This document shows positions 1-64,000 of a stretch of DNA of 64,000 nt, in pieces (position 1 is the first letter of the stretch; every line of letters starts with the position of its first letter). Source of the DNA: Tepidimicrobium xylanilyticum (lineage in GTDB: Bacteria; Bacillota; Clostridia; Tissierellales; Tepidimicrobiaceae); assembly GCF_900106765.1 (NCBI RefSeq), contig NZ_FNNG01000004.1, forward strand, positions 124,001 through 188,000. Reading direction: 5' to 3'. A model generated the notes under the pieces. It had not been told where the DNA came from. It was given only the letters and a program-made list of their open reading frames with translations, and made no database searches. The translations under genes and the position numbers were made by a program.

Positions 1-13
1 CTACAGTATTCAA
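1..13 (-). CDS. Start of an unidentified gene, cut by the window edge
   Basis: Only four codons (TTG AAT ACT GTA) are visible before the window ends. The start is inferred from an AGGTG ribosome binding site at 20-24, six bases upstream of the TTG. The gene would lie directly downstream of the Cys-rich peptide gene at 95-247, about 80 bases away, so the two could be cotranscribed. Nothing can be said about its product. Confidence 0.25.
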
Positions 14-94
14 TATAATCACCTCATTATTTACAACAGAAACCCTAGCAGTTTAACACATTATGAACAGCCTTATAGAAAAACGCTTTAACTT

Positions 95-247
95 CTATTC
101 ATTTATTTCCGTATCACTACCATCTTCATATCTAGCTTTTCCACCACCATGGCTAGAACAACAACAAGAACATTGACTAGGTTCTTCAACTGCTATCAAA
201 CCTACATATTGTTGTAAAAATAATTTAGCTTCTTCCAGATTCTTCAT
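95..247 (-). CDS. Small Cys-rich peptide, possible RiPP precursor
   Basis: A 50-residue peptide starting MKNLEEAKLFLQQYVG. It has a strong AGGAGGT site (259-265) 11 bases before the ATG. The first half is a leader-like amphipathic stretch. A Cys cluster (CSCCCSSHGGG, residues 26-36) follows, then a polar acidic tail. A leader plus a compact Cys/Ser/Gly core is typical of ribosomally made, post-translationally modified peptides. It is also compatible with a small metal-binding protein. No maturation enzyme is visible; the gene beginning at base 13 could be one. I do not recognise the family. The start is well supported by the binding site and by the promoter at 366-394. Confidence 0.6.
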   Translation of the reverse strand: MKNLEEAKLFLQQYVGLIAVEEPSQCSCCCSSHGGGKARYEDGSDTEINE

Positions 248-694
248 AGTATAATCATACCTCCTTCTTTACTGCTAGGGTTTTCTGCAGATTATACATA
301 AATTAACTTTATTGCTTTTAGCTGTAAGTATAGAATCTAACCCACACTGTCCTTAATTAATTTTTATAATAAATTTCAAAAGTAATTATCTCAAATAGTG
401 ATTAATGATATTATTTATAGGTAGTATAATATAAGTATTCTGCAAATTTTGTCATGTTTTGGAGTAAACATATTATTTTTTTGATCTTTTTTTTGTAATA
501 TATTCATAAATAACAAACTGAGTAACAGGATAACCTGTCCCTAAAAAAGTGAAAGAATATATTAAATAAAATATAGGCAAGTTCTTGTCTTTACTAGATT
601 TCCTATCATGCATATAATATATTAAATATATAAAAGAACCTATTTATATATGGATTGTTTTGTATAATTTTATGCTTTCATCTCAGTAAGTAAA
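248..694. other. Intergenic region upstream of the Cys-rich peptide
   Basis: About 450 bases of AT-rich sequence without a convincing reading frame. It holds the promoter at 366-394 and the peptide's ribosome binding site. The stretch from about 400 to 690 contains only AT tracts and a short inverted repeat (ACAGG ATAA CCTGT near 526-540). I see no riboswitch-like element here. Confidence 0.5.
366..394 (-). promoter_or_regulatory. Sigma-A-type promoter for the Cys-rich peptide gene
   Basis: Reading the minus strand, TTGAGA (394-389) and TATTAT (371-366) are separated by exactly 17 bases. Transcription would start near 359, leaving a 5' leader of about 110 bases before the peptide ATG at 247. 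It is the best promoter-like sequence in the 248-694 gap. Confidence 0.5.
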
Positions 695-1476
695 TTACCA
701 AGTATTCCTGCTATGTTTTCCTAAAAACTTTATGCTTTCAGCAACTTTAATCATTTCAGATTTGCTCTCATATCCCGATATGTCAAATAAATACTCATCA
801 TTATGCCATATTATAGATATGCGATTATTTTTTTCAATTAAAACCCCCTCATAGTCATGGATTTCAATATAAGTAATCTTTGCCCCCTCTGTGTCTACAA
901 CGCCTTTTGTTTCTGTAGGCATCTGTATGAATACTATAGATTGATTATCCGAATCTTTCTTCACATCTTTATATTCAATGAACTTTATATTATCTGTATT
1001 GGATATGTTCTGAACTGTATATCCATCAGGAAATAGGTAGGAGCATATGCATTTTCCCAATTAATATATAGGCTATTTCCTAAAACATTTCCACTTCTAT
1101 TGTTAGTTAGTTCAATTGAGGTATATTCATCTTCCATTTTTAGTATCAAGTTTAATAGCTTAGATCGTGCAGCATCTACACTTATTATTGTTATTCCAGA
1201 CATAATAATAAATAAAACAACAAATACAGAAACCTTCTTTAGTAGGGCAGCAGTATCTTTTATAAATACGAAAATATTCTGTTTCATTAAATATCTTTCT
1301 AGCAATTTAGATATTTTCCTTATTTCAGATTGGGAAATAGAAAATTTTTCACACTCTTTAATCTTCTCTTTTTCCAAGTCAAATTCTTTTCCTTTAATTA
1401 TCGAAAAGTTATCTAAAGCTAATTTTAGGATAATTTCGTCATATTCTTCTAATAGGTCTTTTCTTATATCATTCAA
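695..1476 (-). pseudogene. Anti-sigma factor-like membrane protein (DUF4367-like), frameshifted
   Basis: Two overlapping frames together read as one anti-sigma-type protein. The first part (1476 to about 1030) has a cytoplasmic N-terminal half, one membrane segment (around residues 80-98, VSVFVVLFIIMSGITIISVD) and the start of an extracellular domain. The second part (about 1030 to 695) continues it with PDGYTVQNIS through IIWHNDEYLFDISG, as in DUF4367 domains. The join falls near 1028-1031, where one C appears to be missing; with it the protein would read APTYFPDGYTV. The TTG start overlaps the stop of the sigma gene, so the pair is translationally coupled. Either the gene is inactive or there is a one-base sequence error. 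Confidence 0.65.
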
Positions 1477-2005
1477 CTTTATAATCTCCCTTTTTTAATT
1501 CTCTTAGGGCACGTTGTCTCGCCCGTTGAAGTCTTTTACGAACATTGTCCTTTGAAATATTAAATATACTAGCTATATCAGCAGTGCTCATTTCCAAGTT
1601 ATATTTGTAAAAGAGTATCTCTTGGTCTATTGCTGACAGTCTGGTTATTGCTTTTCCTAGTTCATCTATTTCCTCCCCTATTATGACAAGTTCATCTGGT
1701 TGGGATGCTTCAGTATCTTCAATGGTTTCAGATAAATCATTTTCAAGCCCATAGAAGATTCTTTTATTATATCTATTTCTTTTATTAATAAAATTAAAAG
1801 ATACACTTCTAATAGTATAGACAATGTAGGATGTTAATTTGTGACACTCTAATTTTTGGATAGTATCAATATTTTTAATCAATCTTATAATAACATCATT
1901 GATAATATCATCAACTACGCTATTATCCATAACTATTTCATAAACCTTTTTTCTCATAAGAAGGATTAATAGGCGAGAAAGAGTTGCAACTAATGTAGTT
2001 AACAA
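1469..2005 (-). CDS. ECF-type RNA polymerase sigma factor
   Basis: A 178-residue sigma-70 family protein. Region 2 is visible as VVDDIINDVIIRLIKNI (about residues 31-47), followed by the 2.3/2.4 stretch with YTIRSVSFNFINKRNR. Region 4 has a clear helix-turn-helix (LSAIDQEILFYKYNL, then TADIASIFNISKDNVRKRLQ). It directs polymerase to its own regulon and is normally held inactive by the coupled membrane anti-sigma factor, here the frameshifted 695-1476. The start is a TTG. The N-terminal end is shorter than usual for region 2.1, so a little of the front may be lost. Regulon and signal are unknown. Confidence 0.8.
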   Translation of the reverse strand: MLTTLVATLSRLLILLMRKKVYEIVMDNSVVDDIINDVIIRLIKNIDTIQKLECHKLTSYIVYTIRSVSFNFINKRNRYNKRIFYGLENDLSETIEDTEASQPDELVIIGEEIDELGKAITRLSAIDQEILFYKYNLEMSTADIASIFNISKDNVRKRLQRARQRALRELKKGDYKVE

Positions 2006-2127
2006 TCATTACATAATTTTGTGAAATTTAACCTCATCTACAATTATAGAGGCTATTTGAAGCTGATAGAGATTAAATAAACGTGCCTGTATAATAAAGC
2101 AAAACAGTCATCTTATGTAGAGAATAA

Positions 2128-2661
2128 TTAACAATCAAGACAAACCAAATACCTTATTAGTAACATAATTATAAATATCGATACTACATAGGATAGAAGT
2201 GCTGCTCTTAATGTATGACCATGGTCTTTTACTCCTATTGAGCCAAAATATAGTGCCATAGTATAAAATATTGTTTCAGAAGACCCCATTAAGATTGATG
2301 CTGTTATACCCAGTAAGGAATCTGGCCCATAATGACTTATGATGTCCCTTACTAGTCCTAAAGCTCCCGAACCTGATAAGGGCCTTATAAAAATAAGGGG
2401 AAGTATTTCTTCTGGTATCCTCAACAGGTGAGTTATAGGACGTACTAAATCTATAAACATATCTAGGGCCTCAGAGCTCCTGAATATTCCAATAGCAATA
2501 AATATGGCTATTAAATTAGGAATTATTTTAAAGGCAGTCTTTAAGCCTTCAAATGCTCCTTCTGTAAAGGCATCATATATGTCTACCTTCTTTAAATATC
2601 CATGGACTACAATTACAATGACTAAGAATGGCACTATACCAAGAGAGATTATATCTAGCAT
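2128..2661 (-). CDS. spmB: Spore maturation protein B
   Basis: A 177-residue integral membrane protein of the nucleoside-recognition (Gate) family. Conserved features include PFLVIVIVVHG near the N-terminus, RPLSGSGALGLVRDI (about residues 93-107), and GSSETIFYTMALYFG (about 126-140). With SpmA it is needed for spore core dehydration and heat resistance in Bacillus and Clostridium. The start ATG follows an AAGGAG site and overlaps the end of spmA by seven bases, as usual for the spmAB pair. Confidence 0.93.
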   Translation of the reverse strand: MLDIISLGIVPFLVIVIVVHGYLKKVDIYDAFTEGAFEGLKTAFKIIPNLIAIFIAIGIFRSSEALDMFIDLVRPITHLLRIPEEILPLIFIRPLSGSGALGLVRDIISHYGPDSLLGITASILMGSSETIFYTMALYFGSIGVKDHGHTLRAALLSYVVSIFIIMLLIRYLVCLDC

Positions 2662-3236
2662 CTTTTTCTCCTTTCAAACATTTTACCTATTATTATGGCT
2701 ACAATGGTAGATATGCTGGTTGCTAATAAAGTAATGCCTATGATGTCTGTAGGGGCTTTAGAGCCATAATCATATCTTAACTTTATTATTGTAAGGGGTA
2801 CTAACTGCAAGGAAGACATATTTATTATCAAAAACATAGCCATAGCATTTGTAGCTTTACCCTTATGGGAATTTATATTATCCAATTCCTTCATTGCCTT
2901 CAATCCAAAAGCAGTGGCACCATTGCCTACTCCAAACATATTAGCTATAAAGTTCATTATCATCCATCTTTCTGCTGGATGGTTTGGTGGAACTTCAGGA
3001 AATAAGAGTTTTATAATAGGCCTAAAGGCCCTTGATAAGCACCTTATAAACCCAGATTTTTCTGCAATATTCATAATCCCTAACCAGAAGGCCATTATTC
3101 CCATAAGGCTTATGCCAAATGTAACCCCTTCTTGTGTTTCTTTTAAAATAATATTATTTATTTCTTCTAAATTACCGGTAATAGCTCCATATAGGATTCC
3201 TACAAATATCATTAAAAACCATATGGTATTGAGCAT
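2655..3236 (-). CDS. spmA: Spore maturation protein A
   Basis: A 193-residue membrane protein of the nucleoside-recognition domain family, upstream partner of spmB. Diagnostic stretches are FGISLMGIMAFWLGIMNIAE (about 39-58) and NMFGVGNGATAFGLKAMKEL (about 98-117). It acts in the membrane during late sporulation. The ribosome binding site (AGGAAAGGGG) lies inside a hairpin at 3239-3275, so translation could depend on that structure. Confidence 0.93.
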   Translation of the reverse strand: MLNTIWFLMIFVGILYGAITGNLEEINNIILKETQEGVTFGISLMGIMAFWLGIMNIAEKSGFIRCLSRAFRPIIKLLFPEVPPNHPAERWMIMNFIANMFGVGNGATAFGLKAMKELDNINSHKGKATNAMAMFLIINMSSLQLVPLTIIKLRYDYGSKAPTDIIGITLLATSISTIVAIIIGKMFERRKRC

Positions 3237-3238
3237 AG

Positions 3239-3275
3239 AAAAACCCCTTTCCTATAAAATATATGAAAGGGGTTT
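3239..3275 (-). terminator. Hairpin: terminator of nurA-herA, overlapping the spmA ribosome binding site
   Basis: Arms AAACCCCTTTC (3241-3251) and GAAAGGGGTTT (3265-3275) form an 11-bp stem with a 13-base AT loop. On the minus strand it runs into TTTTT, as in an intrinsic terminator for the herA operon. The 3' arm also contains the AGGAAAGGGG that serves as the spmA ribosome binding site, only three bases before the spmA ATG. Confidence 0.65.
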
Positions 3276-3322
3276 GTTGTTTATTTATAATATTTTCAAT
3301 ATGATATTCTCTAGAAAATTCC

Positions 3323-3365
3323 ATAAGTTTATTTATTTGTGCCTGGCACCAATAAATAAACTTAT
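3323..3365. repeat. Long nested palindrome with a GTGCCTGGCAC core
   Basis: The arms 3323-3337 (ATAAGTTTATTTATT) and 3351-3365 are perfect 15-base reverse complements. The 13-base centre itself holds the palindrome GTGCC-T-GGCAC (3339-3349). The right arm includes the herA stop codon. GTGCC/GGCAC cores of this kind recur in intergenic DNA of many Firmicutes. There is no T-run, so it is not a standard terminator. Confidence 0.6.
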
Positions 3366-5200
3366 TTGGTGAAGATGTTGAAAAAAGGAGTCTGTTTTTT
3401 CTTTAATAATCCTTTGTCTACCAAGCCCTCTAGTTTCTCTTCAAATACTGTAATGGGATAGGTCTTCCCCGTTTCCTTTTCAATCTCCTTAACTACATTT
3501 ATGAAATCGTCGCCATTGATGGGCAATTTATCTTCAATTATCTCCAAAAATTTTTTATCATCTTCTATGACCTTATCCCTTAATTCGTCGAAAGGATTCT
3601 CCCTATGAGGACTAGTTGTGTTGGCAGCTCTGATTCTTGCAAATATGGTTCTTCCTAAAGAAGCTTCTGATATGAACACATCTCCTGTTCTTAAATAGGG
3701 AAGCCTCTTAGCTTCCTCTGCTGTTATATCCGTTTCCTCCTTAATAGTCTGAATATCGGAAGCCCTTACGGTTCTAAATATGAATTTAGTATTCAATTGA
3801 GCTGTTATGGTTTCATCTAATAGAGTAGGCCTTTGGGTTGCCAGTATTAAGAAGGTCCCATATTTCCTACCCTCTTGGGATATTTCCTTTAAAATAGATT
3901 TGGAAGGAGGTTCATATCCTTTAGGAGCAAAATTATGAGCTTCATCGGTAACCACTATAAAGGGAGGAAAATATTCTGCAGTTGTATTCTTATACAAAGC
4001 ATCCTTGTAATCCCTTCTCTTATAATATAGGTTATTCAATAGATAGGTGCTAAATACCTGAAGTATTCTAGTGCTTCCCTGTACTACTATCAATTTACCC
4101 ATTTGTAGACCTTCTTCTATAGGCTTAATATCCTTGCTAAATATCCCCTCATTTTCAAGTCTAGTTAACCTCCAAATAATGCCTCTAACAGAGCTATAGG
4201 GGCAGATCTTGTCATAATTTATAAATAGTTCCTTCCTCTTCTGCCAACCTTCCCTCTCCAAATCGCTTGAGCTTTCATCGATTCTCCTTTGTATCCTATC
4301 TAAAGAGCCTTCTTCCTGAGCTTCTGCCAGCATTTTTAGTTTATTATAAAAGCTGTTATAAGATTCCCTTCCCCTAAATAATATATCCACTACATTGCTC
4401 ATGGCATCCGTTAAGGGACTGGAAGCCCCCAAAAGGTTCTTAATATCCTGTCGGGACAAATCCTCAAAGCGAACTCCTACATGGTATCCTATCTGAAGGC
4501 ATTTAAACTTTTCCCTATAATCTTTCCTCTTTTCCTTAGGAATATAGGGACCTACTTCACTGAAATCCATTTCAAAATGGGGATCCAATACTATGGTAGG
4601 TATATTTAATTCCATAAGTTCCTCTAAAATCACCCTAAGACCAAAGGATTTTCCCGAACCGGAACCTCCAAATACCCCAATATGAGGATATTGGTGCATG
4701 GATTTTATATCAAATATATAGGGTATGTCTTTTTGTACCTTTAGCTTCCCTTCTTCAAAGGTATATAGAAGGTTCTTGTATTCTTCATCCATACCTTCAG
4801 CCATTTGATCTGTATTCTTAATTATCCCAAGTACCAAACCTTCATCTGGCGAAGATTTAATCATCAAATCCTTCACCTCTTCAAAGGAAGGTACCCTCAC
4901 GTCAGAACCAGATTCTACTGGATATAGGGCTTCGTTTAAAAGCCTTATTCTGCCTATATATATGGTATCTTCCTCGATATTATAACCTATTGTCTTTAAA
5001 GAATCTATAACGGAACTATCTGCCAATTCCCCTTGAAGATTTAAAGGCATGTACTTATTATAGGTTTGAGCTTCCACCACCTCGCCAATTAAATCCCCTT
5101 GGTAAGGGTCTACTATTATCAAAAACTCGTTTATCCTAAAGTTTCTTTCCTTAGAGCCAACGAATACTTCCTGTTGGGTTGTAATACCCACTACCTTCAT
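3362..5200 (-). CDS. herA: HerA-type hexameric DNA translocase/helicase (DUF87 ATPase)
   Basis: A 612-residue FtsK/HerA-like ATPase. The N-terminal HAS-barrel-like region (about 1-110) is followed by the RecA-like core. The Walker A is GGSGSGKS (about residues 178-185). The Walker B is VTDEAHNFAP in the middle, with the sensor-like LATQRPTLLD downstream. HerA pumps DNA and works with the nuclease NurA in DNA end processing, best known in archaea and some bacteria. The nurA-like gene lies 11 bases upstream, supporting a two-gene unit. The start has a strong AGGAGGGAAGG site. The stop is embedded in a long palindrome. Confidence 0.87.
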   Translation of the reverse strand: MKVVGITTQQEVFVGSKERNFRINEFLIIVDPYQGDLIGEVVEAQTYNKYMPLNLQGELADSSVIDSLKTIGYNIEEDTIYIGRIRLLNEALYPVESGSDVRVPSFEEVKDLMIKSSPDEGLVLGIIKNTDQMAEGMDEEYKNLLYTFEEGKLKVQKDIPYIFDIKSMHQYPHIGVFGGSGSGKSFGLRVILEELMELNIPTIVLDPHFEMDFSEVGPYIPKEKRKDYREKFKCLQIGYHVGVRFEDLSRQDIKNLLGASSPLTDAMSNVVDILFRGRESYNSFYNKLKMLAEAQEEGSLDRIQRRIDESSSDLEREGWQKRKELFINYDKICPYSSVRGIIWRLTRLENEGIFSKDIKPIEEGLQMGKLIVVQGSTRILQVFSTYLLNNLYYKRRDYKDALYKNTTAEYFPPFIVVTDEAHNFAPKGYEPPSKSILKEISQEGRKYGTFLILATQRPTLLDETITAQLNTKFIFRTVRASDIQTIKEETDITAEEAKRLPYLRTGDVFISEASLGRTIFARIRAANTTSPHRENPFDELRDKVIEDDKKFLEIIEDKLPINGDDFINVVKEIEKETGKTYPITVFEEKLEGLVDKGLLKKKQTPFFNIFTK

Positions 5201-5211
5201 TTCCTTCCCTC

Positions 5212-6216
5212 CTACCTAGTTCTTTTATCTCTTTCAGATATAAATAGTTTTTCCAATATTTCCCGATCCAAATAGGATTCCAGCAATCCTTTTATTAATT
5301 GGTCTGTTATTCTGACTTCGTTGTCCACTATATCGATCCAAAAAGGCACTCCTCTTCCATCCTTGGGGGTTAACGTTAATATTAACCTTGCCATCTCCTC
5401 TAAATGCTGCCTTTGGCTATAAAGGATATCCATTCCTATTACACTAGGAGCTAAGGAACTTCTCATAAACAGCGAGGCAAAGCCTTCCTTGGTCTTCTTT
5501 GCTACATCACTCTGAATTTCAATTGCCTCCCCATATTCCAATAAGCCATACAATAATTCCCTGTCGTAGAACAGCTCCTTTGTAGATAATAGATTGTTTT
5601 TCACTAACAAATCTCCTATTATATAGGTTTTTATATCTTTGATTACTCCAATTAAAATTATATTATTTTCTTCACACTCCCTTTTCAACTCCTGCCATTT
5701 AGCATGGCACTCTATATCGTAACGAATAAGGGAACCATCCATAATCACTGCATAGGGTTTCAATTTCTTAACTCCTTCTATTGCCACTTCCACTTCTATG
5801 GCAGACAACTTTTTACTTCTAATGGACTGGTCTTCTTCCAGAGGGTTTTCTAAACCATTCTCATATCCATTTCCAGGACAAAGAGGGCTATAAAAATCGG
5901 TTTTATATATAGGCTTGCTTCCGTAGATTGTGGACTTAGCCAAGCCTTGGTAAATTTCAACAAAATGGGGATAGGCTCCTCCTACTCTGTTGTTGGAACC
6001 ATCAACACCTAGTATGCCTCCCTTTTTATTATAATTTTTTAGCTCTTCCTGAGACAGCTTATCAACTTTTTTGATTTCTCCTACTTCCCTTCTTATGAAT
6101 TCCCTAAGAGTATTAGCATCTAGAGTAAAGATTTCCTTGTATTTTTCCAACAATAATTTATTTAAACTGATTATCTTATCTTTTAGCTCTTCGTTAATAT
6201 TATACAATTCCTTCAC
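5212..6216 (-). CDS. nurA: NurA-type 5'-3' nuclease
   Basis: A 334-residue NurA-domain protein. The RNase-H-like catalytic motif is visible as GGILGVDGSN (about residues 66-75), and IMDGSLIRYD (about 158-167) supplies another conserved acidic segment. C-terminal SSLAPSVIGMDILYS is also typical. NurA forms a complex with HerA and degrades DNA ends. The longest start is GTG at 6216, but TTG at 6207 is better spaced from GAGGTGAAGG, so three residues may be lost. It diverges from the abrB-type gene at 6349. Confidence 0.82.
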   Translation of the reverse strand: MKELYNINEELKDKIISLNKLLLEKYKEIFTLDANTLREFIRREVGEIKKVDKLSQEELKNYNKKGGILGVDGSNNRVGGAYPHFVEIYQGLAKSTIYGSKPIYKTDFYSPLCPGNGYENGLENPLEEDQSIRSKKLSAIEVEVAIEGVKKLKPYAVIMDGSLIRYDIECHAKWQELKRECEENNIILIGVIKDIKTYIIGDLLVKNNLLSTKELFYDRELLYGLLEYGEAIEIQSDVAKKTKEGFASLFMRSSLAPSVIGMDILYSQRQHLEEMARLILTLTPKDGRGVPFWIDIVDNEVRITDQLIKGLLESYLDREILEKLFISERDKRTR

Positions 6217-6269
6217 CTCTTATTTAAAAGATAAAGTAAAAATTTTTGTGTAGTATTTAACTTTTTATG

Positions 6270-6298
6270 TTGACTTTATTTGGAATTTATGGTATTGT
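6270..6298 (+). promoter_or_regulatory. Sigma-A-type promoter of the AbrB-like gene
   Basis: TTGACT (6270-6275) and TATTGT (6293-6298) are separated by 17 bases on the plus strand, about 50 bases before the ATG of the AbrB-family gene. AbrB-type regulators often repress themselves, so this region may also be an operator, but no clear repeat is visible. Confidence 0.5.
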
Positions 6299-6348
6299 TT
6301 TTATGTAGAATTTAGTCGATTTTAATATTATATATGGGAGGAATGATT

Positions 6349-6588
6349 ATGAAGTCAACGGGGATAGTAAGAAAAGTGGATGAATTAGGTAGAGTTGTAA
6401 TACCTATTGAATTAAGGAGACATCTAGATATTGATGTCAAAGATGCCTTGGAAATATTCGTTGAAGGAGAGCAAATTATATTAAAAAAATACGCTCCTGC
6501 ATGTATCTTCTGCGGACAAGCTAAAGATGTTATATCCTTTAAAGGAAAGAATATCTGTCCAGCTTGTATGGACGAGCTAAAAAAATAA
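6349..6588 (+). CDS. AbrB/SpoVT-family transition-state regulator with zinc-ribbon tail
   Basis: A 79-residue protein. The N-terminal swapped-hairpin DNA-binding domain is clear: STGIVRKVDELGRVVIPIEL, then LEIFVEGEQIILKKY. Instead of the usual AbrB tail it ends in a four-Cys segment (CIFCGQ..CPAC), probably a zinc ribbon for dimerisation. Proteins of this type regulate stationary-phase and sporulation genes. The ATG at 6349 is chosen over an in-frame ATG at 6334 because the GGGAGG site (6336-6341) sits seven bases before it. Confidence 0.88.
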   Translation: MKSTGIVRKVDELGRVVIPIELRRHLDIDVKDALEIFVEGEQIILKKYAPACIFCGQAKDVISFKGKNICPACMDELKK

Positions 6589-6596
6589 ACTACTAG

Positions 6597-6624
6597 TACC
6601 CGCCTTTATGACGGGTATTTTTTA
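6597..6624 (+). terminator. Intrinsic terminator of the AbrB-like gene
   Basis: TACCCG (6597-6602) and CGGGTA (6612-6617) pair around a nine-base loop and are followed by a T-run on the plus strand. It also overlaps the 3' end of rsmI on the other strand. Confidence 0.8.
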
Positions 6625-7449
6625 TTTTAAGCTCTCCTTGTAAACTAAATTCTTCGGTATCCCCCTTATTTCTGCAACCTTCTTTATAGCTTCCTTTTTG
6701 GTAAGCCCTTCCTTTATATATAATTCTATATGCTCCTTAATACTTATATCGGAAAATAAATCCCCTTCCTCAATTTTTGCCCCTTCTAATATTAAAACGA
6801 ATTCCCCTTTAGGCTCCTGAAATTCAAACTTTTTTATTCCTTCCGATACACATCCCCTAAATGTTTCCTCATAGATTTTAGTTAATTCTCTGGATATAGC
6901 TATCCTTCTATCTCCTAAAACCTCATATATATCCTTTAAAAGGGATAGAAGCCTATGGGGTGCTTCGTAAATTATCATAGTTCTCTTTTCTCCCTTTAAC
7001 CTTTCCAGTTCCTTAATACGCTCCTTCCTTTTAGAAGGAAAAAAACCTTCAAATACGAATTTCCCTGTTGGAAGGCCTGAATTAACTAAAGCAGTTATAG
7101 ATGCAGTAGGCCCTGGAAGAACTATAACCTTTATATCCTCTTCTATACATAATCGAATTAAGTCCTCCCCTGGGTCTGATATGCCAGGCATACCTGCATC
7201 GGTAACAAAACCAATGCTCATGCCTTCATTTAGTTTTTCTATTAATAATTGCCCTCTAGCTTCCTTATTGTGTTCATGATAAGATATTAAAGATTTTTTT
7301 ATGTTGTAATGATTTAATAATTTAATGGTACGCCTAGTGTCTTCTGCTGCTATCAAATCTACTTCTTTTAATATTCTTAAGGTTCTAAGGGTAATATCTT
7401 CCAAATTTCCTATGGGGGTAGGACATATATATAGAATCCCTTTACTCAT
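6622..7449 (-). CDS. rsmI: 16S rRNA (cytidine(1402)-2'-O)-methyltransferase
   Basis: A SAM-dependent methyltransferase of the tetrapyrrole-methylase fold that modifies C1402 of 16S rRNA. The signature begins LYICPTPIGNLEDITLR. AAEDTRRTIKLLNHY and FVTDAGMPGISDPGEDLI are further conserved motifs, and YEAPHRLLSLL marks the second half. The in-frame reading extends upstream to 7533, through the terminator at 7474-7503, which is unlikely. The ATG at 7449 lies seven bases after AAGGAG and gives the usual family length of about 275 residues. Confidence 0.93.
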   Translation of the reverse strand: MSKGILYICPTPIGNLEDITLRTLRILKEVDLIAAEDTRRTIKLLNHYNIKKSLISYHEHNKEARGQLLIEKLNEGMSIGFVTDAGMPGISDPGEDLIRLCIEEDIKVIVLPGPTASITALVNSGLPTGKFVFEGFFPSKRKERIKELERLKGEKRTMIIYEAPHRLLSLLKDIYEVLGDRRIAISRELTKIYEETFRGCVSEGIKKFEFQEPKGEFVLILEGAKIEEGDLFSDISIKEHIELYIKEGLTKKEAIKKVAEIRGIPKNLVYKESLK

Positions 7450-7473
7450 ATCCATTCTCCTTATAATTTTATT

Positions 7474-7503
7474 AAAAAAGGCCCTAGATTTAGGGCCTTT
7501 TTT
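7474..7503 (-). terminator. Intrinsic terminator of the ferredoxin gene
   Basis: A perfect 12-bp stem (7474-7485 with 7492-7503, core AAGGCCCT/AGGGCCTT) with a six-base loop. T-runs flank it on both strands, so it could stop transcription in either direction. It lies between the ferredoxin stop and the rsmI start, making rsmI a separate transcription unit or a read-through product. Confidence 0.85.
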
Positions 7504-7513
7504 GTTTTGTCTA

Positions 7514-7681
7514 TTATTCTGGTTGAGGTGCATCTACTGGACATACATTAGCACAAGAACCACAGTCAATACATTTCTCTGGATCGATTACATAAATATC
7601 TCCTTCACTTATTGCTTCAGTAGGGCATTCAGCCGCACAAGCTCCGCATGCAATACATGCATCAGTAATTTTATATGCCAA
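7514..7681 (-). CDS. 2[4Fe-4S] ferredoxin
   Basis: A 55-residue clostridial ferredoxin. Two classic cluster motifs are visible: CIACGACAAECP (residues 9-20) and CIDCGSCANVCP (residues 37-48). It carries low-potential electrons in anaerobic metabolism. The start is TTG at 7681 preceded by AGGGGGTG; the protein begins (M)AYKITDACIA, which is the usual N-terminus. A strong terminator follows. It is too small to be prominent but is unambiguous. Confidence 0.95.
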   Translation of the reverse strand: MAYKITDACIACGACAAECPTEAISEGDIYVIDPEKCIDCGSCANVCPVDAPQPE

Positions 7682-7773
7682 ATAATTCACCCCCTAAAAC
7701 CTTGTCTTATGCCACGATATAATTGTATCATTTTACTGCCAATAATAAAAGAGTTAATATTAATAAGATTATA

Positions 7774-8691
7774 TTATTCTAAATCTCCTATCTCATCAAT
7801 TTCATCTATCTCTTCTATTCCTTCTATCCCTTCCAAATACTCTTCTTCATCTGATACAGGAACATAGTTAGGATCCTTTTCGTCTGTAAGTATTATCTCA
7901 TCTACCTTATAATTAAATAGCTCATCTGTATCGTCTTCAAGCTTGACTTTTACCTTGACCATTTGTAATAGGGTAAAGGTTTCTACTACAGTTCCCTTGC
8001 CTTCAGGGGTTAACACTATAGAGCCTATTGCTGGCATGTTCTCCAATAATTTTTCATAGGTGTCCTGTTCAAATTTAAGACAACACATAAGTCTACCACA
8101 TAACCCAGATATTTTAGCTGGATTTAGGGATAAGCTTTGCTCCTTTGCCATCTTTATGGATACAGGTTCAAATTCTCCTAAGAAGGTGGCACAACATATG
8201 GGCTTGCCACAAGGACCAAGGCCTCCTATCATTTTGGCTTCATCCCTTACGCCGATTTGCCTCAATTCTATTCTAGTCTTAAAAATAGCTGCTAAATCTC
8301 TTACAAGTTCCCTGAAATCAACTCTACCATCAGCGGTAAAATAAAATATAACCTTATTGTTATCGAAGGTATATTCTACATCTATTAACTTCATCTCCAA
8401 TCCATGTTCCTCTATCTTCTCCTGACAGATTTTAAAGGCCTTTTTAGCCTTCTCCTTATTGTTTTGATGGATGATGAAATCTTCTTCGCCTGCCACCCTC
8501 AATACCTTTTTTAGAGGGGAGACTATTTCATCCTCTGTAACCTGCTTAGGACCTACTGTCACGTTTCCAAACTCTATGCCCCTTGCAGTTTCCACTACCA
8601 CATAATCATCTTTATTTATATCTAATCCATCTGGATCGAAGTAATATATTTTTCCTGCTTTTTTAAACCTCACACCTACAACTGTTATCAT
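7774..8691 (-). CDS. ricT: PSP1-domain protein RicT (YaaT)
   Basis: A 305-residue PSP1 family protein. The N-terminal portion (VGVRFKKAGKIYYFDP) and VVVETARGIEFGNV are typical. The Cys-containing core GPCGKPICCATFLGEF and LCGRLMCCLKFE matches RicT, part of the RicA/RicF/RicT complex that carries Fe-S clusters and influences RNase Y and Spo0A phosphorylation in Bacillus. The C-terminus is a low-complexity acidic tail (EGIEGIEEIDEIDEI). The ATG overlaps the end of holB as ATGA, so the two are translationally coupled. Confidence 0.9.
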   Translation of the reverse strand: MITVVGVRFKKAGKIYYFDPDGLDINKDDYVVVETARGIEFGNVTVGPKQVTEDEIVSPLKKVLRVAGEEDFIIHQNNKEKAKKAFKICQEKIEEHGLEMKLIDVEYTFDNNKVIFYFTADGRVDFRELVRDLAAIFKTRIELRQIGVRDEAKMIGGLGPCGKPICCATFLGEFEPVSIKMAKEQSLSLNPAKISGLCGRLMCCLKFEQDTYEKLLENMPAIGSIVLTPEGKGTVVETFTLLQMVKVKVKLEDDTDELFNYKVDEIILTDEKDPNYVPVSDEEEYLEGIEGIEEIDEIDEIGDLE

Positions 8692-9674
8692 ATATTTAAA
8701 CCCTCCTGAATCCTTAAAAGCATTATTTCTATAGCAAGTTGATAATTTACATTCCTATCAATATTCTGTTTAGTTTCTATTATACTATCTATTATATCAT
8801 TAATTCTATCTAATTTTAAATCAGGTGCCTTTGATAATGTTGGAAGTTTGTCCCTGTTCAATATGAGATTTAAATCTCTCGTTTGCTTATATATTATTAA
8901 ATCCCTAAACCAATAAAGAATTATGTCTAACAATTCCTGATAATTATCCTTGTTTTCTAGAAAGAAATCCATAGAGTTAAATATTCTAACCTTATCCCCT
9001 GTTAATATGTTGACGATAATTTCAATTATTTCATCCCTTTTTTCAAAAAAAGAATCCGATTCACAAATTTCTATGGATTTTCCTATACTTCCCTTAGTAA
9101 AATTTGCAATAAAGTTTGCTTCTTCCAAGCTTTTGCCATATTTCTTTGTGAGTAAGTCTATTATCTTATGACTTTCAACAGGGGAAAATTTAACTATTTC
9201 ACAACGGGATAATATTGTAGGTATAAGGTTATTACTGTTAGAAGTTATCAGTATTATATTGATATAGGATGGCGGCTCTTCCAAGGTTTTAAGAAGGGCA
9301 TTTTGCCCCTCTATCCCTATTTCATGGCTATCATCAATGATAATAATCCTTCTTTTACTTTCAAAAGGGGCCTTACTTAGATCCTTTATTAAATCATCGA
9401 TGACCTTTTTCTTAATTAACCCATTCTCCGGTTTAATAAACATTAAATCGGGATGATTCCAGCTATTGAATTTCAAACAAGATCTACATCTATTGCAAGG
9501 TTCAAGGCCTTCTCCCTTGCATAATAGAGTCTTCGCAAAGGCTAAGGCCACCTTTTTCTTCCCTATTGAATTTTCTCCTTCAAATAGATAACAATGGGAT
9601 AGATGCTCTTCTTTTATGGCATTCTTTAAGTTTTCTATAATCCTATCATGACCAATGATTTCGTTAAAATCCAT
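8688..9674 (-). CDS. holB: DNA polymerase III delta' subunit
   Basis: Clamp-loader AAA+ subunit of about 328 residues. It begins MDFNEIIGHDRI. A modified Walker A (FEGENSIGKKKVA), the four-Cys zinc module (CNRCRSC with an upstream Cys), DDSHEIGIEGQNALLKTLEE and a sensor-like ILSRCE are all visible. The ATG at 9674 is chosen because GGAGGAG lies just upstream; an in-frame TTG at 9689 precedes that site. The order tmk, darA, holB, ricT is the common Firmicute arrangement. Confidence 0.92.
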   Translation of the reverse strand: MDFNEIIGHDRIIENLKNAIKEEHLSHCYLFEGENSIGKKKVALAFAKTLLCKGEGLEPCNRCRSCLKFNSWNHPDLMFIKPENGLIKKKVIDDLIKDLSKAPFESKRRIIIIDDSHEIGIEGQNALLKTLEEPPSYINIILITSNSNNLIPTILSRCEIVKFSPVESHKIIDLLTKKYGKSLEEANFIANFTKGSIGKSIEICESDSFFEKRDEIIEIIVNILTGDKVRIFNSMDFFLENKDNYQELLDIILYWFRDLIIYKQTRDLNLILNRDKLPTLSKAPDLKLDRINDIIDSIIETKQNIDRNVNYQLAIEIMLLRIQEGLNI

Positions 9675-9689
9675 GAAACTCCTCCACAA

Positions 9690-9974
9690 TTATATCTTTC
9701 GATAATCTTCTGCATCTAATATGAATATATTAGCACCGCATACATCTACTTCTTCTTTTCCATTGTCAATCTTTTTGTACTTACATTCTGCTTTTATAAT
9801 ATCTACAACTTCATCCATTTTATCGTCTTCAACCCCTATTAAAAGGGTAGTATTCCCAGATTTTAAAAACCCACCTGTAGAAGATAATTTAGTAGTTCTA
9901 TATTCTTTAGCTGTTAGACTCTTTATTAACTTTGGTGCATTTTCGTCCTGTACTATAGCAATTACTAATTTCAC
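9690..9974 (-). CDS. Second, shortened DarA/PstA-type c-di-AMP receptor
   Basis: A 94-residue paralogue of the neighbouring darA. It shares VKLVIAIVQDENAP, TTKLSSTGGFLKSGNTTLL and GVEDDKMDEVVDII, and ends ANIFILDAEDYRKI. It lacks most of the roughly 15-residue loop (around residues 70-87 in the longer copy). The start GTG at 9974 follows GGGGGGAT with proper spacing. PII-like DarA proteins bind cyclic di-AMP, and their long loops move on binding, so the short loop may mean altered output or ligand. It sits 25 bases from the longer copy. Confidence 0.85.
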   Translation of the reverse strand: MKLVIAIVQDENAPKLIKSLTAKEYRTTKLSSTGGFLKSGNTTLLIGVEDDKMDEVVDIIKAECKYKKIDNGKEEVDVCGANIFILDAEDYRKI

Positions 9975-9999
9975 TAAAATCCCCCCAAACAATATCCCT

Positions 10000-10326
10000 T
10001 TAAATCTTTTTATATTGTTCCACATCCAATATAAATAGAGTAGCACCTCCTACTTTTACATCTATAGGATAGGGTATATAGGTGTCCCCTGGCATATTCA
10101 CCGTCAATAAAGATGTAGTGATCTCTCTAGTCTTACAATTATCTTCTATTATTTTTATCACTTCGTCTACCTTATCATCCTCAACTCCTATTAAAAGGGT
10201 GGTATTCCCAGATTTTAAAAACCCACCTGTAGATGCAAGTTTTGTAACACCATACTTCTTTTCAGTCAAGTCATCTATTAGACCTGAAGCATCTTGATCT
10301 TGAACGATGGCTATTATAAGCTTCAT
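10000..10326 (-). CDS. darA: PII-like cyclic di-AMP receptor
   Basis: A 108-residue DUF970 protein, the usual length for DarA/PstA. It begins MKLIIAIVQDQDASGL. It contains the ligand-binding strand TKLASTGGFLKSGNTTLL and the loop segment DTYIPYPIDVKVGGATLFIL typical of the family. It binds the second messenger c-di-AMP; the downstream target is not established. It lies in the tmk-darA-holB context common in Firmicutes and overlaps the end of tmk by four bases. Confidence 0.92.
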   Translation of the reverse strand: MKLIIAIVQDQDASGLIDDLTEKKYGVTKLASTGGFLKSGNTTLLIGVEDDKVDEVIKIIEDNCKTREITTSLLTVNMPGDTYIPYPIDVKVGGATLFILDVEQYKKI

Positions 10327-10961
10327 ATATTATTCCTCCTTTCAAAAATCTTTTCTATATAATATATGCTTTGGGCAAATACTTCCTCTATAGACTTGGT
10401 GGCATCTATTATCTGAACGCTTTTGGGATACATTTTTATTAGTTCCATATATCCTTGGTAAACCTTCCTATGAAAATCCGTTCCCTCCTGCTCTAATCTA
10501 TCTCCTCCTTTTTTTAACGTCTTTCTCTCTAAAGTAGTTGCAGGATCTACATGGAAAAACAAGGTTAAATCTGGTCTAATTCCTTTAATAGCAAAATCGT
10601 TTATGATCCTTACTTCCTCTATGCCTAATCCTCTTCCTATCCCTTGATAAGCTAAGCTAGACAGTATAAACCTTTCACATAGAACAATCTGCCCCTTCTT
10701 TAAGGCTGGCAGTATTTTTTCATGAACATGCTGCCCTCTTGATGCTGCATAAAGGAGGGCCTCTGTTTCAAAAGCCATATTCTTATTACTAGAGTCCAAT
10801 ATTATATCCCTTATTCTTTCTCCTATTTGGGTACCTCCAGGTTCTCTAGTACATATAAAATCCAGATTTCTCTCCTTTAGGTAATCAGCTATTAATTTTA
10901 TTGTCGTGCTTTTCCCGGATCCATCTGGTCCTTCTAAAGATATAAATATTCCCTTCAACAT
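10323..10961 (-). CDS. tmk: Thymidylate kinase
   Basis: A 212-residue P-loop kinase that phosphorylates dTMP to dTDP. The P-loop is SLEGPDGSGKSTT (about residues 8-20). The DR(E/Y)-type motif appears as TREPGGTQIGERIR, and CERFILSSLAYQGIGRGLG is the substrate-binding region. The lid contains LERKTLKKGGDRLE. First gene of a coupled run leading to darA, its paralogue, holB and ricT. Confidence 0.95.
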   Translation of the reverse strand: MLKGIFISLEGPDGSGKSTTIKLIADYLKERNLDFICTREPGGTQIGERIRDIILDSSNKNMAFETEALLYAASRGQHVHEKILPALKKGQIVLCERFILSSLAYQGIGRGLGIEEVRIINDFAIKGIRPDLTLFFHVDPATTLERKTLKKGGDRLEQEGTDFHRKVYQGYMELIKMYPKSVQIIDATKSIEEVFAQSIYYIEKIFERRNNI

Positions 10962-10976
10962 CGAGTCATTCCCTTC

Positions 10977-12401
10977 TTAATCTATTACTTCTATTTTTTC
11001 TTTATTATAGCCTATTAGTCCAATTATTTCTATTCCTTTCTCAATTAAAAATTCTATATACTCTATTATTCCTATGGTGATCCTTTCTCCAGGACATAAT
11101 ACTGGTATGCCTGGAGGATATGGAATTAAGAAGGTACCGGATATTTTACCGGCAGCATCCTTTAAATCTGCAGCCCTTTTTGACCTATAAAAAGCCTCAT
11201 ATAGGGGCAGCACTATTTCAGGTTTGGGCATAATTGGGACCCTTTCAATATATCCCTCTTGAGACATTATGTTATCAGCTATTTCCATTATGGCATCCCC
11301 TAATAGATGAAAGTCCCTTTCTTCATTCATAACACTGGCTAAAGCCAAACAATAGCGATCATCTTCCATTTCCAAATAGATATTATAGTCCTTTCTTAGA
11401 ATTTGGCTTATCTTTGGTCCCGGTACATTCCCCATTCTAAACAGTATTTTGGTAATATCCTTATCAAATATGGTTTTATCTTCTTCATCCCCTGTAAACA
11501 GATAAACTCCTTTCATATCTTTAAGTTTACAGATGAGTTCATCTATTAACAGAATATTTTTCTCCAATCTTTCCCTTCCTTCTCCTTCCATATAGGCCCT
11601 GGCAATTTCCAGAGATGCCATAAATAAATAGGATGGACTTGTTGTTTGATAGAGAGAAGACATAGATTTTAATTTTTCTATATTTACCCTGTTGGAACCT
11701 ACATGAACCATGGAAGTTTGGGTAAAACTAGGTAAAGTTTTATGTATGCTCTGTACCGATAAATCTGCCCCTGCTTTTAAAGCGGGAAGTGGCAATTTCT
11801 CTGAAAAGATGAAATGGCTACCATGTGCTTCATCTACTAATAATATCCTATCATATTTGTGAACTATATCTGCAATCCTTTTTATATGGGAACAGATTCC
11901 ATAATAATTTGGATAGGTTATTACTACCACTTTTATATCAGAATTGGCTCTAAGCTTTTCCTCTATGGATTCAGGATTAATTCCTGTGAATAATCCATAT
12001 TTTTCATTATAATGAGGATAAACATAATCTATATCCAGTCTATTTAATATGGCTCCATTATATATGGATTTATGGGAATTCCTTTGAATTAATACCTTGT
12101 CCCCCGGGTTAGTAATAGCAGCCAAAGCAATATAGATACCTCCTGTAGTTCCATTTACAGAATACAAAGTTTCCTTAGCTCCAAAGGTTTTAGCTGCTAA
12201 TGTTAAACTTTCTTTAATAACCCCCCTAGAGTCATGAAGGTTGTCCAACCCTGGCAATTCAGTTACATCAATTTGAGGAACTAATTCCCCCCAATTTATT
12301 ATGGTGTTCCTCCCTTTATGTCCTGGCATATGGAAAGAAACCAATTTTTTATCCATTAATTTGATCAGTTTATCTAAAATAGGCGTTTTCACTTTTTCCA
12401 C
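10977..12401 (-). CDS. Orn/Lys/Arg decarboxylase family, PLP-dependent
   Basis: A 474-residue fold-type I PLP enzyme of the group-III decarboxylase family (SpeA/YaaO/Cad-like), located next to tmk as yaaO is in Bacillus. The PLP lysine lies in LSVQSIHKTLPSFTQ (Lys about residue 220). VDEAHGSHFIF carries the conserved Asp and His, and VNGTTGGIYIALAA binds the cofactor phosphate. It lacks the N-terminal wing domain of inducible decarboxylases. Substrate cannot be assigned from sequence; lysine or arginine is likely, feeding polyamine synthesis. Confidence 0.85.
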   Translation of the reverse strand: MEKVKTPILDKLIKLMDKKLVSFHMPGHKGRNTIINWGELVPQIDVTELPGLDNLHDSRGVIKESLTLAAKTFGAKETLYSVNGTTGGIYIALAAITNPGDKVLIQRNSHKSIYNGAILNRLDIDYVYPHYNEKYGLFTGINPESIEEKLRANSDIKVVVITYPNYYGICSHIKRIADIVHKYDRILLVDEAHGSHFIFSEKLPLPALKAGADLSVQSIHKTLPSFTQTSMVHVGSNRVNIEKLKSMSSLYQTTSPSYLFMASLEIARAYMEGEGRERLEKNILLIDELICKLKDMKGVYLFTGDEEDKTIFDKDITKILFRMGNVPGPKISQILRKDYNIYLEMEDDRYCLALASVMNEERDFHLLGDAIMEIADNIMSQEGYIERVPIMPKPEIVLPLYEAFYRSKRAADLKDAAGKISGTFLIPYPPGIPVLCPGERITIGIIEYIEFLIEKGIEIIGLIGYNKEKIEVID

Positions 12402-12412
12402 CTTCCTATTAT

Positions 12413-12449
12413 AAATTTAACCCCGCTTTATTCAACGGGGTCTAAATTT
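12413..12449 (-). terminator. Hairpin at the end of gin
   Basis: AAATTTAACCCCG (12413-12425) pairs with CGGGGTCTAAATTT (12436-12449) with a single-base bulge and a ten-base loop. The gin stop codon is inside the structure. The downstream T-run is weak, so it may be a terminator or an mRNA-end stabiliser. Confidence 0.5.
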
Positions 12450-12622
12450 GTCCTCTGGCACATATATTCTTTTAATATTTCCTTTATCAATTCCTTATAG
12501 TAATCATATTTCTTATGGGAAATGGGTATATGAGTTATGGTATTAAAGCAGCCCTTACAAATATTTACTCCTAGTAAGTTTATGGTATTCTCTCTCTTCT
12601 GGTTACAAAGTTTACAATTCAT
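12428..12622 (-). CDS. csfB: Anti-sigma-G inhibitor Gin (CsfB)
   Basis: A 64-residue zinc protein. Two CxxC pairs (CKLCNQKR and NICKGCFN) match Gin/CsfB, which holds sigma-G (and in Bacillus also sigma-E) inactive during sporulation until the right time and compartment. The location beside yaaO/tmk-type genes is the same as in Bacillus subtilis. It is the usual family length. Confidence 0.88.
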   Translation of the reverse strand: MNCKLCNQKRENTINLLGVNICKGCFNTITHIPISHKKYDYYKELIKEILKEYMCQRTNLDPVE

Positions 12623-12715
12623 AAAATCAGCCCCTCGACTACTCCTTTACTAGGATTATTGCCTTATTATTATATTTTATTCACAATAATCCCCTTTGTG
12701 CTTATAAGACATTAT

Positions 12716-13690
12716 TTAATATATGATATTTATCCTATTACCACATTTTAGACATTTCCCATCCTCTAGACCCCTTAGTTCTCCCTTATCATATCTACCT
12801 ACAATAAGATTATGGCAGTTAGGACAGTAGGTGTTATTGTCAATCCCCCAAACATTCCCTATATATACATAGTCCAAATGCTTTCTAGCTATTTCCTTTG
12901 CCCTAATTAAAGCATCATAGGTAGTTTCAGGAAGCTTCATCTTATAGGCTGGAAAGTATTTTGTCAAATGGATGGGTATTGATTTGTCTATGCTCTTAAT
13001 CCATTGAGCCAATTCCTCAATTTCTTCATCGGAACTATTTAATCCTTCTACTATTAGATTGGTAATCTCCACATGGGTTTTACTAGCTGCCAGCTGGATG
13101 GTGTTGAGTACAGGTTCCAACTTCCCTCTACAAACCTTTTTGTAGAAGTCATCCTTAATGGATTTTAAATCAATATTCATGGCATCTATATGGGGTAGTA
13201 GCTGTTTTAAAGGTTCTTCGTTTATATACCCGTTTGTTACCAATACATTCTTTAACCCATTTCTTCTTGCCAGCTTAGCCATATGATATACATATTCAAA
13301 GGATATAGTAGGCTCGTTGTAAGTATAAGCAATTCCGATGGACCCTCTAGATTTGCCTAATAGAATTACATCTTCATCTTCTATTGCCATACTGAGAGAT
13401 TCTTCATGTGCTATTTCCCAGTTTTGGCAGTAATCGCAGGCTAAATTACATCCAAAGCTTCCAATGGATAGTATATTTGAACCAGGATAGAAATGGTACA
13501 AAGGTTTTTTCTCTATAGGGTCATAAGCATATGAAGTAATCTTTCTATAGTTTAAGGAAATAAGGCTTCCATTCTCATTTTTCCTAACTCGGCATATTCC
13601 AATATTGCCATCTTCAATAACGCATTTATGCGGACACAATAGGCACCTTACCCTACAGCCTTCCATCTTTTCATAATACATACACTCCAT
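12716..13690 (-). CDS. amrS: AmmeMemoRadiSam system radical SAM enzyme
   Basis: A 324-residue radical SAM protein. The cluster-binding CNLACDYCQNW (about residues 80-90) follows an N-terminal zinc-like motif (CLLCPHKC..GNIGICRVR). AYTYNEPTISFEY and LVTNGYINEEPL are typical of the PflA-like subgroup. The C-terminus carries a zinc ribbon (CPNCH..CLKCGN). The gene always travels with Memo and AMMECR1 domains, here fused in the gene 12 bases upstream. The reaction of this three-part system is not known. Confidence 0.9.
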   Translation of the reverse strand: MECMYYEKMEGCRVRCLLCPHKCVIEDGNIGICRVRKNENGSLISLNYRKITSYAYDPIEKKPLYHFYPGSNILSIGSFGCNLACDYCQNWEIAHEESLSMAIEDEDVILLGKSRGSIGIAYTYNEPTISFEYVYHMAKLARRNGLKNVLVTNGYINEEPLKQLLPHIDAMNIDLKSIKDDFYKKVCRGKLEPVLNTIQLAASKTHVEITNLIVEGLNSSDEEIEELAQWIKSIDKSIPIHLTKYFPAYKMKLPETTYDALIRAKEIARKHLDYVYIGNVWGIDNNTYCPNCHNLIVGRYDKGELRGLEDGKCLKCGNRINIIY

Positions 13691-13702
13691 AATATACCTC
13701 CC

Positions 13703-15112
13703 TTAAAAATGCCTAATTACCCTAAAACGCTCCATTTTATAATCCTCATATTCCGATATACTGGCTTTATTTAAAGCAATCCTTATCTGTTCTTCTGGAG
13801 TATCTATCCCTTCAATATTGGGAAGTAGAAGTCCTTTTCTAAAGCCCTTAGACACGATTACCCCGTATTTTTCCACATCCAATTCTTCTATAGAAGATAT
13901 TGGTTCTGGCTTCATCAACACATCTACCGAGTATATTAGATGAGGTAATTCATCCTCTTCAACAGGGTCAAAACGTGGATCTTTTGTACCAGCACTAATG
14001 GCATTTTCGATTATCTCCATGGCTATATTCTTCTTAGTCGGTTCTATGGTTCCTATGCAGCCTCTTAACATTCCGTTCTTCTTTAAGGTTACGAAAACCC
14101 CAGCTCTATTGTTTAGCAATTCCTCACTCAACCCTTCAGGAACTTCTAATCTTTTTCCATACTTAATGTAGTGTTCCAAGCTCATCCTAGCCAGCTTTAC
14201 ATATTCATCTTCTCCTGCCCGGGCTTTAAGAACCTTTTCCTCTTCTATTTTAGTTATCTCCTCTAGTATGTTTTTACCTTCCTTCCTATCTAATACTGTA
14301 AACTTGGCATTACAATAGCCCACTCCAAAGGGTCCTTCGTAGGATAGCACTTCTGGTTTAACATTAAATCCATCCAAAAATCCTGATAAAATCATTAATG
14401 TCCTAAGACCGCATTCACCAGCCCGTTCGCTTAAATCTAAATCAAAAGATACGATGGATTTGAAATCTCCTTTTTCCAAAAGGTTTACTATCTCTTTATC
14501 GAACTTTTCCCCATAGGGCGAATAGGAATAGGGACCATCGTGAGATAGTTTATGGGATAAGTCTCCACTAGCAATGAAAGATGCCTCTTCCTCCGATTTT
14601 AATACCATATCTTGAATTATCTGTCCAAAAACGTATAATTCTTTAGGAGATAATAAGCCGTAGGTTATGTGGATAAGTTTGAAATTCCTATATACTTTAT
14701 CCACAAAATATAAGGGTACCAGAGTACCATGGTCCAACTTCAAGCTAATATTAAAGCTTTCAGCCAAATCTTCATTCACATTGGCAATGGGGATATTTTT
14801 CTTACCACTTTCAAATATAATATCCTTTACCATCTCTAGATTGTTTTCAAATCTAAATTTTACATGAGCTGCACCGAAATCTCTAAAATCGCCTTCTAAG
14901 ATAGGTGTTGTAGAAATGGATATGGCATCCCTAAATAATGACCCATGAGGTGTTACAAGGATTATGGTACTAGGCCTTTTTTCCGCAATATCCTGAGCTA
15001 AGCTTTGGGAGCTTTCTAAGGTTTTTATAGCCTTTTCTCTATCTCTCCCACCTATTTCCTCTATTATAATGGGGGGATGGGGAAATAAATAAGCAGATAG
15101 TATTTTACCCAT
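13703..15112 (-). CDS. Memo-AMMECR1 fusion of the AmmeMemoRadiSam system
   Basis: About 469 residues in two domains. The N-terminal half (to about 270) is a Memo/LigB-like dioxygenase fold: SAYLFPHPPIIIEEIGG, ILVTPHGSLFRDA and FIASGDLSHKLSHDGPY. The C-terminal half (from about 300) is AMMECR1: YVKLARMSLEHYI, NRAGVFVTLKKNGMLRGCIG and TKDPRFDPVEEDELPHL. The ATG at 15112 is preferred over the in-frame GTG at 15121 because AAGGAG lies eight bases before it. The fused form is common in Clostridia. Function is not established experimentally for this system. Confidence 0.88.
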   Translation of the reverse strand: MGKILSAYLFPHPPIIIEEIGGRDREKAIKTLESSQSLAQDIAEKRPSTIILVTPHGSLFRDAISISTTPILEGDFRDFGAAHVKFRFENNLEMVKDIIFESGKKNIPIANVNEDLAESFNISLKLDHGTLVPLYFVDKVYRNFKLIHITYGLLSPKELYVFGQIIQDMVLKSEEEASFIASGDLSHKLSHDGPYSYSPYGEKFDKEIVNLLEKGDFKSIVSFDLDLSERAGECGLRTLMILSGFLDGFNVKPEVLSYEGPFGVGYCNAKFTVLDRKEGKNILEEITKIEEEKVLKARAGEDEYVKLARMSLEHYIKYGKRLEVPEGLSEELLNNRAGVFVTLKKNGMLRGCIGTIEPTKKNIAMEIIENAISAGTKDPRFDPVEEDELPHLIYSVDVLMKPEPISSIEELDVEKYGVIVSKGFRKGLLLPNIEGIDTPEEQIRIALNKASISEYEDYKMERFRVIRHF

Positions 15113-15590
15113 TTTTTTCACTCCTTGTTTTTCCCATTTTCCTCAACTTACTCAGCATATGCTCATTGGGGGCAAATAGGAATTTTAACCTTTTATTATT
15201 GGATTCACAGGTTCCCATATAAACCCCTTCTCCTCTTTTGTCAAAAGTGAAGTTATAATGGTACTTTTCCTCATTATCATAAGGTCTTATTGAAATTAAA
15301 TCGTTTTCACCTATTTTAAGGATCAAAAACCTCTTCCTCCCTATAACTCGATAGAATAGAATCTGGTTTCCTTCTATTAGGTATAGATAGTCTGAGAAAT
15401 ACTTAATCAATATATGGCTACAGCTTGTAACGACTAGTAATATGGTTAAAATAGTGGATATATAAGATGAGAGATCTTCAATGTAGCGGTTTATTAAAAA
15501 TATGATAAAATCTACCAAAATTACAAAGGCTAATATTGTAGTCAATAATTTAACAAAGGGTTTTTTCTTCCTTTTTATCAATTGTTCCAT
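15105..15590 (-). CDS. Small membrane protein with PH-like cytoplasmic domain, unknown
   Basis: A 161-residue protein with two hydrophobic helices (about residues 15-35 and 45-65). A hydrophilic beta-rich part follows (YLYLIEGNQILFYRVIGRKR and ENDLISIRPYD), resembling bacterial PH-like domains of the YcxB/YdbT type. The gene overlaps the start of the Memo-AMMECR1 gene by eight bases. The ATG at 15590 is chosen because GGGGGA sits eight bases upstream; the ATG at 15596 is too close. I do not recognise a named family. Confidence 0.6.
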   Translation of the reverse strand: MEQLIKRKKKPFVKLLTTILAFVILVDFIIFLINRYIEDLSSYISTILTILLVVTSCSHILIKYFSDYLYLIEGNQILFYRVIGRKRFLILKIGENDLISIRPYDNEEKYHYNFTFDKRGEGVYMGTCESNNKRLKFLFAPNEHMLSKLRKMGKTRSEKNG

Positions 15591-15642
15591 AAACATTCCC
15601 CCTAACCTTATTTTAATTTAACTTACGAATTATAGCAAATAG

Positions 15643-15676
15643 AAAAACAGATAAGCATCTAGGTGCTTATCTGTTT
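15643..15676 (-). terminator. Intrinsic terminator of rplY
   Basis: A perfect 13-bp stem (15645-15657 with 15664-15676) with the six-base loop TCTAGG, running into TTTTT on the minus strand. It lies 20 bases past the rplY stop. Confidence 0.88.
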
Positions 15677-15695
15677 CATGGTAATTTAAGCTATT

Positions 15696-16334
15696 TTATT
15701 CTTCCTCTTCTTTTCCAACTACTGGTACATCACTAGCATCTACTTCTTCCACATCTTCTTCCTCTTCAGCTTCTGCTCCAGCAGTTTCTACTAGAGTAGC
15801 TATAACATCATCTGCTTCTCTAAATATGGTTATATTTTCATCCCCGAAAATATTTAGATCTGATACAAGGACAGGTTTGTTGAAATCAATATCCGATACA
15901 TCCACTTCTGTCGATTGAGGAATGTATTTTGGTAAACATTCAATTTCAATTTCATCTAATTGTTGAACTAGTACTCCTTCTTTTTGTCTGATATTGTCTT
16001 TCCCTACTATTGTAATAGGAATGGTCAATCTAATAGTTTCATCCATTTTAATTTTCTGGAAGTCCGCATGTAAAAATTGATTTTTAAAAGGATGGATTTG
16101 TACTTCTTTGATCAATACAGGTAATACCTTGCCGTCTAACTCTAAATCGATCATGGTAGTAATACCTGCTGTTCTATAGACTTTATTAAATTCCTTTTGA
16201 TCAACTTTAATATGTTCTGTTTTTTCCTCTTTCCCATACACAACAGCTGGTATAAATCCTTCTCTACGGATTTTATTAGCTCTATTCTTTCCTGCCCCTG
16301 TCCTTAACTCTGCTTGTAGTTTTATTGCTGCCAT
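15696..16334 (-). CDS. rplY: 50S ribosomal protein L25, long (TL5/CTC) form
   Basis: A 212-residue L25/general stress protein CTC. The N-terminal 5S-rRNA-binding domain reads LQAELRTGAGKNRANKIRRE, then VPAVVYGKEEKTEHI-like sequence. HPFKNQFLHADFQKI joins to the C-terminal TL5 beta domain. The tail is acidic (AEEEEDVEEVDASD). It sits on 5S rRNA in the large subunit and is stress-related in Bacillus. It is monocistronic, with a strong terminator. Confidence 0.93.
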   Translation of the reverse strand: MAAIKLQAELRTGAGKNRANKIRREGFIPAVVYGKEEKTEHIKVDQKEFNKVYRTAGITTMIDLELDGKVLPVLIKEVQIHPFKNQFLHADFQKIKMDETIRLTIPITIVGKDNIRQKEGVLVQQLDEIEIECLPKYIPQSTEVDVSDIDFNKPVLVSDLNIFGDENITIFREADDVIATLVETAGAEAEEEEDVEEVDASDVPVVGKEEEE

Positions 16335-16413
16335 GTTGCTACCCCCTTGCTAAATTTATTATTTAATATATTTATATCAAATATCAAGAATATTTGCAAA
16401 TCCAAGGCCAGAA

Positions 16414-16674
16414 TCATAAAATATATTGAATTATAAGTAATAATAAAATACCTGGTATACCAAATATTCCAACAATTATGGCTGTTAACGGATTTATTGC
16501 AATGCTTATTCCTATGAAACTACCGATTAGATTGACGATTAATAATAAAATACCTCCTAAAACTCCATTGATTATTAGTTTTACTATTAATCTAATAGGA
16601 ATCACTAATAATATACCCACAATATACAATAGAAATAAGCCAAAAGCAAAAGCTAATATTGAGTTAATACCCAT
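16414..16674 (-). CDS. bofA: BofA-type inhibitor of pro-sigma-K processing
   Basis: An 86-residue, very hydrophobic protein with two or three membrane helices. The BofA signature is seen in LVIPIRLIVKLIINGVLGGI and the C-terminal AINPLTAIIVGIFGIPGILL. In Bacillus, BofA with SpoIVFA restrains the SpoIVFB protease until the forespore signal arrives. The ATG at 16674 follows GGGGGGATATA; the longer in-frame start at 16689 precedes that site. Confidence 0.88.
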   Translation of the reverse strand: MGINSILAFAFGLFLLYIVGILLVIPIRLIVKLIINGVLGGILLLIVNLIGSFIGISIAINPLTAIIVGIFGIPGILLLLIIQYIL

Positions 16675-16732
16675 TATATCCCCCCTCAATCATATCTATA
16701 CACTATATAATAGGGGACAAGTGAAGAAAATA

Positions 16733-17008
16733 TTACCTTATATTTCTTTCCCTTACCTTTTTTAATAGATAAATATATTTAATCTTAGAAGCTTCTAATT
16801 CATATATTGCATGGTCTACTAAATCAGGATCTGTTACCCATTGAAAATAGATTTCTTTGTTCTTCCATTCTTCATGGGCCCTTTTTAAATTCTCCATCAT
16901 CTTTTCTTCTTCTGTTTTTTTTCTTCCTTTTATCTTATTAGACAGAATATCTACATATTCTAAAATCCTATAAGTCTTTTCTTTATAATAACTTTTCGGT
17001 CTATCCAT
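16733..17008 (-). CDS. DUF2508 (YaaL-like) protein
   Basis: A 91-residue charged helical protein without membrane segments. LKRAHEEWKNKEIYFQWVTD and PDLVDHAIYELEASKIKYIY match the DUF2508/YaaL family, which sits next to bofA in many spore formers, as here. The function is unknown. The ATG at 17008 follows GGGGG with correct spacing; the in-frame start at 17023 overlaps the site. Confidence 0.8.
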   Translation of the reverse strand: MDRPKSYYKEKTYRILEYVDILSNKIKGRKKTEEEKMMENLKRAHEEWKNKEIYFQWVTDPDLVDHAIYELEASKIKYIYLLKKVRERNIR

Positions 17009-17065
17009 AAACAATCCCCCCATATTTTATTATCTTAATTTTTTCCAAAAACATGGGGGGTTATA

Positions 17066-17500
17066 CTATCTTTCACAATACCTATTGCATTTATTATTCT
17101 TATTACAACAAACTATTTTTTCCGACTGACATAAAGGGCATCTAAACCTATCCCTTTTAAAATGGATTTTATAGCTACCATTACAAGAGTTACACTTGAA
17201 TTGGCAGAATTCAAAAGCAAAATCTCCACCTCGAATTTGAAGGGGTAGGCCTTTAATTAAAGCCATTGACACTTTCTTTCTAGCTCTTCCTAAAATGTTT
17301 TGGAAGGTCTGCCTAGATACCTCCATTATATCTGCACACTCCTGTTGAGACAAACCTGCTAAATCCTTTAATCTTATAGCTTCCAGTTCCTCTAACTTTA
17401 ATATTATCTCCTTAGTTTCTCCTTGCCCCCCACCTTCAGGCATGAAGCAGGCTATATTGGGAAGAAATTTAACTTTCCTACATTTAATCGGTCTAGACAT
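17066..17500 (-). CDS. UPF0251 (DUF134) HTH regulator with zinc ribbon
   Basis: A 144-residue protein. It begins with SRPIKCRKVKFLP, then a sigma-region-4-like HTH: LEAIRLKDLAGLSQQECADI and VSRQTFQNILGRARKKV. The C-terminal part has several Cys pairs (CQFKCNSC, CPLCQSEKIVCC), probably binding zinc or an Fe-S cluster. It is 20 bases upstream of mrp's neighbour position, so regulator and Mrp ATPase probably form one unit, a common arrangement in anaerobes. Its targets are not known. Confidence 0.85.
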   Translation of the reverse strand: MSRPIKCRKVKFLPNIACFMPEGGGQGETKEIILKLEELEAIRLKDLAGLSQQECADIMEVSRQTFQNILGRARKKVSMALIKGLPLQIRGGDFAFEFCQFKCNSCNGSYKIHFKRDRFRCPLCQSEKIVCCNKNNKCNRYCER

Positions 17501-17520
17501 ATAAATCCTCCAAAGATAAA

Positions 17521-18345
17521 TTAATTCAATGTTGTAATTATCCTATTGCTGATACTGTCAAAAATATTTCTCACCTCATCTGTCAACTCTGAATTGCCAT
17601 TGACAGATATATTGGCAATATCCTTAACCATAGGCAGTTCTCCAATTAGGCTTAAACCATATTCCTTTAGGAATTGATCCGTATTTTCACCATCAAATAT
17701 CTGAATCCTTTTATTGCAATCAGGACACAGCACATAGCTCATATTTTCAACTATACCCAATATAGGAATATTCAATTTTTTGGTCATATTGATGGCCTTT
17801 GCCACTATCATGGAAACTAAGTCTTGAGGCACCGATACCATGATTATACCAGATAGGGGAATAGATTGCATCACCGTTAATGCCACATCTCCCGTTCCTG
17901 GTGGCATATCAATAATCAGATAGTCTAATTCCTCCCATAATACATCAGTCCAAAACTGCTGTACTATTCCGGATAAAATAGGCCCTCTCCATATCACTGG
18001 CTTATCCTCTTCCTCCATCAACAAGTTTAAAGATATTACCTTAATACCCTCTTTGGTGGTTATAGGTATTATTCCCTTCTCATTAGCTGCAGCTCTTTTA
18101 TCCTCTATTTGGAACAATCTTGGAATGCTGGGACCTGTAATATCTGCATCCATAACCCCTACTCTATACCCTTTATTCTTTAAATCCTTTGCAATTAAAG
18201 CGGAAATAGTGGACTTTCCTACTCCTCCCTTACCACTCATAACGCCTATAATATTCTTCACAAAATTATAAGGATTGTTTTTTATAGTACAAATATCTTG
18301 GGATGTACAATTATCCTTTGCTGGACAATTATTGCAATCAGCCAT
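17521..18345 (-). CDS. mrp: Mrp/NBP35-family Fe-S cluster carrier ATPase
   Basis: A 274-residue P-loop ATPase. A Cys-rich N-terminus (CNNCPAKDNC..C) is followed by the deviant Walker A GVMSGKGGVGKSTIS, DADITGPSIPRLF and IIDMPPGTGDVALTV. CPDCNKR near residue 200 supplies the CxxC that bridges a [4Fe-4S] cluster in the dimer. It transfers clusters to apoproteins in the cytoplasm. The UPF0251 gene follows 20 bases downstream. Confidence 0.93.
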   Translation of the reverse strand: MADCNNCPAKDNCTSQDICTIKNNPYNFVKNIIGVMSGKGGVGKSTISALIAKDLKNKGYRVGVMDADITGPSIPRLFQIEDKRAAANEKGIIPITTKEGIKVISLNLLMEEEDKPVIWRGPILSGIVQQFWTDVLWEELDYLIIDMPPGTGDVALTVMQSIPLSGIIMVSVPQDLVSMIVAKAINMTKKLNIPILGIVENMSYVLCPDCNKRIQIFDGENTDQFLKEYGLSLIGELPMVKDIANISVNGNSELTDEVRNIFDSISNRIITTLN

Positions 18346-18481
18346 TGTCGTTCATTCCTCTCTTAATTAAATTGGCATATGCTAATTTAATTTTATAATA
18401 CAATTTAATAATATGTCAACACCTTAATCATTTAAAGATGACGAGAGAATAAACCTTTCCTTGTTTTCTTGTCCTATTGCT

Positions 18482-18525
18482 AAAAAAATAGAGCAAAGGC
18501 TTTCATGACTTTTGTCGTAATAGCC
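18482..18525 (-). terminator. Probable terminator of nhaC
   Basis: GGCT (18498-18501) and AGCC (18522-18525) close a partly paired hairpin with GAC/GTC near the tip. The minus strand reaches a run of seven T about nine bases later. It lies about 30 bases past the nhaC stop. The stem is imperfect. Confidence 0.4.
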
Positions 18526-18554
18526 CCGCCCTATTTACAATTATACAACATAAA

Positions 18555-19967
18555 TCAATGACTTGTTTCTACTACCGTTCCTGGGTCGTCTTCTATCTTA
18601 GCAATTACCAGCTTACTTCCTATAAAGCCTAATATAATAACCACTATAGGGGTTAAATAATTCATTATTGCCCATTTACCATAGGCTATAGCTGATACCC
18701 CCAATACATTATATAGAAATGCTCCACAAGTATTCCATGGTACTAATGGTGAAGTTAATGTTCCAGCAGATTCTAAAACATTGGATAGGGTTTTTGGATG
18801 TAATCCTTTGTCCTTATATGCCTTGGCATACATTCTGCCTGGGACAACAATAGATATATATTGTTCTGGCATTGTAATATTACTTGTAATGGAAGTTGCA
18901 GTTGTAAGTGCAACAAGTCCTCCCACGCTCTTTATTCGTTTTAATAGGGCATTTACTATTACCTCTAACTGCCCTGTTTTTTCCATTATGCCACCAAACA
19001 TCATAGCTATGATTGTAAGGGATATTGAATACATCATATTTTCTAGACCACCAGCTGTTAGAAGCTCATCCACAGCTTCTACTCCCGTTTCACTTACATA
19101 GCCACTAAATCCTGCAGATAGTATATCCCCTAAATTAGCTCCCTGGAAAATGGGTGCAAAAATCATCCCCAATATAACCCCTATAAATATTCCAGGTATA
19201 GCTGGCATCTTTTTAGCCACTAAAATTATAACCACAATAGGTGGTAATAATAGTATAGGGGACAAATTAAAGCTTTCGGCTAAACCATTTTGGATTTTCG
19301 TAATGGCAGAAAGGTCTACACTTTTTCCAGCAAATCTAAATCCAACCATTAGATAAACTATTATAGTTATTATATAGGTAATTGCATTACTTTTAACCAT
19401 AAACTTAACATGGGTAAATACATCTGTACCTGCCATAGCTGGTGCTAAGTTGGTTGTATCGGAAAGAGGAGATATCTTGTCTCCAAAGTATGCTCCAGAA
19501 ATAATAGCACCTGCTGCAATAGGTGCAGGAATACCTAATCCTTTAGCTACCCCCATTAAAGCAATGCCTATGGTTCCCGCTGTTCCCCAGGAAGTTCCTG
19601 TTGCTAACGATGTAATTGAACAAATTAAAAGTGTGGCTACTAAAAATATTGATGGCTTTAAAATATTCAAACCATAATAAATCATTGCAGGCACTACACC
19701 TGATAACAACCAAACGCCAATCAATACGCCTATAATAGCCAAAATCATAACCGACTGAAGTGCCTGTGTAATCCCTTCAATCATTCCCTGTTCTATATCC
19801 CTCCATTTGTATCCAAGTCTTAAAGCCATTAATGCTGCAAAAGCTGCTCCAATTAACATGGGAATATGGGGATCTGCTTCAAATTTGGCAATTCCTGTTC
19901 CCATTACTAAAATCAAAAACAAAAATGTAATAATCGCTTCGTAAATATAAGGTTTACGAGCTTTCAT
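18555..19967 (-). CDS. nhaC: NhaC-family Na+/H+ antiporter
   Basis: A 470-residue polytopic protein with about 11-12 membrane helices. Family signatures include LATGTSWGTAGTIGIALMGV (about residues 125-144), GAIISGAYFGDKISPLSDTT (about 157-176) and, late, LVPWNTCGAFLYNVLGV. It exchanges sodium, or organic substrates in some members, for protons. It is monocistronic: promoter at 20096-20125, GGGAGG before the ATG, and a hairpin after the stop. Confidence 0.9.
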   Translation of the reverse strand: MKARKPYIYEAIITFLFLILVMGTGIAKFEADPHIPMLIGAAFAALMALRLGYKWRDIEQGMIEGITQALQSVMILAIIGVLIGVWLLSGVVPAMIYYGLNILKPSIFLVATLLICSITSLATGTSWGTAGTIGIALMGVAKGLGIPAPIAAGAIISGAYFGDKISPLSDTTNLAPAMAGTDVFTHVKFMVKSNAITYIITIIVYLMVGFRFAGKSVDLSAITKIQNGLAESFNLSPILLLPPIVVIILVAKKMPAIPGIFIGVILGMIFAPIFQGANLGDILSAGFSGYVSETGVEAVDELLTAGGLENMMYSISLTIIAMMFGGIMEKTGQLEVIVNALLKRIKSVGGLVALTTATSITSNITMPEQYISIVVPGRMYAKAYKDKGLHPKTLSNVLESAGTLTSPLVPWNTCGAFLYNVLGVSAIAYGKWAIMNYLTPIVVIILGFIGSKLVIAKIEDDPGTVVETSH

Positions 19968-20095
19968 AACAAGTCCTCCCTTTTTAAATTTCCTTAAGGC
20001 TCTTACTAAAAAATATGATTTAAACTGAATAAATAGCTCACTTAACTATAGTTTGAAAATTTTTAATTATTTTACAATAAAAGCAATTTGTACTT

Positions 20096-20125
20096 ATTAT
20101 ATCATAAGTATAAATAGCAAGACAA
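20096..20125 (-). promoter_or_regulatory. Sigma-A-type promoter of nhaC
   Basis: On the minus strand TTGTCT (20125-20120) and TATAAT (20101-20096) are 18 bases apart, about 125 bases upstream of the nhaC ATG. The gap 19968-20268 otherwise holds only this promoter and the terminator at 20182-20220. Confidence 0.6.
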
Positions 20126-20181
20126 TTTATAATATATGACAATAATATTAAATTTTACACTTTCTAAAAAGATGCCTATAC

Positions 20182-20220
20182 AAAAAATGTCAGAGTGCAT
20201 ATTCCATGCACTCCAACATT
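20182..20220 (-). terminator. Terminator ending the B12 operon
   Basis: GAGTGCAT (20193-20200) and ATGCACTC (20206-20213) pair around ATTCC. The stem continues with AATGT/ACATT after a two-base mismatch. T-runs occur on both strands (minus strand 20187-20182). It lies about 50 bases past the stop of the ECF S-component gene, marking the 3' end of the long operon. Confidence 0.8.
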
Positions 20221-20268
20221 TTTAACCTCACAAGGCTTAAATTAGTCCAGCATTTTAAACCGCTTTAT

Positions 20269-21000
20269 TCATTTTTCCTTATCCATTATACCATATTTAA
20301 TTTTTACTCTATCTATCTTTTCTATCATAGGCTGTGACAATACAAATAGAAATACTACTGTTGCTATGGAATGAGCTAAGTCAAACCAAAAGCCTGATAT
20401 ATAAGTAGCTACTAACGCCCTCAGCGAAAATTTAGGTGTAAAAATCAAAAGACTTCCTATATTAATAATGCCTCCATATATGAAAAATGTAGATAAACCA
20501 CCAAAAATACATAAGGATAATCTATCCCTTTTTAATAAGCCTTTTTGGAATAATATGCCTGCTAAAAAACCAATAATTCCAAAGCAAAACATCTGCCATG
20601 GAGTCCATGGACCTTGCCCAAAGAAAAAATTTGATACAAATCCTGTTATGGCCCCTACTAGAAAACCTGATTCTGCCCCCAAAGTAACTCCGGTTATTAT
20701 GACTATGGCCACAACAGGCTTAAATTGAGGCAGCATAAAAAAAGCTGCTCTTCCTGCTACAGCAATGGCTGACAGCACTGCAATAATTACTATCTCCCTA
20801 ACTTTGGGATTTCTATTCTCAAATATCATGAAGAAGGGAAGCATTGTATACAACACGATCACAAGGCTTATAAAATAGTACTTTCTGTCTTTTAAATAAA
20901 ATATGCCAAATAAAATAGTGGCAGGAATAACAAATATTATTAATAAAACTGATACAACATTTCTATGATTTAAATGCCTGCCCTTAATCCTTCTTTGCAT
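20269..21000 (-). CDS. ECF transporter substrate-binding (S) component, probably for a corrinoid
   Basis: A 243-residue membrane protein with about seven helices. The last six form the S-fold: VREIVIIAVLSAIAVAGRAA, then GVTLGAESGFLVGAITGFVS and FGQGPWTPWQMFCFGIIGFL. The N-terminal two helices are an extension. S components bind the vitamin and dock on the ATPase/EcfT module. The substrate is inferred from the B12 riboswitch that heads the operon, consistent with CbrT-like candidates from comparative genomics. Sequence alone does not prove it. It overlaps the ATPase gene by 31 bases. Confidence 0.8.
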   Translation of the reverse strand: MQRRIKGRHLNHRNVVSVLLIIFVIPATILFGIFYLKDRKYYFISLVIVLYTMLPFFMIFENRNPKVREIVIIAVLSAIAVAGRAAFFMLPQFKPVVAIVIITGVTLGAESGFLVGAITGFVSNFFFGQGPWTPWQMFCFGIIGFLAGILFQKGLLKRDRLSLCIFGGLSTFFIYGGIINIGSLLIFTPKFSLRALVATYISGFWFDLAHSIATVVFLFVLSQPMIEKIDRVKIKYGIMDKEK

Positions 21001-22607
21001 AAAGCAATCACATCCTCTATTGTTACTGCATCCTTACACAGGTGCCTCACCATGCGGTTTGCTGCAGTTGTATAAAAGCTATTTCCTGAAAAAAATTCCC
21101 TCGTGGTATTGGAGGTAATAATATTCCCATCAAAGAATAGGGCACAATAATCTGAATATTTTGCACAGAATTCAATATCATGGGATACCATGACTATGGT
21201 TACACCTTTATTAGTTAGTTCTTTAAGTATCTTTGCAAGCTTGTCCTTGAAAAAATTATCCAAACCTTTAGTAGGTTCATCAAGAAGCAGTATTTTAGGT
21301 TCTAGTAACAAAACCTTGGCTAAGGCTACTCTCTGCTGCTCTCCTCCGCTTAGATCATATGGATGCATTGAAAGCAAATCTTCTATTTCCGTTATTTCTA
21401 TAATTTTATCAAGCCTATTTCCTTTTTCTTCTTGAGTTAATTTCATATCCGATAACATTTCATATAAATCTGATTCTACGGTCTTTTCTACAAATAAATT
21501 TTGTGGATTTTGAGGAAGTGTTACAGTATTCTTTTCACTGATTGTGATTTTTCCTCTATAGGGCTTGTTTATCCCATTCATTAAAGATAAGGCAGTAGTT
21601 TTTCCTGTTCCATTACCTCCTACAATAGAATAAAACTCCCCTTCCCTAATATCTAAAGATAATCCCTTAATAACATCAGGTGAATTCCTTTCATATCTAA
21701 ACCATACATCTTTTAATTCTATTACCTTCTTATTAGGTCTTGGCTGGGGTTCTGGGTAAGTCATTATTACTTTTTTCCCAATAGCAATCTCATCTATCCA
21801 TTTTCTTCCTTCATTGATGGTAATAGGGTAGGTACTGCTGTTTGTCACACTGGCATGGACTTGCATTGCTGTTGTCATGGCTAAAAACATAGGGTGGTCC
21901 ATTTCATATAGTCTCTTGCCTACATATGAAGGAGAACCTTCTACGATTATTTTACCCTCATCCAATACCACCAGCCTATCTGAAATAGGTATAACCTCTT
22001 CGAGCCTATGTTCTGTCATTATAATGGTGATTCCCAGATCCCTGTTTATCTTTTTAAGCATATTCAGAAAATCAGAGGCTGCAATAGGGTCTAGCTGTGA
22101 AGTTGGTTCATCTAGTATCAGTACTCTAGGGTCTAGGGGCATGATGCTTGCTAAGTTTAATATTTGCTTTTGGCCTCCTGAAAGTTCTGTAACATTCTTA
22201 TAAAACCAATTTTGTATACCAAAGAAACTAGCCATCTCAGCTACACGAAGGCGTATAGTATTACTATCATATCCTAGGCTTTCAAGCCCAAAAGCCAGCT
22301 CATGCCAAACCTTATCTGTAACTATTTGATTATCTGGGCTTTGAAACACATAACCTATTTGAAAAGCCTGTTCCCGTTCATCTACCTCTTCTAGGGGCTG
22401 CCCAAAAAAATATATTGCCCCCTCCCTTTTCCCATAAGGAGTAAGTATAGATTTTAATTGCTTTAATAATGTACTCTTTCCAGAACCGGTTTTTCCACAT
22501 AGGGTTATGAATTCCCCACTTTCTATGCTAATACTAATATTTAAAAGAGCCTTTTTATCCGTTTGAGGATAAGAAAAGCTCAAATTTTCGATTCTATACG
22601 CTTCCAT
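20970..22607 (-). CDS. ECF transporter ATPase with two fused ABC domains (AA')
   Basis: About 545 residues with two complete ABC cassettes. The first has Walker A CGKTGSGKST, signature TELSGGQKQ and Walker B VLILDEPTSQLD. The second has VGGNGTGKTTALS, DLSGGEQQRVALAK and ILLLDEPTKGLD. It powers the ECF complex at the inner face of the membrane. The ATG at 22607 is chosen from GGAGG seven bases upstream; the frame extends to 22649. It overlaps the end of the EcfT gene. Confidence 0.92.
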   Translation of the reverse strand: MEAYRIENLSFSYPQTDKKALLNISISIESGEFITLCGKTGSGKSTLLKQLKSILTPYGKREGAIYFFGQPLEEVDEREQAFQIGYVFQSPDNQIVTDKVWHELAFGLESLGYDSNTIRLRVAEMASFFGIQNWFYKNVTELSGGQKQILNLASIMPLDPRVLILDEPTSQLDPIAASDFLNMLKKINRDLGITIIMTEHRLEEVIPISDRLVVLDEGKIIVEGSPSYVGKRLYEMDHPMFLAMTTAMQVHASVTNSSTYPITINEGRKWIDEIAIGKKVIMTYPEPQPRPNKKVIELKDVWFRYERNSPDVIKGLSLDIREGEFYSIVGGNGTGKTTALSLMNGINKPYRGKITISEKNTVTLPQNPQNLFVEKTVESDLYEMLSDMKLTQEEKGNRLDKIIEITEIEDLLSMHPYDLSGGEQQRVALAKVLLLEPKILLLDEPTKGLDNFFKDKLAKILKELTNKGVTIVMVSHDIEFCAKYSDYCALFFDGNIITSNTTREFFSGNSFYTTAANRMVRHLCKDAVTIEDVIALCKEGLRAGI

Positions 22608-23470
22608 TTCATTTCCTCCACTATATTGATGATAACTGGTAACATACATAATATAAGATAGGATATATATAGAAAAATACTAAAAAGTGAGATATCTACA
22701 AACTTAATTGATGGGAAGAATCTGATAGTATTCTGCCCCATTAATGCACCTGCTAATATAATGGCAGTTAAGCATATCAAAATAACAAGAACTATCTTGT
22801 CCCTATTATCAAAACGAAATATAGAGAAGCTAGTTCTGCCAAGTAAGCCATAGCCTCTGGACTTCATGGAGTTAGCTGTTTCAATGGCATTTTCCAAGGC
22901 CCATGTGGTCATGATGGATAGAATTTTCATGCCATTTTTTGCCCTTTTGATAATATTTCCTTGTGAGAAATCCCTTCCAATACATTTTTGAGCATAGGAT
23001 ATTTCCTTTATCTGTGCTATGTATCTTGGAACAAAGCGAAGTACCATTGATATTATTAGGGATAAGGTTGGTATGATTCTGCCAAAAATATATATAAATT
23101 TATCCGATGTCATGACTGCATTGTAACAAGAAAACCATAATAATACCGTTACGAACATTAGAGCTGTTGCCACACCATAGATAATAGATTCCAAGGTTAT
23201 TGGATTGCCATTTTTTAGATAAAACAATATGGTAACTCCTTCATGGTTGAAGGCTGGATTTAACAGGGTCATGAATATTAGCATAGGCAGCATATATAAT
23301 ATGTTGAACTTAAGCCCTTTTTTGCCTTTTAACATTACTGAATATATAAAGGCCCCCGCAAAAGCTATTACTTGGAATATGGGATGCATAAAAAACATAC
23401 TGAAGCATATTACTGCACAAAAGTACATGAAATTTATTATAGGGTGAAAATTAGAAAAACTGTCCATCAT
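22580..23470 (-). CDS. ecfT: ECF transporter transmembrane component EcfT
   Basis: A 296-residue membrane protein with about six helices. The coupling-helix motifs are visible as SMVLRFVPRYIAQIKEISYA and then ALENAIETANSMKSRGYG, which contains the Ala-Arg-Gly-like element for ATPase contact. It links the ATPase to the S component. Its start overlaps the DUF4430 gene upstream by four bases, so capture proteins and transporter are translated together. Confidence 0.9.
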   Translation of the reverse strand: MMDSFSNFHPIINFMYFCAVICFSMFFMHPIFQVIAFAGAFIYSVMLKGKKGLKFNILYMLPMLIFMTLLNPAFNHEGVTILFYLKNGNPITLESIIYGVATALMFVTVLLWFSCYNAVMTSDKFIYIFGRIIPTLSLIISMVLRFVPRYIAQIKEISYAQKCIGRDFSQGNIIKRAKNGMKILSIMTTWALENAIETANSMKSRGYGLLGRTSFSIFRFDNRDKIVLVILICLTAIILAGALMGQNTIRFFPSIKFVDISLFSIFLYISYLILCMLPVIINIVEEMKWKRIESKI

Positions 23471-24150
23471 TCTTCGCCTCCAAAAGTGGCATCTTGTCCC
23501 TCTATATCCCTTCCTAGGTCACAAGTATATATCCACTCTACCACATCTCCATCCTTTAACTGGTATCTGCTTGCACCATAGTTTGGAAACCAGCCATTTA
23601 CTCTATACATCCAACCGCTTAGCTCGCCACAGTCAAATTCATAAATATTGTTAATTCCTTCCACATAATGGCTATTATACATTGGGACCATGACAAATTC
23701 CATATGGATTTTATTCTTTAGCATCTCCCTTAATAAAACATCGAATACAGATTCTCCTTCATAGCAGACCACTTCCTGAGCAGGATATATAACCCCGTCT
23801 TCTGGCAATACTTCTAGCTTATCCTTATTAAATTTATCTAAATTGTCAAATATAGTTTTGCAAGTTACAGATAAAGTTATAGTTAGCTCTTTTTCTTTAT
23901 TTATAACCACATCCTGCCATTCTACTGGTTTAGGTTTGCCCTCAGGAACTGGATCCGTAAGGTATTTGTCTTTTTCTCCCTTATTTTTATTATCTTCAGC
24001 TATTATTTTTACTTGACTTTCGCCTTCTATATCTGGATTTTTTAATTGTTCTGAACCTAAAGGGACTATTTCATTTTTTCCACTTAGAAAAAATGAAATA
24101 ACCAATATAACTGCTATTACAAAGGCTATTTTTATCTTTATATTTTTCAT
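23467..24150 (-). CDS. Membrane-anchored DUF4430 protein (transcobalamin-like C-terminal domain)
   Basis: About 227 residues. A signal anchor (IKIAFVIAVILVISFFLSG) is followed by a charged linker and a DUF4430 domain in the last 130 residues. Core motifs are YVEGINNIYEF, SGWMYRVNGWFPNYGASRY and DGDVVEWIYTCDLGRD. PF14478 corresponds to the beta domain of transcobalamin and intrinsic factor, which covers bound B12. The adjacent upstream gene supplies the matching alpha domain. Start 24150 (MKNIKIKIAF) is preferred; the frame extends to 24177. Confidence 0.85.
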   Translation of the reverse strand: MKNIKIKIAFVIAVILVISFFLSGKNEIVPLGSEQLKNPDIEGESQVKIIAEDNKNKGEKDKYLTDPVPEGKPKPVEWQDVVINKEKELTITLSVTCKTIFDNLDKFNKDKLEVLPEDGVIYPAQEVVCYEGESVFDVLLREMLKNKIHMEFVMVPMYNSHYVEGINNIYEFDCGELSGWMYRVNGWFPNYGASRYQLKDGDVVEWIYTCDLGRDIEGQDATFGGEE

Positions 24151-24166
24151 GATATAGCCACCACTT

Positions 24167-25183
24167 TCATTTAACATCAGTCATATCATATAAGCTGTTT
24201 TTCCCGTCTTTATATCTTTTATATGCTATTAGCGCATACAATCCTTGATCTGTTGCCATAAGGTCTAATGTACCTGCCTGCCCTCCACCATTTTCTTTAG
24301 TCCCTTCTTTTATATGCATGAAACCTCCACCATCTAAATAAAAGGTTAGCAAGTTGTCCATTAAGGAATTGCCTCCTTTTACAAATCTTTCGTCATCTGG
24401 GTCTATGGCTAACTCTGTAAGGGCTACTATTACTTGAACTACAGATTCGGAATTGGCAGAGCCCCAGCTTGAATAGCCTCCATCTTCTAACTGAATGCTG
24501 GATAGATAGTCCAAAGCCTTTCCTATGGCCTCTTCTACTTCTGGTTTTTCTTTATATTTAGACAAGGCTTGTAATACCATGGCTGTTACATCTGGATCTG
24601 ATGGTTCCTCTCCTAATAAGGAAAATCCTCCATCCCTTAATTGATGCTCTAATATATATTCTATATACATATCTCTAGTACCTTGAATATTTGCATTTGG
24701 ATTATAGGGTATTTCATAATTCTTGGAATCTAAGGCTATAAGGGCAAAGGCAGGGCCATTTATGCCCTGATATATAACCTTTTCATAGTCTCCTAATGCC
24801 TCTAGCAAATTATAGCCTTCCACATCTGTAGGATCTTTACCTATAGCTGTTAAGGCTAATATCACTCTAGAATACTCAGTGTATTTTCTATCATGCAATA
24901 TACCATCCTTTTCCTTTAAGGCCTGTACCAGGTTTTGGTAGTATTTTTCAAAATAGGCCTTATCTATATCTAAATCTGAACGGGCTAAAGAAAATACTGT
25001 CCATTCCCCGCCTAAAGAAGAAACTGTAGGATCTGTTACCATTTTAACCATAAGGTTGGCTGTTTCTTCTATTTGCTTATCTAAATCAACACCTGCTTTA
25101 TTGCTACTACTGCAGGCAAATAAATGTAGAGATAAAATTATTATCAATATTAGGAGAAATAGTTTTTTATTTTTGAAGTTCAT
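24167..25183 (-). CDS. Lipoprotein with intrinsic-factor-like alpha/alpha barrel
   Basis: A 338-residue lipoprotein; the lipobox is LHLFAC (Cys 24), so it is anchored outside the membrane. The rest is an alpha6/alpha6 toroid of the prenyltransferase/squalene-cyclase superfamily, to which the N-terminal domain of intrinsic factor and transcobalamin belongs. Repeat signatures are INGPAFALIALDSKNYEIP, DGGFSLLGEEPSDPDVTAMV, DGGYSSWGSANSESVVQVIV and LMATDQGLYALIAYK. It lacks the catalytic DxDD and zinc residues of cyclases and prenyltransferases as far as I can see. Paired with the DUF4430 gene downstream, it would rebuild a two-domain corrinoid binder. Confidence 0.82.
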   Translation of the reverse strand: MNFKNKKLFLLILIIILSLHLFACSSSNKAGVDLDKQIEETANLMVKMVTDPTVSSLGGEWTVFSLARSDLDIDKAYFEKYYQNLVQALKEKDGILHDRKYTEYSRVILALTAIGKDPTDVEGYNLLEALGDYEKVIYQGINGPAFALIALDSKNYEIPYNPNANIQGTRDMYIEYILEHQLRDGGFSLLGEEPSDPDVTAMVLQALSKYKEKPEVEEAIGKALDYLSSIQLEDGGYSSWGSANSESVVQVIVALTELAIDPDDERFVKGGNSLMDNLLTFYLDGGGFMHIKEGTKENGGGQAGTLDLMATDQGLYALIAYKRYKDGKNSLYDMTDVK

Positions 25184-25211
25184 ATTTTCCTTCCTTTCGT
25201 TTTTTATGTAT

Positions 25212-25260
25212 TTAACTAAAAAGGCTTAAATACTGTAGTAATATAAGCCCTTTTAGTTAA
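25212..25260 (-). terminator. Internal hairpin between the 1155-residue protein and the ECF-proximal genes
   Basis: TTAACTAAAAAGGCTTA (25212-25228) pairs with TAAGCCCTTTTAGTTAA (25244-25260), interrupted by one mismatch. The minus strand has TTTTT within the 3' arm. It is probably a leaky terminator or processing site that lowers expression of the downstream lipoprotein and ECF genes relative to the upstream genes. Confidence 0.6.
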
Positions 25261-25277
25261 TACATTTCATAAATCAT

Positions 25278-28200
25278 TTATTTTTTATAGATAATCCCAT
25301 ACACTCCGTCTGATACTTGTTCTACATAAACATGTCCGTTAATTACAGACCATTTATGTGGACTTATGTCTTCAAATTTACTTTTCATATAATTGTATTT
25401 AACTACTCTTATATATTCCCTTGGTAAATCCTTGTCCAATTTCATTTCAAAGGAAAGGCCAGCTTTGGTAGAATTAGTTTCAATTTGAAATACCTTTCCT
25501 GCCCCCTTAGTTTTAGCCCAAATTGATTGTATATCGTTATTTTTTTCACTTGGTGCAGGTTTAATATTTAGATACAATCCATCTGCACTGTCCATGAATG
25601 GAAAGATTTTAATTTTTATAAAATCTGTACTATATTTTAAATAGTCGAAGCCTAATTCATTAAGATTAGTTAATACCTCTGCAGGAATGTTAATTTGGTT
25701 TTTTATATTATCATTTTGATCCATAGGAATTAATTTTATTTCTACATGATCATTCCCTTGAATAATAGATAAGTCCCTCTTGGCACTTCCGCTTTGGGCT
25801 GTAATCCGTCCTGCTTCATTAAAAGCAATGGTTCTAACTTTCTGGCTAGTTAATGAAGGCCTTTCTTCTTCTAACCTCTTCTTTTTAATTTCTTGGCTTA
25901 TTTCATACCAATCTTTACTGTCTTTATCTCCACTACTGCTCCTTGGTAAAGATCTATACCAATTCTCAGGTTCATAATAAATATGCCTGTCTCGTCTATC
26001 GTACCTATCACGTTCCCTTGGCACATCTACATAAACTTTATAGGTTTTAGAACCATAGCCTTTTACTGATACTGTATAGTAAACAGTTTTATTAAAGTTT
26101 TGAGGCATGCCAATGTCTGGATAAATTTCATCCCCTTCATATTTTATCTCTGGAACTAAATATTCTAAGTCCATATAAAATGGCAAATATACATTTATAG
26201 TTTCTTTACTATGATTAATAGCTCCAGGTATTCCTAGTAGGCTGAAACTGGTAATCCTTGGCTCTTGCTTTTCTTCCAGCTTTGGGGAATTGTCTGATTT
26301 TTCCCATTTGGCGAATAGTTCCATATCGTCTTTTATTATTGTATTAAAATCGTATTCATATCTGTAGAGTACATCTTTGTACCATCCCACAAATTTATAG
26401 CCTTCCTTTGTTGGTTCCTTTGGTATTGGTACTGTTTCCCCTTCTTTAACTTTTATAGGGGGAATTACACTTCCACCCATGGTATTAAAGATTACGGTAT
26501 ACTCCAGCACCTCATTTGCTTCTGCTATTATTTCTATAATATACTCTACAGATTTATTATCTCTATATATAGTAAACTTTTCAGATTGTTCAGCCATAAT
26601 ACTGTTGGATATAATTCCTGCAGCCCATTTTTCTATTGGCCCATCGTATCCCCTTTCTTGTCTAAGAAAGGCCCCTTCCGTACCAGTTATTTTGAGAAAA
26701 TGCTGTCCATCTATGATGGATTCATCATAACCCTTTGGAAGTTTTAGTGTTATTTTTTGACCCTTCATAACCCCTGTTGCTATTGTTTTCCCATCTTTAA
26801 TCAATTCCACAGAAGTTATTTTCAGCGGTTCCTCTGTAGAAATATCTTTTTCCCATTTTGCATATAGGGTTATGTTTTCTGTAATTGGTCTATTAAAGTC
26901 GAACTCTTCCCTTAATTCTTCATCAATATACCACCCTGCAAACTTAAATCCTGCTTTTACTGGATCTTCCGGTTTTGCAATCCTTTGGCCCTTTTCTACC
27001 TCAATTGATGATATAGCACTGCCACCATTGGTGTTGAATTCAACCATAATTTTGTCTTTCTCTGATTCTTTCTTTACATTTAGTATGAATTTAATTCTTT
27101 CATCAAAACCTTCTATTATGCCCTCTGCTTCGTAGATCCCATGTTTATTGTAAATAAAACAATCACTTAGATATACATCATTACCTTCCCATTTCCCAAT
27201 ATTTACAATTCTCTCACTATTGTCGTCTAGTATTACTCTTGCAGTTTTTGGCAATCTATAGACCAAATAACCCCCAAAACTATCCACATATACTGTAACT
27301 TCTTGAACCTTATCCTCTTCCTTGATCCCTCTAATTTTTCTTATAGTAACCTTGAGTGATACGGTTTGATCTGTTCCTGAAACCGTACCTGTAAAAATAT
27401 TTTCCCCCAATACTGCATCTTCTATCGCTTTATCCCAGCTTACGATTTCATATCCTTCCTGTCCATCATCATATTTAACCTTTACTGTTTCAGGCAATTC
27501 ATATTTATCATATCCTTGGATATATTCCACATCATCAAAATCATATATTCTTTCAATTGCTCGTGGTTTCTCCTTAAAAACTGCCTTAACTCTAAGGTGG
27601 TAGTTGGCTTTGTGATCCATAGCGTCTACTACCATATTAGGAAGTTTTATTTTAATAATGGGCTTGTTTAAATTCACATAAGGATTCAGGGTATTTTCTC
27701 CAACAACACCAGGAGGCATAAATTCCCATCTGTCAAAAGCATAGTCTTCCTTAGGTACTGCCCTAAATTCTATATCATCACTTCTATACGCAAGGGGGAA
27801 GCCGTCTTCTGCTTTTATATTTCTATTTAAAACTTTAGTAACTACTTCACCTTGTTCCTGGCTTGTTTCAGTAGTATCTATTACGGTATAATTATAATAG
27901 ATCGCTTCAATGGTTAATTTATTATCTTTTGCTATATCAAAAATCTCTTTGGTTATTTCAAATTCAATATCCCTAGTGGTTATTTCTTCTCCAAATAATT
28001 CTTTAAATTTATTATCATCCATACCTGATATATTCCACTTGCTAAAAAAACTTTTATATCCGTCATATGCTGTAACACTAACTCTATCTCCGATTTTCAA
28101 CTCCTTATAGTTTTCTCCATCTGTAAACCCTGCTTTTACAGTTGGATCACAGGATACAGATGTGCCTGCTTCAGGCTTTACTGTTAATTTCAGCCTTGGT

Positions 28201-28745
28201 TCTTCTTCTACTTTTATGGCCTCCCAAGTCATCATAAATTCAGACCCTTCATCTGTTACAAATGTAAATATAGGTGGGGCATCTTTATCGAATACAACCT
28301 GCCCCCCCGCTGTTGGATGCATGAATCCCATATCTACAAAAGGAATCCCTGCTTCCCACTCAGCCGCTGTCTTATCAAGATTCTCTACTCCTCTATATTC
28401 TACTCCTCCAGCTACACGCACTGCTGGATTATTAACCTTTATCCTTTCAATATTGGCTGTTTCTATTATTAGTTTGGAATATTTTAAATGATATCCCCTA
28501 TTAGGAATACGAAAAGCATCAAAATAAGCATTTTCAGTAATCTTTAAAATTATTTTATTATCTATAAGCTCATAGCCATTAAAAAATTTGGCTGCTCTTT
28601 CTCCAGATATATCCACTATCTTAATATCAACTATATACTTATCTGCATCTATTGACTCAGCATATGAAGGCCCAACACAATTAATGTTCATCATACTTAC
28701 AAGCACCAAGGTAAGTACTAATATCACTTTAATTAGTCTTTTCAT
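25278..28745 (-). CDS. Secreted 1155-residue multi-repeat surface protein
   Basis: An N-terminal signal peptide (LIKVILVLTLVLVSMMNINC) is followed by beta-rich domains. Two InlB-type B-repeats (Listeria-Bacteroides repeat) lie at about 567-633 and 749-816, with MVEFNTNGGSAISSIEVEKG and FAGWYIDEEL, and FNTMGGSVIPPIKVKEG and FVGWYKDVLY. Bacterial Ig-like segments precede them (about 400-557). One cadherin-like beta-sandwich (ITSFSLLGIPGAINHSKETI, about 830-908) resembles those in the neighbouring 1440-residue protein. No LPXTG motif or C-terminal membrane anchor is visible. The position in the B12-controlled operon suggests a scaffold or adhesin role in corrinoid capture; this is inference. Confidence 0.75.
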   Translation of the reverse strand: MKRLIKVILVLTLVLVSMMNINCVGPSYAESIDADKYIVDIKIVDISGERAAKFFNGYELIDNKIILKITENAYFDAFRIPNRGYHLKYSKLIIETANIERIKVNNPAVRVAGGVEYRGVENLDKTAAEWEAGIPFVDMGFMHPTAGGQVVFDKDAPPIFTFVTDEGSEFMMTWEAIKVEEEPRLKLTVKPEAGTSVSCDPTVKAGFTDGENYKELKIGDRVSVTAYDGYKSFFSKWNISGMDDNKFKELFGEEITTRDIEFEITKEIFDIAKDNKLTIEAIYYNYTVIDTTETSQEQGEVVTKVLNRNIKAEDGFPLAYRSDDIEFRAVPKEDYAFDRWEFMPPGVVGENTLNPYVNLNKPIIKIKLPNMVVDAMDHKANYHLRVKAVFKEKPRAIERIYDFDDVEYIQGYDKYELPETVKVKYDDGQEGYEIVSWDKAIEDAVLGENIFTGTVSGTDQTVSLKVTIRKIRGIKEEDKVQEVTVYVDSFGGYLVYRLPKTARVILDDNSERIVNIGKWEGNDVYLSDCFIYNKHGIYEAEGIIEGFDERIKFILNVKKESEKDKIMVEFNTNGGSAISSIEVEKGQRIAKPEDPVKAGFKFAGWYIDEELREEFDFNRPITENITLYAKWEKDISTEEPLKITSVELIKDGKTIATGVMKGQKITLKLPKGYDESIIDGQHFLKITGTEGAFLRQERGYDGPIEKWAAGIISNSIMAEQSEKFTIYRDNKSVEYIIEIIAEANEVLEYTVIFNTMGGSVIPPIKVKEGETVPIPKEPTKEGYKFVGWYKDVLYRYEYDFNTIIKDDMELFAKWEKSDNSPKLEEKQEPRITSFSLLGIPGAINHSKETINVYLPFYMDLEYLVPEIKYEGDEIYPDIGMPQNFNKTVYYTVSVKGYGSKTYKVYVDVPRERDRYDRRDRHIYYEPENWYRSLPRSSSGDKDSKDWYEISQEIKKKRLEEERPSLTSQKVRTIAFNEAGRITAQSGSAKRDLSIIQGNDHVEIKLIPMDQNDNIKNQINIPAEVLTNLNELGFDYLKYSTDFIKIKIFPFMDSADGLYLNIKPAPSEKNNDIQSIWAKTKGAGKVFQIETNSTKAGLSFEMKLDKDLPREYIRVVKYNYMKSKFEDISPHKWSVINGHVYVEQVSDGVYGIIYKK

Positions 28746-28766
28746 ATACCTCCCCCTTTTCTTTAC

Positions 28767-31700
28767 CTAATATACCACCTGATAATCCTCTGTTTCAATG
28801 AATTCTTCCAAATATCTCCAGAGTTTTGTGGCAGGTTTTGGCTCTAAAACCCTTATAATCAAAGTGTAGACCTTGGTTTTCTTTCCATCGGATAGAATAA
28901 ATTTGTTATCGTATCTTAAATCCAATACTTGTCCTGAACTTGGATATACATTACTTCCCTTAGATGTTTCAATAATAGGAGATACATTTCGTAAATCCAG
29001 TTCATAGGGAAGCTCTATATATATCCTTCCATTATTATCATCTATTTCCCCTTCTATACCTTTTATTTTAAAGGATTCTATTTTCATCTCGTCTTTGCCA
29101 TCTTTATTGCTATCATCTTCATTTTTGGGTTCTTCTTGACCTGAACTAATTATTTTTACTGTATACAGATTTACATTTCCATCATCATCTGTTAATATAT
29201 AGTCCTTATAATAATCTTTTAAAGAATTGCTTTCTTTATTTGGTTCTGGATCTATAGTCTTTCCAGTCCATTCAATGTCTGGAACTAAATCTTCAACATC
29301 AAATTTATCCAGCCCCTTTGGAAGTGTTAGTTTAATGGTATTGCCTATTATATCAGCTTCAACACCAGCTACTGAAAATTTTTCAATCCTGCTATTCCCC
29401 GCTGGAGATACATATTCTATATTTAAGTCGTATTCTATGGGACCATCTGGTGGCAATGGATATGGAATGATCTGCACCTTTTTTCTTTGGCTAAAGTCAG
29501 CTGGCTCTTTTAATCCAGGACTTATAGAAGTAGTGCTGTCCTTTGGTTCAAACTCCGCTTCATTTATGAAAACTTCCTCTAAATAGGTTCCAAAGGGAAA
29601 TTTAAAATCAATAGATTGCTTTCTTACATCTATATGGCCTTCTACACCTCTTAGTACAAATTTTGTAAATCTATAACTTGCTTCTTGTTTTATAATAACC
29701 ATTACCCTATATTCTCTTTGAGTCCCATCTTCTGCCGTTACTGTATATATAACTGCTCCTTTAGTAAAATCTTGCGGTTCAGTTTCATCAGGAGATATAC
29801 TTACCCCTTGGTGATTAAAGGATACTATAAGATTTTTTAATTCATATTCATCAGTGTCAATTGGAAGCTCTATATTAACAATTCCCTTTTGATTATCTAT
29901 ATAGACTTTGGCATCTGAAAAACCTATCACCTTGCCAGCCAATATGTCTTTTTTCCCGCTCTTTACCCCTTCTTTCCTTTCTATTTTGACCCAATATTTT
30001 TTTGTGGTTATACCATCTTCTGCTGTTACCACATATTCTACATCTTTTGAAAAATCCTGTTTCTCCTCCGCACTTGGGGATATGGTTGCACCTCTGGGGA
30101 TTTCTATTATAGGTATTATATTTTTTAATTCTTCATCTGATATTTCTCCTGGCAGCTCCACTGTAATAATGCCTAGTTCATGGTCTATGATGCCGTTTTT
30201 ACCCAACAGCTCAAATCTTATAATTTCTGTATCTTTGCTAAATTCCTTGCTAAAATCAAAGGGCACTCCGTCATAGTATAAGGAGTAGGGTTTTCCTCCA
30301 TTTTCTACGAAATTAATATACCACTGCAATGCATACATGCCTTGGTAGGTTGCCATGAAATTGTAAGTATTATTGGTATGTCCAAATCCGTCTATAGCAG
30401 GGGTTACAAATTTCTTTATCCAATTGACTATCATATTATCTTCTGGTCCTCTGGAAAATCTATAGTCGGAAAAAGGATCTATTCCCATGGAACAGAGGGC
30501 AATTATAACTTGAGATGTGGATTCACTATTTGCATCACCCCATGAAATCCCTAAAAAATCATCACTTAAAGGCTCTACCCCTTTGGCTGATTTAGAACCT
30601 GTAAACAATTCTACCCCTTCTTCTAATTTCTCCATTACTCTTTCCCCATAAATGGGATGATTTTGATATGGATATAAGGCCTGCATCAACATGGCCACCA
30701 TGTCAATCCCAAATCTATCAGAACCGTATTCATGATCTAATAGAAATTCAATATAATCTTCCCTTTTTAAAACCGAATCAGCAGGTATAGAATAATTCCC
30801 CATGTCCAGTGCTATAAGGGAAAAAGCCGCCCCATTTATGCCACCAAGATTTTCGTTATACAGCATCTCCATTATATTGTTAACCTCTTTTCCAAAAGGT
30901 CTGTTTAAGTCTGTCCTAAAGGGCTTATCATTAATTTTAAATGGTTCCAGATTGGAAGCATCTATTCCCAAAGCAGTTAAAGTCATAGCAAATCTAGCAA
31001 AATCCGTAATCTTAGAGCTGGATAGTTCTCCTATTTCCTTATACATATCAAATCTTTCAGGCAAATCTTCATATGTTTTTCTTATTCCATCAGGGAATCC
31101 GTTATTTTTTCCCTCATAAAAGCCTATATTCATCCATTCCCAGTCTTCCGAAGTAGCTTCTTTTTTATATTTAGCATATATGTTGTCCCTCAGCTTCTTG
31201 AGCATATTCATATATTCTTCACTGGGGCCTACTTTTGCTTTGTCACTATATCTTACATAAACTTTATAGGTTTTCTGGTCTCCGTTTTCAGCGGTTACTG
31301 TATAATCGACGGGCCCTTTGGAAAAGTCCACTTCTTCAAAGCTGGCAGGTTCTACTTTTGCATTTGGAGAAACTTCAATAAAGGGTTTTACCTTTTTTAA
31401 ATCAATAGATGAAGGAACCTCTACAACAATATCATTTCCTTCTATTTTGCCTTCTATAGTCCCCACCCTAAAGGACAGGATTTCATTTTCCGAAGAAGCT
31501 TCCCCAATAATTACCGCTACCTCATATTCCTTAGTAGCTCCTGACTCAGATATTACTTTATATGTCACAGGTTTTGTAAGGTCCTGTTCCTCTCCTGAAT
31601 CTGGTATTATTTTAGCTCTATAATCAACCTTGATATAGGGCCTTAGTGCGGAAATATCTGAACCATAAGGTACTTCTATAAGAATCTTTCCCTTTTCATG

Positions 31701-33089
31701 GTCTATGTCAGCTACATAATCACCTATACTAAAATAAATAATTTCATTGTGACTAGACTTTCTAAAACTGATATTGAGATTGTAAATTTTTTCTAGCTCC
31801 TTATTTACTACTTTTATTTTTTTTATTTCCTCTGCATTTATAGTTTGGTCAACTGTTATTGGGATTTGACTGCCTTTTTCATCTATATAATAAGCAGATG
31901 TGCCTGTATGGAATAAATCTAAAGATAAATTTTTTAGATCAACTTCAAAGGGTATTTCTAAATCTATGGTATCTCCATTTATCTTTCCATATATTCTTTC
32001 CCCATATTTACTCGTATAGATTAGCGAATTTACTAGTGGGTCAGGTTCCTCGGGCAGTATCTTTACTATCCATTCTCTTTCCAAGTGGCTATAATCTTTT
32101 ATACCATAATAATCGAGGTATTTTTCATGTATGGCATCAATGGGCTTTACTGAATAGATTGCTTCTCCATCTGTTTTTAAATTCCCTGATTTATGCCTTG
32201 CTACCACCCAGTCAGGGGTTGCTATCTTAATCTGTGATTCATCTAATTCCATATCCTTTGGAATGTATATGTTAACTAAAGAATTTTCCCTATCAATAAT
32301 CCCTGCATATTCACCTATTCTAAAATCCAATATCTCTGCCTCATTTATCCTATGGGATTCTACGTAATCTACAATATCATAGAGCAGCGGGATAGATGCT
32401 TCTATTTTGGCCCTGGATAGATATATATCAAACCCTGATTCTGGTAATCTCCAATTATCTAAAAGCATCTGCTTCCATTCTCTAATTGCATTTAAGGCAT
32501 AGGCCCTCAAAGTAGGATGATAGTCTCCTGCCTTTTTAGGCACTCCTTGATTTTCTATTGCATCTGCTAATCCTTGAAGTCTATTTAATGCTTTTATAAA
32601 GTCATCTTTTAAATCATCTACTTCTTTAGGGTCTACCCTTTGACTTCTATCGTAATTTTCCATAAACCATGCAGGCATGAAGTCTTCCCTAGTATCATTA
32701 TCATAGGTAAATTTATATAGATGCTTTACTGGTAATTCATAGTTATGTTTTTTTCCATCTGGTACAAGTTCTCCCAATGGGGGGTTACTAAATCTGTCCT
32801 CCATTATATTCCAGGCCCTTGTTTCTGCTTTTGTAATAGTAGCCTCTTTAACATTTAGAGGAACAAAGGTAGTATATTTGATATATTTTCCCACTAAAGT
32901 ATCATTTAAAATATTCTTGGGCATAATCGTGCCTGGATAAAAATGTTCCTTAGAGAATATCCTCTGAAAAACATAAGCCTTCCACTCAAATTTCCTATCA
33001 TGAGCAAAAGCAAAACTTCCAGTTGAAAGTAAAATCGTAATTGCTAAAAGAAAGCTTAATATTCTTCTTAGTTTTAGGCTTTTTTTCAT
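28767..33089 (-). CDS. Secreted 1440-residue protein: beta-sandwich chain with embedded intrinsic-factor-like barrel
   Basis: A signal peptide (ILSFLLAITILLSTGSFAFA) is followed by a helical region (about 40-245). Four cadherin-like/DUF5018-type beta domains come next (about 249-615), then an alpha/alpha barrel (about 624-945), then five more beta domains (about 954-1416). Each beta domain repeats a pattern such as DFSKGPVDYTVTAENGDQKT. The barrel is paralogous to the lipoprotein at 24167-25183: INGAAFSLIALDMGNYSIP, SWGDANSESTSQVIIAL and FMATYQGMYALQW match it closely. No sortase signal is present. It is probably an exported corrinoid-binding scaffold. Confidence 0.78.
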   Translation of the reverse strand: MKKSLKLRRILSFLLAITILLSTGSFAFAHDRKFEWKAYVFQRIFSKEHFYPGTIMPKNILNDTLVGKYIKYTTFVPLNVKEATITKAETRAWNIMEDRFSNPPLGELVPDGKKHNYELPVKHLYKFTYDNDTREDFMPAWFMENYDRSQRVDPKEVDDLKDDFIKALNRLQGLADAIENQGVPKKAGDYHPTLRAYALNAIREWKQMLLDNWRLPESGFDIYLSRAKIEASIPLLYDIVDYVESHRINEAEILDFRIGEYAGIIDRENSLVNIYIPKDMELDESQIKIATPDWVVARHKSGNLKTDGEAIYSVKPIDAIHEKYLDYYGIKDYSHLEREWIVKILPEEPDPLVNSLIYTSKYGERIYGKINGDTIDLEIPFEVDLKNLSLDLFHTGTSAYYIDEKGSQIPITVDQTINAEEIKKIKVVNKELEKIYNLNISFRKSSHNEIIYFSIGDYVADIDHEKGKILIEVPYGSDISALRPYIKVDYRAKIIPDSGEEQDLTKPVTYKVISESGATKEYEVAVIIGEASSENEILSFRVGTIEGKIEGNDIVVEVPSSIDLKKVKPFIEVSPNAKVEPASFEEVDFSKGPVDYTVTAENGDQKTYKVYVRYSDKAKVGPSEEYMNMLKKLRDNIYAKYKKEATSEDWEWMNIGFYEGKNNGFPDGIRKTYEDLPERFDMYKEIGELSSSKITDFARFAMTLTALGIDASNLEPFKINDKPFRTDLNRPFGKEVNNIMEMLYNENLGGINGAAFSLIALDMGNYSIPADSVLKREDYIEFLLDHEYGSDRFGIDMVAMLMQALYPYQNHPIYGERVMEKLEEGVELFTGSKSAKGVEPLSDDFLGISWGDANSESTSQVIIALCSMGIDPFSDYRFSRGPEDNMIVNWIKKFVTPAIDGFGHTNNTYNFMATYQGMYALQWYINFVENGGKPYSLYYDGVPFDFSKEFSKDTEIIRFELLGKNGIIDHELGIITVELPGEISDEELKNIIPIIEIPRGATISPSAEEKQDFSKDVEYVVTAEDGITTKKYWVKIERKEGVKSGKKDILAGKVIGFSDAKVYIDNQKGIVNIELPIDTDEYELKNLIVSFNHQGVSISPDETEPQDFTKGAVIYTVTAEDGTQREYRVMVIIKQEASYRFTKFVLRGVEGHIDVRKQSIDFKFPFGTYLEEVFINEAEFEPKDSTTSISPGLKEPADFSQRKKVQIIPYPLPPDGPIEYDLNIEYVSPAGNSRIEKFSVAGVEADIIGNTIKLTLPKGLDKFDVEDLVPDIEWTGKTIDPEPNKESNSLKDYYKDYILTDDDGNVNLYTVKIISSGQEEPKNEDDSNKDGKDEMKIESFKIKGIEGEIDDNNGRIYIELPYELDLRNVSPIIETSKGSNVYPSSGQVLDLRYDNKFILSDGKKTKVYTLIIRVLEPKPATKLWRYLEEFIETEDYQVVY

Positions 33090-33122
33090 ATGAATCTCCC
33101 TTATCTTCCTATATTTTATCTG

Positions 33123-33158
33123 GATAATATATGGGACAATATTGCCCCATATATTATC
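33123..33158 (-). repeat. Intergenic hairpin before the 1440-residue gene
   Basis: A 13-bp stem (33123-33135 with 33146-33158; core GATAATATATGGG) with a ten-base loop and no T-run. It lies between the stop of the 33171-34094 gene and the start of the 1440-residue gene. It is probably an mRNA processing or stability element rather than a terminator. Confidence 0.5.
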
Positions 33159-33170
33159 TTTAATTTTTTA

Positions 33171-34094
33171 CTACCATTCAGGTCCACCTAGGTCTATACC
33201 CCAGTCAAAGGTATACCCCCATATCATAGTTTCATCACTTGCTGTTATTATATATTGGCTTGCTCCCATATTGGGGACCTCATCGTTCATCTTATAAATC
33301 CAGCCTGTTCTGTCATTCCACCACTCTTCAGGTGGAAAATCCTCTGGGTGTGTCTCCTGGAATAGTAAAGCTGGTAGAGTTTCATGACCATTTCTTCCAA
33401 TTTCACTTACATATCCACTGTCTGCACCTATTGCATTAAGGTTCAGATATCTAGCACCTATTGCTCTTTTAAATACATCCATTGCTGACTCCCCTATATC
33501 TGCCAATACTATTACACTCAACTGTCCATTTTCCAAACCATCTACTGCATTCTGTACCCTATCTTTTGCTAAAGGATAGTCTTCTGCTAGTGGAACTACA
33601 TAACCTTCTTTATTTTTGCTTTTATACCTTCCATCTATCCAATCATTTGCATTTTTTAAGTCAATGGCAACTATTATCGGTGTGTTTGTCCCCTTAATAC
33701 CTGCATTTATTTGATAGGTTCTAAAAATTGTACTACCTGATTTCAGAACAAAATCCACATATCCATCACTAAAGTTTACACTCATGTTTGAAGTATATGG
33801 GACTCCATTTACTTCTAGACTATATTCTAAATCGTCAAACTCAGCTTCTATTTGTACATCACTTAAATCTACACTATTACTAGGAAACTCAATATACCCA
33901 GTATATCTGGTCACACCATTTACCTCTACAAATTTCATTTCCACTGAATATTCATTTGAACCATCTATTGCTTTTACCTCCAAAACTCCGTCATCCGGCA
34001 GTATTTCCATCTCTGCAAATGCAGACACACTCAATCCCAATACTAATACCAATGCTAACAACAAGCTAAATATTCTTTTCTTGCTTTTAAACAT
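33171..34094 (-). CDS. Secreted DUF4430-domain protein
   Basis: A 307-residue exported protein. The signal peptide is IFSLLLALVLVLGLSVSAFA (cleavage after Ala 27). A cadherin-like beta region (about 35-130) precedes a C-terminal DUF4430 domain ending RTGWIYKMNDEVPNMGASQY and WGYTFDWGIDLGGPEW. The end motif is shared with the other two DUF4430 proteins of the operon. It lacks a membrane anchor and Cys pair, so it could be released or bound to the next gene product, whose barrel would be its alpha-domain partner. Confidence 0.82.
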   Translation of the reverse strand: MFKSKKRIFSLLLALVLVLGLSVSAFAEMEILPDDGVLEVKAIDGSNEYSVEMKFVEVNGVTRYTGYIEFPSNSVDLSDVQIEAEFDDLEYSLEVNGVPYTSNMSVNFSDGYVDFVLKSGSTIFRTYQINAGIKGTNTPIIVAIDLKNANDWIDGRYKSKNKEGYVVPLAEDYPLAKDRVQNAVDGLENGQLSVIVLADIGESAMDVFKRAIGARYLNLNAIGADSGYVSEIGRNGHETLPALLFQETHPEDFPPEEWWNDRTGWIYKMNDEVPNMGASQYIITASDETMIWGYTFDWGIDLGGPEW

Positions 34095-34213
34095 ATTCTA
34101 ATTCCCCCTTTAATAAATTTTTCTTTTAAGGACCCTATTCCCATAAGATATATCCTATTTCATTTTTTCACCCCCAAGCACAGTATTTATGATAAACTGC
34201 ACTTCAGCCCCTG
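34095..34213. other. Short spacer inside the B12 operon
   Basis: About 120 bases between the MacB-like permease and the secreted DUF4430 gene. It holds the latter's ribosome binding site (AAAGGGGG) and nothing else that I can recognise. There is no clear terminator, so the operon can continue through it. Confidence 0.4.
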
Positions 34214-35533
34214 CTATTCTGTCCTTATGGCTGTCTGTGGACTTACTCTCATGGCGTTAATTGCAGGACCTAATGCAGATATTACAGCTACTAAACCTGC
34301 AAAAAGGACTCCACCTACGGCTAACCATGGTGGAATTATAGACCTTACTTCCATTTCTTTTAAAAGTACAGGCAACAGCCTTTGCAGACCAAAACTTAGT
34401 GCCAGGCCTATAATTCCCCCTATTATTCCAATTATCACTGCTTCTACTAAAAACATCTTTACTATATCCGTTAATTCACTGCCCAAAACTTTCAATATGC
34501 CTATTTCCTTCGTTCTTTCATTAATTGACATCATCATAGTATTGGCAGTACCTATTCCTGCTACCAAAAGGGATACTCCTCCTATGGCTGCAAGCACTCC
34601 CTGAATTTGCTTGGATTGTCTTCTAACTGACTCTAACATATCGTTTAAGGAGTAGGTTTCAAATCCTGCTGCTTTAATTGCAGCTATTACATCTTGTGCA
34701 GAGTCTGTGTCCTCAGCTTTTACCCATACCATCTGATAGGTTTGAAGTTTTGATAATTCATTGTCTTCCTCATCTTCTTTTGGTACTGAAGGCATATATT
34801 CTTCATTATCTTTCATTATTTCCTCCAAAATCTCATATTCCATGAATCCAGAAGTATCATAATTGCGGTTCTGATTGCTGCATATTCCTGTAACTTGAAC
34901 TCTGTAATTTTTCCCCATAGGAAGTGCCCTGCCATCTTCCCCTGCTTGGTACTCACCCATTAAGGATTCATAATTAAAGGACATCCTAATATTAGATTTC
35001 ATTGGATCTAGGGGCTTTTTAATGGAGGCAATTTCTATCTTTTCCCAGGTTTCCGGGTCCACAAAGGAGTCTTGGACATCGTCGGTTAGCATTATTTCAG
35101 GTCTTATTCTAGTACCTTTTAAAGGCAGTTCCCCTTCTAATGGAATCAATTGAAAACTAGGAGCAGTTTTCATATCTATACCGTAAAGTTTAATAAGGGT
35201 TATGTATTTCCCATTTTTTAAATATGGAAATACCTGCAAAACTGGTGTTACCGCCTCTACTCCATCTAATTTTTTAAAAGACATTACTGCTTTCTCGTTT
35301 AATAATGGCACTTTTCCCTTTTTGTCCCTTGGTGGCATTACATCTATTTTAGTTAAACTTCCCATTTCTTCTATGGTTTCCCTATAGGTCTGATCATAAC
35401 CTAAACCTATTGAAACAAGTACCACTATAGATGCTACTCCTACCGTCATGGCTAAAGCCGTTAAAATTGTCCTTACCTTTCTTCTCCACAGATTTATAAA
35501 ACCCATGCGGAAAAAGTCCCTAGTCCTCATCAT
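34214..35533 (-). CDS. MacB/FtsX-type ABC transporter permease
   Basis: A 439-residue protein. The first membrane helix (about 16-45, INLWRRKVRTILTALAMTVG) is followed by an extracytoplasmic MacB periplasmic-core-like domain. Three C-terminal helices follow, with AGIGTANTMMMSINERTKEI and GILKVLGSELTDIVKMFLVE as the FtsX signature. MacB-type permeases do not move substrates across the membrane; they transmit ATP-driven motion to outside partners or eject lipoproteins. The start overlaps the stop of the CARDB-like gene (ATGA), and the matching ATPase lies upstream. Confidence 0.88.
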   Translation of the reverse strand: MMRTRDFFRMGFINLWRRKVRTILTALAMTVGVASIVVLVSIGLGYDQTYRETIEEMGSLTKIDVMPPRDKKGKVPLLNEKAVMSFKKLDGVEAVTPVLQVFPYLKNGKYITLIKLYGIDMKTAPSFQLIPLEGELPLKGTRIRPEIMLTDDVQDSFVDPETWEKIEIASIKKPLDPMKSNIRMSFNYESLMGEYQAGEDGRALPMGKNYRVQVTGICSNQNRNYDTSGFMEYEILEEIMKDNEEYMPSVPKEDEEDNELSKLQTYQMVWVKAEDTDSAQDVIAAIKAAGFETYSLNDMLESVRRQSKQIQGVLAAIGGVSLLVAGIGTANTMMMSINERTKEIGILKVLGSELTDIVKMFLVEAVIIGIIGGIIGLALSFGLQRLLPVLLKEMEVRSIIPPWLAVGGVLFAGLVAVISALGPAINAMRVSPQTAIRTE

Positions 35534-37359
35534 AGTTTAAACCTACCCTTTTTTATCATATAATAGGCTCCTCCAATTAAAGCTAATGCCCCTAGAGTTC
35601 CTCCCACAATAAGGTCTTTATTTTTCTTGCTTTTGGTTTGGATTTGTTCTTCAACAATTTGACTGCCTAAATAATCCTCCTCTTTTATTACCAATTGAAA
35701 GGGTAACTCTTCCATGTATTCTGCTCCATCTATATCTTCATATTTTATAATAAAACTTCCTTGTATTTCGCCCGGGCTGGTCCCTATTATTTGAAAGTCT
35801 ACATCAGTTTTAGCTGCTGGCAGCAAATCTCCCCCATAGTATTCCTCTACCATTGCTAGACCTTCCCCTTCTACATCCACCTGTAAATTAAATATTTTTC
35901 CCTTGCCTTTATTCATTATGGGTATGGTTACTGCAATTGGTTCTCCCTTAGCGTGTTCTGCCCCATAGATTGCAGGCTCACCTAAGGATACCTTTACTTC
36001 TTGTTTTATTTCCAATACTATTGCTTGAGAATAGGTTCCTTTAGTTACTTTAGGAGTTTCATACTCCATATTAACTACTATTATGGAAGTTGGGTTGACA
36101 GCTGTTGGGAGTGCTTTTAAATAAAAGGTTCTAGTTGCGGTTTTTTCTGGCCCCAAATAGTCAATATAGGCACTATCACTTTTGCCTATATCTGGCATTA
36201 ATTCTTCTTCAGCCAATGTTAAAGCAATACTTGCATTTTTTATACTCTTATTCTTTGAAGTATTTTGCAGCTTCAGCGTTAGTTCGAAGGGTTTGCCAGC
36301 ATATATGGTTTCTGGATTTGTGGTATAGGATACAACCATAAGTTTTGGTACAGAATCTGGAAGCTCTACTGGTTCTTTAGGTTCTTCTTTACCCTTAATT
36401 ACATTTATATAGGCAGAAAACAAACTTTCTTCCATCTTCCCATTTTCCATATATGTAGCTCTAAAGTTTATGGGTTTAGCTCCTGAGGTAACCTCTGGGG
36501 ATATCGTAAATTCATATTCTAGCGTAATTACATCCCTGGGATTCATTCGAGGTATCTTTCTTCCATAATTGACTACTTCTACTATGAAAGGCCATTCGTC
36601 TAATGAAGTGGATATTACGGGATGAATATTTATATCAGTTAATGTACCTCCATTGTTTATTATTGGTATTTTGAACTTTATCCTTTCTCCTGCATTCCCT
36701 TGAGGTGCCGGAATCAAAGAACCATCCTTTTCTACTGTAGCAACACTTAGTGCCCCCATTTCATTTGTAACCTTAGATTCGCTACCATTTTCTGTTACAT
36801 TTACATAGGCAAACAATTCAAATTCTACATCTTCCTTTATTTGAGTCCCATTTATATCATCTTTTCTCCAAATTGTAGCATTTATCAAAAATGGAACTGG
36901 ATAAACCCCTTTTTGGGCCCTTTGAGATATAGTAAAATCATAAAATACGTCTGCTCGGCTGTTGTAAGTCATATCTTTTATTCTTTTAATATAGCTGGCA
37001 TTATCAATTTCAAAAGGCCAATTTTCTATTTCAGATCTTTCAGTAGGAATGATTGGCTCTATGGTAATATTTCTAAGTACGTAATTTAAGCTGGGTACAT
37101 ATTCCCTATTAACTGCTAAGGGCAATTCTATTCGCACCTTATCTCCTGGTTTACCAACTACTGCCTTAGTACCTGTATCTGCTATTACAATGGCTTTTTT
37201 ATCGCTTACTTCGATTTTATCCTGTCCCGGTTTGTTTTGCTTAGGAGTAGTGGTAGTATCATCTGCTGCATAATTAGCAGATGGCTTATATGCAAATATA
37301 AATGAAATTAATAATATAAGCACTAATATGCCTATAAAACCTTTTCTTTTTAGATTCAA
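35530..37359 (-). CDS. Exported CARDB/NEW3-like protein with C-terminal membrane anchor
   Basis: A 609-residue protein. A signal peptide (FIGILVLILLISFIFAYKPS) is followed by repeated beta domains rich in proline and aromatic residues, such as VNREYVPSLNYVLRNITIEP and PFELTLKLQNTSKNKSIKNA, as in CARDB/NPCBM-associated NEW3 domains. A single C-terminal helix (LIVGGTLGALALIGGAYYMI) and a short basic tail anchor it. The TTG start at 37359 has AAGGAGG seven bases upstream and overlaps the ATPase stop. It is probably the extracytoplasmic partner of the MacB-like transporter. Confidence 0.78.
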   Translation of the reverse strand: MNLKRKGFIGILVLILLISFIFAYKPSANYAADDTTTTPKQNKPGQDKIEVSDKKAIVIADTGTKAVVGKPGDKVRIELPLAVNREYVPSLNYVLRNITIEPIIPTERSEIENWPFEIDNASYIKRIKDMTYNSRADVFYDFTISQRAQKGVYPVPFLINATIWRKDDINGTQIKEDVEFELFAYVNVTENGSESKVTNEMGALSVATVEKDGSLIPAPQGNAGERIKFKIPIINNGGTLTDINIHPVISTSLDEWPFIVEVVNYGRKIPRMNPRDVITLEYEFTISPEVTSGAKPINFRATYMENGKMEESLFSAYINVIKGKEEPKEPVELPDSVPKLMVVSYTTNPETIYAGKPFELTLKLQNTSKNKSIKNASIALTLAEEELMPDIGKSDSAYIDYLGPEKTATRTFYLKALPTAVNPTSIIVVNMEYETPKVTKGTYSQAIVLEIKQEVKVSLGEPAIYGAEHAKGEPIAVTIPIMNKGKGKIFNLQVDVEGEGLAMVEEYYGGDLLPAAKTDVDFQIIGTSPGEIQGSFIIKYEDIDGAEYMEELPFQLVIKEEDYLGSQIVEEQIQTKSKKNKDLIVGGTLGALALIGGAYYMIKKGRFKL

Positions 37360-38057
37360 TGATTTTCCTCCTTATTCAGTTTTGAATTTATGATTTTTCC
37401 ATCCTCCAAATATATGGTCTTTTCTATATAATCCCTTGTGTCCTCATCATGAGATACTAATACAAAGGTTGTCCCCTTTTCCTTGAAAAGTTTTTCTAAT
37501 AATTCCATTACTTGTTCACTTGTCTTTGTATCTAAATTTCCTGTAGGTTCATCTGCAAAAACTATTGGTGGGTTTGTAACCAAGGCTCTAGCTATACCTA
37601 CACGTTGCTGCTGCCCTCCAGACATTTCATTTGGTTTATGATTTGCATGGGAGTATATCCCTACTTGTTCCATAATTTCTTTGGCCATTTTTTCCCTTTC
37701 TTTAGGAGCTACCCCCCTTAATATCAAGGGAAGGGCTACATTTTCTAATGCTGTATATTGAGGTAATAAATTGTAAGATTGAAATATAAAGCCTATATTT
37801 TCCCTCCTGAATCTGATTCGTTCTCTTTCATTCATTTTTTCAATATGACCACCAGCAATTATTATTTCACCAGATGTAACCTTTTCCAATCCAGCCATTA
37901 AATTTAAAAGTGTTGACTTGCCCGAGCCAGAACGTCCAGCTATCCTAAGCATTTCTCCCTTTTTTATGGACAGATCTATTCCATTTACAGCCTTAATTAT
38001 GTTTTTTCCTAAGATAAACTCTTTCCGGACTTTTTTTAATTTTATGTATCCTTCCAA
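37356..38057 (-). CDS. MacB/LolD-type ABC transporter ATPase
   Basis: A 233-residue ABC ATPase. Walker A AGRSGSGKSTLLNLMAGLEK, Q-loop FIFQSYNLLPQYTALENVAL, signature EMSGGQQQRVGIARAL and Walker B VFADEPTGNLD are complete. The FQSYNLLP and PTGNLD forms are characteristic of the LolD/MacB subfamily. The start is TTG at 38057. It overlaps the next gene by four bases, so ATPase, CARDB-like protein and permease form one tight trio. Confidence 0.92.
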   Translation of the reverse strand: MEGYIKLKKVRKEFILGKNIIKAVNGIDLSIKKGEMLRIAGRSGSGKSTLLNLMAGLEKVTSGEIIIAGGHIEKMNERERIRFRRENIGFIFQSYNLLPQYTALENVALPLILRGVAPKEREKMAKEIMEQVGIYSHANHKPNEMSGGQQQRVGIARALVTNPPIVFADEPTGNLDTKTSEQVMELLEKLFKEKGTTFVLVSHDEDTRDYIEKTIYLEDGKIINSKLNKEENH

Positions 38058-38077
38058 TCAAATCCCATCCTTTACTA

Positions 38078-39124
38078 TTAATCACCTATCCATTCTTGTC
38101 CTAAATCTTTGCCTAGATTACAGGTATAGTTCCATTCGATTACATCTCCACCTTTAAGCACATATGCTCCTGCTCCATAGTTTGGATACCAGCCATTTAC
38201 ACAGTACATCCAGCCACTCCAACGACCACCATCAAACTCATATAAATTATTAATTCCTTCTACATAGGCGGATCCCCCTTCGCCTCTATAACTTACGTGA
38301 AACTTATACTGTTCTTTAGCCATGAGTAATACATCTAATACCGTATCCCCTTCTTTAATTCTAAATTCTGTATTAGCTAATATTATCCCACTTTTAGGTA
38401 CTATACCCTGCCACTCTGGATTATCAGCCATACCTTTAGCTACAGCTGTATCACAGCGAATTTGCATGGTTACTATATTTTCCTTTTTACGCTTTTCTTT
38501 TTGTTCTCTTTCTTTTTTCTCCTTCTCTTTTTTAGCTTTTTTTGTGGCTTTTTTCTGTTCTTCTGTTGCTTTTTCTTCTACATTTTTGTTCTCTTCTTGG
38601 TCCTTATTATTTTCTTCAGGACCCTTCTTTGTATTTTGACTAAGCTTCCTTATTTCCTCCTGAAACTTATTTATTGTTTCTTCTTCTTTTTTATTTTTTT
38701 CTTCATTTATTTTATCTTCCTTTATTTTATCTTCCTTGGCCTTTTCAAGGACTAGGTCTTGGATAGATGCTTCATTCTTTTTTCTCTTTTCCTTAGATTC
38801 CAATAACTTTTCCCAAGGTGATCTCCTTTCTTTGGAATCTGTGGCATTCGAATTGATATTTTCCCTTTCTTCCTCATGGATTTTGGATGAATCATGGAAT
38901 TCTACTTTTTCATTTCTTAACTTGGCTAACATGGACTCAGAACTCTGGCTTTCACTAATTTCCTCTGCACTGGTATCCATCCAATATTCAATCTCTAGCT
39001 TATTAGTTTGTCCAAAGACCACATCTTCAGAAAAATAATCTTTTATTCCCCTAAAAATCTGTATGTTCCCCAAAATAATTATTATAGATAACAATAGTAA
39101 CAGGAAAACGTTTCTCTTCTTCAT
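38078..39124 (-). CDS. First gene of the B12 operon: DUF4430 protein with long charged stalk
   Basis: A 348-residue protein. The N-terminal signal anchor (NVFLLLLLSIIIILGNIQIF) is followed by a low-complexity Lys/Glu-rich coiled-coil stalk (about 70-220). The DUF4430 domain (about 225-348) reads DTVLDVLLMAKEQYKFHVSY, YVEGINNLYEFDGGRWSGWM and VNGWYPNYGAGAYVLKGGDV, ending CNLGKDLGQEW. The stalk would hold the domain away from the membrane through the wall. A strong GGAGGGGAG site precedes the ATG. It is directly behind the cobalamin riboswitch and its terminator, which ties the DUF4430 family here to B12. Confidence 0.85.
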   Translation of the reverse strand: MKKRNVFLLLLLSIIIILGNIQIFRGIKDYFSEDVVFGQTNKLEIEYWMDTSAEEISESQSSESMLAKLRNEKVEFHDSSKIHEEERENINSNATDSKERRSPWEKLLESKEKRKKNEASIQDLVLEKAKEDKIKEDKINEEKNKKEEETINKFQEEIRKLSQNTKKGPEENNKDQEENKNVEEKATEEQKKATKKAKKEKEKKEREQKEKRKKENIVTMQIRCDTAVAKGMADNPEWQGIVPKSGIILANTEFRIKEGDTVLDVLLMAKEQYKFHVSYRGEGGSAYVEGINNLYEFDGGRWSGWMYCVNGWYPNYGAGAYVLKGGDVIEWNYTCNLGKDLGQEWIGD

Positions 39125-39171
39125 TTAACTCCCCTCCGTTCCTAATCCATACTCGGCATTGTTGCTGTATT

Positions 39172-39206
39172 AAAAAATGCCTTAACCACCATAGGTTAAG
39201 GCATTT
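39172..39206 (-). terminator. Riboswitch-controlled intrinsic terminator
   Basis: A perfect 13-bp stem (39175-39187 with 39194-39206; AATGCCTTAACC core) with a six-base loop, ending in TTTTTT on the minus strand. It sits 75 bases after the cobalamin riboswitch and about 50 bases before the first gene, where a B12-induced terminator is expected. Confidence 0.9.
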
Positions 39207-39280
39207 ATAGGCCCGTTCATATAAAAACAACACAAAAATACACATTACCTTAAACCCAGGAAGGTATATGTTACATTGCA

Positions 39281-39441
39281 GTTTAGGCAGGTCTCCTGAC
39301 TTATGGTTCATAGTTTACCTTCGCCTTCCCAAGATAAGTCTCAGTGGCAGTTTGAAGGGTCACTCACCAATTACAGTGGCCGGTCCGTTCAGGATTTTCA
39401 CCTGATTCCCTTTTAATCTTTACTTAAAAAGAACCTAAACC
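39281..39441 (-). promoter_or_regulatory. Cobalamin (B12) riboswitch
   Basis: On the minus strand the conserved core is evident: GGTGAAAATCCTGAACGG, then GCCACTGTAA, and the B12 box GTCAGGAGACCTGCC (39300-39286). The closing P1 helix is GTTTAGG (39440-39434) with CCTAAAC (39287-39281). Order and spacing match the cobalamin class. With the terminator at 39172-39206 it should switch the whole downstream operon off when corrinoid is plentiful. A TATAAT at 39470-39465 may be the promoter, but no good -35 is seen. Confidence 0.95.
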
Positions 39442-39561
39442 TTATATTCAATTTTTACCATCTAATTATAGTCTATATTTCATTATATATTCTGTCAACA
39501 ATATTTTTATTGTATTAGCTTAACATATTTGTCAATTGGCTATTGGAGTCATGTAAATTTT

Positions 39562-40680
39562 TTAGAAACCTTCTTTCTTGGAATTTTCCCTTTTTATTAA
39601 GAAGGTGGAAACCAAAGCAGTTAATGGAATGGTTAGAACCAATCCAATGCTGCCCGATAGGGACCTTACTATTTCCGTTGCAATAATGTCCAAATTTATG
39701 ACTTTAATCATAGAGGTTTCATAGGCCATGAATAGGAGCAATAAAGGTATGGAGCTGCCAGTATAGGCTAATATCAATGTATTGGTCATAGTCCCCATTA
39801 TATCCCTTCCTACATTCATGCCTGAATTAAATAATTCCTTCCTTGTAAAGCTTTTATTGGCATTGTGTATTTCCTCTATAGATGAGGCTATAGACATCCC
39901 TACATCCATTATGGCACCTAGAGCTCCTAATATGATTCCTGAAAACAATAGGCCTCGAAAATCGAAATCCACCCTTTGGGGGATGAACATGAGCATGGTA
40001 GCTTCTTCACTGCTAAGGCCCGTTAACCTAACCTGGCTGCCAACAAAGTAGGCTATAATTCCAGCAATAATCACACCACTACAAGTACCTATTATGGCAG
40101 AAATGCTCTTAGTATTAATTCCTGCAATAAATAAAATGGTAATTATGGTAATGACTATGGCAGCTAAAACGGAAATAGGAATTGGATTTATTCCTTTCAA
40201 CATCAAGGGCAACAATATCTTTACAATTATAAATATGGTAATGCCCAAAGTCAATATAGCTTTCAACCCTTTTCCTCTCCCAATGGCCAGGATTAACAGT
40301 ATGAACAAGGCTAAAAGATAGAAAACATAGCTTTGTCGAGCATAATCCGTTATGTAAACTTCTACAAAATCCTCTTCATATTCTTCAATGCCTACTATTA
40401 CCCTATCCCCTTCTTTTACCACAATATCATAGGCCATATTGTTGGATAGGTTGTTTTCCACCTCAAATATTTGGCCTTTGAACTTCCCACTAAGTATTTG
40501 AAGCTTTACATATTGGACTTGGCCTAGTAAACCTTCTATTTCTTCAATATTCTCCCCTTCCTCTACTTCTAAAACAATAGCTCTTTCCATATGTATTTCC
40601 GTTGGTTCCATATAATCGCTGTAAACTTTTAATGGGATCAATAGCACTAACAGGAGAATAACCCAAATTTTATCATTCAT
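39562..40680 (-). CDS. YibE/F-family membrane protein
   Basis: A 372-residue protein. One N-terminal helix is followed by an extracytoplasmic beta-rich domain (about 30-115: VQYVKLQILSGKFKGQIFEV) and about seven more helices. Family motifs include LGALGAIMDVGMSIASSIEE and NVGRDIMGTMTNTLILAYTG. The function of YibE/F is not established; a transport role is suspected. It is separated from the B12 operon by about 120 bases containing that operon's promoter region, so it is an independent unit. Confidence 0.82.
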   Translation of the reverse strand: MNDKIWVILLLVLLIPLKVYSDYMEPTEIHMERAIVLEVEEGENIEEIEGLLGQVQYVKLQILSGKFKGQIFEVENNLSNNMAYDIVVKEGDRVIVGIEEYEEDFVEVYITDYARQSYVFYLLALFILLILAIGRGKGLKAILTLGITIFIIVKILLPLMLKGINPIPISVLAAIVITIITILFIAGINTKSISAIIGTCSGVIIAGIIAYFVGSQVRLTGLSSEEATMLMFIPQRVDFDFRGLLFSGIILGALGAIMDVGMSIASSIEEIHNANKSFTRKELFNSGMNVGRDIMGTMTNTLILAYTGSSIPLLLLFMAYETSMIKVINLDIIATEIVRSLSGSIGLVLTIPLTALVSTFLIKRENSKKEGF

Positions 40681-40738
40681 ATTAAACCTCCAATATTTAT
40701 TACTATGAATATTATAATATACTAGGCCCCATTTTCTT

Positions 40739-41014
40739 TCAATCTACATATAGGTATTTAATCCAAAAAAACCTCATCAATTTAAGCCTTATTTCGTCAT
40801 TTTTCTTCCTAACCTCTGGTGAACAATATACTCTAATCCCATCTATATCATATCTATGGTAGAGAGATTCATCTTTAGGTATTACCATCTCAACAGATGG
40901 TTCTATACATGTTAATCAACCTTTAGCAGCCACAATTAGCTTAATGGTAATTGCCTTATCCTTACAGTTCCTTTCTATAAATTCTCTGGCCTTTGGGTCA
41001 ATAGTAATCTTCAT
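40739..41014 (-). CDS. Candidate selenoprotein, CC/Se-motif (HesB-like) family, in-frame UGA
   Basis: Ninety-one residues if the TGA at 40918-40916 is read as selenocysteine (residue 33). It begins MKITIDPKAREFIERNC. The key segment is IVAAKG-U-LTCIEPSVEMV, and it ends YDIDGIRVYCSPEV..KLMRFFWIKYLYV. The frame stays open and protein-like after the TGA, and the start has AGGAGG. This matches what I recall of small HesB-like proteins that carry CC or Sec at this site. A SECIS-like hairpin lies 14 bases after the TGA. The alternative is a nonsense-mutated gene. Function of the family is unknown, probably redox or metal related. Confidence 0.7.
40884..40901 (-). promoter_or_regulatory. Candidate bacterial SECIS hairpin
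   Basis: ACCATC and GATGGT form a perfect 6-bp stem around the six-base loop TGTTGA on the minus strand. The stem begins 14 bases and the loop 20 bases after the UGA, within the spacing used by SelB-dependent decoding. The loop has G and U near its 5' side as in bacterial SECIS elements. It lies inside the coding sequence, as bacterial SECIS elements do. Confidence 0.55.
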
Positions 41015-41096
41015 CCCTATCCTCCTCTTTTTTTCTATCTACATTATTATATATATAGGGGTATGATATCGATCCACGTTACTCCTAATTGTCAAC

Positions 41097-41134
41097 TGAG
41101 CCAGGTAATAGTTTATCTACTATCGCCTGGCTCA
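41097..41134 (-). terminator. Hairpin at the end of cwlD
   Basis: TGAGCCAGG (41097-41105) and CCTGGCTCA (41126-41134) form a perfect 9-bp stem with further partial pairing in the loop. It begins at the cwlD stop codon. There is no T-run, so it may stabilise the mRNA end rather than terminate. Confidence 0.45.
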
Positions 41135-41863
41135 ATTCAAATACTCAAGTATCCCTTTTTTTATAGCATAAGCCATTTTCCTTTTGTATTCATCATCTTT
41201 TAATAATCTGTTTTCCTCTAGATTTGTAATAAACCCTACTTCTAATAATACTCCCGTATATTCAGTTTCCCTTAATATGAAAAAATCCTCCGATAAAACT
41301 TCAGCTCTTATTGTATCATCCTTTAAATATTGGTCATAAAGGTAAAGGTCTATGGAATGGGCAATTTTTTCTGCCAACTCCTTCCCATCTTCCGACCCTG
41401 GAAAATGGTATATTTTTGCTCCTCTAGCCGATGAGCTTTTGCTGGAATTTACATGAATGCTTATGTAAATTAAGGGTTCATTGGAATTTATGATATTTCG
41501 TCTAGCATCTAAATCCCTTCTATATCTTGATGAATTGATACTACTTAAGTGTTCCAAGGATTCATCTCTTTCCCTAGTCATTACTACATTAAACCCTTCC
41601 ACTATTAATTCTTTCTTCAATTTTATCCCTATATCCAAATTAATATCCTTTTCTAAGATATCCTTAGGATTTCCGGTACCTCCATCTATTCCTCCATGCC
41701 CTGGATCTAATACAATAGTCTGGTTTAGCTTATAACTAAATATCCTAGTTACCCTCTGGTTTCTAAAGATGGCTATGCCAATTATGATAATAAGTAAAAA
41801 ACCTATTAATAGTAATATTTTTCTATTTAACTTTATTACATGAATTCTTGGTTTCCCAGCCAT
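41132..41863 (-). CDS. cwlD: Spore-cortex N-acetylmuramoyl-L-alanine amidase CwlD
   Basis: A 243-residue amidase_3 protein with an N-terminal membrane anchor (LLLIGFLLIIIIGIAIF). Zinc-ligand motifs are IVLDPGHGGIDGGTG (His about 61), a Glu in EKDINLDIG, and YISIHVNSSKSSSARG; the catalytic Glu is in TGVLLEVGFITN. CwlD removes peptides from cortex muramic acid so that muramic-lactam can form, which is needed for germination. Length and anchor match CwlD rather than larger lytic amidases. Confidence 0.9.
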   Translation of the reverse strand: MAGKPRIHVIKLNRKILLLIGFLLIIIIGIAIFRNQRVTRIFSYKLNQTIVLDPGHGGIDGGTGNPKDILEKDINLDIGIKLKKELIVEGFNVVMTRERDESLEHLSSINSSRYRRDLDARRNIINSNEPLIYISIHVNSSKSSSARGAKIYHFPGSEDGKELAEKIAHSIDLYLYDQYLKDDTIRAEVLSEDFFILRETEYTGVLLEVGFITNLEENRLLKDDEYKRKMAYAIKKGILEYLN

Positions 41864-42022
41864 TTTTCCCCCTAAAATAATTCTATTGCTTTTATTTTAT
41901 ATTATTTTTCATTCCCCGTTAATAGAACAAAAAGGAAAAAAGAGTTTTAATCCATTAATATTATCTTACTTATTGTGATTTGAGCCGGGAAGCTTTCAGC
42001 CATCACTGAGTAAAAGACTGTT

Positions 42023-42049
42023 AAAAGAGAGCAGATTACCTGCTCTCTT
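42023..42049 (-). terminator. Terminator of the FMN-binding lipoprotein gene
   Basis: AAGAGAGCAG (42025-42034) and CTGCTCTCTT (42040-42049) form a 10-bp stem ending in TTTT on the minus strand, directly after the stop at 42057. Confidence 0.75.
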
Positions 42050-42056
42050 GACTAAA

Positions 42057-42470
42057 TTACTTAGCTTGCTCTAATGCATTTTTAACTGCATCTTTCCATC
42101 CATTGGAAGTTTCTGTAGCTGTGGCTATAGCGTCTACATCATAGCTTTGTTTTTCTATCATTTCTTCCGCCATATCCACCCTAAATTGTTTTAAATTGGG
42201 TCTACCATCTTCGCCAATCCACTCATCATAGTCCACTTCTTCCCCTTCTGGTGTCATCCTTTTAAGTACAATATTGGTTATTTGACCACCTTCTATGGTC
42301 ACTTCAGCTTCCTCATAGCCAAATTCCCTTTTTTCGCCTTGCCCAATATAGGTTCCATCCTTGTAAGTCACATCCCCATTAGATGTATCGGAAGAACCGC
42401 AAGCTGTTAAGGTTAAGGCTAATGATGTAATTAATAGTAGGACTAAAAAGATCTTTGTAATCCCTTTCAC
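42057..42470 (-). CDS. FMN-binding domain lipoprotein
   Basis: A 137-residue lipoprotein with lipobox SLALTLTAC (Cys 24). It has a small FMN_bind domain: TYKDGTYIGQGEKREFGYEE, VTIEGGQITNIVLKRM and, at the end, IATATETSNGWKDAVKNAL, where Thr residues near ATETS correspond to the covalent FMN attachment site of RnfG/NqrC-type proteins. It probably carries electrons outside the membrane. It lies 104 bases downstream of wrbA with hairpins around it. Confidence 0.85.
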   Translation of the reverse strand: MKGITKIFLVLLLITSLALTLTACGSSDTSNGDVTYKDGTYIGQGEKREFGYEEAEVTIEGGQITNIVLKRMTPEGEEVDYDEWIGEDGRPNLKQFRVDMAEEMIEKQSYDVDAIATATETSNGWKDAVKNALEQAK

Positions 42471-42510
42471 CTCATTCCCCCCTTCTTTCTAAAAATACAA
42501 TTCAAAGGTC

Positions 42511-42539
42511 TTGGCTATAAGGAAAAACCTTATAGCCAA
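42511..42539. repeat. Symmetric hairpin between wrbA and the FMN-binding gene
   Basis: TTGGCTATAAGG (42511-42522) and CCTTATAGCCAA (42528-42539) form a perfect 12-bp stem with loop AAAAA. T-runs beyond the stem are absent on both strands. It may act as a weak terminator or processing site for wrbA. Confidence 0.5.
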
Positions 42540-42574
42540 GGATGTAATCCTTTATCCCATTGTAATATGTTGTT

Positions 42575-43186
42575 TTACCTACTTCCCCTTTTAATCCATT
42601 CTGCCACCATCACTGTTCTCTTTGCCTGATGCTTTACTGCAGCTTCTACATTCTCTATCATCTTTCCTTCTCCATCGACTGTTACACTAGTTCCATAAGG
42701 ATTTCCTCCTGCCACATAAACGGATTTATCAGTATATCCCGGTGGAACGATTATGGCTCCCCAATGCATCATGGAAACATAAAGGCTTTGGATGGTAGCC
42801 TCCTGCCCGCCATGAGGATTTCCTGCAGAAGACATGGCAGATACAACCTTATTTACCAGCTTACCTTGCGCCCACACTCCTCCTGTAGTATCTAAGAACT
42901 GTTTCATCTGAGATGACACATTACCATAACGGGTTGGAGTGCTAAATATAATAGCGTCTGCCCAAACTAAATCATCAGGTGTGGCTATTGGGACATCTTT
43001 TGTGGCTTCAACATGAGCCTTCCAGGCTGCATTTGAGTCAATGGCTGCTTGCGAAGCTAGTTCTGGTACCTTTAACACCCTTACCTCCGCACCTGCTTCC
43101 TTTGCAGCTTCCTCTGCCCATTTTGCTAATTGGTAGTTAGTTCCGGTGGAACTATAATATATAACAGCTAATTTTACTTTATCCAT
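42575..43186 (-). CDS. wrbA: NAD(P)H:quinone oxidoreductase, WrbA family
   Basis: A 203-residue flavodoxin-like protein. FMN phosphate binding is by AVIYYSSTGTNYQLAKWAEE. IIFSTPTRYGNVSSQMKQFL and SMMHWGAIIVPPGYTDKSVY are WrbA signatures. It does two-electron reduction of quinones, limiting radical formation. The neighbouring FMN-binding lipoprotein, peroxiredoxin and PerR make this an oxidative-stress neighbourhood. Confidence 0.92.
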   Translation of the reverse strand: MDKVKLAVIYYSSTGTNYQLAKWAEEAAKEAGAEVRVLKVPELASQAAIDSNAAWKAHVEATKDVPIATPDDLVWADAIIFSTPTRYGNVSSQMKQFLDTTGGVWAQGKLVNKVVSAMSSAGNPHGGQEATIQSLYVSMMHWGAIIVPPGYTDKSVYVAGGNPYGTSVTVDGEGKMIENVEAAVKHQAKRTVMVAEWIKRGSR

Positions 43187-43312
43187 ACAAATTCCCCTTT
43201 CAAAATATCTATCTAATCTACAGTTTGAAGATTATCAATCTTACTAAAATATTACCCTACCTTATTTATATTATTCATACTTTTTAAAATATTACCAACC
43301 TACACTTTCAAT

Positions 43313-43342
43313 AAAAAAGACGACCCTTTTTTTGGATCGTCT
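43313..43342 (-). terminator. Terminator of the threonine aldolase gene
   Basis: AGACGACCC (43318-43326) and GGATCGTCT (43334-43342) pair with one G-T position around a T-rich loop, then TTTTTT on the minus strand. It lies eight bases past the stop. Confidence 0.85.
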
Positions 43343-43350
43343 AATTTATT

Positions 43351-44376
43351 TTATATATATATATATTCTCTAATGCAATCTATTACAAAGTCGATGTCTT
43401 TTTTATTTACATCCTTATTTGTCACAAATCTAAATATGCTTCCACCATCGTTAACCTTTATACCTTTTTCTAATAGGTATTCAACAAATTCCTTAGAATT
43501 GAAATCCTTTATGCTTATCTCACAGAATACCATATTGATCTGGACTTTATCCAAATCCACTGAAAACCCTTCTATTTCATTTAAATTTTGGGCTAAATAC
43601 TTTGCATTCTGATGGTCTTCTTCAAGCCTATTAACCATCTTTTCCAGAGAAATTATTCCACAGGCAGCAAGAACTCCCGCTTGTCTCATGCCACCGCCTA
43701 ATAGTTTTCTCATCTTTCCAGCCTTTTTTATAAACTCCTTAGAACCACAAAGCAATGATCCTACAGGAGAACATAGCCCTTTAGATATACAAAAGGTTAC
43801 GGAATCTGCATATTGGGCAATTTCCTTTGCTTCCACTCTCAAATAGGTGGCAGCGTTAAAAAGCCTAGCCCCGTCTAAATGGACTGGGATACCATATTCT
43901 TTAGCTACCCGATATAATTCCTCCATCTCTTCTAAGGTTACTACAGTTCCATTTCCTAAAGCATTTTCTAAACATAGTAATCCCGTTGTTGGATTATGGA
44001 TATCCTCATCTCTAATCCTTTTTATCACATCTTCTTTATATATTTTATCGTCTGGGTTGTCCACAACAGAGTAACTGACACCCGATAACCTTGCTGCAGC
44101 ACCCACCTCATGTTGAACGATATGGCTATTAGCTCCTACTATTATCTCATCTCCCAACTTAGTATGAACCATAATGGCTATTTGGTTCCCCATGGTTCCA
44201 GAAGGAACAAATAATGCTGCCTCTTTACCTACCATTTGTGCTGCTAATTCTTCCAACCTATTAACCGTTGGATCATCGCCATAAACATCGTCTCCAACTT
44301 CAGCTTCATACATAGCTTTTCTCATTTCTTCTGTTGGGTGAGTTACCGTATCACTTCTTAAATCGATGTATCTCAT
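43351..44376 (-). CDS. ltaE: Low-specificity L-threonine aldolase
   Basis: A 341-residue fold-type I PLP enzyme that splits threonine to glycine and acetaldehyde. It begins [20 protein letters not shown], the family hallmark. The PLP lysine is in [16 protein letters not shown] (about Lys 200), and [13 protein letters not shown] carries the pyridine-contacting Asp. [12 protein letters not shown] is also conserved. It starts 21 bases after degV's end and could be cotranscribed with it. Confidence 0.93.
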
Positions 44377-44397
44377 CGTATCATCCTTTCGAGTTAT

Positions 44398-45273
44398 CTA
44401 TATTCTTCCCCTATCTTGTCCAAGAAAAACCATACACAACATACCAGGTCCAGTATGGGTACCTATTATTGGCCCTACATAATTTATCATTACATCTTTT
44501 ACCCTTACTTCCTTTAAAAGCAGTTCCTTTAGATATTCAGCCTCGTCTAAACAATCCCCATGATTGATAAATATTACCTGCTCTTCTGGATTGACTATGT
44601 TTAATTTAAGTACATCTAATAGAGTTTTGATGGACTTTTTCCTTCCTCTAATCTTTTTAATAACATTTAATTTACCATAATCATCTACATTAAGCAGAGG
44701 TTTTATATCTAATAAAGTCCCTACAGCAGCGCTAGCAGAGGAAATTCGCCCACCCCGCTTTAAATGTTCTAGGCTATCCACGACAAACCAATGGTTAACT
44801 TTTAGTTTGTTTTCCTCAACCCATTGAATTATTTCCTCCTTGGACTTTCCTTCCTTTAACATTTGAGATACGTAAAATATTATTGCTCCTTGTCCAACAG
44901 ATGCACTCCTTGAATCTATAAGGGTTATGTCTAATGAAGGATTTTCTTCTAATAACATATTTCTAGCCAAAATTGCATTGTTAAAAGTAGAACTTAATTG
45001 GGAAGAAAATCCAATATAGATTACAGAATAGCCTTCTGAGGTAAATTTCCTGAAATTTTCTTCAAAAGTAAAAGCAGTTATTTGAGATGTGGTAGGCATA
45101 CTGCCTTTCCTTATTCTATTATAAAATTCCTTATAGTCTAACGATTTTCCAAAATCATCAGAGTAATCTTCACCATCCATATGGTATGTAAAGGGTATAA
45201 CATGAATATTGCTTTCCTTAATAAAATCATATGGCAAATCACAACAAGAGTCGGTCATCACTATCGTCTTCAT
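44398..45273 (-). CDS. DegV family fatty-acid-binding protein
   Basis: A 291-residue DegV/FakB-like protein. MTDSCCDLPYDFIKE, KGSMPTTSQITAF and LIDSRSASVGQGAIIFYV are the fatty-acid-contacting motifs, and VGPIIGTHTGPGM near the end binds the carboxylate. FakB proteins present fatty acids to the kinase FakA; no fakA is in the window. It is upstream of ltaE in the same direction. Confidence 0.88.
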   Translation of the reverse strand: MKTIVMTDSCCDLPYDFIKESNIHVIPFTYHMDGEDYSDDFGKSLDYKEFYNRIRKGSMPTTSQITAFTFEENFRKFTSEGYSVIYIGFSSQLSSTFNNAILARNMLLEENPSLDITLIDSRSASVGQGAIIFYVSQMLKEGKSKEEIIQWVEENKLKVNHWFVVDSLEHLKRGGRISSASAAVGTLLDIKPLLNVDDYGKLNVIKKIRGRKKSIKTLLDVLKLNIVNPEEQVIFINHGDCLDEAEYLKELLLKEVRVKDVMINYVGPIIGTHTGPGMLCMVFLGQDRGRI

Positions 45274-45398
45274 TTAGGTTGAACCTCCCTTTAGTAAATA
45301 TAAAATATATTTGCACTATATATCTATTATACATATTAACATAATATGTTTAGGAAAATATTTTATTAGCTAGGAAAAATAATGGCCTATTTATAATC

Positions 45399-45438
45399 AA
45401 AAACGCCCTCTTATACTCTCTAGTATAAAAGGGCGTTT
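45399..45438 (-). terminator. Terminator of ahpC
   Basis: AAACGCCC (45401-45408) and GGGCGTTT (45431-45438) close a hairpin with an inner TATACT/AGTATA stem. The minus strand ends in TTTTT. It lies about 40 bases past the ahpC stop. Confidence 0.85.
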
Positions 45439-45475
45439 ATCTCAATATAGCCTATAAGTAAGAATCAATTAAATT

Positions 45476-46039
45476 TTATAGTTTACCTACCAAGTCGATT
45501 CCAGGTTTTAGAGTTTCATCTCCCGGTTTCCATCTAGCAGGACATACTTGATCTCCATGTTTTGCAACAAATTGAGCAGCTTGAACCTTTCTCAATAATT
45601 CAGAAGCATCTCTACCTATACTGTTTTCGTTAACTTCATAAGCTACGATCTTTCCTGCTGGGTTAACTACAAAACTTCCTCTTAAAGCTACTCCTTCATC
45701 TTCTAAATATACTCCAAAGTCTCTACAAAGCTTTCCAGTTGGGTCAGCTAACATTGGGAATTTAATCTTCTTAATGGTGTCTGAAGTATCATGCCAAGCC
45801 TTGTGCACCCAATGGGTATCTGTTGATACTGAATATACTTCTGCGTCAATTTTTTTGAATTCTTCATAAAGATCAGCTACGTCCTCTAGTTCTGTTGGAC
45901 ATACAAAAGTAAAATCTGCAGGATAGAAAATAAATACTGACCACTTGCCTAGCAAGTCTTCCTTACTAATATCCTTAAAGTCTCCGTCAACAAAAGCCTT
46001 TACTGTGAAATCTGATATTTCTTTACCTATAAGTGACAT
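45476..46039 (-). CDS. ahpC: Alkyl hydroperoxide reductase C (peroxiredoxin)
   Basis: A 187-residue typical 2-Cys peroxiredoxin. The peroxidatic Cys is in DFTFVCPTELEDV (about Cys 46) and the resolving Cys in QVCPARWKPG (about Cys 166). Both are ordinary Cys codons, not selenocysteine. It reduces peroxides using AhpF or thioredoxin-type donors; no ahpF is next to it. The perR gene is 60 bases upstream, so both are probably under PerR. Confidence 0.95.
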   Translation of the reverse strand: MSLIGKEISDFTVKAFVDGDFKDISKEDLLGKWSVFIFYPADFTFVCPTELEDVADLYEEFKKIDAEVYSVSTDTHWVHKAWHDTSDTIKKIKFPMLADPTGKLCRDFGVYLEDEGVALRGSFVVNPAGKIVAYEVNENSIGRDASELLRKVQAAQFVAKHGDQVCPARWKPGDETLKPGIDLVGKL

Positions 46040-46098
46040 AAAGTACTCTCCTCCTTAATGTATTTTTATTTTATCCGGTTACACCGGCAAGGTTCATA

Positions 46099-46494
46099 TT
46101 AAGATTGTTCCCTACAACTAGAACAAACACCTTTGAAATACATGCTCCTATTTTCTATATGAACTCCCGTATACCCTTCCAAGTATTGGTCCATTTCTGT
46201 TAGCAATTCTTTTAGATTGTCGATTTCAGCATCAAATACTTCGCCACATTTCCTACACATTACATGAATATGGTCGTGGGTGTTAATATCAAATCGATCA
46301 GGAGCATCCCCAAGGGTAATCCTTAATACTTCACCAGATTCAGCCATAAGGCCTAAATTACGATATACTGTACCCAAACTAATATTAGGATAGAATTCCC
46401 TAATATATTCATATATTTCTGTAGCAGTTGGATGATCCAATTTCATCAAAGCATCCTCTATCATCATTTTTTGAGCACTATATCGCTTGTTCAT
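46099..46494 (-). CDS. perR: Peroxide-responsive repressor, PerR/Fur family
   Basis: A 131-residue Fur-family regulator. The winged helix reads HPTATEIYEYIREFYPNISL then GTVYRNLGLMAESGEV. Structural zinc Cys pairs are CRKC and CSSC. The metal-sensing site NTHDHIHVMC is followed by an Asp (GEVFDAEI) where Fur proteins usually have Glu, which favours PerR. Adjacent ahpC and an operator-like palindrome at 46514-46528 support peroxide sensing. Confidence 0.88.
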   Translation of the reverse strand: MNKRYSAQKMMIEDALMKLDHPTATEIYEYIREFYPNISLGTVYRNLGLMAESGEVLRITLGDAPDRFDINTHDHIHVMCRKCGEVFDAEIDNLKELLTEMDQYLEGYTGVHIENRSMYFKGVCSSCREQS

Positions 46495-46513
46495 AATAAT
46501 AACTCCTATCTAG

Positions 46514-46528
46514 TAGTAATCGTTACTA
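46514..46528. promoter_or_regulatory. PerR-box-like palindrome upstream of perR
   Basis: TAGTAATCGTTACTA is a near-perfect 6-3-6 palindrome 20 bases upstream of the perR ATG, in an AT-rich context (an AATAGT/ACTA repeat extends it). It resembles the AT-rich Per box, suggesting autoregulation. Confidence 0.5.
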
Positions 46529-46897
46529 TTATTATATCCTAACCTGCTAAAATGTCAATAGCTTTTTATAAAATTTTTACTGCTCTTATTTTTTCCATCC
46601 AAAAACTTTATATTCCTCTGTTAGAGATAGTCTCGCAGAAACGTTTTAATCTATGTAGCTATTACCCACAATAAATTAATTCCATTAAATTAGCCACTAT
46701 ACGCCTATCCTCATTAGTACAGCCGATTGGCAAGGCAGAAATAAAACACCATAATATTGACATTAGCATAATTAACCAATATAATACTATAGACATAGAA
46801 CTTGAATTTAATGAATCAATTTGAACCTTTTATGGATAATTAACATATATATTAACATAATTAATAATATGGTTTAATTAGTATAGTAGGTGTTTCT
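46529..46897 (+). other. Divergent intergenic region of perR and the cation efflux gene
   Basis: About 370 bases without a gene. It holds the consensus promoter at 46757-46785 and AT-rich sequence near 46850 with repeated TTAACATA elements (46842-46872), which could bind a regulator. No riboswitch is recognisable. Confidence 0.5.
46757..46785 (+). promoter_or_regulatory. Consensus sigma-A promoter of the cation efflux gene
   Basis: TTGACA (46757-46762) and TATAAT (46780-46785) are both perfect consensus hexamers with an ideal 17-base spacer. Transcription would start near 46792, giving a leader of about 105 bases before the ATG at 46898. Confidence 0.8.
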
Positions 46898-47770
46898 ATG
46901 GATAAAAACAATTATAAGAAAGTTCAACAAATTCTATTTACCATTTTATTAGCCAATATAATGGTTGCTGCACTAAAAATAATCATTGGTTCAATTATTA
47001 ATAGTGCCAGCTTGGTGGCTGATGGATTCCACTCCCTTTCAGATGGTTCTTCTAATGTGGTTGGGCTAATAGGCATCTTTTTTGCATCTAAACCTGAAGA
47101 TGAAGATCATCCCTATGGACATAATAAATATGAAACTTTGGCTGGTTTATTTATATCTATTATGTTATTTTTTGCTGCTGGGAAGATTATTTTAAATGCA
47201 GTTGGAAGATTTAAAGTACCAATAATTCCCGAAATAACGCTAGAAAGCCTTATGGTGTTAATTTTTACTTTAATCGTTAATATAGCCGTTTCCATTATAG
47301 AATATAGAAAAGGAGAAGAACTTAATAGTCAAATTCTCATTTCAGATTCAAAACATACAAAAAGTGATATTTTCATATCTTTAGGAGTGTTGGCCACCCT
47401 AATTTGTGTTAAGTTAGGTCTACCACCTATAATAGACCCTATGGTTTCATTGGTAGTAGCTGGCTTCATTATTCATGCAGGGTATGAAATCTATAAGGAA
47501 AATAGCGATGTGCTTCTTGACGGTGTGGCTATTGATTCAGAGGAGATAAAGAAGATTGTAATGAGCTTTGAAGAGGTTAAAGATGTCCATAAAATAAGAA
47601 GTAGAGGCACCATGAACAATCTAAATATTGACCTACATATAATGGTCAATTCTAGTTTGGATGTGGAAAAAACTCATAAGCTAGTTCACGATATAGAAGA
47701 TGCCATTAAGGAAAAATATAATAAGAATTTACAATTAATAGCCCATGTTGAGCCATACGAGGAAGAATAA
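46898..47770 (+). CDS. Cation diffusion facilitator transporter
   Basis: A 290-residue CDF protein with six membrane helices. The metal-site motif of helix 2 is SLVADGFHSLSDGSSNVVG (the HxxxD type), and helix 5 has DSKHTKSDIFISLGVLA (HxxxD). The C-terminal cytoplasmic domain (KIRSRGTMNNLNIDLHIMVN) has the usual metallochaperone-like fold. It exports zinc, iron, manganese or cobalt in exchange for protons; the metal cannot be told from sequence. It is one of few plus-strand genes and has its own strong promoter. Confidence 0.92.
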   Translation: MDKNNYKKVQQILFTILLANIMVAALKIIIGSIINSASLVADGFHSLSDGSSNVVGLIGIFFASKPEDEDHPYGHNKYETLAGLFISIMLFFAAGKIILNAVGRFKVPIIPEITLESLMVLIFTLIVNIAVSIIEYRKGEELNSQILISDSKHTKSDIFISLGVLATLICVKLGLPPIIDPMVSLVVAGFIIHAGYEIYKENSDVLLDGVAIDSEEIKKIVMSFEEVKDVHKIRSRGTMNNLNIDLHIMVNSSLDVEKTHKLVHDIEDAIKEKYNKNLQLIAHVEPYEEE

Positions 47771-47811
47771 TTCAATGGACAATTGTTCGGGTTTATACCT
47801 GGGTTTTTTAT

Positions 47812-47846
47812 GGGAACACAGGGTGCAGTCCACTGCCCCCTGTCCC
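47812..47846. repeat. GC-rich nested hairpin repeat
   Basis: ACAGGGTGCAGT (47818-47829) and ACTGCCCCCTGT (47832-47843) pair with one mismatch around CC, with GGG/CCC (47812-47814, 47844-47846) outside an AAC bulge. It is GC-rich against an AT-rich background, lies between convergent genes and looks like a dispersed intergenic repeat element. A T-run (47804-47809) precedes it on the plus strand. Confidence 0.5.
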
Positions 47847-47851
47847 AACCT

Positions 47852-49251
47852 TCATTCAACTACATGCTGTTTTGTTCTGACCATATTACCCCATTCTTGC
47901 TTTTTAAATGGGTTAAAGGCTCCTAGTCTGTATAATGAGCAAAGCTGCCTATATCCAAAAGATTCTATTATGCAGCAGAGGAGTTGTTTATAAACTATAT
48001 CATTAGGCAAATCCTTCCCAAATAAGCATTTATCCAATAATACTGCTATTATAGATACAACCATATTGTACCCCATGTACACTAATAGATATAATATAAA
48101 GAATTTAGTATTTATTATCTTCAAAATAAAGGAGACTATTATAGTCGTAATCCCCAGTATTTCCAATAAAGGTGTTACATATTCAAATAGTAGAAAATAT
48201 GGATATGCTATAATTCCAACGGTGCCATATTTAAAATTAAAATTCATAAACCAATGGTTTTTAAGGCTTTCACCCATTCCCGTATGCCAACGCCTTCTTT
48301 GTTTCTTCAATACCCTATGGCTTTCAGGTACTTGAGTCCAACAAATAGCATCTGGTACATAAGCTATTTTATAGGGTAATTTGTTTTTCCTATAAAAAGC
48401 ATGCATCTTTACCACAATTTCCATATCTTCACCTATTACCCCAAATGAATATCCGCCCACATTGACCACAGCCTGCTTATTATAGATTCCAAAAGCCCCC
48501 GATACTATCATGTTTGCATTCAATCCATTAAGAGCAACCCTTGAATTAAGAAATACCCTTAAATATTCGATCATTTGGAATATAACCATTTTTCTCTTTG
48601 GAACCCTTGTATCCACAACCTTACCTTTGTCGAGTACAACTTGATTTGAAACTTTTATATTACCCCCAACGGCAATTGTATCATCGCTTTCCAGAAATGG
48701 TTCAACAATCTTTTTTAACGAGTCAGACTGTAGCATAGAATCGGCATCCACACATACGAACAAGGGATATCTACTTATGTTGATTCCCATATTAAGCGCA
48801 TCAGACTTTCCCCCATTTTCCTAATTAACTAGTACAACTTTAATTTCCCCATCATTTTCATATACCTCTTTCATCTCTTTGCTCGGAACCAATTTATTAA
48901 TGGGTCTTGCTACTTGCTTTAAATTGAAATAGTCAATGATCACCTTTGCTGTATCATCCGTTGAGCCATCATTTATAATTACTATTTCATATTCAGGATA
49001 ATCAAGGTTTAATAATGAATTTATAGTATCGATTATCGTTACCTCTTCGTTATATGCAGGAACCAGTATGGAAACGGGAATATAATTCATATCATTTTTT
49101 AGTATAGAATAGCTCATGTGCCTCTTTCTTACAAAAAATCGTCTAAATTCAGCGATGCTAATATAGTTGTAAAAAAGAATACTATAGCATAAATAAACAT
49201 ATAGAAGGAAAAGAATACATTTATATAATAAACTATATGATTTACTACCAT
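47852..49251 (-). pseudogene. Membrane glycosyltransferase family 2, broken by a frameshift and a stop
   Basis: An intact version would have about 466 residues. It starts at ATG 49251 overlapping the HEAT gene, with an N-terminal helix ([20 protein letters not shown]). A T-tract near 49136 has lost one T: LNLDDF then [11 protein letters not shown] are in different frames. The GT2 core follows ([33 protein letters not shown]). At 48822-48820 a TAG interrupts VLVN-stop-ENGGKSDALNMGI, where Lys or Gln is expected. Then come VDADSMLQSDS, the QxxRW-type KKQRRRWHTGMG, and C-terminal helices. It resembles PgaC/IcaA-type enzymes. Two independent lesions argue for decay rather than one error. Confidence 0.8.
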
Positions 49252-50387
49252 TCTAAAGACACTCCTTCTTCTAACCCTTCTAATATAACTGGATAATCCT
49301 CAAAGCTAATAATATTTCTACTCTGCATTGCATAGACTAGCATCTGTTTTGCAAAAACATCCTCCATATTATTTACTGAGTTCATTAAAGCATTTTCCTC
49401 TTCCATATCCATATATGAAAATACGCTATTATATCTAACGGTATAATTTTTATCAGTTAATGATTCTAATAATTTAAGCTTTACATCTTCCCTCTTATAT
49501 TTGCCTAATACTTTAGCACTAATTGCCCTAAGCTCCCAATGAGAAGAATTCAGATGGTTTAAAATATAAGTTATTGCCCTATCATCGGAAATTTTCCCAA
49601 AATACTTAGTAGATGCTATCAAAAGCTCCTTATCCTCCGAATTTGAAAGATAATGAAGAATCTTTAATTTTATATCCTGGTCATCAACATGATTGTTGAA
49701 GAAGTATTCTATGATTAATCTTTTAACTCTATTGCTATACTTATCCATATTATTCAAAAGATGCCGATTTAATGAAATCCTATTGCCCATAAATCCGTCT
49801 AAAAAATCTACTAGAATCCTGTCATTAAAATAGTATTCATTATTATCTATTACATCTAATGCTTCCAAAACTAGTGGTACACTGCTAGCATTTTGTATTA
49901 CCCTGAGAGCATTATTTCTAACATATATAGATCTTTTATTTAAGGAATTTATGGCAAATTCTTTTACTTCTTCCGTATTTATTCCAAATTCTGCTAATAG
50001 ATAAAGTATATAGCTTTGCCTATACTTATTCCGGACAATCCTATTATTTAATAGTGTTTGATAGCTGACTATTTCATTTGCATATTCCCTTGCCTTTTCA
50101 TGGAAGCCATTTTTCTCTACATAGTCCTTAAAACAGATTAAAAGCCCTTGTAACCCTATTTTATTAGAGGCAATTTTCTTCAAATATTCTAGTTCTTCCT
50201 TGGGAATATGGTTAAGTTTTTCATAACTAAGGTGCCTTTCCATTATATCTCTTATATTGGCAACCATTTCATTTATTTTTTTACTTTGAACTTTTTGATA
50301 CCTCAGCAGAATCAAAAAGTATAGGCCCACTAGTATTAAGAGAATAACGAATATAATAAAGGTAATATATATTACATATACGGTCAT
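49245..50387 (-). CDS. HEAT-repeat membrane-anchored protein
   Basis: About 380 residues. One N-terminal helix ([20 protein letters not shown]) is followed by alpha-helical repeats, for example [20 protein letters not shown] and [20 protein letters not shown], as in HEAT repeats. Likely a cytoplasmic scaffold for the glycosyltransferase encoded next to it, with which it overlaps by seven bases. The ATG at 50387 is preferred because the AGGGGTG site overlaps the in-frame GTG at 50396. Confidence 0.75.
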
Positions 50388-50407
50388 CAGATTCACCCCT
50401 TTAAAGA

Positions 50408-52723
50408 TTAATTATCTTTCCAATAATCCATGATGATATAATATGATTTTTTTAATATTTGGTCATATTTTATATTTTTAAAGCTTGGTATTTTATAGGT
50501 TATCTTCTCGGTAGTGAACCTGTAATTTTTTCCTTCATAACAAATGGATAATCCAATATTTTTAATGAAAACTTGGCTATCTAATCCCTTGCTATAAAAA
50601 TCCCCTTGAGCCAGCCTTTTTAATGGGTTTTTTATATTTATTAGCATCCATGGTATTCTAATTTCTATTGCATCCCCCTCTTTGTTAAAATCAGCTAAAG
50701 AATTGTATTCACTGCTATTCGGGTTTGCATTGCCATAAACTAATTTCCCAGTTTCATAGTATACTGGAGGTATTACAGTATTGGTTTCCCTAAAATAAAA
50801 ATTTTTTCTATTAAGTAAATATATTGCTGAAAATATATTACTATCTATATCTGGAGGGTTTTCTTGTTTCTCAATTATGTTAGAATAATATTTATATAAA
50901 TAGTTAAAAATATTATATCTTTCATGAACTACAATTCGAGATTCATTATACCCTTTTAATTCCAAAATGAAATCTACAGGCATAGGAAATTCAACCTTAT
51001 TCTCCCAATATTTAGACCCACTAAAGGGCGTTATATCCAACCCTATGTAGATTGTGTCATTGGTTAACGATAAACCTTCCTTCTTAAAATATAAATAGAA
51101 GTATGACGTATCCGATGTTACTCTGATATCGTAGTTCTTGGATATGGGGTTAATGTTATCCCAGTCGCTAAAGTGACCATCTATCAAGATCCCATACCCC
51201 TTCCCCTTTGGTCTAAAAGCCATAAGTCCAAAACTTTCATCGCTTGCCTGCACATCATACCAATAAGTAGAAGAACTTTCATCTGAATAATCTTCCATTA
51301 AGTTAAAAGCTGTTGTCTTACTCCAATCATCCTGCCAACTATATATTATTGCTCCAATACATCCTGATTTGTAAATATAGTCTAATAGCTGGACTATTTG
51401 TTCGCCCTGTTTAATTTCTGTGACATTTCCCCTGTTAAACCCTTCATCAATATCCACCGTAGTCCAAATGGTCTTCCTATAATAAGGATAGAGAACTTTT
51501 CTATACCTATCCGCAAAATATGGATCTTGAAACAATCTATCAAACCATAAAGTATTGATCATTCTGAATCCCGTTGGTTCGTTTGCACTTTCATAAGTCG
51601 TATTACCAAGAGTCAGATCAAAGTCCCATATTGGACCAGCTTTCATCAATCCTCCTATATCCTTGTAAAAATAAGTGCTCACATCGCCACCATCAAAATT
51701 TTTAAAAATCTCATTTATCATAGCGAAGTTTACAAAGGAATCAACATCAATATATCTTCTATAACCAAGCCTTCTGTCATTAAAGTAATTGGATTTTAAA
51801 ACATATTCAAATTCATTAAGATAATTTACTATTCTTTCTTCGAGTTCAGGTGTTAGGGTTGAAGCTCCCGGATAGATGACTGTAATGACTGTTCTCATAC
51901 GAATATTCCCATATTCATCAATTATATAGTCATCTTCCAATTGACTCCAATGAGTCTTTAGGACAGGATCCCCCATTTTTATTTTATCTCTAGCTATGAT
52001 GAAACTAATGTCTGCATATTTATCATCATTCTTTTTGATATTAATCCTTTTTTCCCCTCTTTCAATTTTTTCCGTAAGGATATAAACCCCTAAATAATGG
52101 CTTTCATAGGTTATTTCATTACTTAAATCATCGTTTAAATATACTTCTACAAAACAGGTTCTAGGTACGTATTCCATCACCTGTGCAGACATTTTATATG
52201 CTAAATAATTTCTTATTAAACTTCTATCACCATAAGAACCATTCAATACCCATTTATCGTGCTTTGGAAGACCTAGTATCTCAAGATGGTTTTCATGGCC
52301 ACTTTCATCTATGAAGTTAATGGTATATTGCTTTTTTGGATTTAATAGGGAAGATTGACCTCTTACATTGATCAATATATCCGTTTCTAAAGTAGGGCTC
52401 CCCTCCTTACAAATACATGTATATCCATCTATAGGCTCATAGAGTTTCAATTTTGCCTGGTATTTAGGGGACTTATAATGTATTTTCATGGTTCGATCAT
52501 TGATTGTGGTTTCAATATAATCTTTTTTTGCCTCAATTTTTTGTCCATTAGTATCTATTACAATAATAGGTAAGTTATTATCTAAAGAGCAAATACAATT
52601 TTCCCTTCTTATTGGTATATGCTTTGAAATCTGATTTGGTTCATCATTTATATTAACTTTAATAATAAGGATAAGCACAATAATGAATATGGATAAATAA
52701 ATAGACCTACTCCATTTTTTCAT
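50408..52723 (-). CDS. CotH-kinase-family protein with membrane anchor and C-terminal beta domain
   Basis: A 771-residue protein. A signal anchor (IYLSIFIIVLILIIKVNI) is followed by the CotH-like kinase region (about 85-430). Visible motifs are NVRGQSSLLNPKKQYTINF, KYADISFIIARDKIKMGDPV and AGPIWDFDLTLGNT (the catalytic Asp region). The remainder (about 500-771) is beta-rich with GILIDGHFSDWDNINPISKN. CotH kinases phosphorylate spore coat proteins in Bacillus, but membrane-anchored relatives beside VTC and DUF4956 genes probably act on cell-surface components. The start overlaps the DUF4956 stop. Confidence 0.82.
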   Translation of the reverse strand: MKKWSRSIYLSIFIIVLILIIKVNINDEPNQISKHIPIRRENCICSLDNNLPIIVIDTNGQKIEAKKDYIETTINDRTMKIHYKSPKYQAKLKLYEPIDGYTCICKEGSPTLETDILINVRGQSSLLNPKKQYTINFIDESGHENHLEILGLPKHDKWVLNGSYGDRSLIRNYLAYKMSAQVMEYVPRTCFVEVYLNDDLSNEITYESHYLGVYILTEKIERGEKRINIKKNDDKYADISFIIARDKIKMGDPVLKTHWSQLEDDYIIDEYGNIRMRTVITVIYPGASTLTPELEERIVNYLNEFEYVLKSNYFNDRRLGYRRYIDVDSFVNFAMINEIFKNFDGGDVSTYFYKDIGGLMKAGPIWDFDLTLGNTTYESANEPTGFRMINTLWFDRLFQDPYFADRYRKVLYPYYRKTIWTTVDIDEGFNRGNVTEIKQGEQIVQLLDYIYKSGCIGAIIYSWQDDWSKTTAFNLMEDYSDESSSTYWYDVQASDESFGLMAFRPKGKGYGILIDGHFSDWDNINPISKNYDIRVTSDTSYFYLYFKKEGLSLTNDTIYIGLDITPFSGSKYWENKVEFPMPVDFILELKGYNESRIVVHERYNIFNYLYKYYSNIIEKQENPPDIDSNIFSAIYLLNRKNFYFRETNTVIPPVYYETGKLVYGNANPNSSEYNSLADFNKEGDAIEIRIPWMLINIKNPLKRLAQGDFYSKGLDSQVFIKNIGLSICYEGKNYRFTTEKITYKIPSFKNIKYDQILKKSYYIIMDYWKDN

Positions 52724-53385
52724 CCTAAGGTCTCTCCATCCCGAGCTACCATGTTTACAAAGCTAACTCCTTCTATATTTTTAATGTTCTCATAATCGAT
52801 TAACTGATCTTTATTATTCAATTTTATTTGATATACTATTTCAGTATAGTCATCAGTTACAGTTTCAGCCCTAAGCTTACATGGCCTATATATAGAAAAC
52901 AATGCAGCCCTTACAGCTTCTATGCATTCATTAGTACCCCTAACTATGACGAGATATTTGTTATCCTTTTTAAAGCTAAAGCTGAATGCTATGCTAGTAG
53001 CTGCAATAAATAAGGTTCCGATAATTACTATATAATAGTTTGATGAACCTGCACCCATCCCTATGGAAATAGCCCAGAATATATAGGTAGTATCCCTTGG
53101 GTCCTTTATAGCAGTTCTGAATCTAACTATAGACAAGGCTCCAACCATTCCTAACGATAGGGCCAAGCTGGTTCCTAAAATATTCATAACCATTGTAGTA
53201 ATTAAAGATAGCATCATTAAAGCTGTGTTGAATTTACTGCTATAAGCTACACCGCTGTAAGTTATTCTGTATGTAATACAAACTACAACCCCAAGGATTA
53301 AGGCAATAACCATATTTTGCAAGGCATCCATTGGTGTTACAATAGTTGAACTGCCATGTAATAGGTTATATAACAGCTCCTTCAT
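52720..53385 (-). CDS. DUF4956 membrane protein
   Basis: A 221-residue protein with about four membrane helices in the first 130 residues. The family hallmark is GALSIVRFRTAIKDPRDTTY followed by IFWAISIGMGAGSSNYYIVI. The C-terminal part is a soluble MgtC-C-like domain. Its function is unknown, but it almost always sits with VTC-domain polyphosphate polymerase genes, as it does here (15 bases). Confidence 0.88.
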   Translation of the reverse strand: MKELLYNLLHGSSTIVTPMDALQNMVIALILGVVVCITYRITYSGVAYSSKFNTALMMLSLITTMVMNILGTSLALSLGMVGALSIVRFRTAIKDPRDTTYIFWAISIGMGAGSSNYYIVIIGTLFIAATSIAFSFSFKKDNKYLVIVRGTNECIEAVRAALFSIYRPCKLRAETVTDDYTEIVYQIKLNNKDQLIDYENIKNIEGVSFVNMVARDGETLG

Positions 53386-53399
53386 TATCCCTCTCCTCC

Positions 53400-54107
53400 T
53401 TAAGCCATATACCTTTCAAAAAGCCCCCTTGATACCATGTATTTGCTATAGGATTGTCGGGCAAGATCATAGACCCCAATTAAATCCGTAATCCACTTAA
53501 ATAAAAAATTATTATATTTAATTTCTAACAATGCAAAATAATAATCCTCTACTGGTGCTAAAATAGGTGAATAGCTAAACATATTAAAATGCGTTTCGCT
53601 AGACTTTATATCATTATCCAATGTTACCCTTATATTGTTCATCGGATGTATGAATGCTTTCCTCCTATACTCTACCTGAACAACAGGTCTTAAGCCATTA
53701 AATTTCATTATGTTATAAAACATAGATGCAGTTTCCGATTCATACTTATTTAATACGTCATAGTTTAAATTTATTAGCTCCTTTGCATCTTCTTGAGAAA
53801 TTATCAGAGACTTTTTTTCCTGATTATCGCCTATCTTTCTCTTTAGCTCTAACTTAACTGTAGGCAAATCTGGAGAATAGGTTCTAAGTCTAATCTTTTT
53901 TCTATATTCTATACCGTTTAATTTTTCATAAAAATCCGTATCGGAATAAGTGTCAAAATATACTGAACGAACTAAATAACCAGTAGTACCATTATGCTTA
54001 TCTTCTAATAGTACTTTTTTTAATGTATTGGAAATATTCATGTATTGCAGGAAGTTTATAGGATATTTCAGTTCATACCTTTTTACTGATAGGGATTTAA
54101 CCACCAT
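53400..54107 (-). CDS. VTC-domain protein (polyphosphate polymerase-like)
   Basis: A 235-residue tunnel-fold protein. It begins VKRYELKYPINFLQYMNISN. The phosphate-contacting basic strands are YRKKIRLRTYSPD and VKLELKRKIGDNQEK, and VEYRRKAFI and ALLEIKYN carry later conserved Arg, Lys and Glu. VTC domains make polyphosphate from ATP in yeast. The bacterial role is assumed similar but unproven. First gene of the five-gene surface operon. Confidence 0.85.
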   Translation of the reverse strand: MVVKSLSVKRYELKYPINFLQYMNISNTLKKVLLEDKHNGTTGYLVRSVYFDTYSDTDFYEKLNGIEYRKKIRLRTYSPDLPTVKLELKRKIGDNQEKKSLIISQEDAKELINLNYDVLNKYESETASMFYNIMKFNGLRPVVQVEYRRKAFIHPMNNIRVTLDNDIKSSETHFNMFSYSPILAPVEDYYFALLEIKYNNFLFKWITDLIGVYDLARQSYSKYMVSRGLFERYMA

Positions 54108-54183
54108 ACCTACCCCCCAAATATTTTTACTCTAGTATATATGATAAAAAGAATAAAATGATTCCTATAAGATTTATAAAATT

Positions 54184-54218
54184 AAAAAAGTAATGGAAGG
54201 ATTGAATCCCTCCATTAC
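54184..54218 (-). terminator. Terminator of the thiamine-precursor transporter operon
   Basis: GTAATGGAAGG (54190-54200) and CCCTCCATTAC (54208-54218) form an 11-bp stem with one mismatch around ATTGAAT, then TTTTTT on the minus strand. It lies about 110 bases past the ATPase gene stop. Confidence 0.85.
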
Positions 54219-54329
54219 AAAGTTAAATAATCTGTAAATCATATAATAATATTGTAATAATAGCTTATTGTCTTCTATAGGTCCCTTTTAGTTTGAATTT
54301 ATTAAAGAATTCAAAAGTAGACCTTAATA

Positions 54330-55073
54330 TTAACTATTATGCAGAACGTTCAATATGCATTTTTTATAACGAATAAACTCATCACTTAAGATAAATCCTT
54401 CTTCCCTTGGTTTTTGATACTCTATTTTTAACTCTTCGATTATTCGTCCAGGCTTGCCAGCCATAATATAAATGCGATTAGACAAAGTAATTGCTTCATC
54501 TATATCATGAGTAATAAATAAAGTGGACAATTTAATTTTTTTCATGACATTTTGATACCAACTGTGCATAGCTCTTTTAGTTATAGCATCTAAAGCACTA
54601 AAAGGCTCATCTAACAAAGCAACTTGCTGAGAAAATAAATAGGTTCTAAGCAATGCTGCCCTTTGCCTCATCCCTCCAGATAACTGATGAGGATATTTAT
54701 CCTGGCTTCCATCTAATCCGAATACCTTAAAATGTTTCGAGGCCTTTAAACCTGCTATTTTCTTATTTTCTCCTCTTAAAATAAGTGGCAAGGATACATT
54801 GTCTAAGACTGTTTTATATGGTAATAATAGGTCCTTTTGTAGCATATAACTAATATATCCAGTTTGTCCTGTAATATCTTTGCTATCCAAAAAAACTCTT
54901 CCTGTATCAGGGATCGACAAACCAGATATTATGTTAAATAATGTAGTCTTCCCTACACCGCTAACCCCTAATAGGCATACTATTTCTCCATCATTTACTT
55001 CCAATGAAATATCTTTGATTATCTCTTTATTATCATATGATTTGGATATATTGTTCACGCTAAGCTTTGCCAT
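54330..55073 (-). CDS. thiZ: ABC transporter ATPase of the thiamine-precursor system (ThiZ-like)
   Basis: A 247-residue ABC ATPase of the nitrate/sulfonate/HMP type. It has Walker A LLGVSGVGKTTLFN, Q-loop YMLQKDLLLPYKTVLDNVSL, signature QLSGGMRQRAALLRT and Walker B VALLDEPFSALD. It energises the permease at 56105-56842. Last gene of the TPP-riboswitch operon. The symbol follows the ThiXYZ naming for a hydroxymethylpyrimidine importer and rests on context. Confidence 0.85.
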   Translation of the reverse strand: MAKLSVNNISKSYDNKEIIKDISLEVNDGEIVCLLGVSGVGKTTLFNIISGLSIPDTGRVFLDSKDITGQTGYISYMLQKDLLLPYKTVLDNVSLPLILRGENKKIAGLKASKHFKVFGLDGSQDKYPHQLSGGMRQRAALLRTYLFSQQVALLDEPFSALDAITKRAMHSWYQNVMKKIKLSTLFITHDIDEAITLSNRIYIMAGKPGRIIEELKIEYQKPREEGFILSDEFIRYKKCILNVLHNS

Positions 55074-55100
55074 CAGAATATTCTCCTCTTTCTAAAATCC

Positions 55101-56078
55101 CTAGTCGGGAAGATGGTCATTAGTAAATCCAAATCCTAATGGGATCTCCTTTTCAATAAGGCCTTCTTCCCATAACCAGGAATAGAAATTATCCCACCTA
55201 ACCTGATTAATATAACCCCATTGGCTTGCCTCTGCTTTGTACTGATCTGCAAGCCATTTTTGACTCTCCAGAACCAACTTCTTATCCAACTCTGGATTAG
55301 CATTTAACAGTATATTAGCAGCTTCTTCAGGATTATTTATTGCATATTCATATCCTTTAGATACTGCCTTAAGAAAGGCTTTAGTTTTTTCTTCATTTTT
55401 CTCTATATATTCATTATTTCCTATTAAAATTGGACTGTAATAATCTAATGTTGGATTAATATCTTTAAATGCAAAGAAATCTGTCTCTAGGCCCTTTATC
55501 TTTGCTGCAATACCATCCCAAGCGTAGTAGACCCATACTGCATCTATATCTGTATTAAGGGCTGTAACAACATCTGTTACGGTGCTTGGAACCATTTTTA
55601 TGGAATTATAATCCCCACCATCAGCCTCTACTACCGATTTTATTATTGCCTTTTCAATAGGCATGTCCCAAGTAGCATAAACCTTATTAGCCATTCCTTT
55701 CGGAGTTTCCATTCCATTGCCTTTAATAGATATAATCCCTGATGTATTATGCTGGATTATAGCTGCCACTGCAGTTACTGGAAGAGGATTGTCCGAAGCA
55801 AATGCTGGTGCTATCATATCCTGAAAGGATATTCCAAACTGAGCTTTTCCAGATGCTACAAGGCTTTCTGCACCTCCTTCTGGAGGCTGAACAATTTCCA
55901 CATCAAGGCCTAATTCTTCAAAATATCCCTTTTCTTGAGCTACATATAGTCCTGTATGGTTAGTATTCGGCGTCCAATCAAGCACTACAGTTATTTTTTC
56001 TTTGTTTTCATTTTGGCAAGCTACTAAAATGGTTATCATTATTAATATACAAAATAATATTACCAATTTCTTTTTCAT
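55101..56078 (-). CDS. thiY: Substrate-binding lipoprotein for thiamine precursor (ThiY-like)
   Basis: About 325 residues with a lipobox (MITILVAC). It is NMT1/THI5-like: TVVLDWTPNTNHTGLYVAQE, VEIVQPPEGGAESLVASGKA and FGISFQDMIAPA are the pyrimidine-binding motifs. WVYYAWDGIAAK and a YYSPILIGNN segment follow. It binds a pyrimidine such as HMP or formylaminopyrimidine outside the cell. The ATG at 56078 has AGGAG at proper distance; the frame extends to 56102. Confidence 0.9.
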   Translation of the reverse strand: MKKKLVILFCILIMITILVACQNENKEKITVVLDWTPNTNHTGLYVAQEKGYFEELGLDVEIVQPPEGGAESLVASGKAQFGISFQDMIAPAFASDNPLPVTAVAAIIQHNTSGIISIKGNGMETPKGMANKVYATWDMPIEKAIIKSVVEADGGDYNSIKMVPSTVTDVVTALNTDIDAVWVYYAWDGIAAKIKGLETDFFAFKDINPTLDYYSPILIGNNEYIEKNEEKTKAFLKAVSKGYEYAINNPEEAANILLNANPELDKKLVLESQKWLADQYKAEASQWGYINQVRWDNFYSWLWEEGLIEKEIPLGFGFTNDHLPD

Positions 56079-56104
56079 AGTCATTCTCCTCTCCTTCTGC
56101 ATTA

Positions 56105-56842
56105 TTATTCATTTTCACTTCTAGCCCATGGCATACTTATTTTTTCTAATAAGCTTACCCCCTTCATCAAGGCTAAACTAATAACTGATATGAGTAAAAT
56201 TACAGCAAACATTTTATCAAAAGAATAGGATTTTTTAACTCTTGTCATATACACGCCTAGTCCATTGAAACCACCAAGCCATTCTGAAATAACTGCCCCC
56301 ACTACAGAATAAGAAACAGAAATTCTTAAACCAGCAAAGAAATGAGGTATAGAACTTGGCAATTTTATATGCTTAAATATTTGCATATCGGAAGCATTCA
56401 TAGATCTCAGTAATTGTATAGCATCAGAATCTACCGATTTAAAACCGTCTAATAAACTAATAGTAATAGGGAAAAATGTCACAATCACAATCAATGTAAT
56501 CTTTGGAGCCATACCATAGCCTAACCACAAAACTAGCAAAGGTGCAATTGCAACAGTTGGTATAGTTTGAGTAATAACCAATATTGGATATACAGCCTTA
56601 TAAATGAAATTAAACCTATCCATAATTATAGCAACCATGAATCCCAATGATATGCCAATAGCAAGTCCAAAAAAGGCTTCTAATAATGTAGTTTTTGCAT
56701 GGTTCATTAGAAGAGGAAAATCTAATATAAAAGCCTCTACAACATCCAAAGGAGATGGCAGCATAAACTTTGGTATAATCTCCATACTGGACAAAACCTG
56801 CCATAAAATAAGTATGCCTACTATTGCTACATAAGATGACAT
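56105..56842 (-). CDS. thiX: ABC transporter permease of the thiamine-precursor system (ThiX-like)
   Basis: About 245 residues with six helices. The EAA loop is seen as LLRSMNASDMQIFKHIKLPS, with SAGLRI-like FFAGLRISVSYSVVGAVI and SEWLGGFNGLGVYM after it. The stop of the upstream gene overlaps TAGGATG, so the ATG at 56842 is preferred. A longer frame begins at 56917 inside the neighbour. The ribosome binding site is weak, consistent with translational coupling. Confidence 0.87.
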   Translation of the reverse strand: MSSYVAIVGILILWQVLSSMEIIPKFMLPSPLDVVEAFILDFPLLMNHAKTTLLEAFFGLAIGISLGFMVAIIMDRFNFIYKAVYPILVITQTIPTVAIAPLLVLWLGYGMAPKITLIVIVTFFPITISLLDGFKSVDSDAIQLLRSMNASDMQIFKHIKLPSSIPHFFAGLRISVSYSVVGAVISEWLGGFNGLGVYMTRVKKSYSFDKMFAVILLISVISLALMKGVSLLEKISMPWARSENE

Positions 56843-56843
56843 C

Positions 56844-57140
56844 CTATTTGTAATGCTTTGCAACTTTTTGGTCAATAGTAAGTACACCGCCTTCTGGTTT
56901 AAAATGTATCTTAACATAGGACATCACAGAGGGACACCCTGATTTAATTGCAATATATTGACATTCCTTCACAATATCCATCAACTCTTCAAATTCCCCT
57001 TCTATTGTAGTTTCGAAGGGCCCTACATGATAAGATAATCCTGTACTTTTAATATATTCAATTACCTCATCTACAATTTTGCATACCAACTCATCTGTAT
57101 CTACCTTTGGCAATACTTGAATGGCAACACTTGCATTCAT
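56844..57140 (-). CDS. Thiamine-binding MTH1187/YkoF-family protein
   Basis: A 98-residue DUF77 protein. It reads VDTDELVCKIVDEVIEYIKS, GLSYHVGPFETTIEGEFEEL and QYIAIKSGCPSVMSYVKIHF, typical of the YkoF/MTH1187 fold that binds thiamine or HMP in the cytoplasm. First gene of the TPP-controlled operon. It may act as an intracellular sink or sensor for the imported precursor. Confidence 0.87.
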   Translation of the reverse strand: MNASVAIQVLPKVDTDELVCKIVDEVIEYIKSTGLSYHVGPFETTIEGEFEELMDIVKECQYIAIKSGCPSVMSYVKIHFKPEGGVLTIDQKVAKHYK

Positions 57141-57171
57141 AATTAATTCCTCCTTATTTAAAATTAAACAT

Positions 57172-57207
57172 TAAAAAATCCTTTCTGGATAATAACCAGA
57201 AAGGATT
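57172..57207 (-). terminator. TPP-riboswitch terminator
   Basis: AATCCTTTCTGG (57177-57188) and CCAGAAAGGATT (57196-57207) form a perfect 12-bp stem, then TTTTTT on the minus strand. It lies between the riboswitch and the first gene of the operon, as expected for transcriptional control. Confidence 0.92.
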
Positions 57208-57243
57208 AAATACCATTAACTAAAGTAAATGCTACATTACAGT

Positions 57244-57346
57244 ACCTAAAGTCCGATATAATCCCTACGCTGGCATTACCCAGATCAGGTTAAACGGTTG
57301 GAGATTTCCTTCTCTCCTCTCAGCCCGACATATCGAGCACCCGTAT
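57244..57346 (-). promoter_or_regulatory. Thiamine pyrophosphate (TPP) riboswitch
   Basis: On the minus strand the conserved pieces are ACGGGTGCTC, GGGCTGAGAGG, ACCCTTTGAACCTGATCTGG-like (here CGTTTAACCTGATCTGGGTA) and ATGCCAGCGTAGGGA. Order and spacing match the THI element. It controls the downstream transporter through the terminator at 57172-57207: thiamine pyrophosphate binding should stop transcription. Confidence 0.96.
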
Positions 57347-57355
57347 TGTAATTTT

Positions 57356-57384
57356 AGAATATATCAAACTTTGTAATTTGTCAA
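57356..57384 (-). promoter_or_regulatory. Promoter of the TPP-riboswitch operon
   Basis: TTGACA (57384-57379) and TATTCT (57361-57356) on the minus strand, spacer 17. The expected start near 57349 falls a few bases before the riboswitch. Confidence 0.7.
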
Positions 57385-57617
57385 GGATAATCCTCAGATG
57401 TTTCCATATTTTCCAAAATATAAATCCCTCTTAACATATTCATCTATCAGATTAGCTATACTATCAACTGTTGTCTTAAACAAGCCACTATGAAAATATA
57501 GCTGAATTATCTCTTTAATATGCCTATGATATTTTTACCTATATTCATCTATTTCCAATAGTTTGGTAAGAGTGGATAACTTCAAGGATTCCCGTTATAT
57601 GGAAAAGAACTTATCTT

Positions 57618-57740
57618 TTCAAGAAAGAAGATTCGTCCAAAGCAACAAAAAAAGATGGCTTTGGACTAGGATTAGCCATTGTAAAACCTATTGTGGAGAA
57701 CCATAGTGGATGCTCTACACTATCCAGCTTGTTAGTATAG
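57618..57740 (+). pseudogene. Remnant of a histidine kinase ATPase domain (copy 1)
   Basis: Within the gene-poor gap 57385-57903, 41 plus-strand codons read FKKEDSSKATKKDGFGLGLA then IVKPIVENHSG. This is the G2-box tail of a sensor kinase (GxGLGLAIVK). No upstream catalytic domain is in frame and a stop follows at 57738-57740. The rest of the gap holds nothing I can support. A related remnant lies at 60055-60207. Confidence 0.6.
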
Positions 57741-57903
57741 TCCTTTAAATATATCTTTTTCTTATTGTATCTTCTATTACACTGGTAGTTTTTCCCTAAT
57801 TCTTTAATCTTAGCATAGCATTATTCTTATACAACTATACCTTATAAGCATTATCGAATTTAGAATATATTTTTTCAATTTGACAAGAAATAAAACATTT
57901 TAA

Positions 57904-59595
57904 CTAAACCTTAAACTTGCTGATAACCTCCATTAAATCTTCTGCAAGAACATTCAAATTTTGAGCAGTTGTTGCCACATCCTGTGAAGATGCAGTAAGT
58001 TCTTCTGATGATGCTGCCAACTCTTCTGTGGCTGCTGAATTTTCTTCTGTTACAGCACTTAATTGCTCAACTCTTTTCACAATGGCATCCTTTGATTTTA
58101 CACTTTTATCTATTGCACTATAGGTTTTATTCATTAGAGCTGTAATATTTTCAACGGATGCCAAAATGTCTCCAAAGGATTTTACAGCACTTTCAACGGA
58201 TTTGGTTTGCTCTTTTACAGCTTGTCTTGCATTTTGGGATGCATAGGTCACTTCATGACTATCTTCAATAATTGAAGAAACTAAATCTGCAATCCTTTCT
58301 GTAGACTTTTTCGATTCTTCTGCCAGTTTTCGTACTTCATCAGCTACTACTGCAAAACCTCTGCCATGTTCTCCTGCCCTTGCTGCTTCTATAGCTGCAT
58401 TGAGGGCCAGCAAATTCGTCTGTTCTGATATGTCTGATATTATTTCAGTAATACCACTGATTTCTTTTATGGAATCTGTCAATGCTCCTATTTTATCTAT
58501 GGATAATTTAAAGGTTTTTCTTATTTGTTCAATAGATTTCACCAGAATGTCCACTTCCTTTTTACCAATGCTGGCTTTGTCTTCTGCCTTTCCCATCTCA
58601 GTTTTTACATTTTGAAGTTCCCTGTGTATAATCTCTATGTTATTGGTTAATTCTATCAATGAATCCGTAATTTCTGTTAGATCTTGTGCTTGGCTTGTAG
58701 CACCGTCCGCTATCTGTTGCATGGTTGATGCTAATTCTTGGGCGAAAGCAGACATTTCTTCTGATGTTGCTGCTAATTTCACTGAATCAACACCTAATTC
58801 GTTTGATCTTTCCCTAATATTGAATATTATTTGCTTTAAAGAATTTTGCATGTTTTTTAATGAAATGGATATCTGTCCAAATTCATCCTTTTTATTTAGA
58901 TATTCGTATGATATTTCCTTTGTAAAATCCCCTGACGCCATTAATTCAAAATATTCCTTGATCATTTCCAAAGGTTTAACAATACGCATTCTTATTAATA
59001 TATTATAGAATATTGTGGCAATTACAATTAACACTATAGAGCCCTTTATAATGTTGTAGATTGAATTATCTATTAGTTTAGCAATATAACCTTGAGGAAC
59101 TCCTACAAAGAACATGCCCACTACTTGTCCCTTGCTATCTATTAAAGGTACATATTTCGTAGCATATTCCATACCTAATACTTCAGCTTTTCCACTATAT
59201 TCATCACCCTTTTTAATTACTTCCTCTATAACTTCTGGAGAAGCTTTCGTTCCTACCTGCCTTTTCCCATCCACTGTAACAGTTGTAGCTATTCTTGTAT
59301 CTTCTTTAAAAATAGTAACTTCGCCATCAACTATTTCTTTTATTTCATAAATCATAAAAAAATTTTCATCTATCAGGTGATTTCCTTTATATAGCTTTTC
59401 CCCTACTATATTCCAAGGACCACTATACTTAGAATCTATAAGCTTTAAAGCAAGTTTTGAACTAGTATTTAACAAATTTGAAAAATTACCATTAACCAAG
59501 CTGTTGTAATCTCTTCTCACTTGCATACAGATAAGTGTTACCAATAAGATTGTTACTATCAAGTATATTAAAACAATTCTTCTTGTAGTATTCAT
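57904..59595 (-). CDS. Methyl-accepting chemotaxis protein with single Cache sensor
   Basis: A 563-residue receptor. N-terminal helix ([17 protein letters not shown]), extracytoplasmic single-Cache domain (about 30-180: [20 protein letters not shown] and [11 protein letters not shown]), second helix (about 180-200), HAMP (about 205-255). The signalling domain has the tip [20 protein letters not shown] followed by [20 protein letters not shown]-terminal [19 protein letters not shown] is methylation-helix-like. It controls CheA outside this window. The ligand is unknown; sCache domains often bind small carboxylates. Confidence 0.93.
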
Positions 59596-60054
59596 TGAAA
59601 AACAATATTTTTTGAAGTCATCATATATATCCTTCTCCTTTCTATGTATTTTTTTAAACTATTGATTTTAAAATAGCCCTTTACTCACACAAATATTTCC
59701 CATCTCATGCCTTTATTAAAACCAAATTTAACAACTGATAAATGCGAAAATTCTCACAACTCTTTTTGATCATGCCTATCACCATCCTTCTTCTATACAA
59801 ATTATTGCACTATAAATACAGTATTTATCCTGATTATAGCACAATTTTTGTATATCGTCATTTTTCTGCATTTTTCAATGCTTTTCAACGCCCTATAAAA
59901 TCCTATATCTCCTATTCCCAAACCAACAAATAATCTCAAAATAGTTTCCTTATAATCTTCCAATCACATACCCACACTACAGATAAAAAATGAATGATGC
60001 AAAGGAGCGGATCTTTTTGCATCATAATCCATAGAAAGGAATTATTTAAATAGG

Positions 60055-60207
60055 GTATTTGAAAGGTTTTGTAGAGAAGATTTGTCTAAAGCAACATGAA
60101 AAGATAGCTTTAAACTAGGATTAGATGTTGTAAAATCTATTGTAGAGAATTACAGTTTTAAACATATGCTGAAAGTAAGCCTAACATATATTTTTCATTG
60201 TAGATAA
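60055..60207 (+). pseudogene. Remnant of a histidine kinase ATPase domain (copy 2)
   Basis: Plus-strand codons read VFERFCREDLSKAT, a TGA, then KDSFKLGLDVVKSIVENYSF. The first part is the F-box (FERF.R) and the second the degenerate G2 box of a sensor kinase; the Gly residues are partly lost. It parallels the 57618-57740 remnant residue by residue, so both derive from related kinase genes. It ends at a TAA (60205-60207). Confidence 0.6.
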
Positions 60208-60235
60208 AGAGGTATTAAAATTTGTAAATAGATTC

Positions 60236-60286
60236 AAAAAAACTGAGGACTCCACCCCTTTAAATATTAGAAAGGATGATGTCCTC
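60236..60286 (-). terminator. Terminator of the sodium:alanine symporter gene
   Basis: GAGGAC (60245-60250) and GTCCTC (60281-60286) close a hairpin with an inner CCTTT/AAAGG stem, then a run of seven T (60242-60236) on the minus strand. It lies about 30 bases past the stop. Confidence 0.8.
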
Positions 60287-60314
60287 ATGGTAAATTAAAT
60301 TTCTTTTCTATATT

Positions 60315-61718
60315 TTATCCTCTTGAATTTGTTTGCTTTTCAAATTCATAGTTAAAATATAGTTTTTCTCCTTTTGCTATTTGACTATCATAATCCCTTA
60401 ACATATTTTTAGATTCTTTATATAATAAGAATAATGCAATTAAGTTAGGTATAACCATTATACCATTAAACATATCCGCTACATTCCATACCAAATCAAC
60501 TTTTTGGTATGAACCTAATACTATAAAAATTAACACAATGACTTGATATATTCTAATTGCAATTTTCCCTTTAAACAAAAATCTTAAATTATTTTCTCCA
60601 AAATAATACCATCCTATTACTGTTGTAAATGCAAAAAATGTTAAACATATTGCTAAAAACCTTTCACCAATTGGTCCAAATGCAATACCAAAACCCCGTT
60701 GTGTCACAGCAACACCTGCAAGACCTAATTTATCAGCTCCTGTTACTAATATAACTAAAGCAGTGGCAGTACATACTAAAATAGTGTCTATAAATACAGC
60801 AATCATTGCTGAAAAGCCTTGTTCTGCCGGATGCTCAACGTCTGCTACTGCATGGGAGTTTGGAGTTGATCCCATACCAGCTTCATTTGAGAAAAGTCCC
60901 CTAGCTACCCCATACCTAACAGCTTGTTTTATTCCTATGCCTACAGCACCACCAAGTACTGCTTGTGGATTAAAGGCTCCCACAATTATAGATTTTAAAG
61001 TTGGAATTATACTACTTCTAAACAGTATTAGAACAGTTACAGTACCAAGTATATATATTACAGCCATAACTGGAACTACCATTTCAGCAAATTTTGCAAT
61101 CCTACTCATTCCTCCTATAAAAATCAAACCAGCTATAATTGCAATTGCTATTCCTATTGCTATATTTGGAATATTAAACGCTCTACTTATTGCATCTGCT
61201 ATAGAGTTAGATTGAACCATATTTCCTATAAAGCCTAAAGCTATTATAAGGGCTATTGCAAAAAATGTTGCTAATCCCTTGGATTTTAATCCATTCTTAA
61301 TATAATAGGCTGGTCCTCCTACTAACTGGCCATCAACATCAGTTTCACGATACTTTTGTGCTAGGGTTGCTTCTACAAATATAGTTGCCATTCCAAAGAT
61401 GGCTGACATCCACATCCAAAATACCGCACCTGGCCCTCCTGAGGCAATAGCCGTAGCTACTCCAGCTACATTACCAGTACCAATTTGAGCAGCTATGGAT
61501 GTAGCTAAAGCTTGGAAAGAAGACATACTACCTTCTTTATTTTCTTCTTTATTAAAAATACCACCAAAGACCTTTTTTGCTGCTGTTCCAAATTTTTTAA
61601 TTTGTGGAAAACCTAACATAATGGATAGAAAGATTCCTATGCCAACTAAACCAATAACCAATACATAATCCCAAAGAATACCATTAACAAAGGAAACAAT
61701 TCTTTCTAAAGCATGCAT
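60315..61718 (-). CDS. Sodium:alanine symporter (AGCS family)
   Basis: A 467-residue protein with about 11 helices. Family signatures are IAAQIGTGNVAGVATAIASG (about 72-91), GGPGAVFWMWMSAIFGMATI and LFSNEAGMGSTPNSHAVADV. It imports alanine or glycine with sodium. It fits an amino-acid-using anaerobe with sodium-coupled transport (compare nhaC). It has its own promoter (61766-61794) and terminator. Confidence 0.93.
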   Translation of the reverse strand: MHALERIVSFVNGILWDYVLVIGLVGIGIFLSIMLGFPQIKKFGTAAKKVFGGIFNKEENKEGSMSSFQALATSIAAQIGTGNVAGVATAIASGGPGAVFWMWMSAIFGMATIFVEATLAQKYRETDVDGQLVGGPAYYIKNGLKSKGLATFFAIALIIALGFIGNMVQSNSIADAISRAFNIPNIAIGIAIAIIAGLIFIGGMSRIAKFAEMVVPVMAVIYILGTVTVLILFRSSIIPTLKSIIVGAFNPQAVLGGAVGIGIKQAVRYGVARGLFSNEAGMGSTPNSHAVADVEHPAEQGFSAMIAVFIDTILVCTATALVILVTGADKLGLAGVAVTQRGFGIAFGPIGERFLAICLTFFAFTTVIGWYYFGENNLRFLFKGKIAIRIYQVIVLIFIVLGSYQKVDLVWNVADMFNGIMVIPNLIALFLLYKESKNMLRDYDSQIAKGEKLYFNYEFEKQTNSRG

Positions 61719-61765
61719 AATATCACCTCTTTTTTGTTGGATTAGTTTGAATGTTAAACGTTGTA

Positions 61766-61794
61766 ATTATAACATCATTTAGAATGTTTGTCTA
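61766..61794 (-). promoter_or_regulatory. Promoter of the sodium:alanine symporter gene
   Basis: TAGACA (61794-61789) and TATAAT (61771-61766) on the minus strand with a 17-base spacer, about 48 bases before the ATG. The short leader leaves no room for a riboswitch. Confidence 0.6.
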
Positions 61795-62534
61795 CAGGTA
61801 TCTGATTAATAAATTGTATTTTTTTCTATTTTAATAAAAAAGTGCTTTATCTTACATTAATGCAAAAGGTTGAATATTTTTGTATAATTTTTATTACTAT
61901 TAATACTCTAGTCATTTTTAGCAATTTGTCATTAATCTTAGCTTTTTTAGTTTAAGTGTAATCATCTAAATTGTTAGAAAAATTAACTATCCTAAGTATA
62001 TACACTAAAAAATTATTTAGTATTTTTTATTATTCTATGTTTTAATACTAAATATAATGTGTTAATTAAATTAAAAACTATTCCCATTCCCAATAATACA
62101 AATAAAATGAATATTCCTATCAAAACCAGTCCATTGCAAACATTTGGTGGAACAATTCTAGACATTAAAACTATACTAATAAATAAGAGCCCTGCTAATA
62201 CAAAAGGGCCTATTAGAATTAAATATTTTATTCTTTTATTATATTCCTTATTAGTAAAACAGTGGCAACTGTAGCTACTGCTGCACCAATTAACATATTG
62301 TTCTTTTATCCATATGGATATTCTTTAGAATATTTAGGAACCAAATGGTCAAATAATCTAGTAAATATATCAAAATCTTTATTATTAGACTTTAGACTTA
62401 GTGGTTTATTAAAGTATAGAATTCTTTGGGATCTATCTTAAGAACAAGTAAATCTTTACTTTTTAAAGCTGAAAACTATCCATTTAATTTCATATTCTAT
62501 CCATATTTAATGAATATACAAATTGTTTTAGAAC
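61795..62534. other. AT-rich region between symporter and DUF1361 genes
   Basis: About 740 bases. The only coding-like piece is the hydrophobic minus-strand frame at 62013-62234, and a second short minus-strand peptide (MLIGAAVATVATVLLIRN, about 62245-62310) just upstream in another frame. These could be a broken small membrane protein. The segments 61795-62010 and 62320-62534 show nothing recognisable. Confidence 0.4.
62013..62234 (-). CDS. Possible small membrane protein or fragment
   Basis: Seventy-three hydrophobic codons with two clear helices (YLILIGPFVLAGLLFISIVL and GLVLIGIFILFVLLGMGIVF) and a basic end (KHRIIKNTK). No ATG, GTG or TTG is placed well at the front: the frame is open further upstream as polar, Cys/Ser-rich sequence that does not look like protein. 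An AAGGA lies near 62250. It is either a small gene with an unusual start or the 3' part of a frameshifted one. Confidence 0.35.
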   Translation of the reverse strand, partial: RIKYLILIGPFVLAGLLFISIVLMSRIVPPNVCNGLVLIGIFILFVLLGMGIVFNLINTLYLVLKHRIIKNTK

Positions 62535-63233
62535 TCAATCATAAAAACAAGTTATTCTTCTAAATATCCTATAGAGAATATAACAACCTATTATAAATAT
62601 TGAAAAAGTAGCAACAAACTGAATTGTAAATCTATCTATCCCTATTACTAATTGATTAAATAATTGAATTGGTCTAAAAAGCATATCCCAACTGTTAAAT
62701 CTAAGAAACCTTCCAATGTAAACACCTATTCCGGATAACAGAGATACTAATACAACTCCTAAAAAAGATACGGGCTTCAAAGTAATTATTCCAATGCTTT
62801 TATCGAAAATATAAAGGGATTCTAGGCCAACTAGTAAAGCAAATAAGAATCCAACACCAATAATTAACAACTTAGTCCAAATCATAATATCAGTACTATA
62901 AACAACTCCTCCATCTAAGGAGTATTTTTCTACTTCAACTATCCACATAAATTTGTCATTTGATATATGAATGAAATCTGTTATCATGTAAACAGAATTA
63001 GGGAAAAACAACAACCAAGGAATCATCCAAAGAATAGAATGGCCTAGCCTTCCTTGCATCAAACTTGTCTCTGATTTCAGTATAAAAACCAATGGTAATA
63101 CTGCCAATAAAACATTCCATGATAGCATGATATAAAGAAAACTAGTATCCTTAAAAAACATCAACAAGCAGACAATCCAATATGCTAACATGAAGAATAT
63201 TATTTCTTTATATTTTTTTAAAAATATCTTCAT
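62535..63233 (-). CDS. DUF1361 integral membrane protein
   Basis: About 232 residues with about six helices. The DUF1361 hallmark is WMIPWLLFFPNSVYMITDFI, followed by HISNDKF; FLRFNSWDMLFRP near residue 180 is also typical. Function is not known. The ATG at 63233 (MKIFLKKYKEI) is preferred over the in-frame start at 63266, which lies deeper in the preceding small gene. Confidence 0.8.
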   Translation of the reverse strand: MKIFLKKYKEIIFFMLAYWIVCLLMFFKDTSFLYIMLSWNVLLAVLPLVFILKSETSLMQGRLGHSILWMIPWLLFFPNSVYMITDFIHISNDKFMWIVEVEKYSLDGGVVYSTDIMIWTKLLIIGVGFLFALLVGLESLYIFDKSIGIITLKPVSFLGVVLVSLLSGIGVYIGRFLRFNSWDMLFRPIQLFNQLVIGIDRFTIQFVATFSIFIIGCYILYRIFRRITCFYD

Positions 63234-63417
63234 AAAACCACCAGTTAAATAAAATATTCCCTTCATTATCCCTAGTTTCTACCAGCACTTTAACTTCTTC
63301 ATCAATAACGGGTTCGACAATACTTTCACATATAATATTATACATACCTTTAGCCATAAAAACAAAGTCATATTCCCCAAAAAACTCTTCCTCTTTTGAA
63401 GATATTTTTATATTCAA
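63208..63417 (-). CDS. Small acidic protein of unknown function
   Basis: Sixty-nine residues starting at TTG with AAGG five bases upstream. It reads as beta-rich acidic sequence (FFGEYDFVFMAKGMYNIICE, PVIDEEVKVLVETRDNEGNI) without membrane segments. It overlaps the DUF1361 gene by 26 bases, suggesting cotranslation. I do not recognise a family, and it could be the end of a larger decayed gene. Confidence 0.4.
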   Translation of the reverse strand: MNIKISSKEEEFFGEYDFVFMAKGMYNIICESIVEPVIDEEVKVLVETRDNEGNILFNWWFYEDIFKKI

Positions 63418-64000
63418 TTTACCTTGGCAACTCTACTAACACCATTTTTTTATGATAGGTATTACAAATTAAGAAGACTATGCATTTTTAATATCTAAGT
63501 TTTAGTTAGTTTTTTCATTTAGCTAATTCCTCAAAGGCTTTCATATGTTTAGACAAAACTCTTTTAACAACCTTTTCTACTTCTTCATCATCTGATATCA
63601 TAATTGGCTATACCCTATTAATACACAACGGGTACATTGTTTTAATCTTACCACAAGTCCATTTTCATATACTAATCTAGCTACCAATGGTCATCCCTTT
63701 CTGCTAACAACAAACCAGTTGATGAGATAGCAGAAAAGAAATATTTACAGGACGATTAAAATAACTAATTATGGGTAACTTGATTAAATAAAGAAGGAAT
63801 AAGTCAACACCTTTTAAGTAGTTTTATTTTAGCAATTGTATCAAATTAGATCGCATATTCAAGAAAAAACTTATGTAATGTTTTGAAGGAATTTAGAAGG
63901 TGAAATAGGTTTAAAACTACTAGAAAGAGGATTAATTTCCACAGGCATATTTATAAAAATTCCTCAAGGCAGTGAAGAACAAGTTACCAAGAAGCCTTAT
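63418..64000. other. Poorly coding right end of the window
   Basis: About 580 bases. It holds a 28-codon minus-strand frame (63515-63601, MISDDEEVEKVVKRVLSKHM..) without a ribosome binding site, and an inverted repeat TTTCTGCTA/TAGCAGAAA (63699-63707 and 63729-63737). It also holds a plus-strand fragment from 63887 to the edge. No intact gene is evident. Confidence 0.4.
63887..64000 (+). pseudogene. Fragment resembling a LysR-type HTH, open at the window edge
   Basis: Thirty-eight open plus-strand codons after a TGA read NLEGEIGLKLLERGLISTG. This resembles the end of a LysR-type recognition helix (LExELGxxLFER). What follows, IFIKIPQGSEEQVTKKPY, does not fit a LysR wing. No start codon or upstream helix is in frame, so it is probably a decayed or chance fragment. 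Confidence 0.25.

Follow-up and report, generated by a model that had tools for sequence, protein, structure and literature searches.

To our knowledge, B12 acquisition by most Gram-positive bacteria is poorly known, and ECF transporters have been described as operating with no binding protein, either soluble or anchored. B12 scavengers in low-GC Gram-positive bacteria were predicted by Burroughs et al. 2007 (PMC1796856) from transcobalamin-like domains and toroids that are encoded in operons with CbiO and CbiQ. The hosts usually lacked key B12 synthesis enzymes, riboswitches were not mentioned, and Gram-positive bacteria were proposed as the source from which animals gained transcobalamin. 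A proven B12 S component is CbrT, which transports both cobalamin and cobinamide (Santos et al. 2018, PMC5997447). In the available part of that work, cbrT of Lactobacillus delbrueckii lies in an nrdJ-cbrS-cbrT-pduO cluster without genes for the ECF module. The animal carriers intrinsic factor, transcobalamin and haptocorrin are single chains with the toroid first, and are taken up by receptor-mediated endocytosis.

We analysed a stretch of 64,000 nt from Tepidimicrobium xylanilyticum (GCF_900106765.1, NZ_FNNG01000004.1, positions 124,001-188,000), here called the window; coordinates are positions in the window and the operon under study lies on the minus strand. At its head we found a cobalamin riboswitch aptamer (RF00174; 39269-39453, minus strand) that scored 134.2 bits (gathering score, 31.5) and was full length (model positions 1-189). 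It is followed by an expression-platform intrinsic terminator at about 39172-39206 on the same strand (13-bp helix, then a U run; z = -3.6). The score, the full aptamer and the expression platform together place the element among the cobalamin riboswitches. Twelve genes follow from 39124 to 20269, every one on the minus strand and with intergenic gaps of -70 to +119 nt. Directly 3' of the last of these, the ECF S gene, a strong minus-strand intrinsic terminator at about 20183-20223 (19-bp helix and U run; z = -7.8) closes the operon. An earlier, sequence-only reading had described a complete cobalamin riboswitch with a terminator, an unbroken run of twelve minus-strand genes and this downstream limit, and in all three it was correct.

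As judged from its sequence, the operon encodes both domains of the intrinsic factor/transcobalamin architecture, the toroid (alpha) and DUF4430 (beta), as separate surface chains together with a complete, dedicated ECF transporter of the CbrT type. The operon probably serves corrinoid import under repression by B12, with a surface trap that is split and resembles intrinsic factor. The sequence-only reading had also taken it for a surface corrinoid system, and this is independently supported by the riboswitch association, the core module, the fusions, a fused model and the CbrT-related S component, each described below. It had further stated that no system of this form was described experimentally. 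A literature search indeed found no experimental test of a bacterial intrinsic-factor-like system and showed the DUF4430 literature to be nearly empty; the concept itself, however, was predicted by Burroughs et al. 2007. Like the SLBB systems of that work, the operon combines a secreted transcobalamin-like beta-grasp domain (DUF4430) with toroids, a second extracellular paralogue, a CbiO-like ATPase and a CbiQ-like protein, and the secreted transcobalamin-like domain is thus found in one operon with CbiO/CbiQ-like proteins. It differs in its separate toroid and beta genes, its identified CbrT-type S component and a host with most cbi genes. The B12-scavenging concept is therefore not new. New points are the link to a riboswitch, the pairing of the two split halves with their own CbrT-type ECF transporter, and the host that has most of the B12 synthesis pathway. 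The present data make the concept concrete and testable, and the 2007 proposal on the origin of animal transcobalamin becomes more directly testable as well.

A search of other genomes for DUF4430 beside cobalamin riboswitches had been suggested by the earlier reading. Among 24 related genomes, 50 of 57 DUF4430 matches, not all of them independent, lay within 20 kb downstream of an RF00174 match on the same strand, where about 1.1 would be expected. In T. xylanilyticum itself all four DUF4430 genes sit behind two of the six cobalamin riboswitches. We then surveyed 79 loci, the matches again not all being independent, and found a core of toroid, DUF4430, EcfT, EcfAA' and S that recurs across Clostridia, Tissierellia and Paenibacillus. 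EcfT was present in 54 of 60 loci and AA' and S in 56 of 60 each; AA' and S formed one fused protein in 40 of 60, an arrangement unlike that of ECF-CbrT in the available account. Of the 49 loci with 8.5 kb or more of sequence upstream, only 26 had a riboswitch detected there. A purpose-built riboswitch profile undercounts: it missed one in Flavonifractor plautii that cmscan detected. A search of one host genome of this system found no cobalamin riboswitch. The relative in F. plautii ATCC 29863 makes the proposed system relevant to gut competition for B12.

The last three genes of the operon encode the transporter. EcfT (22580-23470) was not detected by Pfam as a single sequence; its family profile matched solved EcfT with an E value of 2e-15, and 13 of 18 family members matched CbiQ. 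The EcfA-A' double ATPase (20970-22649) scored 363 bits with TIGR04520, above the cut-off, and its gene has an alternative start at 22607 with a better ribosome-binding site. An EcfT and two EcfA-type ATPases, as expected of an ECF transporter, are thus present. The S component (20269-21000) belongs to PF12822, and a single-sequence PDB search returned CbrT (6fnp_A) at 5.5e-12 as the only significant match, the next being at 0.43. With a profile, CbrT was matched at 1.1e-16 and other solved S components at 0.005 or worse. The T/AA'/S set named by the sequence-only reading was thereby recovered, AA' and S by Pfam/NCBIfam and T by the family profile. The operon and ECF-CbrT (PMC5997447; 6fnp) share a homologous S component and EcfT and EcfA homologues, which suggests the same kind of importer. 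They differ in that T, AA' and S lie in one operon here, and in the addition of extracellular toroid/DUF4430 proteins, which the available text on ECF-CbrT does not describe.

Cobalt importers too can be under cobalamin riboswitch control. Related examples have been described (PMC2667541). We therefore considered that the operon imports another ligand (cobalt, a tetrapyrrole other than B12, or something lipid-like) and is merely co-regulated with B12 metabolism, a reading to which the resemblance of the toroid to terpene cyclases also lends something. However, the S component resembles CbrT and no other solved S component, and a separate CbiMQO-like cobalt importer is already present inside the cobalamin cluster of the host. 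The other DUF4430 locus in this genome, which has its own riboswitch and another CbrT-like S component, contains a cobalamin adenosyltransferase. We regard import of another ligand as very unlikely.

The proposed alpha half of the trap is a toroid lipoprotein (24167-25183; lipobox LFAC), which was modelled as an alpha/alpha toroid with a pLDDT of 93.6. A profile of its family gave 372 bits on this protein and 239 bits inside a 1440-residue surface protein with cadherin-like/DUF5018 repeats (28767-33089), where the toroid covers about residues 687-937 (30279-31031). Both proteins therefore carry the same domain, as had been read from the sequence when two intrinsic-factor-like alpha/alpha barrels were proposed. 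Transcobalamin was among the best PDB structural matches of the lipoprotein model (E 3e-4). The toroid by itself does not point to transcobalamin, however, because terpene cyclases match equally well. Sequence searches with the toroid returned only terpene cyclases, and S-layer proteins through the SLH tails of relatives, with no significant homology to the animal carriers; the toroid alone was consequently not counted as intrinsic-factor evidence.

The best Pfam and PDB sequence matches of the lipoprotein are squalene-hopene and drimenyl diphosphate cyclases, which would fit a secreted terpene-cyclase-like enzyme with no part in B12 capture. Position 199, the last Asp of the DxDD motif in class II cyclases, is however I, V or M in almost every family member, and because this residue is missing we rejected a terpene cyclase identity. 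In addition, the toroid is found outside the cell as a lipoprotein or SLH protein, it is fused to DUF4430 in relatives, and no terpene genes are adjacent. An enzyme of this kind is extremely improbable.

Three DUF4430 proteins had been proposed, of which two are clear. D1 (38078-39124) is membrane anchored with a long Lys/Glu-rich spacer and carries DUF4430 at about residues 218-341 (PF14478 67 bits; family profile 181 bits). D3 (23467-24177), the anchored beta half of the proposed trap, scored 64 bits with PF14478; Y171 and W189 are among its conserved residues. The third, the secreted D2 (33171-34094), is borderline: its divergent C-terminal DUF4430 scored 22.2 bits against a Pfam cut-off of 23.8, and a profile of the system's own DUF4430 domains gave 32 bits (E 9e-11). 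A single-sequence PDB search with D3 found no match. An untrimmed profile of D3 relatives was discarded because its PDB matches were of low complexity only, and with the trimmed profile the best match was the beta domain of transcobalamin-2 at a non-significant E value of 0.47.

We found 27 proteins in which toroid and DUF4430 are fused in one polypeptide, some in intrinsic-factor order; relatives such as L113, L130 and L073 carry toroid-first fusions of the domains that are separate genes in the window. For a model of the L113 fusion the top fifteen PDB matches were all transcobalamin, haptocorrin or intrinsic factor (E 7e-10 to 7e-7), the next class of match being at 6.5e-5, and the TMt against the isolated transcobalamin beta domain was 0.70. 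This agrees with the transcobalamin-like architecture proposed in the earlier reading. The domain arrangement of the model is unlike that of holo-transcobalamin (TM 0.24-0.39, rmsd about 22 A), with a linker pLDDT below 50. The window proteins share with the animal carriers an alpha/alpha toroid and a DUF4430 beta domain, which relatives fuse in the same order. In contrast to those carriers, the window proteins are separate cell-anchored chains for which there is no receptor-mediated endocytosis, significant sequence homology is absent, and their cobalamin binding is predicted.

The toroid could instead be a scaffold, an anchor or a binder of wall or host material, with DUF4430 alone binding the corrinoid in an importer that has no trap. 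The isolated human transcobalamin beta domain was crystallized with cyanocobalamin (5np4) and so can bind by itself, and smaller family systems (L011) have DUF4430 and a CbrT-like S component without a toroid; short DUF4430 ORFs were likewise seen. The toroid is also not, alone, specifically transcobalamin-like. However, 66 of 73 loci have the toroid gene directly ahead of DUF4430, fusions of both domains occur as described above, and toroid polar positions including W61, N142, D198, Q250 and Q313 are strongly conserved. This suggests that an importer without a trap is unlikely.

For the split trap we propose the following mechanism. At low cellular cobalamin the terminator would not form and the operon would be read. 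The toroid lipoprotein and anchored D3 may then clamp a corrinoid between them on the outer face of the membrane, in the manner of the two transcobalamin domains, and the closed pair would deliver it to the S component, with EcfT-AA' driving it inward. Also in favour of this system are relatives in which the toroid is joined to SLH surface-anchor domains. Whether a two-chain surface clamp indeed captures corrinoids for a dedicated CbrT-type S component, so that an ECF transporter works with extracellular binding proteins, we consider an even call. If true, a clamp-fed ECF transporter would represent a novel mode of transport and might be a bacterial equivalent of the animal B12 carriers. A widespread trap of this kind would account for a sizeable class of orphan surface proteins, the DUF4430 and toroid-SLH proteins.

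Most genes for cobalamin synthesis were recognised in the host, CbiJ and CbiD with Pfam and further cbi/cob genes on inspection, and it departs in this from the usual host of the 2007 systems. It also has BtuFCD-like loci, and for both reasons the importer may not be needed. BtuFCD resembles the predicted system in joining a surface binding protein to ABC-driven corrinoid import; its binding-protein and permease folds are unrelated to those encoded in the window.

The remaining genes encode surface and accessory proteins. The MacB-like trio of the sequence-only reading is present and consists of an ABC ATPase (37356-38057; PF00005 E 1e-37), a CARDB-like surface protein with a C-terminal membrane anchor (35530-37359; weak PF07705, E 0.002) and a MacB/FtsX-type permease (34214-35533; PF02687, PF12704). 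The ATPase and the permease are 79% and 80% identical in G045, where the gene order is the same. The trio was rejected as a core part of the system because its middle protein has a relative over the full length (74%) in just one other of 61 genomes; it may be an accessory specific to this lineage, with a possible role in exporting the surface proteins or acting on them mechanically. D1, D2, the 1440-residue toroid protein and an 1155-residue surface protein could be further capture or wall-spanning parts. The last of these (25278-28745) contains Listeria-Bacteroides (Flg_new) repeats (PF09479 E 6e-38) and Big_4.

The single cobalamin riboswitch of the window, on the minus strand at 39269-39453, matched Rfam at full length with 134 bits. 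On the predicted transcript a hairpin (13-bp stem) and a run of U come next, ahead of 12 minus-strand genes, which overlap or lie no more than 119 nt apart; past the last gene there is another strong hairpin, also with a run of U. The operon coordinates proposed in the sequence-only reading are therefore right, and the operon is very likely B12-regulated.

That reading had also assigned three DUF4430 proteins, two alpha/alpha-barrel proteins, a MacB-like trio and an ECF T/AA′/S set to the operon, and each was recovered. Pfam/NCBIfam recognised the DUF4430 proteins at 38078-39124 and 23467-24177 (both minus strand); the third, at 33171-34094 (minus strand), was weak there and was confirmed with a profile built from relatives (E 9e-11). 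The toroid lipoprotein (24167-25183, minus strand) contains a squalene-cyclase-like region by Pfam/NCBIfam, and a relatives' profile found the same toroid inside a 1440-residue protein (239 bits). Pfam/NCBIfam likewise recognised an ABC ATPase and a MacB/FtsX permease flanking a CARDB-like protein (34214-38057), the double ECF ATPase (20970-22649) and the S component (20269-21000). The EcfT gene by itself (22580-23470) was not recognised by Pfam; its family matched solved EcfT proteins at E 2e-15, with a CbiQ match in 13 of 18 members.

The host genome (3.0 Mb) holds six cobalamin riboswitches and four DUF4430 matches, and all four lie behind two of the six. DUF4430 was present in 24 of 61 related genomes. 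We found that 50 of the 57 matches in these 24 genomes, which are mutually related and not 57 independent events, lie within 20 kb downstream of an RF00174 match on the same strand (about 1.1 expected at random), and 37 within 5 kb (about 0.3 expected). The seven exceptions are mostly on short contigs or close to contig ends. Despite the kinship of the matches, the effect is very large.

When 84,980 species genomes were searched with the toroid family, at least 553 candidates were confirmed. The 80 loci kept come from Tissierella, Paenibacillus, Clostridium, Terrisporobacter, Flavonifractor plautii, Cellulosilyticum, Sporobacter and many uncultured Clostridia. On contigs long enough to tell, the toroid gene has a DUF4430 gene directly 3′ of it (66/73), followed by EcfT (54/60), EcfAA′ (56/60) and S (56/60), with AA′ and S as one polypeptide in 40 of 60. 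This EcfA-A′-S fusion of approximately 810-1060 residues, seen in loci L046, L048 and about 40 kept loci, is an unusual ECF architecture. A riboswitch was found upstream in 36 of 79 kept loci and, where the sequence reached 8.5 kb or more upstream, in 26 of 49; these are undercounts, because the riboswitch profile missed one that cmscan located in F. plautii (L097). Some kept loci had no riboswitch within the upstream sequence examined. S-layer homology domains often accompany the toroid in relatives, and the toroid gene of the window encodes a lipoprotein; either feature places the toroid outside the cell.

The model of the toroid lipoprotein was of high confidence (pLDDT 93.6) and its PDB matches mixed terpene cyclases with transcobalamin (E ~1e-4 to 1e-3), thus on its own it shows an alpha/alpha toroid only. 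Natural fusions are more informative: toroid and DUF4430 occur in one protein in 27 cases, several of them in intrinsic-factor order, where about 30 residues link the two domains. One such fusion gene is the first behind its riboswitch (L113:7204-7455). When the fused region was modelled (pLDDT 89.8) and compared with the whole PDB, the best 15 matches, at E 7e-10 to 7e-7, were without exception transcobalamin, haptocorrin or intrinsic factor; the best match of any other kind trailed well behind at 6.5e-5. The model aligned at TMt 0.70 with the transcobalamin beta domain solved on its own in complex with cyanocobalamin. The ligand-free model places its two domains unlike holo-transcobalamin (rmsd ~22 Å) and its linker is poorly predicted, so we can only infer a closed clamp. 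Toroid and DUF4430 probably hold the corrinoid jointly.

The S component had a single significant PDB match, L. delbrueckii CbrT (E 5.5e-12; 1e-16 with a profile), and every other S component scored far worse. Transport of cobalamin and cobinamide by CbrT has been demonstrated (PMC5997447). We consider it highly likely that the system is a corrinoid importer; direct hand-over of the corrinoid to the S component is plausible, with an even chance. The genome's second DUF4430 locus (L011, G000:C3:166000-168000) carries a riboswitch, a cobalamin adenosyltransferase-like gene (PF01923), a short anchored DUF4430 and a second CbrT-like S, a minimal unit without its own ECF module nearby. This gene set resembles the L. 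delbrueckii nrdJ-cbrS-cbrT-pduO cluster. About ten relatives have short DUF4430 ORFs (135-159 aa) that lie 300-400 nt downstream of a riboswitch.

The transcobalamin-like clade of SLBB domains was defined by Burroughs et al. 2007 (PMC1796856), who described fusions to toroids with either domain first and operons that include CbiO/CbiQ-like genes. They predicted that these proteins scavenge B12 and that the gene was passed to animals; riboswitches go unmentioned in that paper. Our search of mainly open-access literature found no experimental study of these proteins. The operon is a variant of a kind already predicted in 2007, with a function now much better supported than before.

Much of the anaerobic cobalamin pathway is encoded in the host genome. 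CbiJ and CbiD were confirmed by Pfam, and cbiL, H, F, G, T, E, C, A, P, B and cobD, U, S, C were recognised by inspection only. A CbiMQO-like cobalt importer is also encoded, BtuFCD-like loci occur several times, and five proteins score above cut-off for the B12-binding domain. Given these genes, the host may itself make the cofactor and probably uses the importer for salvage; in this it differs from the auxotrophs that Burroughs et al. 2007 (PMC1796856) emphasised. A large cobalamin cluster of this genome (L012, L013, L062; G000:C2:248500-300000) brings together four riboswitches, most cbi/cob genes, several BtuFCD-like loci and CbiMQO-like genes.

The MacB trio is a rare accessory. Closely similar genes (74-80% identity) occur in the same order in G045, a related genome of another family, which suggests that the cluster was transferred as a whole. 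Loci L055 and L056 (G045:C4) hold nearly the same operon with additional genes, among them a further S gene and further toroid proteins; its identity to the operon of the window, 74-86% in places, suggests that the transfer was horizontal. Elsewhere in the window, a TPP riboswitch (67 bits) heads a minus-strand ABC operon (54330-57354) of permease, binding lipoprotein and ATPase that by inspection looks like thiamine-precursor uptake. At 12716-15121 (minus strand) a radical SAM protein adjoins a MEMO/AMMECR1-type fusion, by inspection an AmmeMemoRadiSam-like pair.
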